Both the position numbers and the translations under genes were made by a program. A DNA stretch of 64,000 bases from Tridacna crocea (lineage: Eukaryota > Mollusca > Bivalvia > Cardiida > Cardiidae): assembly GCA_943736015.1 (NCBI GenBank), contig OX031070.1, positions 39,982,173 through 40,046,172 on the forward strand, given 5' to 3'. Positions 1 to 64,000 of this stretch are shown here, in pieces (the stretch's first letter is position 1; every line of letters starts with the position of its first letter). The notes beneath the pieces are model-generated. The model had not been told where the DNA came from. It ran no database searches and worked only from the letters and a program-made list of their open reading frames with translations.

Positions 1-9
1 TAGAAATAG

Positions 10-185
10 GGAACCATGTGGAAAACTGTTGACCTTTCTTTGTTCTAAAGCCTCAAGAGGATTTGACAGCATGAAATATTTCTGGGAACCTGACTCATGG
101 CTCTAAATCTATTGAACATAGGTATTTTATCCTTTAACCATAAGTCAAACCAACATGTATTTTAAATTGCACTTTACAAATTCCC
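10..185. repeat. Three-copy 175-bp repeat, copy 1
   Basis: Shares CATGTGGAAAA, TTGTTCTAAAGC, TTTCTGG and TTGAACATAGGTAT in the same order and spacing with copies at 452 and 1950. Not recognised; no open frame is conserved. Confidence 0.6.
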
Positions 186-189
186 TAAT

Positions 190-371
190 TATTTGCAGAC
201 GACAAAATAAACATAAGTCAAAAACTGAAATTTGTTTCCAACCAGCTAGAAAACACTGTGGGAAAAGGAGAAAATGCTAGTTACCAGCATTTTCTCCTTT
301 TCTCACAATGATTTCAAAAAGGCTTCTATCTCAGGGTCATAAAAACCAGGGATTGTTTGGTAAAGGGTTAA
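190..371 (-). mobile_element. TH-A hairpin MITE, long arm truncated
   Basis: Core AAAATGCTAGTTACCAGC hairpin, short-arm end GGTAAAGGGTTAA intact. The outer long arm is missing and joins the 175-bp repeat. Confidence 0.75.
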
Positions 372-451
372 AAACCCTGCTGGACTAGGATCAAAATACA
401 CTCACTCCATTCATCTTCAATTGCTATTCAGGTTATAATATTTCAATTTTG

Positions 452-628
452 GGGTACCATGTGGAAAAATGTTGACTTTCTTTTGTTCTAAAGCGTCAAG
501 AAGATTTTACAGGTTTGAATTTTTCTGGGGACCTGAATCATGGCTATGAAACATTTGAACATAGGTATACCATCTTTGTAACCTGGTTGAGGCAATACCC
601 ACATATATTTCAAACTGCACCTAGTTGA
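452..628. repeat. Three-copy 175-bp repeat, copy 2
   Basis: About 75% alike to copy 1 by eye (GGTACCATGTGGAAAAATGT start, ACTGCACCTAGTTG end). Confidence 0.6.
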
Positions 629-739
629 GTCTCCCAGTTTATTTATAGACCTTAATACCTGGATTTTGTTTCATATAATAAGAATTTGTTCAGTCATTTA
701 ATATGCTTTTATTAACTCCTGACCAAAAGATCCCATGTT

Positions 740-974
740 TTAACCCTTTGCCACACGACCATATTCTGGATTCTTCCAAATTCAAAGCATTTGCTGACAA
801 CAAATTAAAAGTGTCAAAAATGATGAAATTTGTTTTTGAAATAGTAGAAAGCAATGTGGGAAAAGGAGAAAATGCTACCGGTAGTTACCAGCATTTTCTC
901 CTTTTCCTACATTGCTTTCAAAAGGCCTCTCCATCAGGGGTGTTAAAACTAGGGACTGTGTGGTAAAGGGTTAA
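740..974 (-). mobile_element. TH-A hairpin MITE, complete
   Basis: TTAA at both ends, full arms. The hairpin centre carries a 4-nt-type expansion (GCTACCGGTAGTTACC) that is itself palindromic. Confidence 0.85.
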
Positions 975-1520
975 TGACCCTGTGAGGAAAACTTTTGTAA
1001 TATTTCTGGAAAAGGAGAGACTTCTGTTGACCATCCTATTTTCTTTTTCCAACCGTGTTTTCTACTATTTTAAAGACAAATCTTAGTTTAAACATATTTT
1101 ATTCATCAATTACATGTAATTACAAAGATCTAAAGACAAATCAACAAAATAACAAACAATAACTGATGAAATGGATCAGAACGAAAGCTAAGCTTATATT
1201 GTTCTTCTCTAAAATTTCAGGTACACAATTATAGATTGATAACGTAATAAAAATCATAACAGTATTTTGATTGTTATTGAAAGAAAACCGTGGGAAAGAA
1301 AAACAGAACAGGAAAATAAGCTGAAAAATAAGCTGAATTGGTGTGGAGTGTTTCACTGGGGGAACGAGAAGGAATTTTTCACAAACAATTGACCTCCTCC
1401 ATGAGCATCCAATATCTATTGATATGTGATGGTCATGAAGACAAATCTTATCATTTGAACCACATTTATTTTGTCATCTATAAATGCTGTTTGATTTAGG
1501 GAGGTCCCAAATGGTCACAT
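975..1520. other. No feature seen
   Basis: AT-rich sequence with no recognised gene or repeat; a weak match to GAGCATCCAATATC does not recur. Confidence 0.4.
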
Positions 1521-1737
1521 CTTTACAAACTGACAAAATTTTAGGCTTGTTGAATTCAAAAGCATTGGCAGACAAAATAAATTCATTTCAAAAATCAAAA
1601 CCTGAGTTTGGAAAGATAGAAAACACTGTTGGAAAATGGAGAAAATACTGGTTAACAGCATTTTCTCCTATTCCCACAGTGTTTTTGAAACCTGTTTTAC
1701 TAAGATTAAAAGTTGGGATTTTGTGGTAAAGGGTTAA
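1521..1737 (-). mobile_element. TH-A hairpin MITE, diverged
   Basis: Long arm first, core AAAATACTGGTTAACAGC, ends GGTAAAGGGTTAA. The left terminal TTAA is lost. Confidence 0.75.
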
Positions 1738-1949
1738 AGGAGTTTTGCTCTAATATGGTGTTGAAGTCTTTTACTGCCTGTTATTTCTTTGCCCTACCAA
1801 ATAATTGTGAAAGTTGTGGCTCCATTCAAGCTGTTCATTCTTTAGTTTGGTTCGAAAATATTGTGGAAAAAGGAGAGAATTCTATTTCGCCTTTGACCAC
1901 ATTTTTTTTTACTAAAACACAGGATTGTTTGATTAGGGTGAAATATTTC

Positions 1950-2112
1950 CATTCTGAAACCGTGAAAAAAATTATCGAAATTTTGTTGTTCTCTAAAGCG
2001 CCAAGAAGACGAAGTAGCCTTGACTATTTCTGGCAGCATAAATCGTGACTATGAAACTTTTGAACATAGGTATTATATATGTATAACCTAGACCAAGCCA
2101 TCCTGAACTGCA
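1950..2112. repeat. Three-copy 175-bp repeat, copy 3
   Basis: Same ordered motifs as copies 1 and 2 (TTCTCTAAAGCGCCAAG, TTTGAACATAGGTAT, GAACTGCACCTGG). It runs straight into the centre of a TH-A hairpin. Confidence 0.55.
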
Positions 2113-2113
2113 C

Positions 2114-2258
2114 CTGGTAACCAGCATTTTCTCCTTTTCCTACAATGTTTTCTACTCTTCACCAAACAAATTTCAAATTTTCAGTCACCTTTATTTTGTC
2201 ATCTGCAAATGCTTTCAATTTGGACAAGTCTATTATATTGTCATTTGGTAATGTGTTC
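2114..2258 (+). mobile_element. TH-A half element starting at hairpin centre
   Basis: Begins with CTGGTAACCAGC, the exact centre of the core, and keeps only the long-arm half. Confidence 0.75.
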
Positions 2259-2579
2259 ATTACCAAAAGTGGAACACATCCCATAGGAGTGGGTAAACCT
2301 CATAAAAGTATTTTTTACACAGTTATGACCCTTCATCTACATAGAATTTTATCTGGAAAAACAGCTTTGCAACCAAGCGATGGCAAGAGCATAATATACA
2401 TTGTATTATATAAAAAAAAAAGGCCATACCTGGTAATACTTCCATCAAAAGTTGTCATTCCTTTGCATTCAGCTTCCACACTTTCTGCTTTTAGCGTTAA
2501 TGATAGTGCTGATAATGTAAATTTGCAGAAATTAGGTGACATCTTAGTTGTACTGTAGCAACAAGTAATGTGTAGATTG

Positions 2580-2612
2580 AAGATCAGACTGTGTGTTTGT
2601 GCAGTCTGATCT
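2580..2612. mobile_element. TH-D type dyad (AAGATCAGACTG hairpin)
   Basis: AAGATCAGACTG and CAGTCTGATCTT flank a 9-nt loop. The same dyad recurs elsewhere in the window, most completely at 29928-30131. Confidence 0.55.
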
Positions 2613-2654
2613 TTACATGCACCACTTGCAATAGACAACGATAGACAGACACTG

Positions 2655-2860
2655 TAACTCTTTACCAAATGACAAAATTTTACACTGGTCCAAATTGAAA
2701 GCATTTGGAGACAACAAATAAAAGTTTGAAACTGGTTTTGTGAAGGGTAAAAAAAAATTGTGGGAAAAGTAACCAGCATTTTCTCCTTTTTCCACCTTGT
2801 TTTCAAAAGGACCCAAGGATTGGGGTTGTTAAAAGTCGGGATTGTGTGGTAAAGAGTTAA
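2655..2860 (-). mobile_element. TH-A MITE with one stem side deleted
   Basis: Both arms present, but the core reads GGGAAAAGTAACCAGC: 13 nt of one stem side are gone. The same junction occurs at 59514. Confidence 0.75.
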
Positions 2861-3136
2861 GGACTAAGACTTTTGGATAACACAGTTAGGACTGGTTGAT
2901 ATTTAAAGCACTAAGATTTTGTGACAAATTGAAATGTTACAAACATTTCTCCTTTTTCTACAAATGAAGGTTTTCTTTCAATTTTCGTATAAAAACAGCA
3001 TTCTCTATTTCCCCCAAGCCCATGTCACACATTTTCTTTTCATTAGTGTTAGCCTGTTCATGCTGGCAACTTTCTGAAGTTTCATGTTTGCTTTCTATGA
3101 TGTCATTATTAGCAGATACATTTTATATCAAATGCT

Positions 3137-3360
3137 TTAAGTCTTTATCACAAAATCCCGATTTATAACGACCCTGAGAAAGAATTTTTTTGGAAACATT
3201 GTGGGAAAAGTAGAAAATGCTGGTAACCAGCATTTTCTCCTTTTCCCACAATGTTTTTTACCCTTCCCAATGTCAATTTCGGTTTTTGAAACACGTTTAT
3301 TTTGTCGTCTGCAAACGCATTCAATTTGGACAAAAATTTTGTCGTTTAGCAATGAGTTAA
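3137..3360 (+). mobile_element. TH-A hairpin MITE, complete
   Basis: TTAA at both ends; core AAAATGCTGGTAACCAGC intact. Confidence 0.85.
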
Positions 3361-3956
3361 TTAAGTACACACATTTGTACAATGGAATACAAAGACAGCT
3401 CTCTGCCATGAAACGACTATGGCCCATGAATAGATCAGATTCTATAGTTGAAAGTTCAACAGATGTCTCTGACATACAGAGTGTCTGATATTTAGCAGAT
3501 TCATTCAAAATTGAGTTATTTCTGTATCAGATAACAAAATTCAAGTTTCATGCAACAATGAAAGGGTACAAAACATTGCAAAAAAGTAGAAAATACTACT
3601 TCCAGCATTTCCTGCTTTTTCTCTAATGTTTTAATAAGCCTTACAATTATTTAACATATAAGATTTTTGGGTAAACAGTAATTATATTTCCCTCTGCAGA
3701 TTTTTCTTTTTTTTTAAGACGACTTTTGGAAACCTTGTTTCATGTGAAAAGATCACTCAGCAATTTTTAACTCACCACAATGTTTTTCAATGTACATATA
3801 ATATACAATTAAACTTCCTTTTGAAAAAAGATTTGGTGTACATATGTATCTACCGGTATATAAGTCATAATTATTGATTTGCACATGTCTGTCAGTTGCC
3901 TTGTAGGTGGGTTATACATGTATATGCCTTCATATAATAGTTAGGTCATTCCCAGA

Positions 3957-4168
3957 TAAGCCCTGGTTTTTACGGCTCTTAGATTTAAGGCCTTTGAGAA
4001 CGCTGTGAGAAAAAGAGAAAATGCTCATAAAATATATTTTTTTCTTTTTCTACAGTGTTTTCTTCCCTTACAAATAGAATTATACCACCTTTTAGCCACT
4101 CTAAATTTGTTATCTGCAAATTCTTTCAATTTCAGACAATCAAAATTACCTCATCTTGTAAAGAGTAA
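3957..4168 (+). mobile_element. TH MITE, diverged
   Basis: AGCCCTGGTTTTTACGGCTC short arm as in TH-B, but an A-like core (AAAATGCTC) with a decayed second side. Confidence 0.55.
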
Positions 4169-4292
4169 TGTTGTTAACCAATATTTTTTCAAGTATGTAT
4201 ATTTTTCAAGGTGTTTGCTGCAACTTCCTTTTAAAATGAAGCAAGTTAACCCCCAGAGGCTGCTAAGCTTGACTTACTGACCTCTTGCTGAT

Positions 4293-4340
4293 AGTGTAGA
4301 CCAAGATCAGACTGCACATAATGTAAAATCTGATCTGTGA
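4293..4340. mobile_element. TH-D type dyad
   Basis: GTGTAGACCAAGATCAGACT followed by a decayed partner AAAATCTGATCTGTG. Confidence 0.45.
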
Positions 4341-4421
4341 TGTATACTGTTTGATAAGGACATACATTTCCAAAAAAAAAAATACCGTTGAAATAGTAAA
4401 ATTTGGCTTTTTACTCTTGGC

Positions 4422-4652
4422 TTAACCCATTACCACACAATGCCTCCTTTTGACACCCCTGAGAAAGAAGCCTGTAGAAAACATTGTGGGAAAAGGAGAA
4501 AATTCTGGTAACCAGCATTTTCTCCTTTTCCCACAATGTTTTCTATCCTTCATAAAAAATAAGTTTCAAATTTTCAGTCACTTTTATTTTGTCGTCTGCA
4601 AATGCTTATAATTTGGACAAACCTAAAATTTTGTTGTTTGGTAATGGGTTAA
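4422..4652 (+). mobile_element. TH-A hairpin MITE, complete
   Basis: TTAACCCATTACCACAC start, GGTAATGGGTTAA end, intact hairpin. Shares its final TTAA with the next copy. Confidence 0.88.
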
Positions 4653-4872
4653 AACCTTATCACACAATGACAACTTTTACTGCTCCTGGGAAAGAGGCAT
4701 TTTAAAAACATAGTGGAAAAAGGAGAAAATGCTGGTAACCAGCATTTTCTCCTTTTCCCACAATGTTTTCTACCTTTTTCCAAATCAAATTTCAATTTTT
4801 GATTCACAGTTATTTTGTCATTTGAAAGTGCTTTCAATATGGACCAGTCTTGAAATTTTATCATTTGGGTTA
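4653..4872 (+). mobile_element. TH-A hairpin MITE in tandem with previous
   Basis: Same orientation, joined through one TTAA (4649-4652). The right TIR is decayed to TTTGGGTTAG. Confidence 0.8.
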
Positions 4873-5159
4873 GAGGTGTCACTTTACATTTTTTCCTCAT
4901 GATGAGGGCTAATTTCTTATAGATTATAATATATCCTAATTTTTTTTTTTTTTCAGACAATGACTGAACAAATGCCAGAGGATGATGATGATTAAGACGA
5001 ACAGAAATTGTGCACAAATCGAAAGAATCAAATTCATCTAGACATTACTTTATTCCTTTGCTAACTTATTCCTGTGTTTTCCCTAATCCAAAGGAGGAAG
5101 TTCTTCCGTAAACATTTGTAGGAAAAGGAGGTCTTGTTTTTGTTTCAGTTGTTGAAAGA

Positions 5160-5372
5160 TTAACCCACTACCACATTATCCCTACTTTAGATGACCCTGA
5201 GAAAGAAGCCTATAAAAACATTGTGGGAAAAGGAGAAAATGCTGGTTACCAGCATTTTCTCCTATTCCCACAATGTTTTCTGCTCTTCACAAATCAAATT
5301 TCAAATTTTCAGTCACTTTTATTATTAATTTTGGTCGTCTGTAAATGCCTTCGGTTTGGACAAGCCTAAAAT
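5160..5372 (+). mobile_element. TH-A MITE, first of a tandem pair
   Basis: Preceded by GTTGAAAGAT. Its right TIR is replaced by a second GTTGAAAGAT, which shows that element and flank were duplicated together. Confidence 0.8.
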
Positions 5373-5382
5373 TGTTGAAAGA

Positions 5383-5609
5383 TCAACCCATTACCTCACA
5401 ATCCCTACTTTTGACGACCCTGAGAAAGAAGCCTTTTGGAAACATGGTGGGAAAAGGGGAAAGTGCTAGTAAACAGCATATTCTCCTTTTCCCACAATGT
5501 TTTCTACCCTTCATAAGACAAATTTCAAATTTTCAGTCACTTTTATTTTGTCATCTGCAAATGCCTTCGATTTGGACAAACCTAAAATTTCGTTGTTTGG
5601 TAAATAGTG
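5383..5609 (+). mobile_element. TH-A MITE, second of a tandem pair
   Basis: Follows the repeated GTTGAAAGAT; start mutated to TCAACCCATTACC; core intact apart from a changed centre (CTAGTAAACAGC). Confidence 0.78.
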
Positions 5610-5719
5610 AAGTCAGCTGTACTTCACAGTTGTTGAAACAGCTGAACCATGCTCTGTGAAAAGGGTGCTTAATGCATCTACAAAAAGTATTGACTTAGGT
5701 TAGCCATTGAGATTGACCG

Positions 5720-5802
5720 CCACATTTTCTCCTTTTCCCTCCATGTTTTCAAAAGGTTTCTTTCTTGTGGTTGTTATAAGTTGTGATTACATGGTAAACT
5801 GA
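5720..5802 (-). mobile_element. TH-A half, short-arm side
   Basis: Starts inside the core (CATTTTCTCCTTTTCCC) and runs to ATGGTAAACTGA; other half absent. Confidence 0.55.
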
Positions 5803-5876
5803 TAAGCCTTCTTGTGCCAGAGCATGGGTCAGTCATGTTTGAGGTAACCATTTTGTGATGTCATGTGTGACATCAT

Positions 5877-6248
5877 TTAAACCCATTACCACACAATCCC
5901 TACTTTTGACGACCCTGAGAATGAAGCCTTTGGAAACATTGTGGGAAAAGGAGAAAATGCTGGTAACCAGCATTTCCTCCTTTTTCCACAATGTTTTCTA
6001 CCCTTCACAAAACAAATTTCAGATTTTCAGTCACTTTTATCCCTATTTTTCACGACCCTGAGAATGAAGCCTTAAGAAAACATTGTGAGAAAAGGAGAAA
6101 TGCTTGTAGCCAGCATTTTCTCCTTTTTCCACCATGTTTTCTACCTTTCACAAAACAAATTTCAAATTTTCAGTCACTTTTATTTTGTCGTCTGCAAATG
6201 CTTTTGATTTGGATAACCGTAAAATTTTGTCGTTTGGTAATGAATTAA
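5877..6248 (+). mobile_element. TH-A head-to-tail dimer
   Basis: Two hairpin cores in the same orientation. The first copy breaks off in its long arm at 6040, where the second begins inside its short arm. Outer TTAA ends are at 5877 and 6245. Internal deletion or unequal exchange between tandem copies would give this. Confidence 0.8.
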
Positions 6249-6534
6249 AGTTCTTTCAGAGAAAAGAATCAGGATTTAATCCATGAAAATATCCAAGTTA
6301 ATGTGTATGAATTTGCTTCTTCTAATTGTAACTTGTGAAAAATTGTTGGGTGATGAAAAAAGATACTGACATTGTTTGGCTTTTTGGATGAAATCTTTTC
6401 AAACTTGTCTACGAAAATATTTTGAGGCTCACCAGATACTCACTTACTTTGATAAATAAAACTTTATTTCATATGCATGCGTATGTCGGACCCTATTTAT
6501 CTTAGGTAGTAAAAAGTGCCATGGTTGATTTGAT

Positions 6535-6761
6535 GAAACCTTTCCCAAACAAGCCCTGGTTTTTACGTGTCTGCAGTACAAGCCTTTAGAAAACACTTTG
6601 GGAAAAGGAGAAATTGCTCGTAACGAGCAATTTCTCCTTTTCTCACAGTGTTTTCTAGCCTATCGGATAACTTTCTGCCAGTCTCATCAAATTCAGAATA
6701 GTCATCTGCAAACACTTCGAGTTTGGGACAGTCTAAAATTTGCCATTTGGGAAAGGGTTAA
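6535..6761 (+). mobile_element. TH-B hairpin MITE
   Basis: CCTTTCCCAAACAAGCCCTG start, core AAATTGCTCGTAACGAGC, end GGGAAAGGGTTAA. First TTAA mutated. Confidence 0.85.
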
Positions 6762-6857
6762 TATAACTTTATTTTAAATAGCAACTTACGCCAGATTCTC
6801 TTTATCTTAGGTAGTAGAAAGTGTTATGGTTGAGCATTGTTTTCAATCACTGTTTTT

Positions 6858-8792
6858 AGCTCACCTGAGCACGAAGTGCTCATGGTGAGCTTTTGTGATC
6901 ACTCAATGTCCGTCGTCCGTCGTCCACAATTTCTTTAAACATCTTCTCCTCCTAAACCACTGGGCCAATCTTGATGAAACTTGGCAGGGATGTTCCTTGG
7001 GTGAAGCTCTACCAAAGGTGTTCAAGAGATTGAATTCCACCCATAATTCTGGTTGCCATGGCAACCGAAAGGAAAAAAATAGCAAAATCTTTGAAAATCT
7101 TCTTCTCTGAAACTAGAAGGCGTAGAGCTTTGATATTTGGTATGTAGCATCTCCTAGTGGACCTCTACCAAGATTGTTCATATGATGTCCCGGGGGTCAA
7201 AACTGGCCCCGCCCCGGGGGTCACAAGTTTGGAACATAGGAACAAAGAAGGAAAACTTTAAAATTCTTCTTCTCTGAAACTAGAAGGTGCAGGGCTTTGA
7301 TATTTGGTATGTAGAATCTCCTAGTGGACCTCTACCAAGATTGTACATATGATGTCCCTGGGGTCAAAACAGGCCCCGCCCCGGGAGTCACAAGTTTGAA
7401 ACATAGGAATAAACAAGGAAAACTTTAAAAATCTTCTTCTCTGAAACTAGAAGGTGCAGGGCTTTGATATTTGGTATGTAGCATCTCCTAGTGTACCTCT
7501 ACCAAGATTGTTCATATGATGTCCCTGGGTTCAAAACTGGCCCCGCCCCGGGGGTCACAAGTTTGAAACATAGGAATAAAGAGGGAAAACTTTAAAACTC
7601 TTCTGCTCTGAAACTAGAAGGTGCAGGGCTTTGATATTTGGTATGTAACATTTTCTAGTGGACCTCTACCAAGATTGTTCATATGATGTCCCTGGGGTCA
7701 AAACTGGCCCAGCCCCGGGGGTCACAATTCTGAAACATAGGAACAAAGAAGGAAAACTTTGAAAATCTTCTTCTTTGAAACTAAAAGGCGTAGAGCTTTG
7801 ATATTTGGTGTGTAGCATCTCCTAGTGGACCTCTACCAAGATTGTTCATATGATGTCCCTGGGGTCAAAACTGGCCCCACTCCGGGGGTCACAATTTTGA
7901 AACATAGGAACACAGAAGGAAAACTTTGAAATTCTTCTTCTCTGAAACTAGAATATGTAGAGCTTTGATATTTGGTATGTAGCATCTCCTAGTGGACCTC
8001 TTCCAAGATTGTTCATATGATGTCCCTGGGGTAAAAAATGGCCCCACCCCGGGGGTCACAATTTTGAAATATAGGAACAAAGAAGGAAAACTTTAAAATT
8101 CTTCTTCTCTGAAACTAGAAGGTGCAGGGCTTTGATATTTGGTATGTAGCATCTCCTAGTGGACCTCTACCAAGATTGTTCATATGATGTCCCTGGGGTC
8201 AAAACTGGCCCCACCCTGGGGGTCACAAGTTTAATACATAGAAATAAAGAAGGAAAAATTGAAAATTTTTCTTCTCTGAAACTAGATTATGTAGAGCTTT
8301 TATATTTGGTAAATAGGATCTCCTAGTGGACTTCTACAATGTCTGTTCATATGATGTCCCTGGGGTCAAAACTTGCCCTGCCCCATGGGTCACAAGTTCG
8401 AAACATAGGAACAAAGAAGGAAAATGTCAATATTATTCTTCTCTGAAACTAGAAGGCGTAGAGCTTTGATATTTGGTATGTAGCATCTTTTAGTGGACTT
8501 CTACAAAGTTTCTTCATACGATGCCCCTGGGGTCTAAACTTGCCCTGCCCAGGGTTCACAAGTTCGAAACATATGAACAAAGAAGGAAAACTTTAAAATT
8601 CTACTTCTCTGAAACTAGAAGGTATAGAGCTTTGATATTTTTTAAGTTTCATCTCCTAGTGTACCTCTAGCAAGTTTTTTTTTTTCTTAGGATGCCCCTG
8701 GGGTCAAAATTGGCCCTGCCCAGGGGTCACAAGTTTGATTTTACAGCTTAGTACTCAGGTGAGCGATATAGGACCATCATTGTCCTCTTGTT
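6858..8792 (+). mobile_element. Helentron-like minisatellite element 1 (167-bp unit)
   Basis: Begins AGCTCACCTGAGCAC, a terminal hairpin (AGCTCACC...GGTGAGCT), and ends CAGGTGAGCG...GGACCATCATTGTCC TCTTGTT. The 5' tip is complementary to a site just inside the 3' hairpin, the asymmetric inverted repeat known from Helitron2/Helentron non-autonomous elements. About ten units of 167 bp (CTCTGAAACTAGAAGG... GATGTCCCTGGGGTC) fill the middle. No coding capacity. Confidence 0.75.
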
Positions 8793-9446
8793 TTTTGGTT
8801 TTTTTTGTTTCTTTTTTTATGCAAGTAGATTTTTTTTGTTATTGTTTTGTCTACATGCAATAGATCCTTGAAAATTTGAAAAAAAAAAATGTGGCAATGT
8901 GGTAGGTTTCAAGTTAAATTTCACGCTAAATGTTAATGTTTATAAAGTAGCAATTCGTGATTTGCTTGAACTCATAATATTAATATTTTTCATTGATATA
9001 TATTATTCAACCTCCCTTGTTTTCAATGTGATATCACCATTACAAATTTTTTATCCAACACATGTTTTGAGATAATGTTTTTGACGTCACTGGAGCATCA
9101 TGTGACATTTTTTTTAAATGAAATGTATTCTTGTAAGGTTTTTGCAAAATCGACATCGGTCACAAATAGCCTGTTGAATTTAAATTGCGTGCATTGATAA
9201 TTTTGTTGAAATTCAGGTTTATATTATTTTCAAATTTAAGTTATGTCAGCTATGTTAATTCCAATTGAAATACTCATGTGAAAGCAGTAAGTTGGTATCA
9301 GTTATGAGTATGTAGATTTCTCATCTACATGTAGATGTAATGAATTTTCAAATATTTTTTTTTCTATACATTTATTTGACGAAAGGAACCAAGCAGTGGC
9401 TGGGGATAAAACTTTAATGAAACTCATTTAAGCTTGCCATGGGCTT
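8793..9446. other. Duplicated flank and AT-rich sequence
   Basis: 8810-8990 resembles 10575-10710 (CTACATGCAA, CCTTGAAAATTTGAAAA, GATTTGCTTGAACTCATAAT). The rest shows nothing recognisable. Confidence 0.5.
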
Positions 9447-9679
9447 GAATAACCCTCCACTAAACAACAAAGTTTCAGACTTGCCCAAGATGAAAGCATT
9501 TGAAGGCAATAAATTAATGTAGTTCAAAAGGGAAAAGTCGTCTGGGAAAGGGTAGAAAGTATTGTGGGAAATGGAGAAAATTCTGTTTACCAATATTTTC
9601 TCCTTTTCACACAATTTTTTCAAAAGCTTCTTCCTGAGGGTTGTTAGAAACTTAGGATCGTGTGGCAAAGGGTAGTTAA
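9447..9679 (-). mobile_element. TH-A hairpin MITE, diverged
   Basis: Both arms and a worn core (AAAATTCTGTTTACCAAT); ends TTAA at 9676. Confidence 0.7.
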
Positions 9680-9840
9680 CACGTTTTCTAGACTACTGTA
9701 TTCAAATAGAAATCTATCTCAAATACCAACTTATGCTAGATCCTATTTATCTTAGGTAGTAGATAGTGCTGTGGTTGAACTTGTACTGTATTTATCTGTG
9801 TTTTTTGTCTGTATTTACACTATCAATTTTTTTCTTTTTT

Positions 9841-10575
9841 AGCTCACCTGAACACAATGTGCTCAAGGGGAGCTTTTAGGATCACCCGGTGTCAACAACA
9901 ATTCTTTAAACATCAACTCCTCCTAAACTGCTGGTCAGATTTGGACCAAATTTGGCTGGAATGTTCCTTGGGAGGTCCTCTTTAAAAAGTGTTCACAGAA
10001 TTTTATTCCGTCAAAAACTCTGGTTGCCATGGCAACCAAATGGAATTTTCTAATAAATTTTTTAAAAATCTTCTTCTCTGAAACCGCTGGTCAGATTTTG
10101 AAATAATTTCACAGCAATGTTCCTTGGGTGACCCTTTTCAAAATTTGTTTGCAAAATTTTGATCCATAGAGAAACATGGCTCTGGTAAATGGGGGCTACT
10201 TGCACTATAGGGAAATGAAAAAATTCTTGAAAATTCTTCTTCTCTGAAACGGCTAGTCAGATTTTAAAATAATTTCACAGAAATGTTCCTTGAATGACCC
10301 TTTTCAAAAATGTTCATGAAATATTGATATGTCAAGAAACATGGCTCTGGTGAATGGGGGCTACTTGCACTATACGGAAATTAAGATACTCCTAAAAATT
10401 TTCTGAAACTGCTGGTCAGATTTTGAAAGGACTTTTTACAGGTTACCTTTTGAAAATTGCTTGGCAAACTAATGATTTTGTTTCCAGTGTTTCAATACCT
10501 CAAAAAAAAAAAAAACGGGTATGGTTCTCTCAAAAATTCAGGTGAGCGATCCAGGGCCATCTTGGCCCTCTTGTT
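9841..10575 (+). mobile_element. Helentron-like minisatellite element 2 (166-bp unit)
   Basis: AGCTCACCTGA start, CAGGTGAGCGATCCAGGGCC hairpin and CTCTTGTT end. Units (GAAACCGCTGGTCAGATTTT ... GGGGGCTACTTGCAC) belong to the same subfamily as element 3 at 17585, not that of element 1 next door. Confidence 0.75.
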
Positions 10576-10804
10576 GGTTTTGTTTACATGCAAAGATCGT
10601 TGAAAACTTGAAAAATTCAGCAAATGGATTGATTAAAAAAGCAAGCCACATGCTCACTATTAATGTTAAAAAGTAGCAGTGTGTGATATGCTTGAATTCA
10701 TAATAATAATCTATGTCCAGTGTGTTTTTCTTGGAGTTGTGCCATGCTCTGGCAAAAGGGAAGTTTCAATACATCTTTGTGACACATCATGTAAACCTGG
10801 GTCC

Positions 10805-11031
10805 TGAACCCTTTCCCAAACAAGCCCTGGTTTTTACGTGTCTGCAGAAAAAGTCTTTGAAAACACCGTGGGAAAAGGAGAAATTGCTCGTAACGAGCAA
10901 TTTCTCCTTTTCCCCCACTGTTTTCTACCCTTTTTGAGAACTTTCTGCAATTTTCTCCATATCTAAAAATGTTGTCTGCAAACTCTTTCGGTTTGGAAGG
11001 GTCCAAAATCGGTTGTTTGGGAAAGGGTTAA
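10805..11031 (+). mobile_element. TH-B hairpin MITE
   Basis: ACGTGTCTGCAG short arm, core GCTCGTAACGAGC, end GGGAAAGGGTTAA. Confidence 0.86.
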
Positions 11032-11190
11032 AGTCCGTTTGCCTCACAACCAATTGAATCATGAGATAGACCGGTCCTAGACTGGAGATACAAGAAACTG
11101 ACTGACAGAAAAAACAGTTGACTCAAATCAGCATGATTGTGCAGGCTGACCTGAATTGTTACTTCTTGCAGGTGCATTAAATCCACTTTT

Positions 11191-11391
11191 TTAACCCTTT
11201 CCCAAACAACAAATTTTACAGACGACAATTTTAGATTTTGAGAAAATGGCAGTAAGTTCTCAAAAAGGGTAGAAAACACTGCGGGAAAAGGAGAAATTGC
11301 TCGTTGCTAGCAATTTCTCCCTTTACCACAGTGTTTTCAAGACTTTTACTGCAGACACATAAAAACCAGGGCTTGTTTGGGAAAGGGTTAA
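11191..11391 (-). mobile_element. TH-B hairpin MITE, arm deletion
   Basis: TTAA at both ends; about 25 nt of the long arm are missing; hairpin centre changed to GCTCGTTGCTAGC. Confidence 0.83.
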
Positions 11392-11446
11392 CAGAGCCCA
11401 GCTCATTTGTAAAAGTTTTTTAGTGTTGGAGAAGTCACTTGAATAT

Positions 11447-11664
11447 TTAGTTCTTTACCTAACGACAAAAATGTAGACTAGTCCAAATTGAAAGCACTTG
11501 ATGGCGACAAATTATATGTAATTCAAAAGTTGAAATTTGTTTCCAGCAGGGTAGAAAACACTGTGGGAAAAGGAGAAAATACTAATTACCAGCATTCCAC
11601 AATGCTTTCAAAAGGCTTCATTCTCAGGGTAGTCAAAAGTTTGGATTGTGTGGTAATGGTTTAA
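11447..11664 (-). mobile_element. TH-A MITE with stem deletion
   Basis: Full arms, but one stem side lacks TTCTCCTTTTC (reads ACCAGCATTCCACAATG). Confidence 0.75.
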
Positions 11665-11928
11665 TCTGCATTGTTTGCAAAATACATCTTCTGTCTAGAA
11701 GTAAAATATAAGTAATTACATGGTTGCTTTTATATTCTTAGTCTCAGCCAAAATAGATATCGAAGTTCAAAGATCTAAATGAACATCGGCTGCTGAAGTA
11801 ACCATAGTTGTGGAAGGCACTGTGATTATTAATAGTGCTTAGCACTTTATGAGATACGGCAGTTTATTTTTCTTAGTTAGCAAATGTATCATTAATTTTG
11901 ATGTCATCGTTTTGTTTCATATTTTTCC

Positions 11929-12157
11929 TAAACTCTATACCACACTACAAGATTTCAGACTGGTTCAGATTGAAAGCAGTTGCATACAACAAATCAGAGT
12001 TGTCAGAAAGTACAAAATTTGTCCTTGATAGGATTGATAACATTGTAAGAAAGGGAGAAAATGCTGTTAACCAGTATTTTCTCCTTTTCCCACAATGTTT
12101 CTGTATGGCTGCTTTGTCAGGGTCTTAAAAAGTAGTTATTGTGTGGTAAAGGGTTAA
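11929..12157 (-). mobile_element. TH-A hairpin MITE
   Basis: Core AAAATGCTGTTAACCAG; right TTAA at 12154; left TIR worn (CTCTATACCACACTAC). Confidence 0.78.
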
Positions 12158-12223
12158 TACTTTACATAATATTTCTTTGCTGTCACTGTTAGAAAACACT
12201 TTTTTGTATATCAGTATTTTTTT

Positions 12224-12447
12224 TTACCCTTTACCAAATATGAAAATTTTAGACTGGTCCAATTTGAAAGCAAAGGCAGATGACGAAATAATGCTGAAAT
12301 GTTCGTGCTTGTCTTTGATAGGGAAGAAAAAATTGTGAGAAAAGGCAAAAATGCTAGTTACCAGTATTTCATCTGTTCCCACTATGTTTTCAAAAGCTTC
12401 ATTTGTTAGGGTTGTTAAAATCCTGAAGTTGTGTGGTAATGGGTTAG
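12224..12447 (-). mobile_element. TH-A hairpin MITE, diverged
   Basis: Core AAAATGCTAGTTACCAG with a decayed second side; right end GGTAATGGGTTAG. Confidence 0.7.
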
Positions 12448-12525
12448 ATGTCGTACCAAGTTCCCTGACGACATCATTAGTTCCTGCCGTTGGCAAGCAA
12501 ATAGCATTCTCAGAATAGTGAAGCT

Positions 12526-12572
12526 ACAGATCACTCTGTATAGAATATGCAGTCTGATCTTTGATCCACACT
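12526..12572. mobile_element. TH-D type dyad, worn
   Basis: ACAGATCACTCTGTA and GCAGTCTGATCTTTGATCC form the arms; weaker than the 30-kb copy. Confidence 0.4.
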
Positions 12573-12595
12573 GTCTGTAATGCTGTGAGATCATA

Positions 12596-12773
12596 AGGAC
12601 CTTGTGGAAGAAACTTTTGAAAACACTGTGGGAAGAGGAGAAAATGCAGGTTACCAGATTTTTTGTTCTTTACCCTCAATGTTATTTACTCTTTCAAAGA
12701 CAGTTTCAACTGTTTGAACCACAGTTATTTGTTGTCTGCAATTTGCTTTGAATTTGGACTAGACCAGAGTAAT
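12596..12773 (+). mobile_element. TH-A partial
   Basis: Short-arm remnant, core AAAATGCAGGTTACCAG, worn long arm. The next TH-A begins at its right TTAA. Confidence 0.6.
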
Positions 12774-13004
12774 TTAACTCATTACTGAACAACAGAATTT
12801 TAGGTTTGTCCAAATCAAAAGCATTGGCAGACAACAAAATAAAGTGACTGAAAATTTTAAAATTGTTTTGTGAAGGATAAAAAACATTGTGGGAAAAGGA
12901 GAAAATGCTGGTTACCAGCATTTTCTCATTTTCCCACAATGTTTTCTAAAGACTTCTTTCTCAAGGTCGTCAACAATAGTAGGAATTGTGTGGTAATGGG
13001 TTAA
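12774..13004 (-). mobile_element. TH-A hairpin MITE, complete
   Basis: TTAA at both ends, near-perfect core. Confidence 0.87.
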
Positions 13005-13195
13005 AAGGTAAAGATACATTTTATAGCTGTTCTGTTTTCAAAGAAAATATTTTTGGGAAAATTGTGTCATTTGGGTAAAAGGCACTGTTTAGTGTTGATT
13101 GTTTGTGTCGAAACAGAACTTAATATACATGTATATTTAGAAGATTTATGTCATGTTAATAAAGTATTTTTTTAAACATTATTTTGTCATGGTTT

Positions 13196-13884
13196 TTAGC
13201 TTCACTGGCAAAAGGAAAGCAAGCTTATGTCAGGGCCTGTGTCCGTGCCCATCAGTGTGTGTGTGTGTTTTCACCTTTATTATGCCCCTCTTAGAAGGCC
13301 CATTATATTTTTGGAGTTATTGCCCTTTGTTGATTTTCATGATTTTTTGTCCAGAGCATAACTCGAAAAGTATTTCAGATATCACCTTGAAACCTCATAG
13401 GTGGATTAATCTTATTAAGGAGAAGTGCAGTGCACAAGAACCATAACTCTGCCCATCATATTTTTGGAGTTATTGCCCTTTGTTGATTTTCATACTTAAT
13501 TTTTGTCCGGAGCATAACTCAAAAGGTTTTTCAGGTATCATCTTGAAACTTTATATGTGGATAGATCTTATTCAGGAGAAGTGCATTGCACAAGAGCCAT
13601 AACTCTGCCCATTATATTTTTGCAGTTATTGCCCTTTGATGATTTTCGTACTTAATTTTTGTCAGGAGCATAACTCAAAAAGTATGTGAGGTAAAATCAT
13701 GATAGTTTACATAAATGGGAAGTGCAATACCCAAGAATTGTTAATTTATTATTAATAATTTTTGAGTAATTACCCTTTGTTCGTTTTTACACTTTGAACT
13801 TAACAGTTTATAATCACATGTTATATTTAAAATTGGATGCCATTAGGGGGACATACAGTACATGTTTTACAAACATCTCTTGTT
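13196..13884 (+). mobile_element. Minisatellite element (about 155-bp unit), Helentron-like end
   Basis: About 3.5 units with GGAGTTATTGCCCTTTGTTG and GGAGCATAACTC repeated every 153-156 bp. It ends with a small hairpin (ATGTTTTACAAACAT) followed by CTCTTGTTT, the same 3' layout as the AGCTCACC elements, although its units differ. Confidence 0.6.
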
Positions 13885-13979
13885 TTAAACATCTTTGAAA
13901 CTACCCACCCAATTTTGATGAAACTTCTCAGAAATTACCTTGCCATGCTCCTATTCAGAATTTCTTCAAAGAGTTTAAT

Positions 13980-14209
13980 TTAAATCTCTTTGCCAAAGGA
14001 CAAAATTGTAGACTTGTCTAAATTGAAAGCATTTGCAAACAACAAATTAAATATGGCTCAAATACTGAAATTTGTTTTGGGAAGGGCAAAAAAACATTGT
14101 GGGAAAAGGAGAAAATGCTGGTTACCAGCATTTTCTCCTTTTCCCACAATGTTTTCAAAAGGCTTCTTTTTCAGGGTCGTGAAAAGCTGGGATTATATGG
14201 TAAAGAGTG
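13980..14209 (-). mobile_element. TH-A hairpin MITE
   Basis: Perfect core; left TTAA at 13980; right TTAA lost (GGTAAAGAGTGCC). Confidence 0.85.
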
Positions 14210-14452
14210 CCATGGCAACAAAACAGAAAAATATGGATTTATTCTATAGTGTTTAACGTGGTTTTCAAAATATTTCAGTTACCGGTATATTGTGGCAGCC
14301 AGTGCACCTGTCCATGCTTTCCTGGACTTTCTTTTACAAGTACTCCAAATGATATTCTTTCCAAGCCAATGGCAGCTTTCCCACATTGAAATAATGGTCA
14401 GCAGTGAGGGAGGAATAAACTCTGTTGCAATGACTACCAGTCCTTGGAAGGA

Positions 14453-14648
14453 AATTGAAATCGGAAGCACTTACAGACGACAAAATAAAAGTGACTGAAA
14501 ATTTGAAATTTGTTATGTGAAGAGTAGAAAACATTGTGGGAAAAGAAGAAAATGCTGGTCACCAGCATTTTCTCCTTTTCCCACAGTGCTTTCAAAAGGC
14601 TGCTTTCTCAGGGTCGTCAAAAGTAGGGATTGTGTGGTAATGGGTTAA
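14453..14648 (-). mobile_element. TH-A MITE, long arm truncated
   Basis: Starts in the long arm (GAAGCACTTACAGACGAC); core centre GGTCACC; right end GGGTTAA. Confidence 0.8.
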
Positions 14649-14691
14649 GTCCAGCATGTTACCAAATGAGGTACTGGAGCTTGCCTGAAAA

Positions 14692-14740
14692 AAAAACAAA
14701 CTTTAAATATCTTCTTGTCTGAAACTATGAGGCCTAGAGC
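14692..14740 (+). repeat. Fragment of a Helentron-like array unit
   Basis: AACTTTAAATATCTTCTTGT then CTGAAACTATGAGGCCTAGA matches one part of the 167-bp unit of element 1. Confidence 0.5.
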
Positions 14741-14829
14741 TACCACCCACCCCACACCCCTGGAATATTGGCAAAAACTTGGTTATTGGATTCATGAATG
14801 GGACCGGTTTGATGTTGCACAGCATTTAT

Positions 14830-15057
14830 TTAACCCTTTCCCAAACAACAAATTTTAGACTCTTCCAAACTGAAACAGTTTGCAGATGACAATTTTAACT
14901 TTCATAACAATGGCAGAAAATTATCCGAAGGGGCAGAAAACACTGTGTGAAAAGGAGAAATTGCTCTTTACGAGCAATTTCTCCTTTTCCCACAGTGTTT
15001 TCAAAAGACTTGTACTGTAGACACGTAAAAACAAGGGACTGTTTGTAAAAGGGTTAA
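14830..15057 (-). mobile_element. TH-B hairpin MITE, complete
   Basis: TTAA at both ends; core GCTCTTTACGAGC. Confidence 0.85.
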
Positions 15058-15760
15058 AATTAAAAAAACGATACTGATTAAATGTGTGGATAGTGTCGTC
15101 TGGAATTAAAATAGGCATTAATTTTAGTTTAATCCTTAATAGTCCTGAAGGCAACAATTATTGAAAATTAGAGTGCGAGGTTGTGTACATATAAATATAA
15201 TAGCGGATAGGGTCAGGGTTAGGTTAACATAAATAGTAACAAAAAACATAAATAAATTGAAAAATAGATAAATAAATAAACAAACAAATAAAAGGTTCTG
15301 AATGTGGAAACCTTCTTGTGATTAGAATGTTGAAACATTGACTTTTCTTGTAAATGGCTAACATCCACTGACATCCGGAAATCAAAGTATCATATAATAC
15401 GATGAGTGCGTTTTCGGCAGGACACCCCCTCGCCCCCACCCCAAGAAAAATATCTGGATCTGGGCATACTTCAAATTTATTACAGCCCTGGCATTTAACG
15501 AAAACTTCAAGTCTAGTTGTTCCTATCCATAAGGTTTGGCTTTCATTGTAAAAATGGAAGCAAAAATTGCAATTTCAAATGTGCTCTTGCAGAGGCTTTC
15601 AAAGCACAATGAACAGAGTAGATTGAAGACGAGCCTGGATCTTTTGTGAAGCCTGGTGAAACATAATTTTACGGGCTAATTTAATTCAGGCAAATACAGT
15701 CATCTGTCTCTGACTGTTCAGCTGCCACTGCAAAAAAAAACAAAGGAGTTTTTGTGGATG
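15058..15760. other. No gene seen; short A-rich simple stretch
   Basis: AAATAAATAAAC-type simple sequence at about 15240-15295; otherwise unrecognised. Confidence 0.4.
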
Positions 15761-15812
15761 GCATAGATCAAGATCAGACTGAACAAGCTTTGCATTCTGA
15801 TCATCTCAGATC
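15761..15812. mobile_element. TH-D type dyad, worn
   Basis: GCATAGATCAAGATCAGACT followed by GCATTCTGATCATC. Confidence 0.4.
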
Positions 15813-15974
15813 AACTCCATCTGCTTCCAGAGTATACACAAGGTAACAGCTGACTACGCACAACTGCATAACTTGTGTATCATTCTGTCATTTGGTAGGC
15901 AGTTACTATCGTCTAGCCCTAATCCTAAAGCCATACACTTACCTTTCAATTGGAAAAAATGGAATACCGGTGTA

Positions 15975-16155
15975 ATGCAGAGAAATGACCCTCCCCTACA
16001 AAATGACCCATGGGTCATTTCACTACGTAGAGGAATGGCCAGGGTCATTTTTCTACATAGAGAAATGACCCTAGACCGTAGAGAAAGGACCCCTCTAGCC
16101 GTAGTAGAATGACCCCCTCAAGAAAAGAAAGAGCTCACATAGAGAAATTACCCCC
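15975..16155. repeat. AAATGACCC inverted-repeat cluster
   Basis: AAATGACCC or its complement GGGTCATTT recurs eight or so times in 170 bp. It includes a perfect 20-nt palindrome at 16001-16020 and a GTAGAGAAATGACCC-type unit. Confidence 0.65.
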
Positions 16156-16172
16156 CTTTTTTACCCTGTAAC

Positions 16173-16445
16173 ATTGCTGTTGCTGCTGATGCTGATACTA
16201 CTTCTACAATTATTACTTCTACTACTACTACTACTCGTACTTCTACTAGTCCCCTTTTGCCTTAACAGTAATTCCTGCTGATGTTTCCACTACTACTTTT
16301 ACTACTATAGGGCTGCTGCTACTGCTACTTCTACTACTTCTACTCTACCACTACTTCTGCTGCTACTACTACTATTACTTCTTCTCCACTACTACTTCTG
16401 CTGCTACTACCACTACAACCACTACTTTTACTTCTACGACCACGA
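16173..16445. repeat. Imperfect (TAC/TGC)n microsatellite
   Basis: Long run of TACTACTTCTACTACTAC and TGCTGCTAC triplets, interrupted once near 16245-16290. Confidence 0.9.
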
Positions 16446-16471
16446 TGCAGTAATTATTGTTCAAAAATAAC

Positions 16472-16705
16472 TTTTTACAAAACGACATAGACTAATCGTA
16501 GACTAGATCTAGTACAAATTGAATTAACTTGCAGACAACAAAACAAATATGGCTGAAAAATTGAAATTTGTCATGGGAAGGGTTGAAAACGTGGCGAAAA
16601 GGAGAAAATGTTGGTTAGCAGCATTTTCTCTTTTTCCCCACAATGTTTTCAAAAGGCTTCTTTCACTGGGGTGTTAAAAGTAGGGATTGTGTGGTAAAGG
16701 GTTTA
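16472..16705 (-). mobile_element. TH-A hairpin MITE, diverged
   Basis: Core AAAATGTTGGTTAGCAGC, right end GGTAAAGGGTTTAG. Confidence 0.75.
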
Positions 16706-17392
16706 GAAGCCAAAATTCAATCAACTGCATCGCCAAAAATCCTTAACCAATAATTGTGTAGCGTCTTGTGGTAACTACTCTACGTCTTTCTTTAATCTCG
16801 GACTTTTCAAGACAGGACATTTTGAAATATTTAACTCCGCTGCGTTGTTTGATTTGAATAGATCTAGATCTGTATTAGGAGAAAAGGGTATCTTTCGCCC
16901 CTTTCTACGCTTTACCTAGATCTGTTTTCACGTTATAGACTCTACATCAAGAATTTTCTACTGTCCTTGGGTGATTCCCTTAATGTTTGAGATAAAGATT
17001 ATAATTGGCGGGGACAAAATGCACGAGGGAAACCGGACCAACGGTGGAATAAGCTCGTTTCTATACCAGTGGAGAACGGGCCCTAGGAGCTCAAAGGGCG
17101 GGGCCAACTTTTTCCAACCAGAAACTCTAAACCAACGTAGGCCTGTAGATTAATTTAGCTCCGCCTTGTTGTGCCTAGATGGTGTAACACTTAGCAGTAA
17201 CCTATGTCGCCGGCGGGAGATGCAAAGCAAACGTATCTCAATTCTGTGATAGTTTATCATAGGTTTGTCTCTCAAAATTACATTTATTTCCTCTCTGTTT
17301 GCAAAATAGGTGGAGAGGGCACCAAAAGTCGGTGTCGAGCCTGAAACAAGCTTTGACCTGGTACGAAAGCCACAGAGTTTGACCGGTTTACA
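16706..17392. other. Repeat-poor sequence with a GC box
   Basis: The longest repeat-free stretch upstream of gene 1. GGGCGGGGCC at 17095-17104 is a good Sp1-type box. It could be the promoter of gene 1 with an untranslated first exon; nothing else supports this. Confidence 0.3.
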
Positions 17393-17460
17393 GTCAAAAC
17401 GTACCCAAACCAAAACGTACCCAAGTGGAGTCTGAACGTACCCAACTGAAGTCAAAACGT
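17393..17460. repeat. AAACGTACCCAA short repeat
   Basis: AACGTACCCAA occurs three times, plus a fourth broken AACGTAGGG, each preceded by GTCAAA or a variant. Confidence 0.6.
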
Positions 17461-17499
17461 AGGGTCGTCAAAATTGGGATTGTGTGGTAATGGGTAAAT
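17461..17499 (-). mobile_element. TH-A terminal fragment
   Basis: GGGTCGTCAAAATTGGGATT and GTGTGGTAATGGGTAA: only the short-arm end. Confidence 0.6.
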
Positions 17500-17584
17500 A
17501 AGCTTATAATCACGGCGCTTTTAGTGCACCTGCCTGTGTCTGTGCATCAATTTTTATCCAAATGCCAGCTTGGAATATCTTTTT

Positions 17585-18934
17585 AGCTCACCTGACTGAG
17601 CACAATATGCTCAAGGGGAGCCTTTAGGATCGCCTTGTGTCCGTCGTCCGTCGCTCGTCCTCAACAATTCTTTTAACATCAACTCCTCCTAAACGGCAGG
17701 GCCAATTTGGACCAAACTTAGCTGGAATGTTCCTTGGGAGGTACTCTTTAAAAATACTTCACAGAATTTGATTCCATCAAAAACTCTGGTTGCCATGACA
17801 ACCAAATGGAATTTTCTAGGAAATTCTATAAAAATCTTCACCTCTAAAACCGCTGGACAGATTTTAAAATGATTTCACAGAGATGTTCCTTGGGTGACCC
17901 TTTTCAAAACTTGTTCATGAAATTTTGATCCATCAGGAAATGTGGCTCTGGTGAATGGGGGCTACTTGCACTATAAAGAAATCACTTGAGGAACTCTTAA
18001 AAATTCTTCTCCGAAACCGCTGGTCAGATTTTGAAATAATTTTACAGATTTGTTCCTTGGGTGACCTTTTCCAAAACATGTTGGTGAAATTTTGATCCGT
18101 TAAGAAACATGGCTCTGGTGAATGGGGGCTACTTGCACTATACAGAAATAAAGGAATTCTTAAAAATTCTTCTTCTCTGAAACGGCTTGATAGATTTTGA
18201 AAGAATTTCACAGAGATGTTCCTTTGGTGACCCTTTTCAAAAATTGTTTGTGAAATTGTGATCCGTCAGAGACGTGGCTCTGGTGAATGGGGGCTACTTG
18301 CACTAGATCTGTACAGAAATAAAGGAATTCTTAAAAATTCTTCTCCTCTGAAATGGCTGGTCATATTTTGAAATAATTTCACAGAGATGTTCCTTGGGTG
18401 ACCCTCTTCTAAAATTGTTTGTGAAATTGTGATCCGTCAAGAATGTGGCTCTGGTGAATGGGGGCTACTTGTTCTATACAGAAATAAAGGAATTCTTAAA
18501 AATTCTTCTCCTCTGAAATGGCCGGTCAGATTTTGAAATAATTTCACAGAAATGGTCCTTGGATGACCCTTTTCAAAAATTGTTCATGAAATTTTGATCT
18601 GTCAATAAACATAGCTCTAGTGAATGGGGACTACTTGTATCATATGGCCATGAAGAAATTCTTTAAAATTCTTCTTCTCTGAAACAGCCGATCAGATTTT
18701 GAAATAATTTCAAAGAAATGTTTCTCAGCTGACCCTTTTCAAAAACTGCTCGAGAAAGTATGATCCATCAAGAAACATGGCTCTGATGGCTCGGGGCTAT
18801 TTACACTATACAAATCTGAAGAAATTCTTAAAAATTCTTCTTCACTGAAATGGCGGATTAGATTTTGAAAAAATTGGCTCTGATCCTCTCTAAAATTCAG
18901 GTGAGCGATCCAGGGCCATCTTGGCCCTCTTGTT
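17585..18934 (+). mobile_element. Helentron-like minisatellite element 3 (167-bp unit)
   Basis: AGCTCACCTGACTGAGCAC start, CAGGTGAGCGATCCAGGGCC hairpin, CCTCTTGTT end. About seven units marked by GCTCTGGTGAATGGGGGCTA every 165-171 bp. Its 3' end lies 33 nt before the gene 1 transmembrane exon. Confidence 0.78.
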
Positions 18935-18967
18935 CATAATTTCTCATGATTGCATTTTCTATTTCAG

Positions 18968-19056
18968 ATAGATCCTGCCATAATGGATGTTATAATGAGC
19001 ACAGTGATTGGAGTTAGTTTGTGTGCATCACTGAGTCTGCTTCTGTTCAACTGTTT
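18968..19056 (+). CDS. Gene 1 exon: transmembrane segment
   Basis: Follows TTTCTATTTCAG and ends at GTAAGT, phase 2. It encodes IDPAIMDVIMSTVIGVSLCA and then SLSLLLFNC, a helix long enough to span a membrane. ATGs at 18983 and 18995 could each start translation if the preceding exon is untranslated. The acceptor lies 34 nt after the 3' end of a Helentron-like element. Confidence 0.7.
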
Positions 19057-22000
19057 GTAAGTGTTTTAACCCTTTGCCGCACAATGACAACTTTTATCGC
19101 CCTTGAAAGAGAAGGCTTTTGAAAACATTATGGGGAAAAGGAGAAAATGCTGGTTACCAGCATTTTCTCCTTTTCACACAATGTTTTCTATCCCATCAAA
19201 GAAAAATCATTTCATATGAGCCACATTGACACTATCATCAAAAAAAGCTGTCAATTCGGACAGGTCTAAAGTCTTGTCATGTGGTAAAGTGTTAAGGGCC
19301 CAATAGTTGTCAAAAGTAAACAATGGTTGTGGTAAAATGTGTTCAAATTTAAATCATACATTTTAAAAAGTTGAAAATTATTATGAAGAAAACACGAGTT
19401 ATAATATGTTCAGGGTTAGTGTTAATTGCTGGCACGTTACGAAATAAATCTATCATAAATAAAAAAGGTGCAAAGTCCCTCCATCTTTTGTTTACTTTTT
19501 ATATTGTTTTTGAAATTCATTTTCTTGCTAGTGACTAACCCTCGGACTGACATGAGTTCATTGCATCATTTGACTATTACGGGTCCCTAAAATGTATTTT
19601 ATATCACCGCAGAATATCACCGGAGAATGTATTACAAGGTACACTGGTCATGTGACATGCAGAAAATTAACCCTTTACTCCATAGATACTTGTTTCTACG
19701 CATTGCTTGTAGTAGCCTTTGGAAAACATTGTGGCAAATGGTGAAATTGCTGGGGTTTGAGCAATTTCACCTTTTGTCACAATGTTTTCTATGCTATCAA
19801 AAGGTGTCCTATACACATACAAAACGGCTTCATCCTTGCTGTTATTTAGGGTCAATTAGAGATACCATAGAAATGCCTTATGGGGTAAAGGGTTAACCAG
19901 TGGAAAAAAGTTTCAACCCAGGTCAACCTGCAGACAGTGTGCAAATTGGACAAATCAGTGGCCGAACATAGAGGATATTTGGTTTTACAGGTTAAAGATT
20001 AAAATTTATTTCATCGAGTGAACATTATTGGTAGAGCGTTGTCGAGTATTCCCGAACCATCAGTAGTTTTCGGACACGTCGTATAATTTCGTTTATGAGC
20101 GTTGTTCGATTAACAAGATGAACAGAAACACACAAACGAATCGTCCTTTTTTTCAAGCGTCTAATGGGTCATCTGCACGTCCATGTAGGATCAACATTTT
20201 GACAAAATAAAATGGAGATACTGTAAAATATTTTTTCTTAAGTACATTGCTAAAAAATATGATTAACTCTTAACAATATAAGTCAACAACAAGCAGCCCT
20301 TTACCATTCTTAAGTCATATTTATCAGATACAAACATGCCTAGAACACTCACAGAGCGTCTGCATTCTTCTAGCTACACTCGATTTTGCTTTCGGAGTTG
20401 TGCGAAAACACCCGACATAATTTTGATGGAGTCGGGTATTTTCGAACCAGGAATCATGTTGCGTATTTATTATGCAAAAATCGTGACTGTCCATCGTTTT
20501 TCCACTCAATACTGATTCATATGGATATTAACATATTTCTGACGTGAGAAATGATCGCAAGAGTGACTCAGAAATAAAGAAGTAGCTGTTGGTGAAAAGT
20601 CTACCCCATTGCGTAGTGGAATAAAATGGCGATGCAAAACTACAAGTGAAAGACTTTGTTGCAGACAGTATCCACATTAGACATAGCCAGAAATATGCCA
20701 ATATGCTTCCATTCACCTCTATAATTAATGGACTAGGAATTAAACTGTTTGAAATGTGACCTTAAATCTGGAGGTTAGGCCCTTTAAGAGTTATTTTTTA
20801 AAAAAATTGGAGGTGTCCGAATATACCCTCCATCGTGTCCGAAAATTCCAGACGTGTCCGAAAACTAACTCCGTACGTTCACATTTTATTTAGCTTATAT
20901 TACATTGATTTAGTTATGCTGACGCCGAGTTCCCAAAATAAACGACGGGAAAGAGTAGAGCTTCCTAAATTTTCATAGTTAAATACGTTTCGCGCATAAT
21001 TAAAGTAGTTGTGAAACCAAATCCTTAGCTGTCCGAATATACCCGATACCGCTCTAATACTTTCATTTGTGGCTGTACCATAAGTAAAAATATTAAGGAT
21101 GATGTTCACAAGAAAATAATACTGATGGTGTTCACAGCATGAAATAAATTTCAATCTTTAACCAAAAAACCCAAATATTCTATTTATTTTGCGCTCTTAA
21201 CCCGTTCTGGAAGGAACTTGATCAAGATCCAGTACAGTTCTTTTCAGTTATTTCCTGGCGTTCGCCCTCCGCATAGCAACACATTACAATATTACATCAA
21301 GCGCGAGAAATGTAAGATAAATGATGTCATATTCCCATCTGGTTGTGAGTCATGCACATTTTACCTAGGTAACTATAATATAAAAATTGGTATTATCACT
21401 GGTCGTAACTATGAAATATGGAAAAATAATTTACAGGTACTTTTCAATAACCTACCAGAAAGCATGAAATAATTATGTCTCCTTTTTACAGAGCATGGCT
21501 TGATTGTGTCGTGGATTTTTATTTACAGGCGATGCCACAGAAAGCTTACTGAGGAGCAGTTGCAGCAGAAGTATTTTGAGAAATTTCGGAAAAAGCATAT
21601 GAAAGCTAGAGACCGTGTTCTGACAAATCGTATTGATGTAATTAGATCAAGAACAGAAAGTCAGGTATTTTTAACCCTTTACCACAAAATGCCAACTTTT
21701 AATGATCCTGGAAAGAAGCTTTTTGAAAACTTTGTAGGTAAAACAGAAAATGCTGATTTTTACCAGCATTTTCAACGCTATCAAAGAAAATTTGTGCAAT
21801 TTGAGCCACATTGAAATTGTGGTCTGCAAATCCTGTCAGTTTTGACAAGTCTAAAAATTTTGTTGTCTGGTAAAGGGTCAAACTGATCTGTTTTTCAGTG
21901 CAGAGAAATTGAATTTCGAAAGTTCACAATTTTGCCACTGTGAAAAAAGATCGCATTTGTTCTAATCAGAGGATATAGGCTGTAACCACACCATGTGCAT

Positions 22001-25000
22001 GGACTTGCAGGCTAGTTACATAAAAGAATTGCTCAAGAAAGGAGCAGATTCTTTATATGTCACAAAGATTTTCTTGATTAAATGTATTATATGATAGAAA
22101 CCACCAAACATTGAATATTTGTGTTGAAACTTACAGCTTGGAAAATAAGAAGTTAGTTCTTTTCCAGACAATCACATGACCTGACGGAAAAAGCTTAACC
22201 CATTACCACACAATCCCTACTTTTGCTGCCCCTGAAAAAGAAGCCTTTGGAAAACATAGTGGGAAAAGGAGAAAATGCTGGTAACCAGCATTTTCTTCTT
22301 TTCCCACAATGTTTTCTACCCTTCAAATTTTCAGTCACTTTTACTTTGTCATCTGCAAGTGCTTTCAGTTTGGACTAGTTTAAAATTTTGTTGTTTGGTG
22401 AAGGGTTAGATTGCAAACATTTTCTGAATCATTCTATCCTATTTTCAGTTTTTTTGTACCATCCTTTACCTTTATGACACTGTCTTATGCTTAATAGACC
22501 CTGAAGTGGGAGCTGTTCGAAAACATTGTAGGAACTGATAAAATACTGGTTACCAGCATTTTCTCATATTAGTTCTGATGAGGCTGAAATTTTGATGGAG
22601 GGAAAGAAAAATCCTATTTCTTGAACCAAAATTAATTTGTTGTCTGCAAAGTTCTCAAACTGGAGTAATATAATTTATCATCTGGTAATAAAATGCTTTA
22701 CCAGAAAACAAAATTATCGAATTTCAAACCATTTTCAGAGGACTTAGCAAAAGTGGCTCAAATCAGGAGAATTGTCTGTGAAAGAGGAGAAAATGTTTTT
22801 GGAAAAGGAGAAAATTAATGCTGGAATTTTCTCCTTTTCCACAAAACCTCCTCCTATTAGGAGGTTGAGTGCAAATGAGTAAAACAAATAACAGGGACTG
22901 TATCTTTCTTCCATAGATGTCGGGGATTTCATGTGATGTTGACCATACATATCAAACGATAAAGTCTACTTGTGCACAGGACACTGCAAGTAATGGTAAT
23001 GTGTAGCAATGTTTGTTTATTTACCAACTGCTAAATCCATTACCACACAATCCCTACTTTTGATGACCCCAAGAAAGAATCCTTTAGAAAACCTTGTGGA
23101 AAAAGGAGGAAATGCTGGTTTATATCAGCATTTTGTTTTTTAACTATAATGCTTTTAAAAGCCTTTTCAGCCTGGCTTGTTAACCCGTTCCCAAACGACA
23201 AATTTTAGACTCTTCCAAACTCAAAGAGTTTGCAGATGACAATTTCAAATGTGATAAAAATGGCTGAAAGTTCTTCAAATAGGTAGAAAACACTGTGGGA
23301 AAAGGAGAAATTGCTCGTTACGAGCAATTTCTCCTTTCCCCCCACATTGTTTTCTAAAGACCAGTACTGCAGACACGTAAAAACAAGGGCTTGTTTGGGA
23401 AAGGGTTAAAACACATAAATAAGGGGTTAAGAGATAACTTTTGAGCTTCAACACTGTTACCACAGGCACTTGTTCTTTTCAAAGTTTGACTAAAACACCA
23501 TTCAGTCAATCATTTGTCAAACTTTTTGACCTTAGCCCGCCCGGGTGGCTCAGTGGTGAGCATGTTGGACTCATGATCTAGTAGTTGTGAGTTCAATACC
23601 CAGTTGAGGTGAATTTTCTTTCCGGCGTATTTCTGCCTCTCACCTCTGCTAAAGCATGTGAGAAATGTAGTCGGTGGCTTTAGAAAGAAAGTTGTGTAAG
23701 TATCGGTGTGAGAAAGCCAGGAAACACATGTGCGTCACCGACCGCCATAACATGACCTTAGCTGTGAAAGTGGTGTTAAACCCCAATACAACCAACCAAC
23801 CTTTTTGGCCTTTAACTTTAATACTAGTTCTAAAGTTATACTATGTTTTGTTTACTTTGTACCAGGGCCCATATTCACAAACCATTCTTAAGAACGTTCT
23901 TTGTCTTATTCTACAGAATTTTCTACATTTGTAAGTAACACAAATTCTGTTGTTTTACTTACAAATTTAGAAAACCTTGGAAAATAAGATAAAGAATATT
24001 CTCAAGAATGGTTGGTGAATATGGGCCCTGGTTTTAATGTTTTTTTTTGCTGCCAGCAACTGAGACTTTAATAGGCTGTACATTGTATGATAAAAGGTTG
24101 TCAGCTTCACAATAATTTCCATACTTTTCAACTGTATGACCTACCCTTAAGTGTACATGTATTTTGACGTCTGCATATTTACTTTGCCCAGATTGGGCTT
24201 TTAAAATTTCATGATCTTGATACACATTTGTCTTAGAGCATATTTAAAGTTGCCACTGTTTGCTAACACTGAAATATAGATAACAAGTTGGTTGTCTGAA
24301 GTCCTCAAGGTGAGATTTTGTGATTGTGCTGTGTGTGTCATCACTTGTCTGTCTAACAGGTGTCAAAATTTACCATGTTAACTCTAGAGGACTCACTTTC
24401 AGAGGTAACACTTGTCTTGAAGAAATCTTGGACATGTTTGAAATAAGGTCACATCAGATCCAAATGTGGGTCACATATCTAAATCTTAGGAAAACTTCCT
24501 GTGTAGTCAGGAGGCAACACATTCAGCGAGATACTCTTGAAATTTGGTCAGAATGTTTTGTCTTGATGATACATTAGACCCAAGTTAGAAATTGGGTCAT
24601 GATAGGTCTAAAAGTAGGTCACAGAGCTAAATCTTGAAAAAGTCTAATTAGCACTTTAGAGACCGCTTTTTGTTTTTGGCATGAAATTCATGAAACTTAG
24701 GCAGAATGTTTATCTTGATATCTTGGCAAAGTTTGAAACTGAGTTATATTGGGTAAAAAATAGATCACCCAGCTTAATACTGGAAAAAGCTTCAGTCTAT
24801 GCACAATGGAGGCCACATTTTGAGCCCAATACCCTTGAAACTTGGTCGGAATGTTTTTTATATTGATATCGTAGACAAATTTGGAATTGGGTTATATTAG
24901 CTCAAAAAGTAGGACACAGGGCTAAACCTTAGAAGACTGGCCCACCTAGCTCAATTGGTGTGTATGACTCTAGAATGTGAAGTTTCAGTTCACTTGAGGA

Positions 25001-28000
25001 CCTTGGTACCATTTCCATGGCTGGCCCCATAAAATTACTAAAAGCCTTTAAAGGTGGGTATTTAGAATTTTCACATCACACCAAATTAAAAAATATATAT
25101 GTCAATGAAATTTATATGATAAAACATTACAAATCATCAGTAATTAAGTATCATAAAATTACAAAAAAAAAATTTTTGGTGGTATTCCCTTAAAAGGCTA
25201 CGTAGCCCCTTAAGCTATTTTTAGATTTCCCGCCAAAATCAAAAAAGCATTGTGGGAATGTTAAGTGACTCGGACATGACTAATGACTATTAAATTCTAT
25301 AGCATAACAAACATGTAGTTATTTTCCATAATGTCTAGAACTTCGGACGCTATGTTTGAAGCTTCGTCTGTATATTCCTGGTATGTAAATAAGCGAGTTG
25401 CCAATGTGAAAATAGACCCGTGTTTCCCTTCAGTGTCGACCTGGCTTGTAGTAAATCTCTAATTTATCTAGTTGTCCGATGGTTTTCGACTACTGGGGTT
25501 TAATGAATGAAAATCATAAGGCTTCGGGAGTATAAGGATGATTTTTTTGTATTATTGTAAAATTTTCGTCCCAATATCTGAAGGGCCACCTTTAAGGTAA
25601 GACCTGTGTAATGCACTTCCGGTAAAAATTCTAATTGGTTGATAAATAAGGATAAATAAGGATTTATGCAGAAATAATATTTTTGCACTTTTCTAATGGA
25701 TCAGAAATTCCGTTTATGTCTATCTCGAAAATATTTTTTTATACTTTTTGTTAGTTTTCTGCAAAGGGAGGTAATTATTATCTCTTTTTGAATTGAAAAT
25801 ATAGTGGTTTTATATTTATAAATGATAATTCAAAGAAGGAAAAAATGGAAAAAAATGAAATGGTGAAAGTAGTTCAATAATACTCATTTTTAATTATAGC
25901 TAATTATGCAGGATGATATTTCAGTGGAAATAGCTGTTTTCCATTACACAGGTCTTACCTTAACTCTTTACCACATGACAGAATTTTAGACCAATCCAAA
26001 TTAACCCTTTACCAAACTACAAATTTTTGGACTGGTCCAAATTGAAAACATTTGCAGACGAAATTATTAAAGTGACGGAAAATTTGAAATTTGTATGGGG
26101 AAGGAGAGAAAACATTGTGGGAAAAGGAGAAAATGCTGGTTAGCAGCATTTTCTCCTTTTCCCACAATGTTTTCTAAAGGATTCTTTCTTGGTCATTAAA
26201 AGTCGGGATTGTGTGGTAATGGGTTAAAAGCATTTGCAGGCAAAAAAATAAACGCAACTAAAAATTGAAATTGTTTCCAGCAGAGTAGAAAACACTGTGG
26301 TAAAAGGAGAAAATGCTGGTTACCAGCATTTTCTCCTTTTCCATTAATGTTTTCAAAAGGCTTCTTTCTCAGGGTCGTTAAAAGTCGGGATTGTGTTAAG
26401 AAGAGACATTAAACCAAGGTCTCTTGTGACGGTGCAATACACTGAGCATTTTCAAGAACCAGACTTAATTTAGGATAGGTTTTGGCCGGTATCTGCACTA
26501 TCCCCTATAACTGTACTAACAGGAGACATCAACCAAATGAGCAACTGCTGGTGACAATAAATAAACACAGAGTCACTCACTAAATCCTAGAAAAAAGCTT
26601 GTGTACACTCTAAGGTCAAATTTGCAGCCTGATGCTCTTGAAAATCGGTCCAAATGTTTTTCTCAATTATACCTGGAAGTGGATCAAAATTGGGTCATGT
26701 TGGGTAAAAAATTAGGTCACATGGTCAAATGTTGGAAGAAATGTCCATACACTTTAGAGGGCACATTTTCAGCCAAATACTCGTGAAACTAAGTTGAAAA
26801 GGTTACCTTTCTGAAATCTCAGGTAAGTTTGAAATTGAGTCACAACAGACCAAAAAGTAGATCACTGGACCAAATCCTGGGGAAAAAAATGTGCCGTCAC
26901 TTTTTCAGTCTAGTACTCATGGAACATTATCAAAATGTTTTTCTTGACGATATATCGGACAAGTTCAAAAGTAGGTCAAGTTGTTCGGAGAGTAGGTCAC
27001 TTACACGCATGCCCTTTAATTTTACTTAACTCTTTACCGAACAACAAATTTTGGACAAGTCCAAACTGAAAGCATTTGCAGGTGACAAAGTAGATGTAGC
27101 TCAAAAATTGATATTTGATTTGGGAAGGGTAGAAAGCATTGTGGGAAAAGGAGAAAATGCTGGTTATCAACATTTTCTCCTTTTCCTACAATGTTTTTGA
27201 AAGTTTTCTTTCTCATGGTCAGTGAAACCTGGAATTGTGTAATAAAGAGTTAAGTAAAACCAGGATTTTTTTCTGGTATAATTACCATAGACAAATTTAC
27301 TCAGGTGAGCAGTTTAGGACAAATGGCCCTCTTGTTTTCTATCTCTTTTAGATGGAGTAGGCAACGTTGATGATCACAGTTTCTTTGACGATTCCTTCCA
27401 GACAGTTGTAGAGGTAACACAGGGATCATAAAGTGTTTGTTCTACTATACAAAACATCATGGGAAATAACTTACATGGGACTGAAAAGACACAAAATAAC
27501 CCTCATGCAAACAAACTCGTGTCTTAAATTTTTGCTACATGACAGTATTGTAGACTAGTCCCAATTACCATACAATCCCGGGTTTTCATGACCCAGGGAA
27601 AGAGGCATTTTGAAAACATTGCAGGAAACAAAAAAATTGCTGATAACCAGTATTTCCTTCATCCATAATGCTTTCTACCCTATCAGAGAGCCTTTGTACT
27701 CTTTTGTGCAGATTTTGAATTTGTCATCTGCTGACTTTTTTAACATAACTTGAGTCTAAAATTTGTTGTTTGGAAAAGGCTTAACCCTTTCCCAAACAAG
27801 CCCAGATTTTTACGTGTCTACAGTACAAGTCTTTAGAAAACACTGTGGGAAAAGGAGAAATTGCTCGTAACGAGCAATTTCTCCTTTTCCCAAAGTGTTT
27901 TCTGCCCCTTTGGATAATTTTCTGCCAAAGTTAAGAAAGTTAAAATTGTCATCTGCAAACTCTTTCAGTTTGGGAGAGTCTAAAATTTGTCATTTGGGAA

Positions 28001-31000
28001 AGGCTTAATTCTGGCTGATTGGACTTCTTTCTGACAGATTAACACTTTACCAAACAACAAAGTTATAGACTAGTCCAAATTGAAAGCATTTGCAGACGAC
28101 AAAATAAATGTGACTGATCAATTGAAATTTGGTTTGGAATAGGGTAGAAAACAATGTGGGAAAGGAGAAAATGCTGGTTACCAGCATCTTCTTCTTTTCC
28201 CACAATGTTTTCAAAAGCCTTCTTTCTCATGATCGTTGAAAGTCGGGGTTGTGTGGTAAAAGGTAATAAAATGTTGGGGGAAAAAAAGAAAATCTTATTC
28301 TCACTGGGTTTTGAGAGGTCTCTTCTTTATAGTCATTAAAAGTTAGGATTTAGGAAAATGGGTTACCATGTATCATCTCTTTTTCCACAATGTTTTCTAT
28401 CCGTCTGAAGATGTCTGTTATCAATTGATTCCATGTGAGAAAAGTAGTCAGTGGCTTTGGAAAGAAAGTTTGTGTTAGTACCAGTGTGAGAAAGCCAGGA
28501 AACACATGTGCATCACTGACTGCCATGATATGACCTTAGCTGTTAAAGTGGCGTTAAACTCCAATACAATACATCAATTGATTCACATTCCATTTGTTCT
28601 CAGCAATTTCTCTTATTGGGGCAAGTGTAAAATTTGTCATTTAGTGAAAAATTAAACTTACACCAATGAGACACTCAGATTGTGCTCTTAATTCCCTAAC
28701 ATAGAGTGGAAAACATCATGGAAAAATGAAAGGGCCCTTGCAGCACTCTAAAGATTACTCTCTTTAGACTGTATTAAGTACCTGAGCTAAAGACTCTTGC
28801 CATATTTATTATTCCCCACCAAAGGCAGAGGGATATAGTTTTAGCGTTGTCCGTCCAGTGGTCCATGTGTCCATCTGGAACAATATCTCCAATACTATTG
28901 TAAGGAATTTTGTGAAACTTTATACATGTGTACAATAGCCTATTCTGCCGATACACTTCTTTTTTCAAAATGCCCAACTGGGAGCAATTTTGAGTGACAT
29001 GGTCACATAAATTTTTGAAAATGTCTGTTGCAGCAGGTGATACCATTTCAGTAGTTGGTGAAAAACAACCCAAGTTTCTTGTATAGATTACACCTTCTGT
29101 TTTCCAGGCATCCAGTTATAATACAACAGGTCTTACAGATGGAAAAAGCAATGGAAACCTTTTGTCTGCCTCCACCAACCTGGCTTCATATATTAGCTTT
29201 CAACAGCAGAATCGCCAGAGCTCATCATCAGCTCCTATCTTAGAAACCTCTGAAAATCACCTTTCAGGTATCTATTTGTTTTTTTTCTGTGCTTCTCAAC
29301 AATTAGTTTGGTAAACATGTGGGTGCTAGAGGGATAATAAAGTGAATAAATAATTTTTTACCGGAGGACAAAATAACATTAAAAGCACTAGCAAAGGAAA
29401 ACTTAAATGTGGCGGGTTTGATGGAACTTTCCTTTGAAAGGATTGAAAATGTATGAAAAGGAGAAAATGCTGGTTGTCAGCATTTTCTCCTTTTCCTACA
29501 ATGTTTTCAAAATCAGTCTTTTTTTAGGTTCATTAAAAGATAAAAGACCAGATTAACTGTTAAGAGATTTAACTATTTACGACACAATCCCGACTTTTAA
29601 TGACCCTGAAAAAGAAGCTTTTTGAAAACATAGTGGGAAAAGGAGAAAATGCTGGTTACTAGCATTTTCTCCTTTTCACCCCAATGTTTTCTACCCTTCG
29701 CAAAAACAAATTTCAAACTTTCAGTCACTTTCGATTTGGAGAAACCAAAAATTTTGTCATTTGGTAATGAGTTGAATTATTGCAGAAATGATAATTTGCA
29801 TCCAATAGTAAATTCCCAAATACTGGTTATGCAATTTTGATATTTTTTTGCCTCAAAAGATCTCAGAGTATCATACACTATAAATCTATGATCATGATCA
29901 ATATTCAACAACAGTTCTTAACCCTTAAAGTGCTGAATTAGTACAAGAGACATTTTTTAAATATGAGAAACATCTGAAATATTGCTGTGCCAAGATTTTG
30001 TTGGCCAGAATATGTAACAAAACAGAGGACAGTGTAGATCCAAGATCAGACTGCAGATCCTGTGCTGTCTGATCTTGATCTATGCTGTCCACAAAAACCA
30101 GTTAAGTTGGTCCCAGCGCATTTAGGGTTAAGAACATTCTTTATCTATTATCTATATTTATTTACTAACGCCATTTGGTTTAGCCTGTCAGAATTTGTGT
30201 TACTTTCAAGTCTAGAAACTTCTCAATAATCAGACTAGGAACCTCCCTAAGAATGATTCTTGATTATGAGCCCATGATCTACGCTGTAAAGGGACTTTGA
30301 GTTGCATATGGCTTGCAACACGCAAAAAGGGGCATTCGGACATTTGGATAAAGCGTTGTCTCTGATCAGCCGGCGCAGTCCGCGTAGGTGCATCCGAGAC
30401 GGCACTTTACGACTACATTAGAATTTGTGCTAAAGTACACTTGTGCAAAACAGAATATTACATAAAAACGTAAAGCGTCATTTCGGATTAGGCTGCGCGT
30501 ACTGCGCATGCTGATTTGAAACAACGCTTTATGCAAATGTCAGAGTGCCCCTTTTCGCGTGTTGCAAGCCATATATGGTCCTTCACGACACAGCAAAATT
30601 TTAGACTTGTCCACATTGAAATAATTTACAGACGACACTCTAACCCTTTACCACACAATCCCGACTTTTATTGACTTTGAGAAAGCAACTTTTGAAAACA
30701 TTGTGTGAAAAAAGGAGAAAATGCTGGTAATCAGCATTTTCTCCTTTTTCCACTACGTTTTCTACACTATCAAAGACAACTTTCATAGTTCAATTCTCAT
30801 TTGGTTTATTTTCTGCAACTGCACAGGAATTAGACAAGTCTAAAATTTTGTTGTGTATGTAGAGAGTTAAATGGTTTTCAAATGATAACATATTGACACG
30901 AATAAGTAGAAAACATTGTTTAATCCTTTCCCAAACAATCCGACTTTTAACACCCTTGAGAAAGAAGCCTTTTGAAAACACTGTAGGAAAAGGAGAAAAT

Positions 31001-33155
31001 GCTGGTGACCAGCATTTTCTCCTTTTCCCACAGTGTTTTCTACCCTTCCCAGAACAAATTTCAATTTCTCAGTCACCTTTATTTTGTCAGCTGCAAATGC
31101 TTTCAATTTGAACCAGTCTAAAATTTTGTCGTTTGGTAATGAGTTAACCCTTTACCAAGCGACAAAATTTTAGACTGGTCCAGATTGTAAGCACTTGCAG
31201 AGGACGATAGAAATGTAACTCGAAATTTGACAAGTATTTGTTTCCAGAAAGGTAGAAAACATTGTGGGAAAAGGAGAAAATGCTGGTTACCAGCATTTTC
31301 TCCTTTTCCCACAAAGTTTTCAAAAAGCTTCTATCTCAGGGTCGTAAAAACCAGGGATTGTTTGGTAATGGGTTAACCCTTTACCCCATGAGGCATTTCT
31401 ATGGTATCTCTAATTGACCCTAAATAACAGCAAGGATGAAGCTATTTCTTATGTGTATATAACACCTTTTGATAGCATAGAAAACATTGTGGCAAAAGGT
31501 GAAATTGCTCGTCACAAGCAATTTCACCTTTTGCCACAATGTTTTCCAAAGGCTCCTGCAAGCAATGTGTAGAAATGAGTATCTATGGAGTAAAGGGTTA
31601 AAGAAGATAATATGTCCTTTTTCAACTATGTTTTCAAAATACTTCTTTCTTAGGGTTGTTAAATCTTCGGCAAAGGATAAATGCCTCATTTTATTTTGCA
31701 GGGGAGATAAATCCAGCCTTCAGTGAAGAGTCGATCCCGTCAAAGATAAACAGTCACACAGTAAGACATGGAAGTTCTACTAGTGAACACAACGTCATTC
31801 CTAACCAGGGACCAGAGATACGTATCATAAAGCCTAGTATGAGAAAGAATTTTCAGAAGACTCAGATGGTAACAGGGTGTGAATGTTCTCCAACTCCAGA
31901 TATTGTCAGCGATTGCAGTCTTTCTGCAAGGAAACTGGACTGTGAGAAAGATTCTGGTAGCCTCAAACTTTGTAATGATTTAATTCCAGGATTTCGGTCA
32001 GATTCTTGTAATGAAAATGAGCTGACAGACTATCCAGTGGTTAAATTGGATCATAATGGTGAAGCAAATACCAAGCTTCCAAGTCAGTTTATGGAGAAAA
32101 TGAGATTTGAGGGAAAGTCACACTATGACCATCAGGGTCAAGTAAACAAGCATATGAAGAGGTCAAAGGGAAGAACAAAACTGGTGATCCCAAGCACAAT
32201 ATTGGACAGTGTTGGTGGTCTGGACGAGGATCATACATATGAGAGTATAACTTCAGTTTTGACAGATGGGATAGACAGACAAGGTTCTATTGATATTGTG
32301 TCTGAAAATTCCGGACCACAAGATTGGCACCAAAAATTGTCTGACAGTGATCATACCTATGAGAGCATTGTGTCAAAAAGCTGTGAGGATTTGATTAATT
32401 CAATCACTAAATCACCTACAACAGAGCTACCTGCAGTGCATATTGAGCCTTTCAATGAAAATCATGAAACAGACAAATCTTTAATAAGTTCCAAAAGGAG
32501 GTCATCCGATTCAGACACAGCTGTTGTAATAATTGGTCGCAAAGTTTCCTGGAGATACCGGCCTACGCTTCCATCAGGATATGATAACTCTTCAAACACA
32601 CAAACTAGACTGCCTGACATTTATAAATCACCAAGTAAGAGCAGGAGGAACAGTTTAGAGAGATACAGTCCATTTCCAAGTTCAAAAAGACTGGCATTTA
32701 AATCTCCATTTAAACTGGCATCTTCTCCAAGATTCCCATCAATGCAAGTGAAGTCGGGAAATTTAAAGCCAACTCTCTATACTGAACTTCTTAATTCTGC
32801 TTCTAAAAGTATTGGCATAGAGAATTTTAACCTTGATACCCCTGAAATGAAGGTCAAAGATAGTCCAAAAGTATTCACCATAGATTCAACAGTATATCTA
32901 TCGCCATTAGATCCCTTAGATAATGCCAGCAATGTATCTGCCCGCTTCAAGGACAATCAGGTCATATCATTTAACTCACCACAAATGTATTACTGCACAC
33001 CAATGAATCAAAGGCTTACAAAAGACTATGGACCAATCAGGAAGAGTCTACCTTCTTTGCCAGATGACCTTGACCTTGTGATAGAAAAGCACTGCAGTAA
33101 AGAAATTCATGCAACCTCGACTCCAGCAGTTGAAGGTCAGAGTTTTGACCTTTGA
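18968..33155 (+). CDS. Unnamed single-pass membrane protein with long cytoplasmic tail (six exons)
   Basis: I do not recognise the family. Coding exons are 18968-19056, 21529-21664, 22917-22995, 27352-27413, 29108-29267 and 31702-33155. All have AG/GT borders, and the phases (2,0,1,0,1) join without a break: 1,980 nt, 659 residues plus stop. Exon 1 encodes a hydrophobic segment (VIGVSLCASLSLLLFNCL) followed by RCHRK, a membrane anchor with a positive inside flank. Next comes a charged stretch (EEQLQQKYFEKFRKKHMKAR), then about 580 residues rich in Ser, Thr, Asn and Pro that look disordered. The tail repeats DHTYQTI, DHTYESI and DHTYESI; each fits the YxxΦ sorting or SH2-type tyrosine pattern. 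There are many S-P sites (KSPSK, KSPFK, DSPK, LSPLD) and a basic KRRSSDSD site. The first ATG is at 18983, which would give 654 residues with almost no ectodomain. Upstream exons carrying an ectodomain may instead lie further left. Function is unknown; a receptor or adaptor-like membrane protein is inference. Confidence 0.75.
19066..19295 (+). mobile_element. TH-A variant 2 MITE, complete
   Basis: TTAA both ends; the long arm is of the CATTTCATATGAGCCACATT type that marks variant 2. Inserted 9 nt after the splice donor of the preceding exon. Confidence 0.85.
19296..19676. other. Intron sequence, no feature seen
   Basis: AT-rich, no repeat match within the window. Confidence 0.4.
19677..19896 (+). 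mobile_element. TH-C hairpin MITE, complete
   Basis: CCCTTTACTCCATAGATACT start, TGGGGTAAAGGGTTAA end. Core stem GAAAACATTGTGGCAAA...; loop enlarged (GCTGGGGTTTGAGC). Confidence 0.85.
20032..21056. mobile_element. TA-flanked 1-kb DNA transposon, non-autonomous
   Basis: TA at both ends; imperfect TIRs GAGCGTTGTCGAGTATTC and GAGCGGTATCGGGTATATTC. A 17-nt internal inverted repeat (GACGTGTCCGAAAACTA) pairs 20065-20081 with 20850-20870. No transposase frame seen. Family assignment to the Tc1/mariner group rests only on TA. Confidence 0.6.
21057..21528. other. Intron sequence, no feature seen
   Basis: No repeat or conserved coding sequence recognised before the 21529 exon. Confidence 0.4.
21529..21664 (+). 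CDS. Gene 1 exon: juxtamembrane charged helix
   Basis: Joins TT|G of the previous exon to give LRCHRKLTEEQLQQKYFEKF and a basic stretch ending VIRSRTESQ. High Glu, Lys and Arg content predicts a helix next to the membrane. The donor GTATTT is followed at once by the TTAA end of a TH element at 21671. Confidence 0.72.
21671..21881 (+). mobile_element. TH-A variant 2 MITE, stem worn
   Basis: TTAA at 21671, six nt after the last base of the exon. Long arm CAATTTGAGCCACATTGAAA; core GCTGATTTTTACCAGC. Confidence 0.78.
22195..22409 (+). mobile_element. TH-A hairpin MITE
   Basis: Left TTAA and core intact; long arm shortened by about 15 nt. Confidence 0.83.
22493..22690 (+). mobile_element. TH-A remnant
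   Basis: Core AAAATACTGGTTACCAGC survives with one stem side; arms recognisable only in part. Confidence 0.5.
22693..22855 (-). mobile_element. TH-A remnant, reverse
   Basis: GGAAAAGGAGAAAATT and AATTTTCTCCTTTTCC remain around an altered loop. Confidence 0.5.
22917..22995 (+). CDS. Gene 1 exon: first DHTY motif
   Basis: Acceptor CCATAG, donor GTAATG, ends in phase 1. Encodes MSGISCDVDHTYQTIKSTCA and then QDTASN. The DHTYQTI motif recurs as DHTYESI twice in the last exon, which links this small exon to the same protein. Confidence 0.68.
23032..23179 (+). mobile_element. TH-A partial, short-arm side
   Basis: ATTACCACACAATCCCTACT start; core second side decayed; TH-B begins at its right edge. 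Confidence 0.65.
23180..23409 (-). mobile_element. TH-B hairpin MITE, complete
   Basis: TTAA both ends, core GCTCGTTACGAGC. Confidence 0.87.
23535..23800 (+). mobile_element. tRNA-derived SINE
   Basis: A-box TGGCTCAGTGG and B-box GTTCAATACC stand about 40 nt apart, as in a tRNA-type Pol III promoter. The body ends TGACCTTAGCTGTGAAAGTG and GTTAAACCCCAATACAA, a tail shared with the 28.4-kb fragment. Confidence 0.8.
23872..24031. mobile_element. 160-bp foldback MITE (CCAGGGCCCATATTCAC ends)
   Basis: Nearly the whole element is one inverted repeat, CCAGGGCCCATATTCACA to GGTGAATATGGGCCCTGG. Relatives at 30132, 45153 and 63105. Confidence 0.82.
24032..24305. other. Intron sequence, no feature seen
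   Basis: No repeat match found. Confidence 0.35.
24306..24945 (+). mobile_element. Helentron-like element 4, left part, decayed
   Basis: Starts near AAGGTGAGATTTTGTGATTG, then worn units resembling element 5 (CTTGAAATTTGGTC AGAATGTTTTGTCTTGATGA). Separated from its right part at 26560 by other insertions. Confidence 0.5.
25048..25595. mobile_element. TTAA-flanked MITE with AGGTGG ends
   Basis: TTAA then AGGTGGGTATTTAG at left; CTGAAGGGCCACCT then TTAA at right. Internal near-palindrome around GGCTACGTAGCCCC. First link of a chain of TTAA elements. Confidence 0.5.
25592..25963. mobile_element. TTAA-flanked MITE with GGTAAGACCTGTGTAATG ends
   Basis: Inverted ends AAGGTAAGACCTGTGTAATG and CCATTACACAGGTCTTACCT, bordered by TTAA on both sides. 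It shares TTAA with its left and right neighbours. Confidence 0.72.
25960..26399 (-). mobile_element. TH-A MITE split by another TH-A
   Basis: Left piece 25960-26000 (ending CCAATCCAAA), right piece from 26228 (AAGCATTTGCAGG). Together they form one ordinary copy containing a single TTAA; the inserted copy sits between. Right end has lost GGTAAAGGG. Confidence 0.85.
26001..26227 (-). mobile_element. TH-A MITE nested in TH-A
   Basis: Complete copy with TTAA at 26001 and 26224, inserted into the long arm of the outer copy. The host site has TTAA once; the filled site has it twice. Confidence 0.9.
26560..27336 (+). mobile_element. Helentron-like element 4, right part, decayed
   Basis: Worn units (GTACACTCTAAGGTC, ACTTTAGAGGGCACATTTTC) then CAGGTGAGCAGTTTAGGACA and CCTCTTGTT. 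A TH-A sits inside at 27026. Its end is 15 nt from the next exon. Confidence 0.6.
27026..27253 (-). mobile_element. TH-A hairpin MITE inside a Helentron-like element
   Basis: TTAA both ends; core AAAATGCTGGTTATCAAC. Confidence 0.83.
27352..27413 (+). CDS. Gene 1 exon: acidic segment
   Basis: A 62-nt exon between CTCTTTTAG and GTAACA, completing a phase-1 codon. Encodes DGVGNVDDHSFFDDSFQTVV plus E, strongly acidic. The acceptor's pyrimidine tract abuts the CCTCTTGTT end of a decayed Helentron-like element. Confidence 0.62.
27562..27784 (+). mobile_element. TH MITE, diverged
   Basis: TTACCATACAATCCCGGG start, core AAATTGCTGATAACCAG, right TTAA shared with TH-B at 27781. 27525-27561 is a long-arm end of another copy. 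Confidence 0.65.
27781..28008 (+). mobile_element. TH-B hairpin MITE, complete
   Basis: TTAA both ends; core GCTCGTAACGAGC. Confidence 0.88.
28039..28266 (-). mobile_element. TH-A hairpin MITE
   Basis: Left TTAA, intact core apart from CATCTTCTTC on one side; right TTAA lost. Confidence 0.82.
28370..28650 (+). mobile_element. TH-A remnant split by a SINE fragment
   Basis: Core right side and part of the long arm at 28380-28431, the rest (ATTTGTTCTCAGC ... AAAATTTGTCATTT) after 28585. Confidence 0.55.
28432..28572 (+). mobile_element. 5'-truncated SINE with target duplication
   Basis: Matches the 3' half of the 23.5-kb SINE (GAGAAAGCCAGGAAACACAT ... GTTAAACTCCAATACAA). Flanked by 12-bp direct repeats ATCAATTGATTC at 28420 and 28573. 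Confidence 0.85.
28796..29040 (+). repeat. Fragment of a dispersed mollusc-type repeat
   Basis: ATTCCCCACCAAAGGCAGAG then GTTGTCCGTCC and TCCATCTGGAACAATATCTC: the pattern of another minisatellite-bearing family; single unit only. Confidence 0.4.
29108..29267 (+). CDS. Gene 1 exon: Ser/Asn-rich segment
   Basis: Acceptor TTTCCAG, donor GTATCT, phase 0 in and phase 1 out. Encodes a low-complexity Ser/Asn/Gln-rich piece (ASSYNTTGLTDGKSNGNLLS ... FQQQNRQSSSSAPILE) typical of a disordered tail. Confidence 0.66.
29354..29560 (-). mobile_element. TH-A hairpin MITE, diverged
   Basis: Core AAAATGCTGGTTGTCAGC with good stem; arms worn. Confidence 0.65.
29569..29774 (+). mobile_element. TH-A hairpin MITE
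   Basis: TTAA left, core GCTGGTTACTAGC, long arm missing about 20 nt. Confidence 0.8.
29928..30131. mobile_element. TH-D MITE, complete
   Basis: TTAACCCTTAAAGTGCTG left and GCGCATTTAGGGTTAA right. Central dyad GATCCAAGATCAGACTGCAG / GTCTGATCTTGATCTATGC. Same TTAA plus CCCTT plan as TH-A to C but a different hairpin. Confidence 0.65.
30132..30278. mobile_element. Foldback MITE (23.9-kb family), decayed
   Basis: Worn AGAACATTCTTTAT... TTGGTTTAGCC ... AAGAATGATTCTTGATTATG. Confidence 0.45.
30304..30578. mobile_element. 275-bp foldback MITE (GGCTTGCAACACGC ends)
   Basis: ATATGGCTTGCAACACGCAA and CGCGTGTTGCAAGCCATATA are inverted; pairing goes on through GGGGCA.TC.GACATTT and AAAGCGTTGT. More GC-rich inside than its surroundings. 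Confidence 0.82.
30584..30639 (-). mobile_element. TH-A long-arm fragment
   Basis: AAAATTTTAGACTTGTCC to TTACAGACGAC; interrupted by the next TH copy. Confidence 0.6.
30640..30870 (+). mobile_element. TH-A variant 2 MITE
   Basis: CTAACCCTTTACCACAC start, intact core (GCTGGTAATCAGC), end AGAGAGTTAA. Confidence 0.8.
30920..31147 (+). mobile_element. TH-A hairpin MITE, complete
   Basis: TTAATCCTTTCCCAAACAAT left; GGTAATGAGTTAA right; core centre GGTGACC. Confidence 0.88.
31144..31376 (-). mobile_element. TH-A hairpin MITE, complete
   Basis: Shares TTAA with both neighbours; opposite orientation to the preceding copy. Confidence 0.88.
31373..31601 (-). mobile_element. TH-C hairpin MITE, complete
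   Basis: CCCTTTACCCCATGAGGC left, GGAGTAAAGGGTTAA right; stem CATTGTGGCAAAAGGTGAAA perfect around GCTCGTCACAAGC. Confidence 0.88.
31608..31680 (-). mobile_element. TH-A short-arm remnant
   Basis: GTTTTCAAAATACTTCTTTC then TTAGGGTTGTTAAA, ending about 20 nt before the last gene 1 exon. Confidence 0.5.
31702..33155 (+). CDS. Gene 1 last coding exon
   Basis: An open stretch of 484 codons to TGA at 33153, far longer than any other open frame here, and with ordinary codon use. The frame is also open upstream of the acceptor TTTTATTTTGCAG, but the phase-1 join to the 29108-29267 exon is exact. It holds two DHTYESI motifs about 40 residues apart, many S-P sites, and a C-terminus ending VEGQSFDL. 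A possible AATAAA poly(A) signal is at 33164, only 9 nt after the stop. Confidence 0.8.
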
Positions 33156-33183
33156 CATTGGACAATAAATCATAATTTATACA
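33156..33183 (+). other. Start of gene 1 3' UTR with AATAAA
   Basis: AATAAA at 33164-33169 lies unusually close to the stop codon. Immediately afterwards comes half of a TH-A element (33184). Either the 3' UTR is extremely short or the real end is further downstream. Confidence 0.4.
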
Positions 33184-33278
33184 GTTAACCCATTACCACA
33201 AAATCCCTTCTTTTAACGACCCTGAGAAAGAAGCCTATAGAAAACATTGTGGAAAAAGGAGAAAATGCTGGTAACCAG
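33184..33278 (+). mobile_element. TH-A half ending at hairpin centre
   Basis: Short arm and first stem side to GCTGGTAACCAG, then unrelated sequence. Lies in the gene 1 3' region. Confidence 0.78.
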
Positions 33279-33519
33279 TGTGAGACTTCAGAGGAAGACA
33301 AGTATTATTGAGGAGAATTGCAGTGCCATGATTTTGGGGCTATGTCCCTTTAAAAAGTTTTTAGTCTCAAGGTTTTTTTGGAGCATTAATCAAGCTGTAT
33401 TAATTTCACAGGTGGAAAGTTGTTTCTGAAGATGTGTTCAGTACATAAGAATGATAAATCTACCTTCCATGTTTTTTTTATTTATTGCTCTTTGTTGTTT
33501 TTTAGATTTTTTTTCCGTC

Positions 33520-34250
33520 TGATGTAATAAGCGATTACACTTGAGGTATGTAAGAAAAGTGTACATTGTTAAAGTTTTTTATGGTACTTTGTATTTAGCA
33601 TTATCTGAAAATAATTCTTAAATCTAGCAGTTTACACTTTAAACCAGCCTACAATAAGGTAATCATTTAAAGTCTGTGTTTGTAGTCAGATTTTCATAAA
33701 ACTTGGACAGTTTCTTTTCATCATTGACAGTCTGACAGATTAAACAGAATCAGACAATTATTTGGGGAAAAGCTGCTGTTTAAAGTTGAACATTTGCATT
33801 TCTTTTGTATATCTTATAGTCTGCATTTGTGGTCAGATTTTAATGAAATTTGCAGTTTCTCTTAATAACAATAGCTTGAACCCTATTGATTTTGAGCCAT
33901 ATCCCACATTTAAAATGAAAATGTATATTTCTTGTTTATGTGATTAAATAAGTCATTTGTACACGTATCATGAAGGGTTCAATCCCTATCGAAAATTAAG
34001 AAAATCCATCATTCAGTTGAGGAAGAGCAGCTGTTTGCTGACTTAGTAATTTTTTTTTTTTTTTAACCAAGTCCACATTATTGGTCCTATTTCTTTAAAA
34101 CTTGCAGAAATTGTTGAATGCAATGAGTACCAAAACCTAAGTAACTTTGACTGCATTCAAAACAAGTGATTTTGGGAAATTGTACCTTCATTAATTCACT
34201 GTTTGTTTAATTCACCATACCTACTTATTGATTATAATGCTGCCTAAATG
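33520..34250 (+). repeat. Decayed minisatellite, about 150-bp unit
   Basis: AGTCTGTGTTTGTAGTCAGA at 33671 and AGTCTGCATTTGTGGTCAGA at 33821, with a third weaker match near 34071. Worn relic of the array-type elements. Confidence 0.45.
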
Positions 34251-34311
34251 GATTCAAGCCCAGTCGCAAACTGCATTTGGATTTTTGGATTTGGACAATT
34301 CCATTTTTTTT

Positions 34312-36350
34312 AGCTCACCTGAGCACGAAGTGCTCATGGTGAGCTATTGTGATCGTGCTGTGTCCGGCGTCCGTCGTGCGTCGTCCGTCGTCCGTCGTCA
34401 ACTTTTTACCTTGTGTACGCTCTACAGGCCACAGTTTTGGTCGGATACTCATGAAAGTTGGTCAGGATGTTTGTCTCGATGAAATCTCGGACGAGTTCGA
34501 AAGTGGGTCATATGGGGTCAAAAACTAGGTCACTAGGTCAAATCTTAGAAAAACCTTGTGTACGCTCTAGAGGCCGCATTTTGAGTCGGATACTCATGAA
34601 AGTTGGTCAGGATGTTTGTCTCGATGATATCTCGGACGAGTTTGAAAATGGGTCATGTGGGGTCAAAAACTAGGTCACTAGGTCAAATCTTAGAAAAACC
34701 TTGTGTACGCTCTAGAGGCCGCATTTTGAGTCGGATACTCATGAAAGTTGGTCAGGATGTTTGTCTGGATGATATCTCGGACGAGTTCGAAAATGGGTCA
34801 CGTGGGGTCAAAAACTAGGTCACTAGGTCAAATCTTAGAAAAACCTTGTATACGCTCTAGAGGCCGCATTTTCAGTTGGATACTGATGAAAGTTGGCCAG
34901 GATGTTTGTCTGGATGATATCTCGGACGAGTTCGAAAGTGGGTCACGTGGGGTCAAAAACTAGGTCACCAGGTCAACTCTTAGAAAAACCTTGTGTACGC
35001 TCTAGAGGCCGCATTTTCAGTCGGATACTCATGAAAGTTGGTCAGGATGTTTGTCTGGATGATATCTTGGACGAGTTCGAAAGTGGGTCACGTGGGGTCA
35101 AAAACTAGGTCACCAGGTCAAATCTTTGAAAAACCTTGTGTACACTCTAGAGGCCACATTTTCAGTCGGATACTCATGTAAGTTGGTCAGGATTTTTGTC
35201 TGGATGATATCTCGGACGAGATCGAAAGTGGGTCACGTGGGGTCAAAAACTAGGTCACCAGGTCAAATCTTAGAAAAACCTTTTGTACGCTCTAGAGGCC
35301 ACATTTTCAGTCGGATACTCATGAAAGTTGGTCAGGATGTTTGTCTGGATGATATCTCGGACAATTTCGAAAATGGGTCACGTGGGGTCAAAAACTAGGT
35401 CACTAGGTCAAATCTTAGAAAAACCTTTTGTATGCTCTAGAGGCCACATTTTCAGTCGGATACTCATGAAAGTTGGTCAGGATGTTTGTCTCGATGATAT
35501 CTCGGACGAGTTTGAAAATGGGTCACGTGGGGTCAAAAACTAGGTCACTAGGTCAAATCTTAGAAAAACCTTGTGTACGCTCTAGAGGCCACATTTTCAG
35601 TTGGATACTCATGAAAGTTGGTCAGAATGTTTGTCTTGATGATATCTCAGACAGGTTTGAAAATGGGTCATTGGGGGTTAAAAACTAGGTCACCAGGTCA
35701 AATCTTAGAAAAACCTTGTATATGCTCTGGATGCCATATTTTCAGTCCAACACTCTTGAAAATTAGTCAGAATGTTTGCCTTTATAATATCTTGGATGAG
35801 TTTGAAAATGGGTCATGTTGGGTCAAAAACTGGGTCAATAGGTCAAATGTTATAAACACCTTTTGTATGCTCTGGAGGACACATTTTCAGTCTGATACTC
35901 CTAAAACTTGTTCATAATATTTGTCCTGGTGATACCTTGAATGAGTTTGAAAATGGGTCATGTGGAGTCAAAAACTAGGTCAATAGGTCAAATATTAGAA
36001 AAACCTTGTGTACACTCCAGAGGCTACATTTTCTGCCTGATACTCTTCAGACTTGGTCAGAATGTTTGTTTTTGGTGATGTCTCAAAAGAGTTTGATAAT
36101 GGGTATTTGTCGGGTCCAAAACTAGGTCACTTGATGAAATCTTAGAAAAACCTTTTGTACACTGTAGAGGCCACATTTTCAGTCCAATACTCATGAAACT
36201 TGGCCAGAATATTTGTCTTATTGATATCTCAAAAGTGTTTGATGATGGGTAATGTCTGATAAAAAACTAGGTCACTGGGAAACTAGATGGTGCATGTTTG
36301 ATCAATAAACTCAGGTGAGCGATTTCAGGGCCATCATGGCCCTCTTGTTT
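34312..36350 (+). mobile_element. Helentron-like minisatellite element 5 (145-bp unit)
   Basis: AGCTCACCTGAGCACGAAGT hairpin start; CAGGTGAGCG, GGGCCATCATGGCCC hairpin and TCTTGTT end. About twelve 145-bp units; the first eight are nearly identical (GGATACTCATGAAAGTTGGT every 145 bp), later ones decay. Open frames of about 71 codons in each unit are by-products: 145 is not a multiple of 3. Confidence 0.82.
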
Positions 36351-36391
36351 TCTGATGATAAAGAGTTAATATTATTATAAATTGATATTGC

Positions 36392-36626
36392 TTAATCCTT
36401 TACCAAACAACAAAATTTTAGACTAGTCCAAATAGAAAGCATTAAATTTTGCAGACGACCAAGTGAAAGTGACTGAAAATTTGAAATTCATTTTGTGAAA
36501 GTTACAAAAAATAGTGGGAAAAGGACAAAATGCTGGTTACCAGCATTTTCTCCTTTTCCTACAGTGTTTTCAAAAGGCTTCTTTCTCAGGAGCGTCAAAA
36601 GTAGGGATTGTGTGGTAATGGGTTAA
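36392..36626 (-). mobile_element. TH-A hairpin MITE, complete
   Basis: TTAA both ends; long arm has a small ATTAAATTTT insertion. Confidence 0.86.
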
Positions 36627-36664
36627 GGTTCTTTTCCCAATTTATTGGTTACAATATGTACTAA

Positions 36665-36879
36665 TTCTATACTAGACTACAAAATTTTACACTTGTCCGA
36701 CGTGAGGTACTCTCAGACAAAATTCCATATGCTGCTCAAGTGATGGGGGTTTGTCTATAAACAGGAAGAAAACATTGAGGGCAACATAGAAAATGCTGGT
36801 AATTGGCATTTCTACAATGTTTTCAAAATTCTTCGATCTCATGATTATTAAAACAGAGGATTGTTTGGTAAAGGGTTAA
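36665..36879 (-). mobile_element. TH-A remnant
   Basis: AAAATTTTACACTTGTCC start, core worn, end GGTAAAGGGTTAA. Confidence 0.6.
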
Positions 36880-37087
36880 ATCAAACAATTTGACAGGAGA
36901 TTTCTTACATTTTTATTATTGTAAATTTGTTTATATATGTTTGTAAATTTGTAAATAGTGCTGGGGAAGAAAATAATATGTTCTTTTACAAAAGATTATT
37001 TTCATATAAATGGTTGTGATGTTGCAATGACTTACTCTGAAAAAGTTTAGGACATCAGAGAGTGGGAGTGGCTAATACAAGCAATGA

Positions 37088-37316
37088 TATAACCCTTTCC
37101 CAAACGACAAATTTTGGACTCTTCCAAACGTAAAGAGTTTGCAGACGACAATTTTAGATTTTGAGAAAATGGCAGAAAGTTTTCAATAATAGTAGAAAAC
37201 ACTGTGGGAAAAGGAGAAATTGCTCGTTACGAGCAATTTCTCCTTTTCCCACAGTGTTTTCAAAAGACTTTTACTGCAGACACGTAAAAATCAGGGCTTG
37301 TTTGGGAAAGGGTTAA
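37088..37316 (-). mobile_element. TH-B hairpin MITE, complete
   Basis: CCCTTTCCCAAACGAC start, perfect GCTCGTTACGAGC core, right TTAA shared with next copy. Confidence 0.88.
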
Positions 37317-37539
37317 CTCTACAAACACAGTCCCGACTTAACAACCCTAACAAAAGAGGCCTTTTGAAAACATTGTGGGAAAAGGAGAAAATGCTGGTAA
37401 CCAGCATTTTCTCCTTTTCCCACAATGTTTTTTACCCTTCCCAAATCAAATTTCAATTTTTGATTCACGCTTATTCTGTTGTCTGCAAATGCTTTCAATT
37501 TGAACTAGTCTAAAATTTTGTCGTTTGGTAAAGAGTTAA
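37313..37539 (+). mobile_element. TH-A hairpin MITE, complete
   Basis: Joined to TH-B by one TTAA; core perfect. Confidence 0.88.
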
Positions 37540-37796
37540 ACTGAAAAGTTATGGAGTGAGAGCTATATATAGATCAGGACACATAGATATGTGAAAATAT
37601 CATACAAGTTACCGGTATAAATGTTGAAACCTTAGACAAGGAAAAAACACCTTATTCATCGTACCTTGAAATGGGAATTTTGGTACTTTGAAAGAATCTG
37701 ATTGGTCAGTGAAACTTAGATATGGGATTCTGAAAAAATGCTGAGCTGAGTATATGTATTGACAAATCAGATTTGTTCATTATAATCACCGCTGTG

Positions 37797-38012
37797 TTAA
37801 CTCCTTACCAAATGTCAAAATTTTTAGCTTATCCAAATCGAAAGCATTAATTTGCAGACAACAAAGTAAAAGTGACTGAAAATTTGAAATTTGTTCTGTG
37901 AAGTGTAGAAAACATTGTGGGAAAAGGAGCATTTTCTACTTTTTCCACAATGTTTTCTAATGGTTCCGTTCTAAGGGTGGTTAAAAGTATGGATTGTCTG
38001 GTAATGGGTTAA
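37797..38012 (-). mobile_element. TH-A MITE in tandem duplication, unit 1
   Basis: TTAA both ends; stem shortened on both sides (GGGAAAAGGAGCATTTTCTA). Confidence 0.82.
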
Positions 38013-38635
38013 AGTTCCATTTTCCTGATGGAATGTGCTGATCTCAACCAGCTCTGTGGGCCATTGCAACGCTTTTACTTTGTAGCTTTTCGTTTATAAT
38101 GATTAAATAAATGTTTATTTACACACATTCAAGAATATTCTTCAATTTCCCGTTTACCTCTCACTGCCCTAATAGGGCATAGGAATTAAAATTTAGTTCA
38201 TGAAAGCTTTAACCCATTACCAAATGACAATATTTTAGACTGGTCCAAATTGAAAGCATTTGCAGACAACAAAATAAATGTGGCTGAAAATTTGAAATTT
38301 GTTCTGTGAAGTGTAGAAAACATTGTGGGAAAAGGAGAAAATGCTGGTTACTAGCATTTTCTCCTTTCCCTCATTGTTTTCTAAAGGGTTCTTTCTCAGG
38401 GTCGTCAAAGTAGGGATTGTGTGGTAATGGGTTAAAGTTCCATTTTCCTGATGGAATGTGCTGATCTCAGTCAGCTCTGTAGGCCATTGCAACCTTTTTA
38501 ATTTGTAACTTTTTGTTTATAATGATTAAATAAATGTTTATTTACACACATTCAAGAATACTCTTCAATTTCCTGTTTCCCTCTCACTGCCCTAATAGGG
38601 CATAGGAATTAAAATTTAATTCATGGAAGCTTTAA
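38013..38635. repeat. Tandem duplication: flank 1, TH-A copy, flank 2
   Basis: 38013-38208 and 38436-38631 are about 90% alike (AGTTCCATTTTCCTGATGGA ... CTAATAGGGCATAGGAATTA), each following a TH-A copy. Confidence 0.85.
38209..38435 (-). mobile_element. TH-A MITE in tandem duplication, unit 2
   Basis: TTAA both ends; fuller hairpin than unit 1, so the stem loss in unit 1 came after duplication. Confidence 0.85.
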
Positions 38636-38693
38636 TTGTGTACAAGCAATGTGTGGTGCCAGCAGTTTAGCTTAGGGTAAGGTTTCATACCTC

Positions 38694-38880
38694 AACCCTT
38701 CGTCATACCACACAACTCTCCAAAGTGAAAGCTTGTCCGGTGACAAGTGAGCCCGAAATGATGTGAGTTGTCATAAAAAGGGAAGAGGACATTGCGAGAA
38801 AAAGAGAAAAATGATTGTTGCCAACATTTACTATTTGTTTTCAAAGGCTACCCAAGGATTGCGTAACACAAAAATTAACT
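38694..38880 (-). mobile_element. TH-A remnant, strongly decayed
   Basis: TCAACCCTTCGTCATACC start and GGAAGAGGACATTGCGAGAA core side only. Confidence 0.4.
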
Positions 38881-39539
38881 GGCAAATGGTCAAGTTTGCT
38901 TTGCATCAGCCTTCTGGCATCTGTACAGGTCTCTGATCATTTTTCAGACAAATGTACTAGATTTCCTGGTGTGACTACAAGATTGTAGAACAAATTTTGA
39001 GAATTGCATGGTCAAAGCCTGAACATAACCATTAGTCCTTTGAATTTCTTTAAGAAGCTAGATCTTTTTCTGTAGATCTACTAGATCTATTTATCACATT
39101 CCAGAAAGGAGGTCCATGAAATCACAAATTATTGTTGAAAAAGGAAAACATGCTGGTAGGCACAGCGTTCACTTCTAATTCAAGACAGATCGCTTCACAG
39201 TAGTCATATTGTCGTCTGCAACTTTCAAAATGGATTCGGCTAAGAATTCTTTTTTTTTTTCACGCAACTGCAGCAGATCCAGTATTTTTCGGAGAAAAAA
39301 AAAATCCTTTTGTTTTGAAGGGAACAAATCTTCCTTGTCGAATCTAGATCTATTTGTTAAAAAATGTAGAATAGATCTATCTCCGTTCAAACGCAGGACT
39401 TGGCTGGTACGTGATCATGCACCGAAAACTCCGCAACGAACAATCTTCACCCGCCACAACTCGGCTTATTCCGTACCTCCATCTAACTTCAATACCGGGA
39501 TCATCCGAGATATACCGAATGCTACCTATTTGCGAGCAA
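38881..39539. other. Clathrin upstream region, no clear feature
   Basis: A scrap of TH long arm near 39207 (TTGTCGTCTGCAACTTTC). 39410-39550 is repeat-free with open frames on the + strand that look like no known protein. Confidence 0.4.
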
Positions 39540-39938
39540 ATGACGTTTGACCTGACACGGAAGTGAACTCTTTTGACCTAATTTGACGTCACGGCGGATG
39601 TTTAAACATCAACAAAGTAGTTCTATTATTTCTGAAGTATATTTCATCATTACGATCATAAAGATTGTGTTTCTAATTTTCAAACTGTTATGTCTTATAT
39701 AGATTCATTGTCTTATTCGAATAATTATCCTTTTTTTCTAAATCTATAGATATATATTTAGCTTGCACTACTTTTAGTATTTATTCACACGGTGGCCGCC
39801 ATCTTGACAAATCGGAGGTTGTATGCGAAGAACTGACTCACCGGCAAGCCGGTTGTATTTTTCGAAAACATATTAAATTAAGAATTAAGGCATTTTTTTA
39901 GGATAGGAACAAGAGTGAGCGAGTTGCAGAACAGCGTT
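39540..39938 (+). promoter_or_regulatory. CLTC: Clathrin promoter and 5' leader
   Basis: Repeat-free and higher in GC than its surroundings. It holds an ETS-like site (ACGGAAGT, about 39557), a perfect CRE (TGACGTCA, 39584-39591) and a YY1 site (GCCGCCATCTTG, 39795-39806). YY1 sites of this kind usually lie at or just after the start site of housekeeping genes, so transcription probably starts near 39.78 kb (inference). A short upstream frame, 39823-39876, encodes 17 residues and would be in the leader. Confidence 0.6.
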
Positions 39939-39974
39939 ATGTCGCTCCCGATTCGGTTTCAGGAGCATTTACAG
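39939..39974 (+). CDS. CLTC: Clathrin heavy chain exon 1
   Basis: Encodes [12 protein letters not shown], ending phase 0 at GTAATG. Human begins [14 protein letters not shown], so the start is unambiguous. The preceding GCGTTATG has a weak Kozak context; an 18-codon upstream frame starts at 39823. Confidence 0.95.
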
Positions 39975-42900
39975 GTAATGTACCGCGTGGACTCTGCTGT
40001 AATCATTCCAACACGCCCCTTATTCATAATTTGTTAGCAAAATTAGGATTTTGAAAGGATTCAAAAGGCTCCACCACTTCTTTTAAGGGCATGCATTAAC
40101 ATTGCAGAGTTGACTTTGTCAGTTTGTTAAGGTGATAGGTAATTAGCATCACTTGTGTATTGTGAAACGCAAATTTAATAAAGGGGGCGGACATGTAGAT
40201 AGTTTATGTTGATGATTTGGCAAGCTGTCATGGACTGTAACGGATATGTGTCAAACAAAATTTAGTTTTCAAATCTACTTTCTTGCAGCAGTTAAAATCT
40301 TTTTTGCTTGTAAAACACTACGAGATGTCATTTGAATATGAGCAAAAAGGAAGATAATTACCTTTACAAAACTACCCCACCCACATTTGCAGAAAGTGTG
40401 TGCCCAAGACTAGTACATTCGTTACTTCCCATACATTTGTTACTTGGTATATTTATAGAATTTTCTCATGTGCCCGAAATCCTTTCCATTCGAGGATCTG
40501 TATATTTTGCCCAATGATGAATTCTGTATTCACCTAAAAAGAACAGAAATGCATAAAAAGATATAGTGTGGTTTTAAAGACTTCCCTCATGTTAAAACTT
40601 CTCCTTTTTAACCCATTAACACACAATCCCTACTTTTGACGCCCCTGAGAAATATGCCTTTTGAAAACACTGTGGGAAAAGGAGAAAATGCTGGTAACCA
40701 GCATTTTCTCCTTTTCCCACAGTGTTTTCTACCCTTCCCAGAACAAATTTCTATTTTTCAGTCACCTTTATTTTGTCGTCTGCAAATGCTTTCAATTTGG
40801 ACCAGTCCAAAATTTTCTCGTGTGGTAATGAGTTAATGTAGAAATGCATCATTTTATGATGAAATGGATTATTTGCTGAGATGGAAACATGACATAACCA
40901 TTTAACTCTTTACCACACAAGAAAATTTTAGACTGGTCCAAATCGAAAACATTTTCAGACGACAAAATAAAATACAGTTAACCCAAAAATAGAAATTTGT
41001 TCTGGGAAGGGTAGGAAACACCAGCATTTTCTCCTTTTCCCACAGTGTTTTCAAAAGGCTTCTTTCTCAGGGATGTCAAAAGTAGGGATTGTGTGGTAAT
41101 GGGTTAAGGTGCTTTCATCCTCATTATTTTACACACGGGTTAAGATTTCCAGTTTTGATCCACCATGCTGCAAATCAATCTGTTGAGTGCACATCTGATC
41201 GAAGTTTCATTTTATTATTCCTTGCATTAAGTATCTTTGATCTGATCAAGGTTGCTTACTTTTCTTAACTTTGGAAAACCAGTATAAATAAACGTGTGCC
41301 AAGATTGCATCTACTTTCTCAGTTGGATTAAGTGGAAGATACTTGACGAACCTATGACGTTAATCTTTACCTGCGGAATGATGTCAGTTTAGCCTTGTAG
41401 TCTGACGGGTCCGACAAATCACTGAAATACCACCGAAACACCGAAATACCCCGTATTTTTTTTTTTTTTTACAATATGATCAAATAACTAATATAAGTGC
41501 GAAAAAAAAGTCTCCTTTTTTGTTTTCAACACAAACTTATGATTATATTGATGGTATAATATAGATATAATTACAGTTCACCCTTATAGCCCTTCATCTC
41601 TGTTGACATTATTTGGGTCAAATTCCATGAGAAAAGACAAATCTGTTGAACTTCAATAGTAGTAAAAATATAGTAATAAAACATTAGGGGTGTTTTGGTG
41701 GTATTTCGGTGATTAGCCGGACCGTAGTCTGACTAATTACAGGGAATGAATATAATTGTGGGCCCTATGCTCGAGTGATTCGGATCGAAACATACACTGT
41801 TAAAAACAAAGTTGAAGTTTTTGTTACATTATTTTTACCAGATGTTTTAGCGTTTGAGATCTATAAATATGTCCAATGTCTTATTTCTCTAAAGTTTTAG
41901 CAAATCATCTACCAAGCAGTAACTCGCATGCGCAAAAATAGGGTGTTAGAATAACAAATGTATGGGTCCATAGGCTAAAGAGTAGTAAGTTTCAAATATC
42001 TAGAGGTGGTAAATGTTTGAGATGATAGTATAGCTTAATATAGCATTGACATTGTTAGTCATGTGGCTAAAAATACTAAGTATAAAAGAGAATACTGGAC
42101 TGGAATATGGCAAGATGTTAATGTTTTGAAGTTTGTAAGAGTGTCTGAGTTGCTTTATTAGAGTTTCTGGTAAATAAGTATTTAAGTGCTGTTCACTTCT
42201 TGGCTAGCATTAGCCATATGAATATCTGTAATATTTTGCGCCAAGATGGCCTCATACTTAGAAAAGAGTCAAAGCTCTTTTTTAAGTCCTGACCAAACAC
42301 CAAAGTGCAGACTCCAAAAGCCATTGCTGATGATGAAGGGCAAAATAACAGGACTTGTCAGTCAGAAATAATGGTAATGGTGATAGTAGATACTAAGTCA
42401 TGATGATAATTCTGATGATTTTTCTCTCATACTGCTTTTTCGTTCTCGTTATGACTAACAGATTTTCCATATGTATGTTATCACTCGTAATTAAATATCA
42501 CCACAAATGCATCATAAGTTGTTTAAACATTAAGACTATGGCTTTTCACATGATTTGTAAATTTATATATAACTACTTTTTTCCCATCCTCAGCTCCAAA
42601 ATGTTGGAATCAACGCAGCAAATATTGGGTTCAGTACTCTTACCATGGAATCGGATAAATATATCTGTGTTCGTGAGAAGATTGGGGAAACAGCCCAGGT
42701 GGTTATTATCGACATGAATGATAGTTCAAACCCAATCCGACGACCCATCTCTGCCGATTCTGCAATTATGAACCCAGCAAGTAAAGTGATTGCTTTGAAA
42801 GGTATGTTTGGAAAAATATGAATTGTATCGAAATCCTGTTTAAATATTAATCGTATACCAGATTACAAAATTTTAGCCCTGTCCAAATTGAAAGTATTTG

Positions 42901-45900
42901 CAGACCACAATTCCAATGTGGCTCAAATGGTGCAATTGTTTATTGATAGGGTAGGAAACGTTGTGGGAAAAGGAGAAAATGCTGGTTTTCAACATTTTCT
43001 CCTTTTCCCACAATATTTCCTACCCTATCAAAGAATAATTGCACCGTTTATAGAAGCCACAATGAAATTGTATTCTGCAAATGCCCTCAATTTGGACAAG
43101 CCTAAAATACCGTCGTATAATGGTAACGACTTAAGCCTAATAAATACTAGGAAAGAAAAGAACATGTAGCATGTAGAGTTGTGGGAGCTATGGGTTTCTT
43201 ATTCTCATTGTTGTGTTTTACCCTGATGCAAAAATCCCTTCTATGATTTGGCTTTGTTTTTGTTCATTGTATTTTGCAAAGAAATATATGTCTGATGTGA
43301 CTTTTATATCCAGTGTTTATAAATAGCAGGAAGAGTGTTTCTCATAAAATTAAGTGAACCAGGAGAGGTGAACCTTATTGCCCATTGATGGCTGAAGGGG
43401 CTTATCAACCATTTTGGCCAAAATTGACTGTTTCGCATATTCATAAAATTATGGTTGTGTTTGAAAGATATTTACCCAACATGGTTGCACAGTTGGTGAA
43501 TGAATGATGTCACATGTTAACCATGTACTTGGGATATGCACGCAACATGAAGAAAGCGCCTGAAATACATTATTGCTTTATGTTTGCAAATTGTATCATT
43601 TTGTATCATTTAGATTTGACCCAACCTTCTGATCACTTTGCCAAACAACAGAAATATTAAACTTGTCCCTTTAAAAAAAAAAGAGACTATAAAATAATAT
43701 GCGGTAAAATGATAAGACTTTTTTTTTTTTAAATATTGGAGAAAACTTTTTTTTTTGGCAAAATATTGGAGAAATCATTTTGGAAAAATGGGAAAATGCT
43801 TGTTTTCAGGTAGCATTTTTTCCCTTTTTCCCCAATGTTTTCCTAGGCTTTTGTTCCAAAGGCCTGTTAAAGTGCTAGGGATCTTTTGGTAAAGTGTAAA
43901 TCCTCATGGACTATAGTTCACTGGGCTTTGTCGTAGATATAGCAAGTCACGTTTTAGACTGTTTTTGTGCTATGATTTGTGGCTTTAGCTTTACTTAAAT
44001 TTTTTTTACAACGGGAAAAGGCAAAAGATCTTGATTTGTTCTGTATGTTATTTATTTTCCTGTTGACAGGCTCTTCTCAACCTGGGGATCCCAATGGTCT
44101 GTATTGGTTTACCCCACCCACTGTTATATATTTACACCCAAACTCATGCCCATTTATTAGCCTTGTGGTTTTTGAAGAAACAGAGAGGTGTTGTCATAGC
44201 ACTGTGATAGTCTGTGTCCTTATGCAAGTACAGGGTGTAGGGAAAGTAAGGTAACACTTTTGTACATTGAAATTTTGGCATAAAATATAAGATAGAGATG
44301 GAAAATAACTATACATGTAAATAAAATGTGTATGGTTTTCAAAGTGACGGCCGATTGTGCTCTTTCCTTTCCGAGCATGCAGGATAGAATTGTCAATCAC
44401 TTTAGTGTACATTTCAATATCAATATTCTTGATTTCCCTTTAACTCTTTCCCACACAATCCCTACTTTTAACCCTTTACTCCATAAGGCATTTCAATGGT
44501 ATCTCTAATTGACCCCAAAAAAACAGCAAGGATGAAGCTGTTTCTTATGTGTATATGACACCTTTTGATAGCATAGAAAACATTTTGGCAAAAGCAGAAA
44601 TTGCTCGTCACGAGCAATTTCACCTTTTGCCACAATGTTTTCTAAAGGCTCATTCAAACAATGCGTAGAAATGAGTATCTATGGAGTAAAGGGTTAACAA
44701 CCCTGTGAAAGAACCCTTTTGAAAACATTGTGGGAAAAGGAGAAAATGCCAGTAACCAGCATTTTCTCCTTTTCCCACAATGTTTTCTTCCCTTTCTAAA
44801 ACAAATTTCTATTTTTGAGTCACATTTATTTTGTCTTCTGCAAATGCTCTCAATTTGGGCCAGTCTAAAATTTTGTCGTTTGGTAAAGGGTTAAGTTTTC
44901 TTTAACAACATATATGTGCTATCTGTGTGGGATTGTTGACCTTTGACTTCACATTTGCCCACAGAAAGAGGTTGCACGGGTTGAGGTCTGGATGAAGTCA
45001 TACAGATATGGAAAAAAAAAAAAACTTGTTCATGCTAGATGGTGCTAAGGCACACATATCTAAATCTGTGACAGAATTTTTATATGATACTTTCGGTGAT
45101 AGGATAATATCAAAACGATTTTCCTGAGATCACAGATTACTGAACATTACGACCTGGGTCCATATTCACCAACCATTCTCAAGAACGTTCTTAGTCTTAT
45201 TCTTCAAGATTTTCTGACAGTGAAAGTAACATAACATCTGATTGGCTAAACCAAATGGTTTAGCCAATCGGATATATGTTACTTTCACAATGACGAAATT
45301 CTGAAGAATAAGACTAAGAATGTTCTTGAGAATGGTTGGTGAATACGGACCCGGCTTACAGTTCCAACCTCAAGCTTTGTAACTTCTTTCTTTGCATTAC
45401 TCTGAGGTTGGAAGTTTACGATCCCTACCCAGACAACACAGACATGCTGTTTAAAAATCTTTCTAGTAAACTTAATATCATTGATATTTGAATGTGTTCT
45501 TAAGTGATTGACAGTTTCATCGTGTGTGTCTGAAAAAGAAAGAGCATAAAAGGCCATCAAATGGAAAAGGTCAATAATTACTAAAATGACGCAAATGACA
45601 AAAAGTTCTTTCTGATTTGAAATCTATATTTTTAAGAAAACTGAATGAAATTACCACATAAAAAATTGCATATTTTATATACATATACGATTTTTTCTAC
45701 CTCTTTATGTAATTTTTCAAGCCATATTGTAGATATACAAAAGTGTTACCTTACTTTCCGGACACTCTGTACTTTGATGATTTATGAAGGCAACTGTAGC
45801 TGAGTGTTAGCACCCTCATAAAGTGCTCATGTTTGTTTTTTGAGAAAAAGTTTATGTTGAAGTTTTGGCAGAAATGCAGTTCAAACTAGAATGTATTCGT

Positions 45901-48900
45901 ATAACTTCATTAACTATGATTTTGCACATGAAAGAAATGTGAATTTCAGCTGTTTAACCCATTACCACACAATCCCTACTTTTGATGCCCCTGAGAAAGA
46001 AGCCTTTAGAAAACATTGTGTGAAAAAGAGAAAATGCTGGTAACCAGCTTTTCTCTTATTCCCACAATGTTTTCTACCCTTCACAAAACAAATTTCAAAT
46101 TTTCGGTCACTTTTATTTTGTCATCTGCAACTGCTTTCAATTTGAACCAGTCTAAAATTTTGGTGTGTGGTCAAGAGTAAAATAATCACATAGAGTTTAT
46201 GTGAGCGTCTACTGGGAGTGTCAGTTTCTGAAAAGGGGTTAAAGACTTATTCTGAATGCATTTTACCAAGCAATTGTTACACAGTTATGAAACCAAAAAA
46301 TCAATTTTGTGAAAGAATTAGCTTAATCATTGGATAGAAGGGACATTTGACATGAAGAAATTTTACAAACAGCAAGGAGTTTTGACCCATGTTAACATGT
46401 GCTGACTGCACTAGCTGATATGAAGTTGAACATCTTGTAGATCAATGCATTATAGCCACTTTTGACCCTTTACCAAATAATCCTGGTTTTTACTGTCCTG
46501 AGATAGAAGCTGTTTAAAGACATTGTGAGAAAAGGAGGAAATAGTGGTATAGGAAATAATGGTATTTTCTGCTTTTCCCAGAATGTTTTCTACCCTGCTG
46601 GAAACAAATTTCAATTTTTGAGTTCCATGTAATTAGTCATCTGCAAGTGCTTTCACTTTGTACGAGTCTAAAATTTTGTTGTTTGGTAAAGTTAACCCAC
46701 TACAACACAATCCCTACTTTTGACAACCCTGAGAAAGAAGCCTTTTGAAAACATTGTGGGAAAAGGAGAAAATGCTGGTAACCAGCATTTTCTCCTTTTC
46801 CCACAATGTTTTCTACCCTCCACAAAATAAATTTGAAATTTTCAGTCACTTTTATTTTGTTGTCTGCAAATGCTTTCAATTTGAACAAGCCTAAAATATT
46901 GTCGTTTGGTAATAAGTTAAGCAGAGCATGACTCATAATTATGCACCAACAAGCCCATTTCCGTATAGTCAAATTCAATAATTATGTTTTTTGTCCAAGA
47001 ACTTCCCATCCTTTTCTTTCCAACTTTATTCCACAGTAACTCTTTACCAGACAATCTTTTAGACCTGTCCCTTATGGAAGCAATTGGAAACAAGTTAGAT
47101 CAGTGTATTAGATATGCTCTTACAAAGGGTCGAAAAAGTTGTTGAGATCAAAATGCTGATTTTTTTTTCTTCCCAAAATGTTTTCCATGATAAACCTCCT
47201 ACAGAACACTTGTATGCTTTAGTGGCACTGGCATTTTCTCCTTTCTCCAAAATGTTTCCAACCCTTAACCAAACGACAAAACTCCTTTTCCCACAATGTT
47301 TTCAAAAGGCTTCTTTCTCAGGGTTGTTAAAAGTCTGGATTGTGTGGTAAAGAGTCAAGAGACAGACTTTATTTCTGGAGCCATATTTTATTTGTCTTCT
47401 GCAAATACTGTCTATTTTGATTGATCTAAGATTTTGATGTCTGGTAGAGTTGAATGCCCTTTCCCTCTATGGAATGGTCCTTCTTTGTGGCACAACTATA
47501 AAGGGTGGATTTGTCCAAAACTGACTTGTATAGTATTGAGTGCACCCTTCATCCCATATTATGCAATCCTTGCCCCTGATGCCCACACATTGATTGATGC
47601 ACTATTCAAATTCCTTTCCTTTTTTTATGGGGTAGGGTGGGGGGGGTGGGTTGGGATGTTGGCATATACTGCAAACCTTATACCTCGTAACTGCACCATT
47701 TCCTTTTTCAGTTGTGGATCAGTTGATAAGGTTGAAATTGAATCTCACACTATCATTTGAGACACATAATTTTAAAAAAAATGAAGTCAAAGTTAGGTCT
47801 TGAGATAGGACCGAAGTAATTGCAGTCTCAAGGTGCCTGTCTGGAATATCTCCGCAAAGTAGACTTTGTGGATCAAAGATCAGTCTGCACATTTATTAAA
47901 GTCTGCTCTTGATCTACACTGGCTGCATTGTCGCAGTCATATCACTGTAAAAGGAATGCTAAGAGTTAACTTGTTACCACACGAGAAATTTTAGACTGGT
48001 CCAAATTGAAAGCATTTGCAGACAACAAAATATAGGTGACTAAAAAATAGAAATTTGTTCTTGGAAGGGTAGAGAACACTGGGGGAAAAGGAGAAAATGC
48101 TGGTTACCAGCATTTTCTCCTTTTCCCATAGTGTTTTCAAGAGGCTTCTTTCTCAGGGGCATCAAAAGTAGGGATTGTGTGGTAATGGGTTAACATGTAT
48201 AACGTAATCTCAGACTGCTTTGGAAATGGAAAAGAGCAAATTTTGTAATGTATTAACCCATTGCAACACAATCCCTACTTTTGATGCCTCTGAGAAAGAA
48301 GCCTTTAGAAAATATCATGGAAAAAGGAGAAAATGCTGGTTACCAGCATTTTCTCCTTTTCGCACAATGTTTTCTATTCTTCACAAAAAGATTTCAAATT
48401 TTCAGTCCCTTTTATTTTGTCATCTTCAAAATGCTTTCGATTTGGACAAACCTAAAATTTTGTTGTTTTATAATCAGTTGAAGAGTCAAGTTTGTACTTC
48501 TACTTACCTCTAGGAAAATAATATTGCATTTTCATGAATCTATTGACCAGAATATGAAATATTTGTAAGCAAGTGTACATCTAAGGAACTCTTCTATATT
48601 TCTGTTACTGATCTAGTTTTCCTACAAAGCTTCTGACTTGGTGTGTAGTTGCTGGCACCAAAGTTTTTTTATTTTATTCATCAAACATTGGCATTAACCC
48701 ATTACCACATAATCCCTACTTTTAATGTCCCTGAGAAAGAAGCCTTTTGAAAACAGTGTGGGAAAAGGAGAAAATGCTGGTGACCAGCATTTTCTCCTTT
48801 TCCCACAGTAATTTCTACCCTTCCCAAAACAGATTTCAATTTTTCAGTCACCTTTATTTTGTCGTCTGCAAATGCTTTCGATTTGGACCAGTCTAAAATT

Positions 48901-51900
48901 TTCTTGTGTGGTAAAGAGTTAAAATTAAGATTGAAAAGAAATAAGATGAGTCGCTCTGTTTGCAAACACTTTTTGTTTTTGACACATTCTGTATTTGACT
49001 TGCATGTATTTTTTGTCCATGATACTTTTATGTATACAACTTTTATGTTGGAGAGTTTAGCATGGATAAAATGACAATGAATATAATATTTGTGCTTGTT
49101 GCCAAGGTTTATGATGCATGAAACTATATGGAACATGTGACATATAGATAAATTGCTTGCCATGAGCAATTTTGCCTTTTGTCACTGTGTTTTCGTGCGA
49201 GATCTAAGCAAAAGCAGCTATCTACAAATGGTGACCGTTTGGTGATAAACTGGTAATTTGTATTTCGGAAAAATTCGCAATGCATCATGCCGACACCCAT
49301 AATTATTTCTGATCACATATTATTCCCAGCATTCACTGTTATTCTGGACAAACTACTGGGTGTGCTTATTTTTGTTTGATAGTTATGCAAATTTGCATGC
49401 TAAACTAATCAAAATACTAAATGAAATAGTGCAAGCTTTTGTAAAGCAGTGTTCATTCTAGAGATCAGATCAATGGGGCCAACTGGCATTTTCTCCTAAT
49501 CCTATAATGCTTTCAAAAGCTTTCTTTCTCAGGATAGTTAAAAGTTGGGATTGTGTGGTAAAGAGATAATAGGGGACTCAAAAATGACGATGTCAAGCCT
49601 GGTGGTACAGTCAGGAGTATACAGGACTTGAAACCACAGGGTCTGTGGTTGAAATCCAAGCTCTGCATTTTTCTTTTTCGAGGATTGATGATACCAACTG
49701 CAGAAGGATTTATTCCTCTCCCACTGGTGATCATTATTTTGATGATGCCCTTGTGAGAAAGCAGCCAGTTAGCAATGATAGGATGATTCAATGAAATATT
49801 TGTCTTTTCAAGGCAAGAAAAGATTGTGGGAAAAGGCGAAAATGCAGGTTACCAGCATTTTCCTCTCTTTTGGCAGTGGTTTGTAAAGATACAGGATTGT
49901 TTGGTTAAAGGTTAGGTATGACACAATGTTTGAGATTTGTACCCTACCCGGCAGGTTATCGAGATAAATGTTATCTCTTTATCTCAGATACAATTAACAT
50001 GAATGATCCTGAGCTTAGGTTGTCATAACCCTGAAATTCCCGACCAGAACAGTAATACCTAAAATTGCTGTAACTGATTATATTCAGCAGCATTATGTCC
50101 TTTTAATATGCTACCAAAGGGGACATATAGTGGTGCCATCTTCTCAGTCAGTCCGTTCTTTTTCTTGTGAACTCAACTCCTTCCACATTTTTTGGCAGAC
50201 TTGGAAAAAAATGTCACAGAATGTTTCTCATCATGTGACCTAGCGCATATTGTCAAGAATTTGCCATTTATAGCTGTGTCATGGAAAAAGGGAGCTTCAT
50301 GTTACATTTCATTCATTTCTTATGAATACAACTCCTCCAAAATTCTTTTTGGATTTGGATAAAATTTTCACTGAATGTTTCTCATCATGTGACCAAGGGC
50401 ATATTGTCCAGATTTTGCAATTCAAAGCTGTGTCATGGAAAAAAGGAGCTTCATGTTATATTGCATTTTTCACCAGTATCTCTTTACTTTTAACTGAACA
50501 TACCTCTGTTGCCTGTTGTGCGTCCGTCTGTCAATCCATTGGTCAGTGGGTAAACTTTTCACACCACAAGACTAGTAACACATTATATCCATTGAGCTAG
50601 CCCGGCAGGCACTAGAAATCCCAACACTTTAGTCTCTCTACATCTGGCTGCTTAAAATAGCAGCCATGTGGTGGCATGTAACATGACGACGGCACTCGTG
50701 TTCCATTGTGTATTTTTTACCTTATCAAAGATTGCTGCTGTAGTTTAAGCTTAAGGTTCATGTTTTTTGGTCAGCAAAAGGCCTTAACCCATTATCACAT
50801 GACAATATTTTAGACTGATCCAAATTGAAAGCATTTGCAGACAACAAAGGTGATTGAAATTTGAAATGTTTTGTGAAGGATAGGAAACATTGTGGGAAAA
50901 GGAGAAAATGCTGGTTACCAGCATTTTCTCCTTTTCCCACAATGTTTTTCAAAAGCTTCTTTCTCAGGTGCGTCAAAAGTAGGGATTGTGTGGTAATGGG
51001 TTAATCATGGCCTTGTCTAAGATTTTTTTTTTTACCAGGAATAAAGTAATGTTGAATTATAAAGATTCTTTCTACCTAACAGTGCTGGGGTTTCACAACT
51101 CTTGAGAAGGAAGCCATTTTAAAACACTGTTAAATCTTTACCGCACAATCCAAACTTTTAACGGCCCTCAGAAAGAAAGCTTTTGAAAACATTGTTGGAA
51201 AAGGAAAAAATGCTGGTTACCAGCATTTTCTCCTTTTTCTCACCGTGTCTTCTACCTTTCTGGTTACCAACATGTTCTTCTGTTCCCACATTGTTTTCTA
51301 CCCTCCCCAAACCCATTTTAAATTTTTGATGTACATTTATCGTCTGCAAATGGTTTCAATTTGGACTGGTCCAAAATTTTGTCGTTTGATAAAGAGTAAC
51401 ATGTAAGGTATCAATATTGCTATCGTGGTCGCAGTCTGCATTAGTTATCTTTACTCTTAATCAAACAATCTTAGTTTTAGCTACCATGAGACATAAAACT
51501 TACAAAGTCACCAAGGGAAAAGAACAAAAAAAACCAGTACTCTTTAACTCTTTACCACACATTTTCCGACATTAACCCATTACAACACAATCCTTACTTT
51601 TGATGACCCTGAGAAAGAAGCCTTTAGAAAACATTGTAGGAAAAGGAGAAAATGTTGGTTACCAGCATTTTCTCCTTTTCCTACGATGTTTTCTAAAGGC
51701 TTCTTTCTAAGGGTCATTAATAGTTGGAATTGTGTGGTAAAGAGATAGTGGTATTTCGCTGCCTTCAATACAGTGAAAAGCAGTCACATTCGAAACTGTG
51801 ACAGGGGGAGGGGTTAGGTGTTTCCAAAGCTACCCTAAAAAATTTTGGCTCATTGCAATAAATTGAAGGGATCCAAATTACAGATTGTACATGTTTCTTT

Positions 51901-54900
51901 TGCAATCTTGAACCAGTGTGTAAGGACATGATCGTTTAGAACTTTTTTTTTTTCCAAGAAACATGTATTTGTTGCATGTTGCATACATTTAGAATCAAAT
52001 GAAGTTGGGTTAACAGAATGAAAGCTGTATGTAAACAAATTCCTGTCAAAATGAAGATCTACTACAGTTTGACAACACAATGGAGGCTATTGATCTATTC
52101 AGTGAACCAGTCTCAAAGATAAATATTGGAGAAAAAAAAAAGTGCTGGGTGATTTAGAATTCTTGGTCGGCTCAACCTTTAAATACTATACCTATTGATT
52201 ACTTCAGGATGTCAGTCTGTGTCTATTTGTAAACCATTTCTTGTGTAATCCTTGCATCTCTGATTCAGCTTAATTCATAACCAAACAACAAAATTATAGA
52301 CTAGTCCAAATTAATTTAAAAGCATTTGTAGGCGACAAAATAATTGTGAATCAAAAATTGAAATTTGATTTGGAAAGGGTAGAAAAAATTGTTGGAAAAG
52401 GAGAAAATGCTGGTTACCAGCATTTTCTCCTTTTCCCACGATGTTTTCTAATTGCTTCTTTCTCAGGGTCGTCAAAAGTCAAGATTGTGTGGTAAAGAGT
52501 TATAACTCTTTACCAGACGACAAAATTTTGGTCTTAGTCCAAATTGAAAGCATTTTGCAGACAACACAATAATTGTGAATCAAAAATTGAAATTTGATTT
52601 GGAAAGGGTAGAAAATATTGTGGGAAAAGGAGAAAATGCTGGTTACCAGCATTTTTTTCTTTTCCCACAATGTTTTCAAAAGGCTTCTTTTTCAGGATTG
52701 TCAAAACTCGGGATTGTGTGTTAGAGAGTTAACCACATCTGTCACTTAGAGATAGTCATGATACTTCAGAATTTCTCCTTCTCTCACAGCAAATCATTGT
52801 TCTAGCAATGGTTATAAGTTATATGGAAAAGCAACCAGTGCCTTGGAAAGAATATTGTGCACAATACTGGTCAAAGAAACTTGAGGATTTCATTGATAGG
52901 TGGACTGGTTGTGATGATATAACTGAAATAATGTTGAAACTTATATTAACCCTTTCCCAAACGACAAAGTTTGGACTCTTCAGGACTGAAAGAGTTTGCA
53001 GATGACAATTATAGATTTTTAGAAAATGGCAGAAAGTTCTCAAAAAGGGTAGAAAACAATGTGGGAAAAGGAGAAATTGCTCGTTACGAGCAATTTCTCC
53101 TTTTTCCTCAGTGTTTTCAAAAGACTTTACGGCAGACACGTAAAAACCAGGGCTTGTTTTGGAAAGGGTTAAGAACATAGATTCAATCAGAGGATTGAAA
53201 CTCCTCCTATAGGTGACTTTCATCTTGTAAAATGAACATTTCTTTAGTGATCGACAAATCCTTTTGAACAATGAATTCTGTCCAATTCTCACAATATGCA
53301 TTTACCCCCTTTACCAAACAACAACATTTTTAGATTTGTCCAAATTGGAAGCACTTGCAGATGACAGACTGTAGCTCAAAAGAAGATATTTTCTATGAAA
53401 GGGTACAAAAACATTGTGGGAAAAGGAGAAACTGTTAGTTACCTTCATTTTCTCCTTTTCCCACAATGTTTTCAGAAAGCTTCTTTCTGAGGGTCATTGA
53501 CAACCCAGCAATTTCTCCTTTTCCAACAATGTTTTCTTCCTTTGAAAATTCCAGTCACTTTTATCTTTTCATCTGCCAATACTTTCAGTTTGGACCAGTC
53601 TAAAATTTTGTTGTTTGGTAAAGAGTTAACCCTGCACAAAAGACACCCAAGTTTGAAAGATCCTCAGAAAGAAGCCCTACTAAAACATTTTGTAACAAAA
53701 AAAAAGAAAACACATTTTGCCAGCATTTTCTCCTATTCCCACAATGTTTTCGCGTCTATTACAAACAAATCATACCATATGAGTGAAATATTTGTTGTCT
53801 GCAAATTTTTTATTTTGGTAAGACTTAGATTTTTTTTGTTTGGTGAAGGGTCAAACACTGACAAAAAATCTAAGGCTGGATGGGTGGGTGGGGGTTGTCA
53901 TACTGGTGATGTATTGGTACAGAAAAGAGTATTGAAGTTACTGAGAACAGAGCACTGCAGGTCAATAATCAATAGTTATGATGAATGCTTGGAACACCGC
54001 ATTATCTGATACTCTAATTTCTTGTTGGACACAGTCACTGTGGTTTGCCTTGCTTTTTTATCAGAGCATTATTTGATTGGTACATTGTACAGGCACTTAG
54101 AATAGTGTTGCATTCACTTATTGTATTGACAGTCAGGCCATTTTATGGGACTGCAAGCTTCTATTGATTCAGAATTATTTGTCCACAGTAGTTGTGAATG
54201 AATTGGACTGCAGAAAACATTGCTGATCAGAGCCCAGGCACCAAGATCAGTGTCACAGCAGAGGTCAAAGACCAGACTGCTCATGAACATTGTCCAAGTG
54301 CTACATACCTTCTGAGCTTCAAAACTGATTTTGAAAATCTTCCATACTTGATAAGACCATGTGCAGATTGGAGGTTTCAGGGCCTTTGCTCCAAGGTCAA
54401 GATTACAGCATGGGGGGGATCAAAGGTTACATGCTCTATGATTGTGACCACTCCATATTTCTTTAAACCCCTGGTCCAATTTTGAAGATATTTCACACAT
54501 GCACCTTGATGAGACAATAAAGAATAGAAAAGTTTGTTCTATTGTATCTAAGTTTAGCTGTTGATAGCTTCATTTGAGCATATATTGACCCCACACTGCA
54601 GAGCTCTTTTTGTTAAGAACAGTTTAGACTAAGATCAGACTCACTGAAAATTCTGTAAGTTGTGACCTTGAATACATGCTATTCAAGTAATAATTCGTAT
54701 ATTGTAGCTAAAACAGCTTTGAAAGTGCATTACGGGTCTTTTATGTAAACTAAACCGTTTACCACACAATCCCTGGTTTTTACAACCCCGAGAAAGAAGA
54801 CTTGAAAATATTACGTGAAAATGAGAAAATGCTGGTAACCAGCATTTTCTCCTTTTCCCGCAATGTTTTCTGTAGTGCTGGAAACAGATTTTAATTTTTG

Positions 54901-57900
54901 AGTTACTTTTATTTTGTTGTCTGCAAGTGCTTTCAATTTGGACCAATAAAAGATTTTGTAGTTAGGGTAAAGTCAACATTGTATTTGGCATGATGAAACT
55001 TGGCAAGAAACTGAAAAAAAGAGAAGTTTATTTCCCCCTAGGTTTATGCTTGGACAAGCTAATAATAGGCTTTCAGATATTTTGTCCTGGAGTAGAGTAT
55101 CCTTTCAAGGAAATCTTCTTATCGTTTATTTTTTGTTGTAAATGAAACTAATTTTGGTGCCCCAGCATATTGTTCAGACAGCACTGCTAGACAAACTGGG
55201 AAATGTCGGTGAAAAAAACGGATTTTTCTTGTTTTAATGATCCCCGTCTTCCTTTCCCCAACCCCTTTCCATGAAGCGAGATGGGTATTTATGTCAGTAC
55301 ATAGAAGCAATAATGCAATTGTCCCCTTTTCGCTCTTTTTATTCAGTTACTTTTAACCAGATTGCCGGCATCATGCACAGTACATTGTGCATAGTTATCA
55401 GTTGGTTTTATTTTCAAATTTGTGTGATTTGCTATTAACCCTTTACTTTTTACAACTCGGAGAAAGAAGCCTTCCGAAAACTTTGTTGGAAAACGAGAAA
55501 ATGCTGGTAACCAGCATTTTCTCCTTTTCCCACAATATTTTCTCTCCAAATCAAAAGAAATACCAACCTTTCAGTCACTTTTATTTTGTTACCTGGAACA
55601 GTCTGAAATTTTGTTGTTTGGTAAAGAGTTAACTCTTGACCACACGAAGAAATTTTAGACTGGTCCAAATTAAAAGCATTTGCAGAAGAAAACATAAATG
55701 TGAATGTAAAATTGAAATATGCCTAGGAAAAGGTAGAAAACATTGTGGTAAAAGGAGAAAATGCTGGTTACGAGCATTTTTTCCTTTTCCCACAAGGTTT
55801 TCTATAGGCTTCTTCCTCAGGGTTGTCAAAAGTAGGGATTGTGTGGTAATGGGTTAATTGTTAATAATCAAAAGTTGGCTCACAAGATTAAGAGAGATGG
55901 TTTTAGAGATTACAGTGCTCCTCATTCTTCCCAAATTTTGCCATTGTAACAGTATTTTGATGTTAATACACTACAATAATTCATGTTCTCTTTATTTAAT
56001 TTCTATCTTGCAATGCTCTACAATTTAATTCTTGTTCTTTCAGCCGGTAAGACTCTTCAAATTTTTAACATTGAAATGAAAAGCAAGATGAAGGCCCATA
56101 CAATGACAGAAGAAGTTGTGTTCTGGAAATGGATTTCTGTAAATACAGTTGCTATAGTGACAGAGACAGCAGTTTATCATTGGTCCATGGAAGGTATGTT
56201 TTATTTTTGAAAGAAGAAATACAAGTTTGTAAGATTTACATGTACACATGTAGAATAAATGTTATGTTGTAGTGACTTTTTTTGTTCTCATGTAGTTGAT
56301 TTGAACTGTGTGAGAAAATTTGATATTGTGGGAGCTAAGGGTGAAGGGAGATGTTGAAATTTTGTTGTTCAATGAGGAGCAAGGACTAGAGCCAGGAAAA
56401 ATACTAAAACATAGTACAGTGCACTCCGGATACAGCGAGATCGCGGGGACAAGACGTATTACCTCGTTGTAACCGGGTTTCGTTATAACCAAATCAGAAA
56501 TTAAACATCGTAAGGATACAGACTTTCATACTGTTTAGTTTCGATTACACCGGAAGTAGCTAATTACCTTCTTTTTAAAGAGCATACAAAGACAGATAAC
56601 TTTATCGATTTACTGTACAGTGTATTATATGTATTTACGAGATATTTACATGAATGTTAGCATTTTAAAAATTAAATATACACCTATTTGAAGAATGCTA
56701 TTATTTTAGATTGCCTTTTTTGTTTTTGACTTTATTCTCCAATAATTGTTCAATACTCGCTAAGTTTGAAAATGTGCTCTGATCAATGTCCGACTCGCAC
56801 TCCAAGGTCCGGCTTTAAGTTTTCAATTCATCCATCAGAAATGGTCAGTAATAAGCTGCATGTATAAACTGCTAAAAATATGTGTGATAACATTTAACCA
56901 CCTACGGATCAATTTAGCCCGTAGCGCAAACATATCCAAAACGCGACAATAGTTTAATGTTAGACAGTTAATCCGATAATTATTCGATAATTGCCTTGCA
57001 TTGTGACAAACTAATGCAGATGACGTATTTTATCAATGGACCTCGTTGTAAGGTGGGAAATGTACGTTGGGGGCCAGGACTATTTTTACGTTATAGCCGA
57101 TATTTCGCCGTAACCGATCTCGTTTTACGGGGTATAAAATAAAAGAAAAAAAGAAGGGATTCTGCAGGGAGTTAGCAAGATTTACGTTATAAGCGGTATC
57201 TCGTTGAAAGCGATCTCGTAATATGTGGAGCGAACTGTATTCCTTTCGTTATATACCTACAGTTTTCAATGACAAAATACTGTATTTTGCATAACTCTTT
57301 CCCAAACAATCCCTGGTTTTTATGACCCAGAGGTAGAAGCCTTTTGAAAATATTGTGGGAAAAGGAGAAAATGCTGGTAACCAGCATTTTCTCCTTTTCC
57401 CACAATGTTTTCTACCCTGCTGGAAACAAATTTCAATTTTTGAGTTATGTTTAATTAGTCACCTGCAAGTGCTTTCAATTTGGACCAGTCTAAAATTTTG
57501 TCGTTTGGTAAAGGGTTAAATTTTGGGACATCCAAAGTATTTGGACACAATAGAAAATTGGGAAATTAAATTATTTTTCAAGACTAAAGATTTGGGCTGT
57601 ATCAAAAATTGCAAAGCAAGATGGGTATTTTTCAAAGAATTGGGACAGTGAATATCTAAACAAAAAAGTATTTCAATCAGTTTGATACCCTTTGTTTACA
57701 AGCATTAATTCAAGTAGTTGGATTTCTCTACACATAAGCATGCTTCCCAATCTTCACCATACTTTGCGTGGAGTTTACATCAATCACCTCATATAAGCAG
57801 GTAAATTGTGTTGTGAATTCATCTACAAGTGCAGAATAACAATGCTCATCGGGATCCAAGGACGCAGGCAATAATGAGTGACAAGTTAATCATCAAAGAA

Positions 57901-60900
57901 AACAATGAGAAAAAGTAAAGTTTGTGCACAAAATGATGGCTGGAATTCCAATTGAAGCCTTATTCGAAAACAGGAATCGAATTGAATAATGGTGATGTAG
58001 CTACATATTAACTTCATTTTTATGAATGGCAGATGAGAATTTCAGCCTCTAACGGTGACCAATCAAATACCAAATGAAAACGTGCCTATTCAGCGCTTGA
58101 GCTACATCATCGTTACGTCATCAAACCATTTTTGAACAGTATATCAATAGAAATCTTTTGTACCATTTAATATACCTGTGACGCATGTATTTCAGCTTCA
58201 AAATTTTCAGTTTTGTTATAAAAGAACTTGTTACCATACAAAGTCAGCTTTTCCATATTACTTCTTTCAATTTTGACAATTCCGGAACTTTTTTTCTTTG
58301 GAAGAGAGTTAATTTAGTAAGTTACATAATTTACTTCACTGTTCTCAGGTGACTCCCAGCCACAAAAGATTTTTGAACGTCACACCAATCTAGCAGGATG
58401 TCAGATCATCAATTACAGAACAGATGCAAAACAGCAATGGTTACTTCTTGTAGGAATTTCAGCACAGGTAAGCCAGATTATTAAACAAAATTTCACTGTA
58501 ATTGCTTTTTTGTCCCACCTAAGCACTAAGTGCTCATATGTAGCTAGGATATATTACTGCAACTATATTGTGGATTATGAACAATATCTTTGCACATATT
58601 TCCCTTCTGTTCCTATTTCATCATGCAAATCTTTGTACAACTTTGCTCTGCTGGATTTAGATTTTTGTATGGGGGTATTTTCCTTGTCAATAAATTATTT
58701 AGATCATGTTCATATTTGTTTCATGTATAGGAAAACAAAACCAAGATGCTTCATTATATTGATAATATACCATTTTAGAATTCTTCACAATAAATCTTTT
58801 ATTTGTACTATGGGGAAATAGATGATTTTGCATGTATGTTATTGGATACCACACATGTGCAGTGTACAAAGTTTTATCACAGCAGTGGACAAATAAAGGC
58901 TCAGTGCTTTATTGTTTTTGTACAGATGGCCGACTTGAGATTAACAGCAATATTTCCGGGAATCCACCTTTGATGATTTTGCTTGATCCACCCTTAGAAA
59001 AGCCACTTGTCTTGTTGCTTAGAAATGTTACTTGTCCATACCCATTTCTTTTACTTGTCATACAAGCGGATGAGTGGACTTTTCAAGCTCTTGGGTTGTT
59101 GTTTGTTTGTAGCAAAATCATGTTAGTGGCCCTACTATCCTCTGCCTTGAATGGTTTTCTTTAAGGTCAATGAACTATTGAATTATTTGATAAGGATTGC
59201 TTGCTTGATTGATTGATAGGGTATTGAATTGATTGGTTGATAGATTGATCATTCTAGTCATATCACAATGATAGCTCCCATATTCGTTTATGTCTTCAGT
59301 TTCACTAGTGCTGTACCCTGGCTTTAAATTGTCTTGCCTCACATGAAAAACTCAATGCTTCCTGTAAAGTTCGAATTTTAGGCCTCAAGGTTACAAGTCA
59401 TGCACTTGACTACAGCAAGCAGGACCTTATTCAATAATTATAATGGATTAACTTTTTACCAAACAAGTCCTGGTTTTTACGACCTCAATATAGAGGCCTT
59501 TTGAAAACATTGTGGGAAAAGTAACCAGCATTTTCTCCTTTTTATCACAATGTTTTCTATCCTGCTAGAAACTAATTTCAATTTTTGTGCTATATTTCTT
59601 TTTTCTGCAGCAAGTGCTTTCAATTTGGACCAGTCTAAAGTTTTGTTGTTTGGTAAAGGGTTAAGAGTAAGCAAACATATTGAAAACCAACATGGTAGTA
59701 AGAATGTTCTAGAATAAAGTCTTTCAAAATTTCCTAGAGGAATGTTAAGTCATTGCGCTATCTTGATCTAACTACTGTATATGTTTGTTTCTTTGTAGCA
59801 AAACCGTGTTGTTGGTGCTATGATGTTATATTCTGTGGAGAGGAAGGTTAGCCAGCCTATTGAAGGCCACGCTGCAGCCTTCTCATCAATCAAACTAGAC
59901 GGTAACTCACAGCCTTCGACTGTCTTCAGTTTTGCTGTAAGAGGAGCCCAAGGAGGAAAGGTAATCTAGAAGGGGATGGAGGGTAGATAAACCCATTACC
60001 AGACAATCCCTACTTTTGACGCCCCTGAGAAAGAAGCCTTTTGAAAACACTGTAGGAAAAGGAGAAAATACTGGTAACCAGCATTTTCTCCTTTTCCCAC
60101 AGTGTTTTCTACCCTAAACAAAACAAATTTCAATTTTTCAGTCACCTTTATTTTGTCTGCAAATGCTTTCGGTTTGAACCAGTCTAAAACTTTGTCGTTT
60201 GGGAAAGAGTTAAAAAGGGTCTTTAACCCTTATTAACACAATGATCGCTTTTAATGCCCTTGAAAGAAAAAAGCTTTTGAAAACATTGTGGGAAAAGGAG
60301 AAAATGCTTTTAACCAGCATTTTCTCCTTTTCCCACAATGTTTTCTACCCTATCAAAGGAGATTATTTCATATGAGCCAAACTGAATAGGTCATCTGCAA
60401 GTGTTTTCAATTTGGACAGGTCTAAAAATTTTGTCATTTGGTAAAGGGTTACTCTTTGCCAAACAACAAAATTTTGGATTGAAGCAAATTGAGAGCATTT
60501 TTTAATGACAAATTAGATGGAGCTCAAATGCTAATTTCAGTCTTTGATATGTTAGAAAACATTATTGGAAAGGAGATATGTATGGTTATCAGCATTTTTT
60601 CCTTTTCCCACAATGTTGTCAAAAGATTTTTCTGTTATAGGTAGTTGTAAAAAACTAATGATTCTGTGGTAGGGACTTTAATCTTTACCACACAATCCCA
60701 ACTTTTAACCACCCAGATAAAGAAGCCCATTGAAAACATTGTTGAAAAAGGAGAAAATGCTGGTAACCAGCATTTTCTCCTTTTCCGACAGTGTTTTCTA
60801 CCCTTCCCAAACCAAATTTTTTATCTTTCAGACACTTATTTTGTTTTCTGCAAATGCTTTCGATTTGGACAAACCTAGAATTCCGTCGTTTGGTAATGAG

Positions 60901-63900
60901 TTAAAGAATGTGTATATAGGTTTATATCATTGTACCAAAGTTAGAGGAAAATATCCAAATTAACTTGTCCTGCAGGAAGTATTTGCAGACAACAAATGAA
61001 ATGTGTTTGAAAAAAATCAGATTTCTGTTTGCACGGGTAGAAAATGTTGTGGGAAAAGGAGACAGCCTATTTTTTAATTCCAAGTGAAGTCCCAGGATTG
61101 TTTGATAGAGGACCAAATTCTAATGGCGCATTTTCTTCACAAAAAGTAATGCTGTTATTACTCTTGAAAAATTTGTCTGAGATGATCCTAATGATTAGTC
61201 ACAACATAGGTTTTAGTGAAAAACTAAAGGGATATTTCAGATGCTGGATGAACCTCTGAATTTCTTTGAAAAATATAAATTTACAACTCTCACTATTAGA
61301 TTTGCCCATTTTTATCTTACACCGACAAAATTGAGCAAGAGCATACTGTTGAATGGGAAACAATTCTGTCTGCAGTTTTGAAACTTTTACCGATGAGGAG
61401 AACAAACCTCATTAACCATTGTTAGATCATCTTGTTTAGATATGAACATACTCACCCAATTCAGCACAACATATCTGAACAAATATGTCTAACACAGAAA
61501 TGAGAAAGTAATTTTTCCCTCACCTGTAGAATTTTCCTTAAGGTAGTTCTGGAAGAGTTTCAGATTTGCTCCTCTTATTGCACTACCCTTGGTGTTAACT
61601 GTAGCGATAAAGTTGGCTCATATTTTCCGGACCATGATTGAATGGTTACTACTATTTCGTCCTTTTCCCACAATAATTTCAAAAGTCTTTTACTATGAGG
61701 GACTATAAAAGTGAAGGACTGTGTGGTAAAGAGTTTAGCATACAGAACAGAATCCTCACTCACTCATTTGAAGATGAATGATGGTCATCTGGACAAATTT
61801 TATTCTATTTAACTGACTTTGTCACCATTTGAGCATTTTCTTTTCTATAGCTTCATGTGATCGAAGTAGGACAGCCGCCATCCGGCAACACACCATTCCA
61901 GAAGAAAGCCGTAGATGTCTTCTTTCCTCCCGAGGCTGCCAATGATTTTCCAGTTGCTATGCAGGTAAGGGGTTAACCTAGTCATGGGTTTACCATTTGC
62001 AAGAGGGCAGGATTTTTGACATAAATTGAAATCACTTATAGATTATACAGTAAATGCTTCTCAAATGGGCGAGAAAGACTGAGGCTAAAGTGTAAATGGT
62101 TATCAGCATTTTCTCCTTTTTCCACAATATTTTCAAAAGCATTCCTTTTTAGGGTTGTTACAGCTTGGGGATTTTTTTTAGATATAGAGTGGTTCTTTAT
62201 CATGGGGAAAGTTTTCGACAGGTCTGTTTTGAAAGTAGTTTTGTAGTACTGAATCACAATCCAAATGTGGCATGTGTGACTGTGTTGTCTTTGAAAGAAA
62301 AGCAGGTATTGCTGGAGAAGAAGTTAAAAAATGGATGCCATTCTTTTTCTTACCTTTGTTTTCAAAAACTTAATAATAGGATGTTCTTGGTAATCCATGA
62401 CACTAAAGGTTAGACTTGTTCTGTGAATATTCATTAACTGATTTATTGGTGCACTAGTGAGACATTTTGTACAGTCAATTTGCATGTTCACTATTTACTC
62501 TGAAGAAAGGATTTTCCTAGTCTAATTATAGCAACAAAGTCTCAAATTCAGCTATTATCATACCTTAAAGTAACCCTTTCCCAAACAACAAATTCTAGAC
62601 TCTTCCAAACTGACAGAGTTTGGAGACAACAATTCTAAACTTGATAAATATGGTAGAAAGTTCTCCTAAAGAGTAGAAAATACTGTGGGAAAAGGAGAAA
62701 TTGCTCGTTACGAGCAATTTCTCCTTTTCCCACAGTGTTTTCAAAAGACTTGTACTGCAGACAGGGCTTGTTTCGGAAAGAGTTTAGGTTGATTAATTAT
62801 AATTAAAAAACAAGTCTTAGTCATGAATATTGATGAAAACCTAATGTCAGCAAATTCCACATAGCTTGGGATGGAGTAGGCCAACAATAATAGCATTTTT
62901 TTCTCTCATCTTCAGGCCAGCCCTAAGCATAGTATGATTTTCCTGATCACAAAGTATGGATATGTACATCTGTACGACATTGAGACTGCTACCTGTATAT
63001 ACATGAATAGAATAAGTGGAGATACCATATTTGTCACAGCCCCACATGAAGCTACTTCAGGAATTATTGGAGTGAACAGAAAGGGACAGGTTCGTACATC
63101 ATCAGCATTCATATTCACCCACCATTCTTGAGAACATTCTTGCTCTAATTTTAGATTCAGAAAGTAACACAACTTCTTATTAGCTTAACCCTTTACTCCA
63201 TAGATATTCATTTCTATGCATTGCTTGTGGGAGTCTTTGGAAAACATTGTGGCAAAAGGTGAAATTGGCAAAGCCCTGGCAGGGGTATTAAGTCACATTC
63301 AGTGACAGCTCTAGTTAGCTTGGCTGTTTTCAGAGAAAGCATTGAGGTACTGGCAACTTTGTAGTCGTCTTTCTTATTGCACAAAAATTGGGCCAAATTC
63401 ATTTTAAGTATTTCTGTTATTATTTACTTCAAACTAAAACTAGCTGTACCCAATCCAAAGGAGAAATACCACAAGGACAGGTAGATATCAATCTATTTTT
63501 GCTACTTAATGTCCCACCTTGGACCCACAATTTTAGTAAAAAGGTGCTGAGTATTGCCTCCACAAGTTATGCTCTTGTTCAAAATATTGTATTAAAACAA
63601 AAATTGAATGCAGCAATGTCCACTTTCATCACATTGCATAAGGAATATTTTCATAGCAGTAGGTGACATTTTTTTTTTCAGTAGGAAAAAATTAATGAAA
63701 TTAAGAGTAACTCACCATTTATTAACTCTGTAGGTGCTGTCAGTGAGTGTAGAGGAAGACAACATTGTACAATATGTAGCCAACAATCTTCAGAACCCTG
63801 ACCTAGCCATCAAACTGGCATCCAGATCTAACCTCCCTGGAGCTGAGGAATTGTTTGTGAAGAAATTTAACATGCTGTTCCAGAGTGGACAATACAGTGA

Positions 63901-63931
63901 AGCAGCTAAAGCCGCTGCCAGTGCACCAAAA
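39939..63931 (+). CDS. CLTC: Clathrin heavy chain, 5' part (exons 1-8, continues past window)
   Basis: Clathrin heavy chain forms the triskelion legs of coated vesicles in endocytosis and trans-Golgi sorting. Exons: 39939-39974, 42594-42801, 56044-56193, 58349-58467, 59799-59960, 61851-61964, 62916-63089, 63734-63931. They total 1,161 nt or 387 residues of a protein usually near 1,675, and match the human protein almost residue for residue apart from a start two residues shorter ([12 protein letters not shown]). Residues 1 to about 330 are the seven-bladed terminal beta-propeller; the remainder starts the linker. The clathrin-box groove residues lie in [14 protein letters not shown], with Thr85, Gln87, Phe89, Lys94 and Lys96 kept. 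All donors are GT; the exon 7 donor is the weak GTTCGT. Intron 2 is 13.2 kb. Introns are loaded with TH elements, a mariner relic and a Tigger-like element. The window ends in intron 8, so this is a truncated view, not a broken gene. Confidence 0.98.
39975..40607. other. Clathrin intron 1, repeat-free start
   Basis: No repeat or conserved coding sequence recognised. Confidence 0.4.
40608..40836 (+). mobile_element. TH-A hairpin MITE, complete
   Basis: TTAA both ends; stem CACTGTGGG matched by CCCACAGTG. In clathrin intron 1. Confidence 0.88.
40902..41107 (-). mobile_element. TH-A MITE lacking one stem side
   Basis: TTAA both ends; reads GGAAACACCAGCATTTTCTC, so one whole stem side is deleted. 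Confidence 0.82.
41398..41735. mobile_element. 338-bp TIR MITE
   Basis: Ends TAGTCTGACGGGTCCGAC and inverted GGCTAATCACCGAAATACCACC-type right end share AATCACTGAAATACCACC; interior AT-rich, non-coding. Confidence 0.75.
41736..42593. other. Clathrin intron 1, no feature seen
   Basis: AT-rich sequence with no repeat match in the window. Confidence 0.4.
42594..42801 (+). CDS. CLTC: Clathrin heavy chain exon 2
   Basis: After CCTCAG; encodes [20 protein letters not shown] through [10 protein letters not shown], the first propeller blades, and ends in phase 1. Confidence 0.98.
42854..43125. mobile_element. TH-A symmetric form, long arm on both sides
   Basis: Both sides of the hairpin carry the long arm (CAAAATTTTAGCCCTGTCC ... 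GGACAAGCCTAAAATA), so the whole 270 bp is one inverted repeat. Core perfect. Terminal TTAA lost. Confidence 0.8.
43126..43636. other. Clathrin intron 2, no feature seen
   Basis: No repeat recognised. Confidence 0.35.
43637..43900 (-). mobile_element. TH-A remnant with internal duplication
   Basis: GCCAAACAACAGAAATATTA start; AATATTGGAGAAA occurs twice; core worn; end GGTAAAGTGTAA. Confidence 0.5.
44440..44894 (+). mobile_element. TH-A MITE split by a TH-C
   Basis: Short-arm end 44440-44467 (TTAACTCTTTCCCACACAAT), remainder from 44698 (CAACCCTGTGAAAGAAC). Core perfect; right TTAA at 44891. Confidence 0.87.
44468..44697 (-). mobile_element. TH-C MITE nested in TH-A
   Basis: TTAA at 44468 and 44694; the host copy has one TTAA at this point in other family members (CTTTTAACGACCC). 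Confidence 0.9.
45153..45354. mobile_element. 200-bp foldback MITE (23.9-kb family)
   Basis: CCTGGGTCCATATTCACC paired with GGTGAATACGGACCCGG; centre GGCTAAACCAAATGGTTTAG is palindromic. Nearly the whole element pairs with itself. Confidence 0.85.
45954..46181 (+). mobile_element. TH-A hairpin MITE
   Basis: TTAACCCATTACCACAC start; one stem side shortened (CCAGCTTTTCTCTT); right end GGTCAAGAGTAA. Confidence 0.83.
46182..46461. other. Clathrin intron 2, no feature seen
   Basis: No repeat recognised. Confidence 0.35.
46462..46695 (+). mobile_element. TH-A hairpin MITE, diverged centre
   Basis: Long arm of the GCTGGAAACAAATTTCAA type; loop enlarged (GTGGTATAGGAAATAATGGT). Confidence 0.75.
46692..46920 (+). 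mobile_element. TH-A hairpin MITE, complete
   Basis: Joined to the previous copy by one TTAA; core perfect. Confidence 0.88.
47037..47357 (-). mobile_element. TH-A composite
   Basis: Long arm and worn core, then a second core side and the short arm (AAGGCTTCTTTCTCAGGG); parts of at least two copies. Confidence 0.6.
47358..47817. other. Clathrin intron 2, no feature seen
   Basis: A further worn TH long-arm end at 47385-47450 (TTTGTCTTCTGCAAATAC); G-rich GGGTGGGGGGGGTGGG near 47633. Confidence 0.4.
47818..47969. mobile_element. TH-D MITE
   Basis: Dyad GGATCAAAGATCAGTCTGCA / GCTCTTGATCTACACTGG; right end AAGAGTTAA shared with the next TH-A. Confidence 0.5.
47966..48193 (-). mobile_element. 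TH-A hairpin MITE, complete
   Basis: TTAA both ends; core perfect. Confidence 0.87.
48253..48481 (+). mobile_element. TH-A hairpin MITE
   Basis: Left TTAA; centre GGTTACC, the form usual in '-' copies; right end CAGTTGA. Confidence 0.83.
48694..48922 (+). mobile_element. TH-A hairpin MITE, complete
   Basis: TTAA both ends; centre GGTGACC as in the copy at 30920. Confidence 0.88.
49150..49255. mobile_element. TH-C-like half
   Basis: AATTGCTTGCCATGAGCAAT hairpin centre and TTTTGCCTTTTGTCACTGTG side; ends GACCGTTTGGTGATAAAC. Confidence 0.5.
49484..49570 (-). mobile_element. TH-A half from hairpin to short-arm end
   Basis: Starts GGCATTTTCTCC at the core and runs to GTGTGGTAAAGAGATAA. Confidence 0.65.
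49596..49780 (+). mobile_element. tRNA-derived SINE, second type
   Basis: A-box-like TGGTACAGTCAGGAG and B-box GGTTGAAATCC with tRNA spacing, followed by a body (CCTCTCCCACTGGTGATC, AGAAAGCAGCCAGTTAGC). Different from the 23.5-kb SINE. Confidence 0.6.
49795..49915 (-). mobile_element. TH-A partial
   Basis: Core AAAATGCAGGTTACCAGC and worn ends GGTTAAAGGTTAG. Confidence 0.55.
50118..50500 (+). repeat. Minisatellite element, 154-bp unit, two copies
   Basis: TCATGGAAAAA..GGAGCTTCATGTTA at 50279 and 50433; GAATGTTTCTCATCATGTGA likewise repeated. Starts GGGGACATATAGTGGTGCC. Confidence 0.65.
50784..51004 (-). mobile_element. TH-A hairpin MITE, complete
   Basis: TTAA both ends; core perfect; long arm lacks about 10 nt. 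Confidence 0.87.
51130..51399 (+). mobile_element. TH-A MITE with duplicated stem side
   Basis: After the core, a second worn GGTTACCAACATGTTCTTCT copy of the right stem side is present before the long arm. A short-arm fragment of another copy precedes it (51082-51129). Confidence 0.72.
51572..51748. mobile_element. TH-A symmetric form, short arm on both sides
   Basis: GAGAAAGAAGCCTTTAGAAA on the left and TTTCTAAAGGCTTCTTTC on the right: both flanks of the core are the short arm, so the 177-bp element is one inverted repeat. Confidence 0.83.
51749..52269. other. Clathrin intron 2, no feature seen
   Basis: AT-rich; no repeat recognised. Confidence 0.35.
52270..52504 (-). mobile_element. TH-A hairpin MITE, tandem pair member 1
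   Basis: Shares the private arm variant AATAATTGTGAATCAAAAAT with the next copy. Confidence 0.83.
52503..52732 (-). mobile_element. TH-A hairpin MITE, tandem pair member 2
   Basis: Same arm variant as member 1; together they look like a local tandem duplication. Right TTAA at 52729. Confidence 0.83.
52946..53172 (-). mobile_element. TH-B hairpin MITE, complete
   Basis: TTAA both ends; core GCTCGTTACGAGC. Confidence 0.87.
53301..53505 (-). mobile_element. TH-A MITE, short-arm end missing
   Basis: Core AAACTGTTAGTTACC worn; passes at GACAACCCAGCAATTTC into the next half element. Confidence 0.65.
53506..53629 (+). mobile_element. TH half from hairpin to long-arm end
   Basis: Starts CAGCAATTTCTCC inside a core; long arm complete to GGTAAAGAGTTAA. 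Confidence 0.7.
53626..53854 (+). mobile_element. TH-A variant 2 MITE, diverged
   Basis: Joined by one TTAA; long arm ACCATATGAGTGAAATATTT; one stem side decayed to A-rich sequence. Confidence 0.68.
53855..54748. other. Clathrin intron 2, little recognisable
   Basis: GGGTGGGTGGGGG run at 53880; worn TH-D dyad near 54630 (ACTAAGATCAGACTC). Otherwise nothing recognised. Confidence 0.4.
54749..54975 (+). mobile_element. TH-A hairpin MITE
   Basis: TACCACACAATCCCTGGTTT short arm; GCTGGAAACAG-type long arm; core good on both sides. Confidence 0.8.
54976..55434. other. Clathrin intron 2, no feature seen
   Basis: No repeat recognised. Confidence 0.35.
55435..55632 (+). mobile_element. TH-A hairpin MITE, arms shortened
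   Basis: TTAA both ends; long arm lacks the TCTGCAAATGCTTTC block. Confidence 0.83.
55629..55857 (-). mobile_element. TH-A hairpin MITE, complete
   Basis: Inverted relative to the previous copy and joined by one TTAA. Confidence 0.86.
56044..56193 (+). CDS. CLTC: Clathrin heavy chain exon 3
   Basis: Encodes [20 protein letters not shown] through VYHWSME. This exon carries most of the clathrin-box binding groove between blades 1 and 2. Acceptor TTTCAG, donor GTATGT, phase 1 at both ends. Confidence 0.98.
56417..57237. mobile_element. Tigger/pogo-like non-autonomous transposon
   Basis: TA at both ends (56415, 57238); TIRs CAGTGCACTCC...CGAGATCGC and CAGTTCGCTCC...CGAGATCGC. Subterminal repeats CGTTATAACC, CGTTATAGCC and CGTTATAAGC recur. 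No transposase frame. Family by end sequence and TA only. Confidence 0.7.
57291..57519 (+). mobile_element. TH-A hairpin MITE
   Basis: CCCAAACAATCCCTGGTTTT short arm; GCTGGAAACAAATTTC long arm; core perfect; right TTAA at 57516. Confidence 0.86.
57520..58348. other. Clathrin intron 3, little recognisable
   Basis: 58196-58313 resembles a worn TH long arm. The inverted pair GGTGATGTAGCT / AGCTACATCATC (57990, 58099) is isolated. Confidence 0.4.
58349..58467 (+). CDS. CLTC: Clathrin heavy chain exon 4
   Basis: Encodes [20 protein letters not shown] through [10 protein letters not shown], including the conserved Trp of the second adaptor site (W-box). Phase 1 in, phase 0 out. Confidence 0.98.
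58512..58548 (+). repeat. Fragment of a Helentron-like 5' end
   Basis: CCCACCTAAGCACTAAGTGC then TCATATGTAGCT matches the worn AGCTCACCTGAGCACGAAGT hairpin. Confidence 0.5.
58549..59447. other. Clathrin intron 4, simple repeat only
   Basis: GATTGATT-type simple sequence at 59195-59250; no gene or element otherwise. Confidence 0.4.
59448..59664 (+). mobile_element. TH-A MITE with one stem side deleted
   Basis: TTAA both ends; core GGGAAAAGTAACCAGC shows the same 13-nt loss as the copy at 2655. Confidence 0.82.
59799..59960 (+). CDS. CLTC: Clathrin heavy chain exon 5
   Basis: Encodes [20 protein letters not shown] through [10 protein letters not shown], a phase-0 exon of the middle propeller blades. 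A TH-A element starts 27 nt after the exon end. Confidence 0.98.
59987..60213 (+). mobile_element. TH-A hairpin MITE
   Basis: ATAAACCCATTACC start, CACTGTAGG paired with CCCACAGTG, right TTAA at 60210. Confidence 0.86.
60223..60452 (+). mobile_element. TH-A variant 2 MITE
   Basis: Long arm ATTTCATATGAGCC; core centre GCTTTTAACCAGC; right end GGTAAAGGGTTA. Confidence 0.85.
60449..60681 (-). mobile_element. TH-A hairpin MITE, diverged
   Basis: CTCTTTGCCAAACAAC start; one stem side worn; right TTAA shared with next copy. Confidence 0.72.
60678..60904 (+). mobile_element. TH-A hairpin MITE, complete
   Basis: TTAATCTTTACCACACAATC start, GGTAATGAGTTAA end, core near perfect. Confidence 0.87.
60958..61115 (-). 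mobile_element. TH-A remnant, core second side deleted
   Basis: Long arm and GTTGTGGGAAAAGGAGA, then directly AGTCCCAGGATTGTTTGA. Confidence 0.6.
61116..61635. other. Clathrin intron 5, no feature seen
   Basis: No repeat recognised. Confidence 0.35.
61636..61737 (-). mobile_element. TH half, short-arm side
   Basis: CGTCCTTTTCCCACAATAAT to GTGTGGTAAAGAGTTTA. Confidence 0.6.
61851..61964 (+). CDS. CLTC: Clathrin heavy chain exon 6
   Basis: Encodes [20 protein letters not shown] through NDFPVAMQ, 38 codons, phase 0 at both ends. Confidence 0.98.
62095..62165 (-). mobile_element. TH-A half, short-arm side
   Basis: ATGGTTATCAGCATTTTCTC then TTTTTAGGGTTGTTACAG. Confidence 0.6.
62166..62569. other. 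Clathrin intron 6, no feature seen
   Basis: No repeat recognised. Confidence 0.35.
62570..62786 (-). mobile_element. TH-B hairpin MITE
   Basis: GTAACCCTTTCCCAAAC start, perfect GCTCGTTACGAGC hairpin; short arm lacks CGTAAAAACC. Confidence 0.86.
62916..63089 (+). CDS. CLTC: Clathrin heavy chain exon 7
   Basis: Encodes [20 protein letters not shown] through IIGVNRKGQ, the last propeller blades. The donor is GTTCGT, a poor match to GTRAGT, which is unusual for such a constitutive gene. Confidence 0.97.
63105..63184. mobile_element. Foldback MITE half (23.9-kb family)
   Basis: CATATTCACCCACCATTCTT to ACTTCTTATTAGC; cut off where a TH-C begins. Confidence 0.65.
63185..63269 (+). mobile_element. 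TH-C half ending in the core
   Basis: TTAACCCTTTACTCCATAGA to GTGGCAAAAGGTGAAATTG, then unrelated sequence. Confidence 0.75.
63270..63733. other. Clathrin intron 7 remainder, no feature seen
   Basis: A 92-codon open frame (63388-63666) has no recognisable homology and no splice support. Confidence 0.35.
63734..63931 (+). CDS. CLTC: Clathrin heavy chain exon 8
   Basis: Encodes [20 protein letters not shown] through [11 protein letters not shown], the end of the propeller and first linker helices. Donor GTAAGA, phase 0. The next exon lies beyond the window. Confidence 0.97.
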
Positions 63932-63970
63932 GTAAGAATGCCTTCGCACCGTAACTTATACAATAAAAGT

Positions 63971-64000
63971 TTAATTCTTTACCACACAATCCAGACTTTT
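63971..64000 (+). mobile_element. TH-A MITE, cut by window end
   Basis: TTAATTCTTTACCACACAAT and CCAGACTTTT: the short-arm end of a further copy in clathrin intron 8. Confidence 0.75.

Follow-up and report, generated by a model that had tools for sequence, protein, structure and literature searches.

A TTAA-flanked, piggyBac-type MITE superfamily of Tridacna crocea and the possible role of its central palindrome

A 64,000-nucleotide stretch of the Tridacna crocea genome (contig OX031070.1, positions 39,982,173 to 40,046,172; hereafter the window) is densely occupied by short elements that we call TH, for TTAA-hairpin, and that are present in about 1.04 million copies genome-wide, fragments included, amounting to about 18% of the genome. 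That TH is a piggyBac-type MITE is well supported, because its insertions duplicate TTAA and because nine end pairs of piggyBac elements from the same genome start with CCC. The data further point to a central palindrome that is constrained at the level of source copies, a role that the original prediction had left open. With modest confidence we favor a model where TH is a superfamily mobilized in trans and where selection maintains the palindrome as a cis-acting component of TH amplification.

Anatomy, abundance and insertion sites

An nhmmer profile grown from window copies detects 107 non-overlapping TH copies between positions 188 and 63267, 62 of them essentially full length, which together cover 20,806 bp (32.5%) of the window. 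A second model, built on copies from both the window and the genome sample described below, covers 19,870 bp (31.0%), and no match was obtained in ten dinucleotide-preserving shuffles of the window. These values bear out the original estimate that about 30% of the window is one kind of element, and the consensus displays each part of the anatomy proposed with it (TTAA, a CCCTTT end, unequal arms and a hairpin with a stem of about 33 bp). The element measures about 227 bp (227 consensus columns). It begins and ends with TTAA, and has 54 columns to the left of a 67-nt hairpin, in which 33 pairs enclose one central base, and 106 columns to the right of it. Its ends start CCCTTT or CCCATT; the consensus left end reads CCCTTTACCACACAA... 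after TTAA and the right end ...GTTTGGTAAAG(A/G)G before TTAA, and as the two agree at 14 of 16 terminal bases, TAA included, the TIR is short and imperfect. Like other MITEs, TH is short, uniform in size, bounded by TIRs, present at high copy number and non-coding, the last being gauged from its length alone. Predicted folding energies of the hairpin consensus are -53.2 kcal/mol for RNA (z -14.9) and -37.2 for DNA (z -14.5).

Three stem types can be told apart, type A carrying G-C at pair 3 and A-T at pair 8, type B having both of these pairs switched, and type C having pairs 13 and 20 switched as well. Type A is exemplified by forward-strand copies with TTAA at both ends at 46692-46920 (hairpin 46747-46813, two 33-nt arms that are 100% complementary with 1 nt between them), at 40608-40836 (hairpin 40663-40729, arms again 100% complementary) and at 4422-4652 (hairpin arms 4475-4509 and 4511-4545). 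The type-B copy at 37089-37316 on the reverse strand, whose stem carries ATTGCTCGT/ACGAGCAAT and whose hairpin at 37195-37261 is 100% complementary, ends in forward coordinates with ATAA on the left and TTAA on the right, while a type-C copy with the GGCAAAAGGTGAAATTGCTCGT stem and TTAA at both ends lies at 31373-31601 on the reverse strand (hairpin 31480-31546). At 42847-43134 a longer, diverged copy has a palindrome that extends to 60-nt arms (88% complementary). The window also contains a seemingly unrelated fold-back element at 23861-24032, with 83-nt arms (86% complementary) and the outer sequence GGGCCCATATTCAC.

The assembly around the window comprises 1.0488 Gb in 31 contigs, and we sampled it in twenty 10-kb stretches on 18 chromosomes. 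By the first model these 200 kb hold 199 TH copies (209 by the second), dispersed over every sampled chromosome at 9.95 +/- 1.3 per 10 kb (range 2-25), with 36,220 bp, or 18.1%, in TH sequence; the genome-wide total of about 1.04 million is extrapolated from this sample. Exact word counts agree with the sample: a type-A half-arm 20-mer occurs 414,670 times in the genome (79 in the sample against 79.1 expected), a 25-nt type-A core 231,766 times (43 against 44.2) and a type-C half-arm 42,078 times (7 against 8.0). With 42 occurrences of the A half-arm word against 25.3 expected from the genome count, the window is about 1.7 times as rich as the genome. The word GAAAATGCTGGTAACCAGCATTTTC had no occurrence in viral contigs or in bacterial and archaeal genomes. 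Copies of a large subcluster diverge from their own consensus by 4.2% in the stem and 10.9% in the arms, suggesting that most TH copies are not recent. Two of the 10-kb samples, L010 (C1:25000000) and L019 (C9:22000000), are tandem arrays with units of about 1.67 kb and about 1.59 kb, lengths taken from hairpin spacing, with a tandem-repeat run on L010 alone; each unit holds one TH copy, and the arrays are satellites that captured the MITE.

Target-site duplication was assessed on the 82 copies in which both ends were exactly reached. TTAA is found on both sides of 70 of them, on one side of 11 and on neither side of 1 (151 of 164 ends). The flanks of 77 copies were also joined at a single TTAA and searched for empty sites, with a match spanning the junction in 19 cases, of which three were checked at the junction and several of the other 16 are the copy's own locus or TH copies. 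The three checked sites (L017:8676-8903, L017:2242-2462 and L016:1084-1304) lie within two other repeat families, and the 12 matching places at their junctions carry one TTAA in nine cases, a one-base variant in two and no TTAA in one. The earlier claim of TTAA duplication therefore holds on both counts, the 70 doubly flanked copies and the three empty sites with one TTAA. A dispersed repeat family other than TH at window positions 25121-25279, also present in L016, L017, L021, L028 and L034, served as an empty-site comparison. Among 111 adjacent pairs of end-complete copies, 20 lie directly side by side with a single target site between them, in various relative orientations, a pattern that would follow if each insertion made a new TTAA available; at 30920-31601 three copies abut (orientations +, -, -), with one TTAA common to neighbors.

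Two other candidates were considered over 264 kb. Independent mobility of the hairpin was rejected: hairpins of at least about 50 nt number 230 in this sequence, 140 of them inside full TH elements, and the 90 outside, compared by their nearest TTAA pairs, show no repeated second boundary class, two tandem arrays excepted. Rival TTAA/CCC MITEs lacking the hairpin were likewise rejected, as a search for TTAACC[C/T] ends with at least 12 of 14 matching end bases returned 36 pairs, of which 17 are TH elements and the other 19 are TH-like and look like the ends of two different TH copies.

Decay, lineage-level change and possible role of the palindrome

Stem pairing was analyzed in 166 full TH copies, 41 of which remain untyped as their diagnostic pairs have decayed. 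At most stem positions pairing is near the prediction of independent decay, which argues that the arms of the stem mutate freely after insertion. Against this background five pairs show two-sided switches: pair 3 (G-C/C-G), pair 8 (A-T/T-A), pair 13 (A-T/T-A), pair 20 (G-C/C-G) and pair 26 (T-A/C-G), the last in both type A and type B copies, so that both sides are affected in five of the six stem changes seen at lineage level. Genome-wide, the 231,766 type-A cores stand beside 12,325 cores with pairs 3 and 8 both switched (type B or C, central A), and the half-and-half core with a B left and an A right arm, the orientation covered by this count, occurs 7 times, with 0 for reversed-pattern controls. 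Four of the five paired switches (3, 8, 13 and 20) are strand swaps rather than transitions, and transitions dominate one-sided decay.

The sixth lineage-level change is confined to one side. A G-T combination occupies pair 21 in 4 of 100 copies of type A and in 6 of 8 of type C, whose consensus retains 32 of 33 Watson-Crick pairs. That most type-C copies have it rules against reading the one-sided changes at this pair as all recurrent hits. Pair 21 counts against the model we favor. A further comparison took the 40 one-sided states with at least 5 carriers among 144 copies and asked about the relatedness of their carriers with stem columns left out; none reached p<0.01 and four reached p<0.05 (lowest 0.012), where about two are expected. 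Among the paired switches, 13 and 20 are significant in the same test (p<0.001), as is 26 (p 0.028), and 3 and 8 are not, because types B and C are far apart; with two of the five paired switches failing it too, the test is of limited power. At pair 6, 4,507 cores are changed on one side and 247 on both, about 2.8 times independence if singles on the other arm are assumed equal to the 4,507 measured, an excess that differences in copy age may explain. Taken together, private stem changes are not generally symmetrized, and lineage-level ones are mostly two-sided.

The frequency spectrum of changes separates the stem from the arms of the element. Alleles present in at least 15 of 144 copies number 8 in the 66 stem columns, six from paired switches and two from pair 21, versus 101 in 120 arm columns, and singletons number 43 versus 23 (common versus singleton, Fisher p 3e-16, a value computed on related copies that are not independent events). 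Within the 62-copy subcluster, with the cut at 6 copies, the singleton-to-common ratio is 41:3 in the stem versus 110:30 in the arms (p 0.026, subject to the same relatedness). Per cell, singletons in this subcluster run at 0.0101 in the stem versus 0.0149 in the arms, and changes found in four or more copies at 0.0131 versus 0.0688. The stem is thus about 5 times poorer in shared changes and 1.5 times poorer in private ones, which places the constraint mainly on which copies become sources; as singletons are also rarer in the stem, a lower stem mutation rate may still account for part of the contrast. At large distances stem divergence is about 0.4 of arm divergence (0.22 and 0.58 in the most distant bin). 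The consensus stems of types A and C differ two-sidedly at four of 33 pairs and one-sidedly at pair 21, while their arms are almost unrelated, the type-C arms having been forced onto the type-A profile for this comparison. The hairpin is common to types A, B and C despite their different arms and inner ends.

Symmetry at the source level could also arise from hairpin-templated copying without selection. In this alternative, a growing strand would switch template within the hairpin during gap repair or replication and copy its own arm, keeping source copies symmetrical while the sequence itself has no role. The mostly two-sided lineage-level changes are consistent with it, as are an almost wholly palindromic copy at 51570-51750 (90-nt arms, 86% complementary) and the behavior of pair 3 alone, where 449 one-sided cores are accompanied by 23 two-sided ones versus about 0.9 expected if single rates are equal on both arms. 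The same process nevertheless predicts a stem that drifts as fast as the arms, at odds with the 4+1 of 33 pairs that distinguish types A and C, and it sits poorly with private stem mutations that are not symmetrized. We consider it unlikely as the full explanation; hairpin-templated correction may add symmetry, but leaves the conservation of the stem amid arm turnover unexplained.

Less probable again is a role at the RNA level, where read-through transcripts would fold into the 33-bp hairpin and yield small RNAs or recruit RNA-binding proteins. The strong predicted RNA fold is compatible with this possibility, and the G-T of pair 21 would still pair in RNA. Hairpin RNA is, on general grounds, more likely to silence an element than to spread it. 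No Rfam family reaches the gathering score in the window. MITE-derived microRNAs are known, with human mir-548 derived from Made1 as an example.

In the favored model of a cis-acting palindrome, a putative transposase of the piggyBac class would have moved TH in trans until it reached about one million copies, with mainly those copies whose palindrome is intact and symmetrical serving as sources. We infer an action of the palindrome at the DNA level, during synapsis or copying. In the preferred form, the 67-bp palindrome would extrude, or be bound as a dimer site, and thereby serve as a hinge or clamp that allows both ends of so short an element to come together, or it might help gap-repair copying.

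Known relatives

The closest known relatives of TH are the CMITE families of Acropora corals (Wang et al. 2010, PMC2872659). In that description, CMITEs show TTAA duplication, ends that in most families start CCCTTT, piggyBac elements in the same genome and several families with different TIRs around a common internal region that is better conserved than the TIRs, all of which has its parallel in TH; the origin and role of the CMITE internal region are given as unknown in that account. CMITEs are about 100 bp long with about 1,600 copies in A. millepora according to the same source, whereas TH is about 227 bp long with about 1 million. The internal regions also differ in structure: the 60-nt CMITE internal consensus holds no long palindrome and folds with z -0.65 relative to shuffles, compared with -14.5 for the TH core in a comparison of folds alone, and the internal region of TH is an almost perfect palindrome whose lineage-level changes come in pairs.

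The mPok1 and mPok2 elements that accompany Pokey of Daphnia are, like TH, non-autonomous piggyBac derivatives, and Pokey is described at a specific rDNA site as well as elsewhere, whereas TH is dispersed. The hairpin of human Made1 is formed by the TIRs themselves, whereas that of TH is central and separate from them. Made1 otherwise resembles TH as a short hairpin-folding MITE (PMC1784062), and the palindromic MITE-like clusters of Anopheles gambiae likewise consist of palindromic repeats of transposon origin, though the text on them does not bring up TTAA and its passages hold no pair-change analysis (PMC3212995). A survey of bivalve transposons reports MITEs as a considerable share of the genome, in its passages not further classified (PMC10294476), and the relevant passages of a hairpin survey over 118,019 genomes mention neither bivalves nor molluscs (PMC13155455). 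We found no description of the TH family in the open-licence literature, and a repeat library may already list it. The novelty lies in how the palindrome behaves, with independent private decay together with mostly two-sided lineage-level change.

This behavior bears on the question of how MITEs out-amplify their parents, for which TH provides roughly a million natural replicates of a cis-feature that lends itself to measurement: the symmetry of the stem in each copy can be compared with the success of its lineage, and pair-change counts are a direct computational test of selection on the palindrome in source copies. Palindromes are commonly regarded as fragile sites, and more than 200,000 exact 25-nt palindromic cores raise the question of how the genome copes with them.

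piggyBac elements of the genome and repeat D

The piggyBac transposase domain (DDE_Tnp_1_7) has 118 matches in the genome, some loci having several, and we examined both flanks of 18 loci and, at a further 14, 901 bp on the 5' side. The element's own ends could be recognized in 15 of these 32 loci. A search without any base rule in the 18 loci yielded nine end pairs, all with TTAA followed by CCC: CCCTTTATATAC in L006, L007, L008 and L029, CCCATTTATGCCT in L003 (CCCATTT, as in CCCATT-type TH ends), CCCTTTCAG(C/T)GC in L030, CCCT(A/T)GTCATGC in L031 and L035, and CCCTCTAGA in L037, where the pair ranked second behind a pair made by repeat D (see below). Ends reading CCCTAGTCATGC after TTAA likewise belong to piggyBac elements of this genome. 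Single ends of like kinds, which follow TTAA and start CCC, were found in L005, L034, L036, L039, L049 and L052, and as the pattern used for them was limited to pyrimidine-rich starts (TTAACCC in nine loci), they lend no independent support to CCC. Four further candidates (L033, L038, L050 and L051) were rejected as partners because the CCC or TCC ends seen there are those of TH copies.

The TH ends themselves were compared across subclusters, whose consensus left ends read CCCTTT in three of three at a cut-off of 0.30 and, at 0.20, CCCATT (62 copies), CCCTTT (12), CCCTTT (10) and CTCTTT (8). The piggyBac hallmark given in the literature is CC[C/T]T with TIRs of 12-19 bp (PMC2872659); the 14 of 16 matching terminal bases of TH, TAA included, lie in this range, and we count the end hallmark as present in TH, with CCCATT departing from it at the fourth base. 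The piggyBac reading proposed earlier thus stands as regards TTAA and CCC-type ends, while the autonomous relative with matching ends of 15-20 nt has so far not turned up in the 32 loci: in the 15 whose own ends are known, these never read CCCTTTACCA, which counts against the model of trans-mobilization with a selected palindrome. As the own end was not identified in 17 of the 32 loci, the partner may have been missed, or may be extinct.

TTAA is targeted by Kolobok and Sola2/3 elements as well and is thus not unique to piggyBac, and no piggyBac with the long end of TH was found in the 32 loci. Another TTAA-targeting superfamily as the mover is nonetheless very improbable, given that CCCTTT ends fit the CC[C/T]T hallmark (PMC2872659) and that CCCATT ends match the CCCATTT end of the L003 piggyBac in the same genome.

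Several of these loci are of interest in themselves. The CCCTTTATATAC-ended family encodes a 624-aa frame in three of its four loci and one of 474 aa in L029, has several genome copies with identical scores and was perhaps recently active; in L007 its 624-aa member at 774-3762 lies inside a TH copy as a nested TTAA insertion. L002 holds a piggyBac-like frame of 491 aa with an apparent separate first exon and no recognizable TTAA ends in 4.1 kb, and is perhaps a domesticated gene; weak hairpin matches around this frame look like old background copies and were set aside.

L037 is a 3.66-kb TTAA-CCCTCTAGA piggyBac element with a 496-aa frame that is flanked on both sides by inverted copies of a repeat of about 306 bp, termed D, whose center is a diverged version of the TH hairpin, half of which is present in the upstream copy of L037. 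A second transposase copy on C2 (L048), 88-91% identical to that of L037, likewise has a D repeat at the corresponding position upstream of the frame, and L055, the 3' piece of the C2 copy reaching about 1 kb beyond the frame, has none. L054 is a 1.66-kb form with L037-type ends and one D, and by eye it looks like a deletion form. We regard D as a lead that links the hairpin to a piggyBac context rather than as the missing partner, because its own ends do not start with CCC.

As the hairpin is common to the A, B and C backbones and, in diverged form, to the D repeats, a wider reading is possible, and we hold it with considerable doubt: the palindrome might be a transferable, sequence-specific and symmetry-requiring cis-module that greatly boosts the success of any piggyBac-type backbone carrying it. 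If true, TH would be a DNA-transposon counterpart of Alu among retroelements and would document, in nature, how selection acts on nuclear DNA that forms cruciforms.

The search with D gave at least 77 matches, the strands of a palindrome each being counted, and 42 of those listed lie in the first 50 kb of C1, C2, C3 and C8. Among the matches listed, clusters are found at C1:17799-39455, C2:15954-19421, C3:43279-47934 and C8:7703-11812; near chromosome starts as they are, they are probably subtelomeric arrays.
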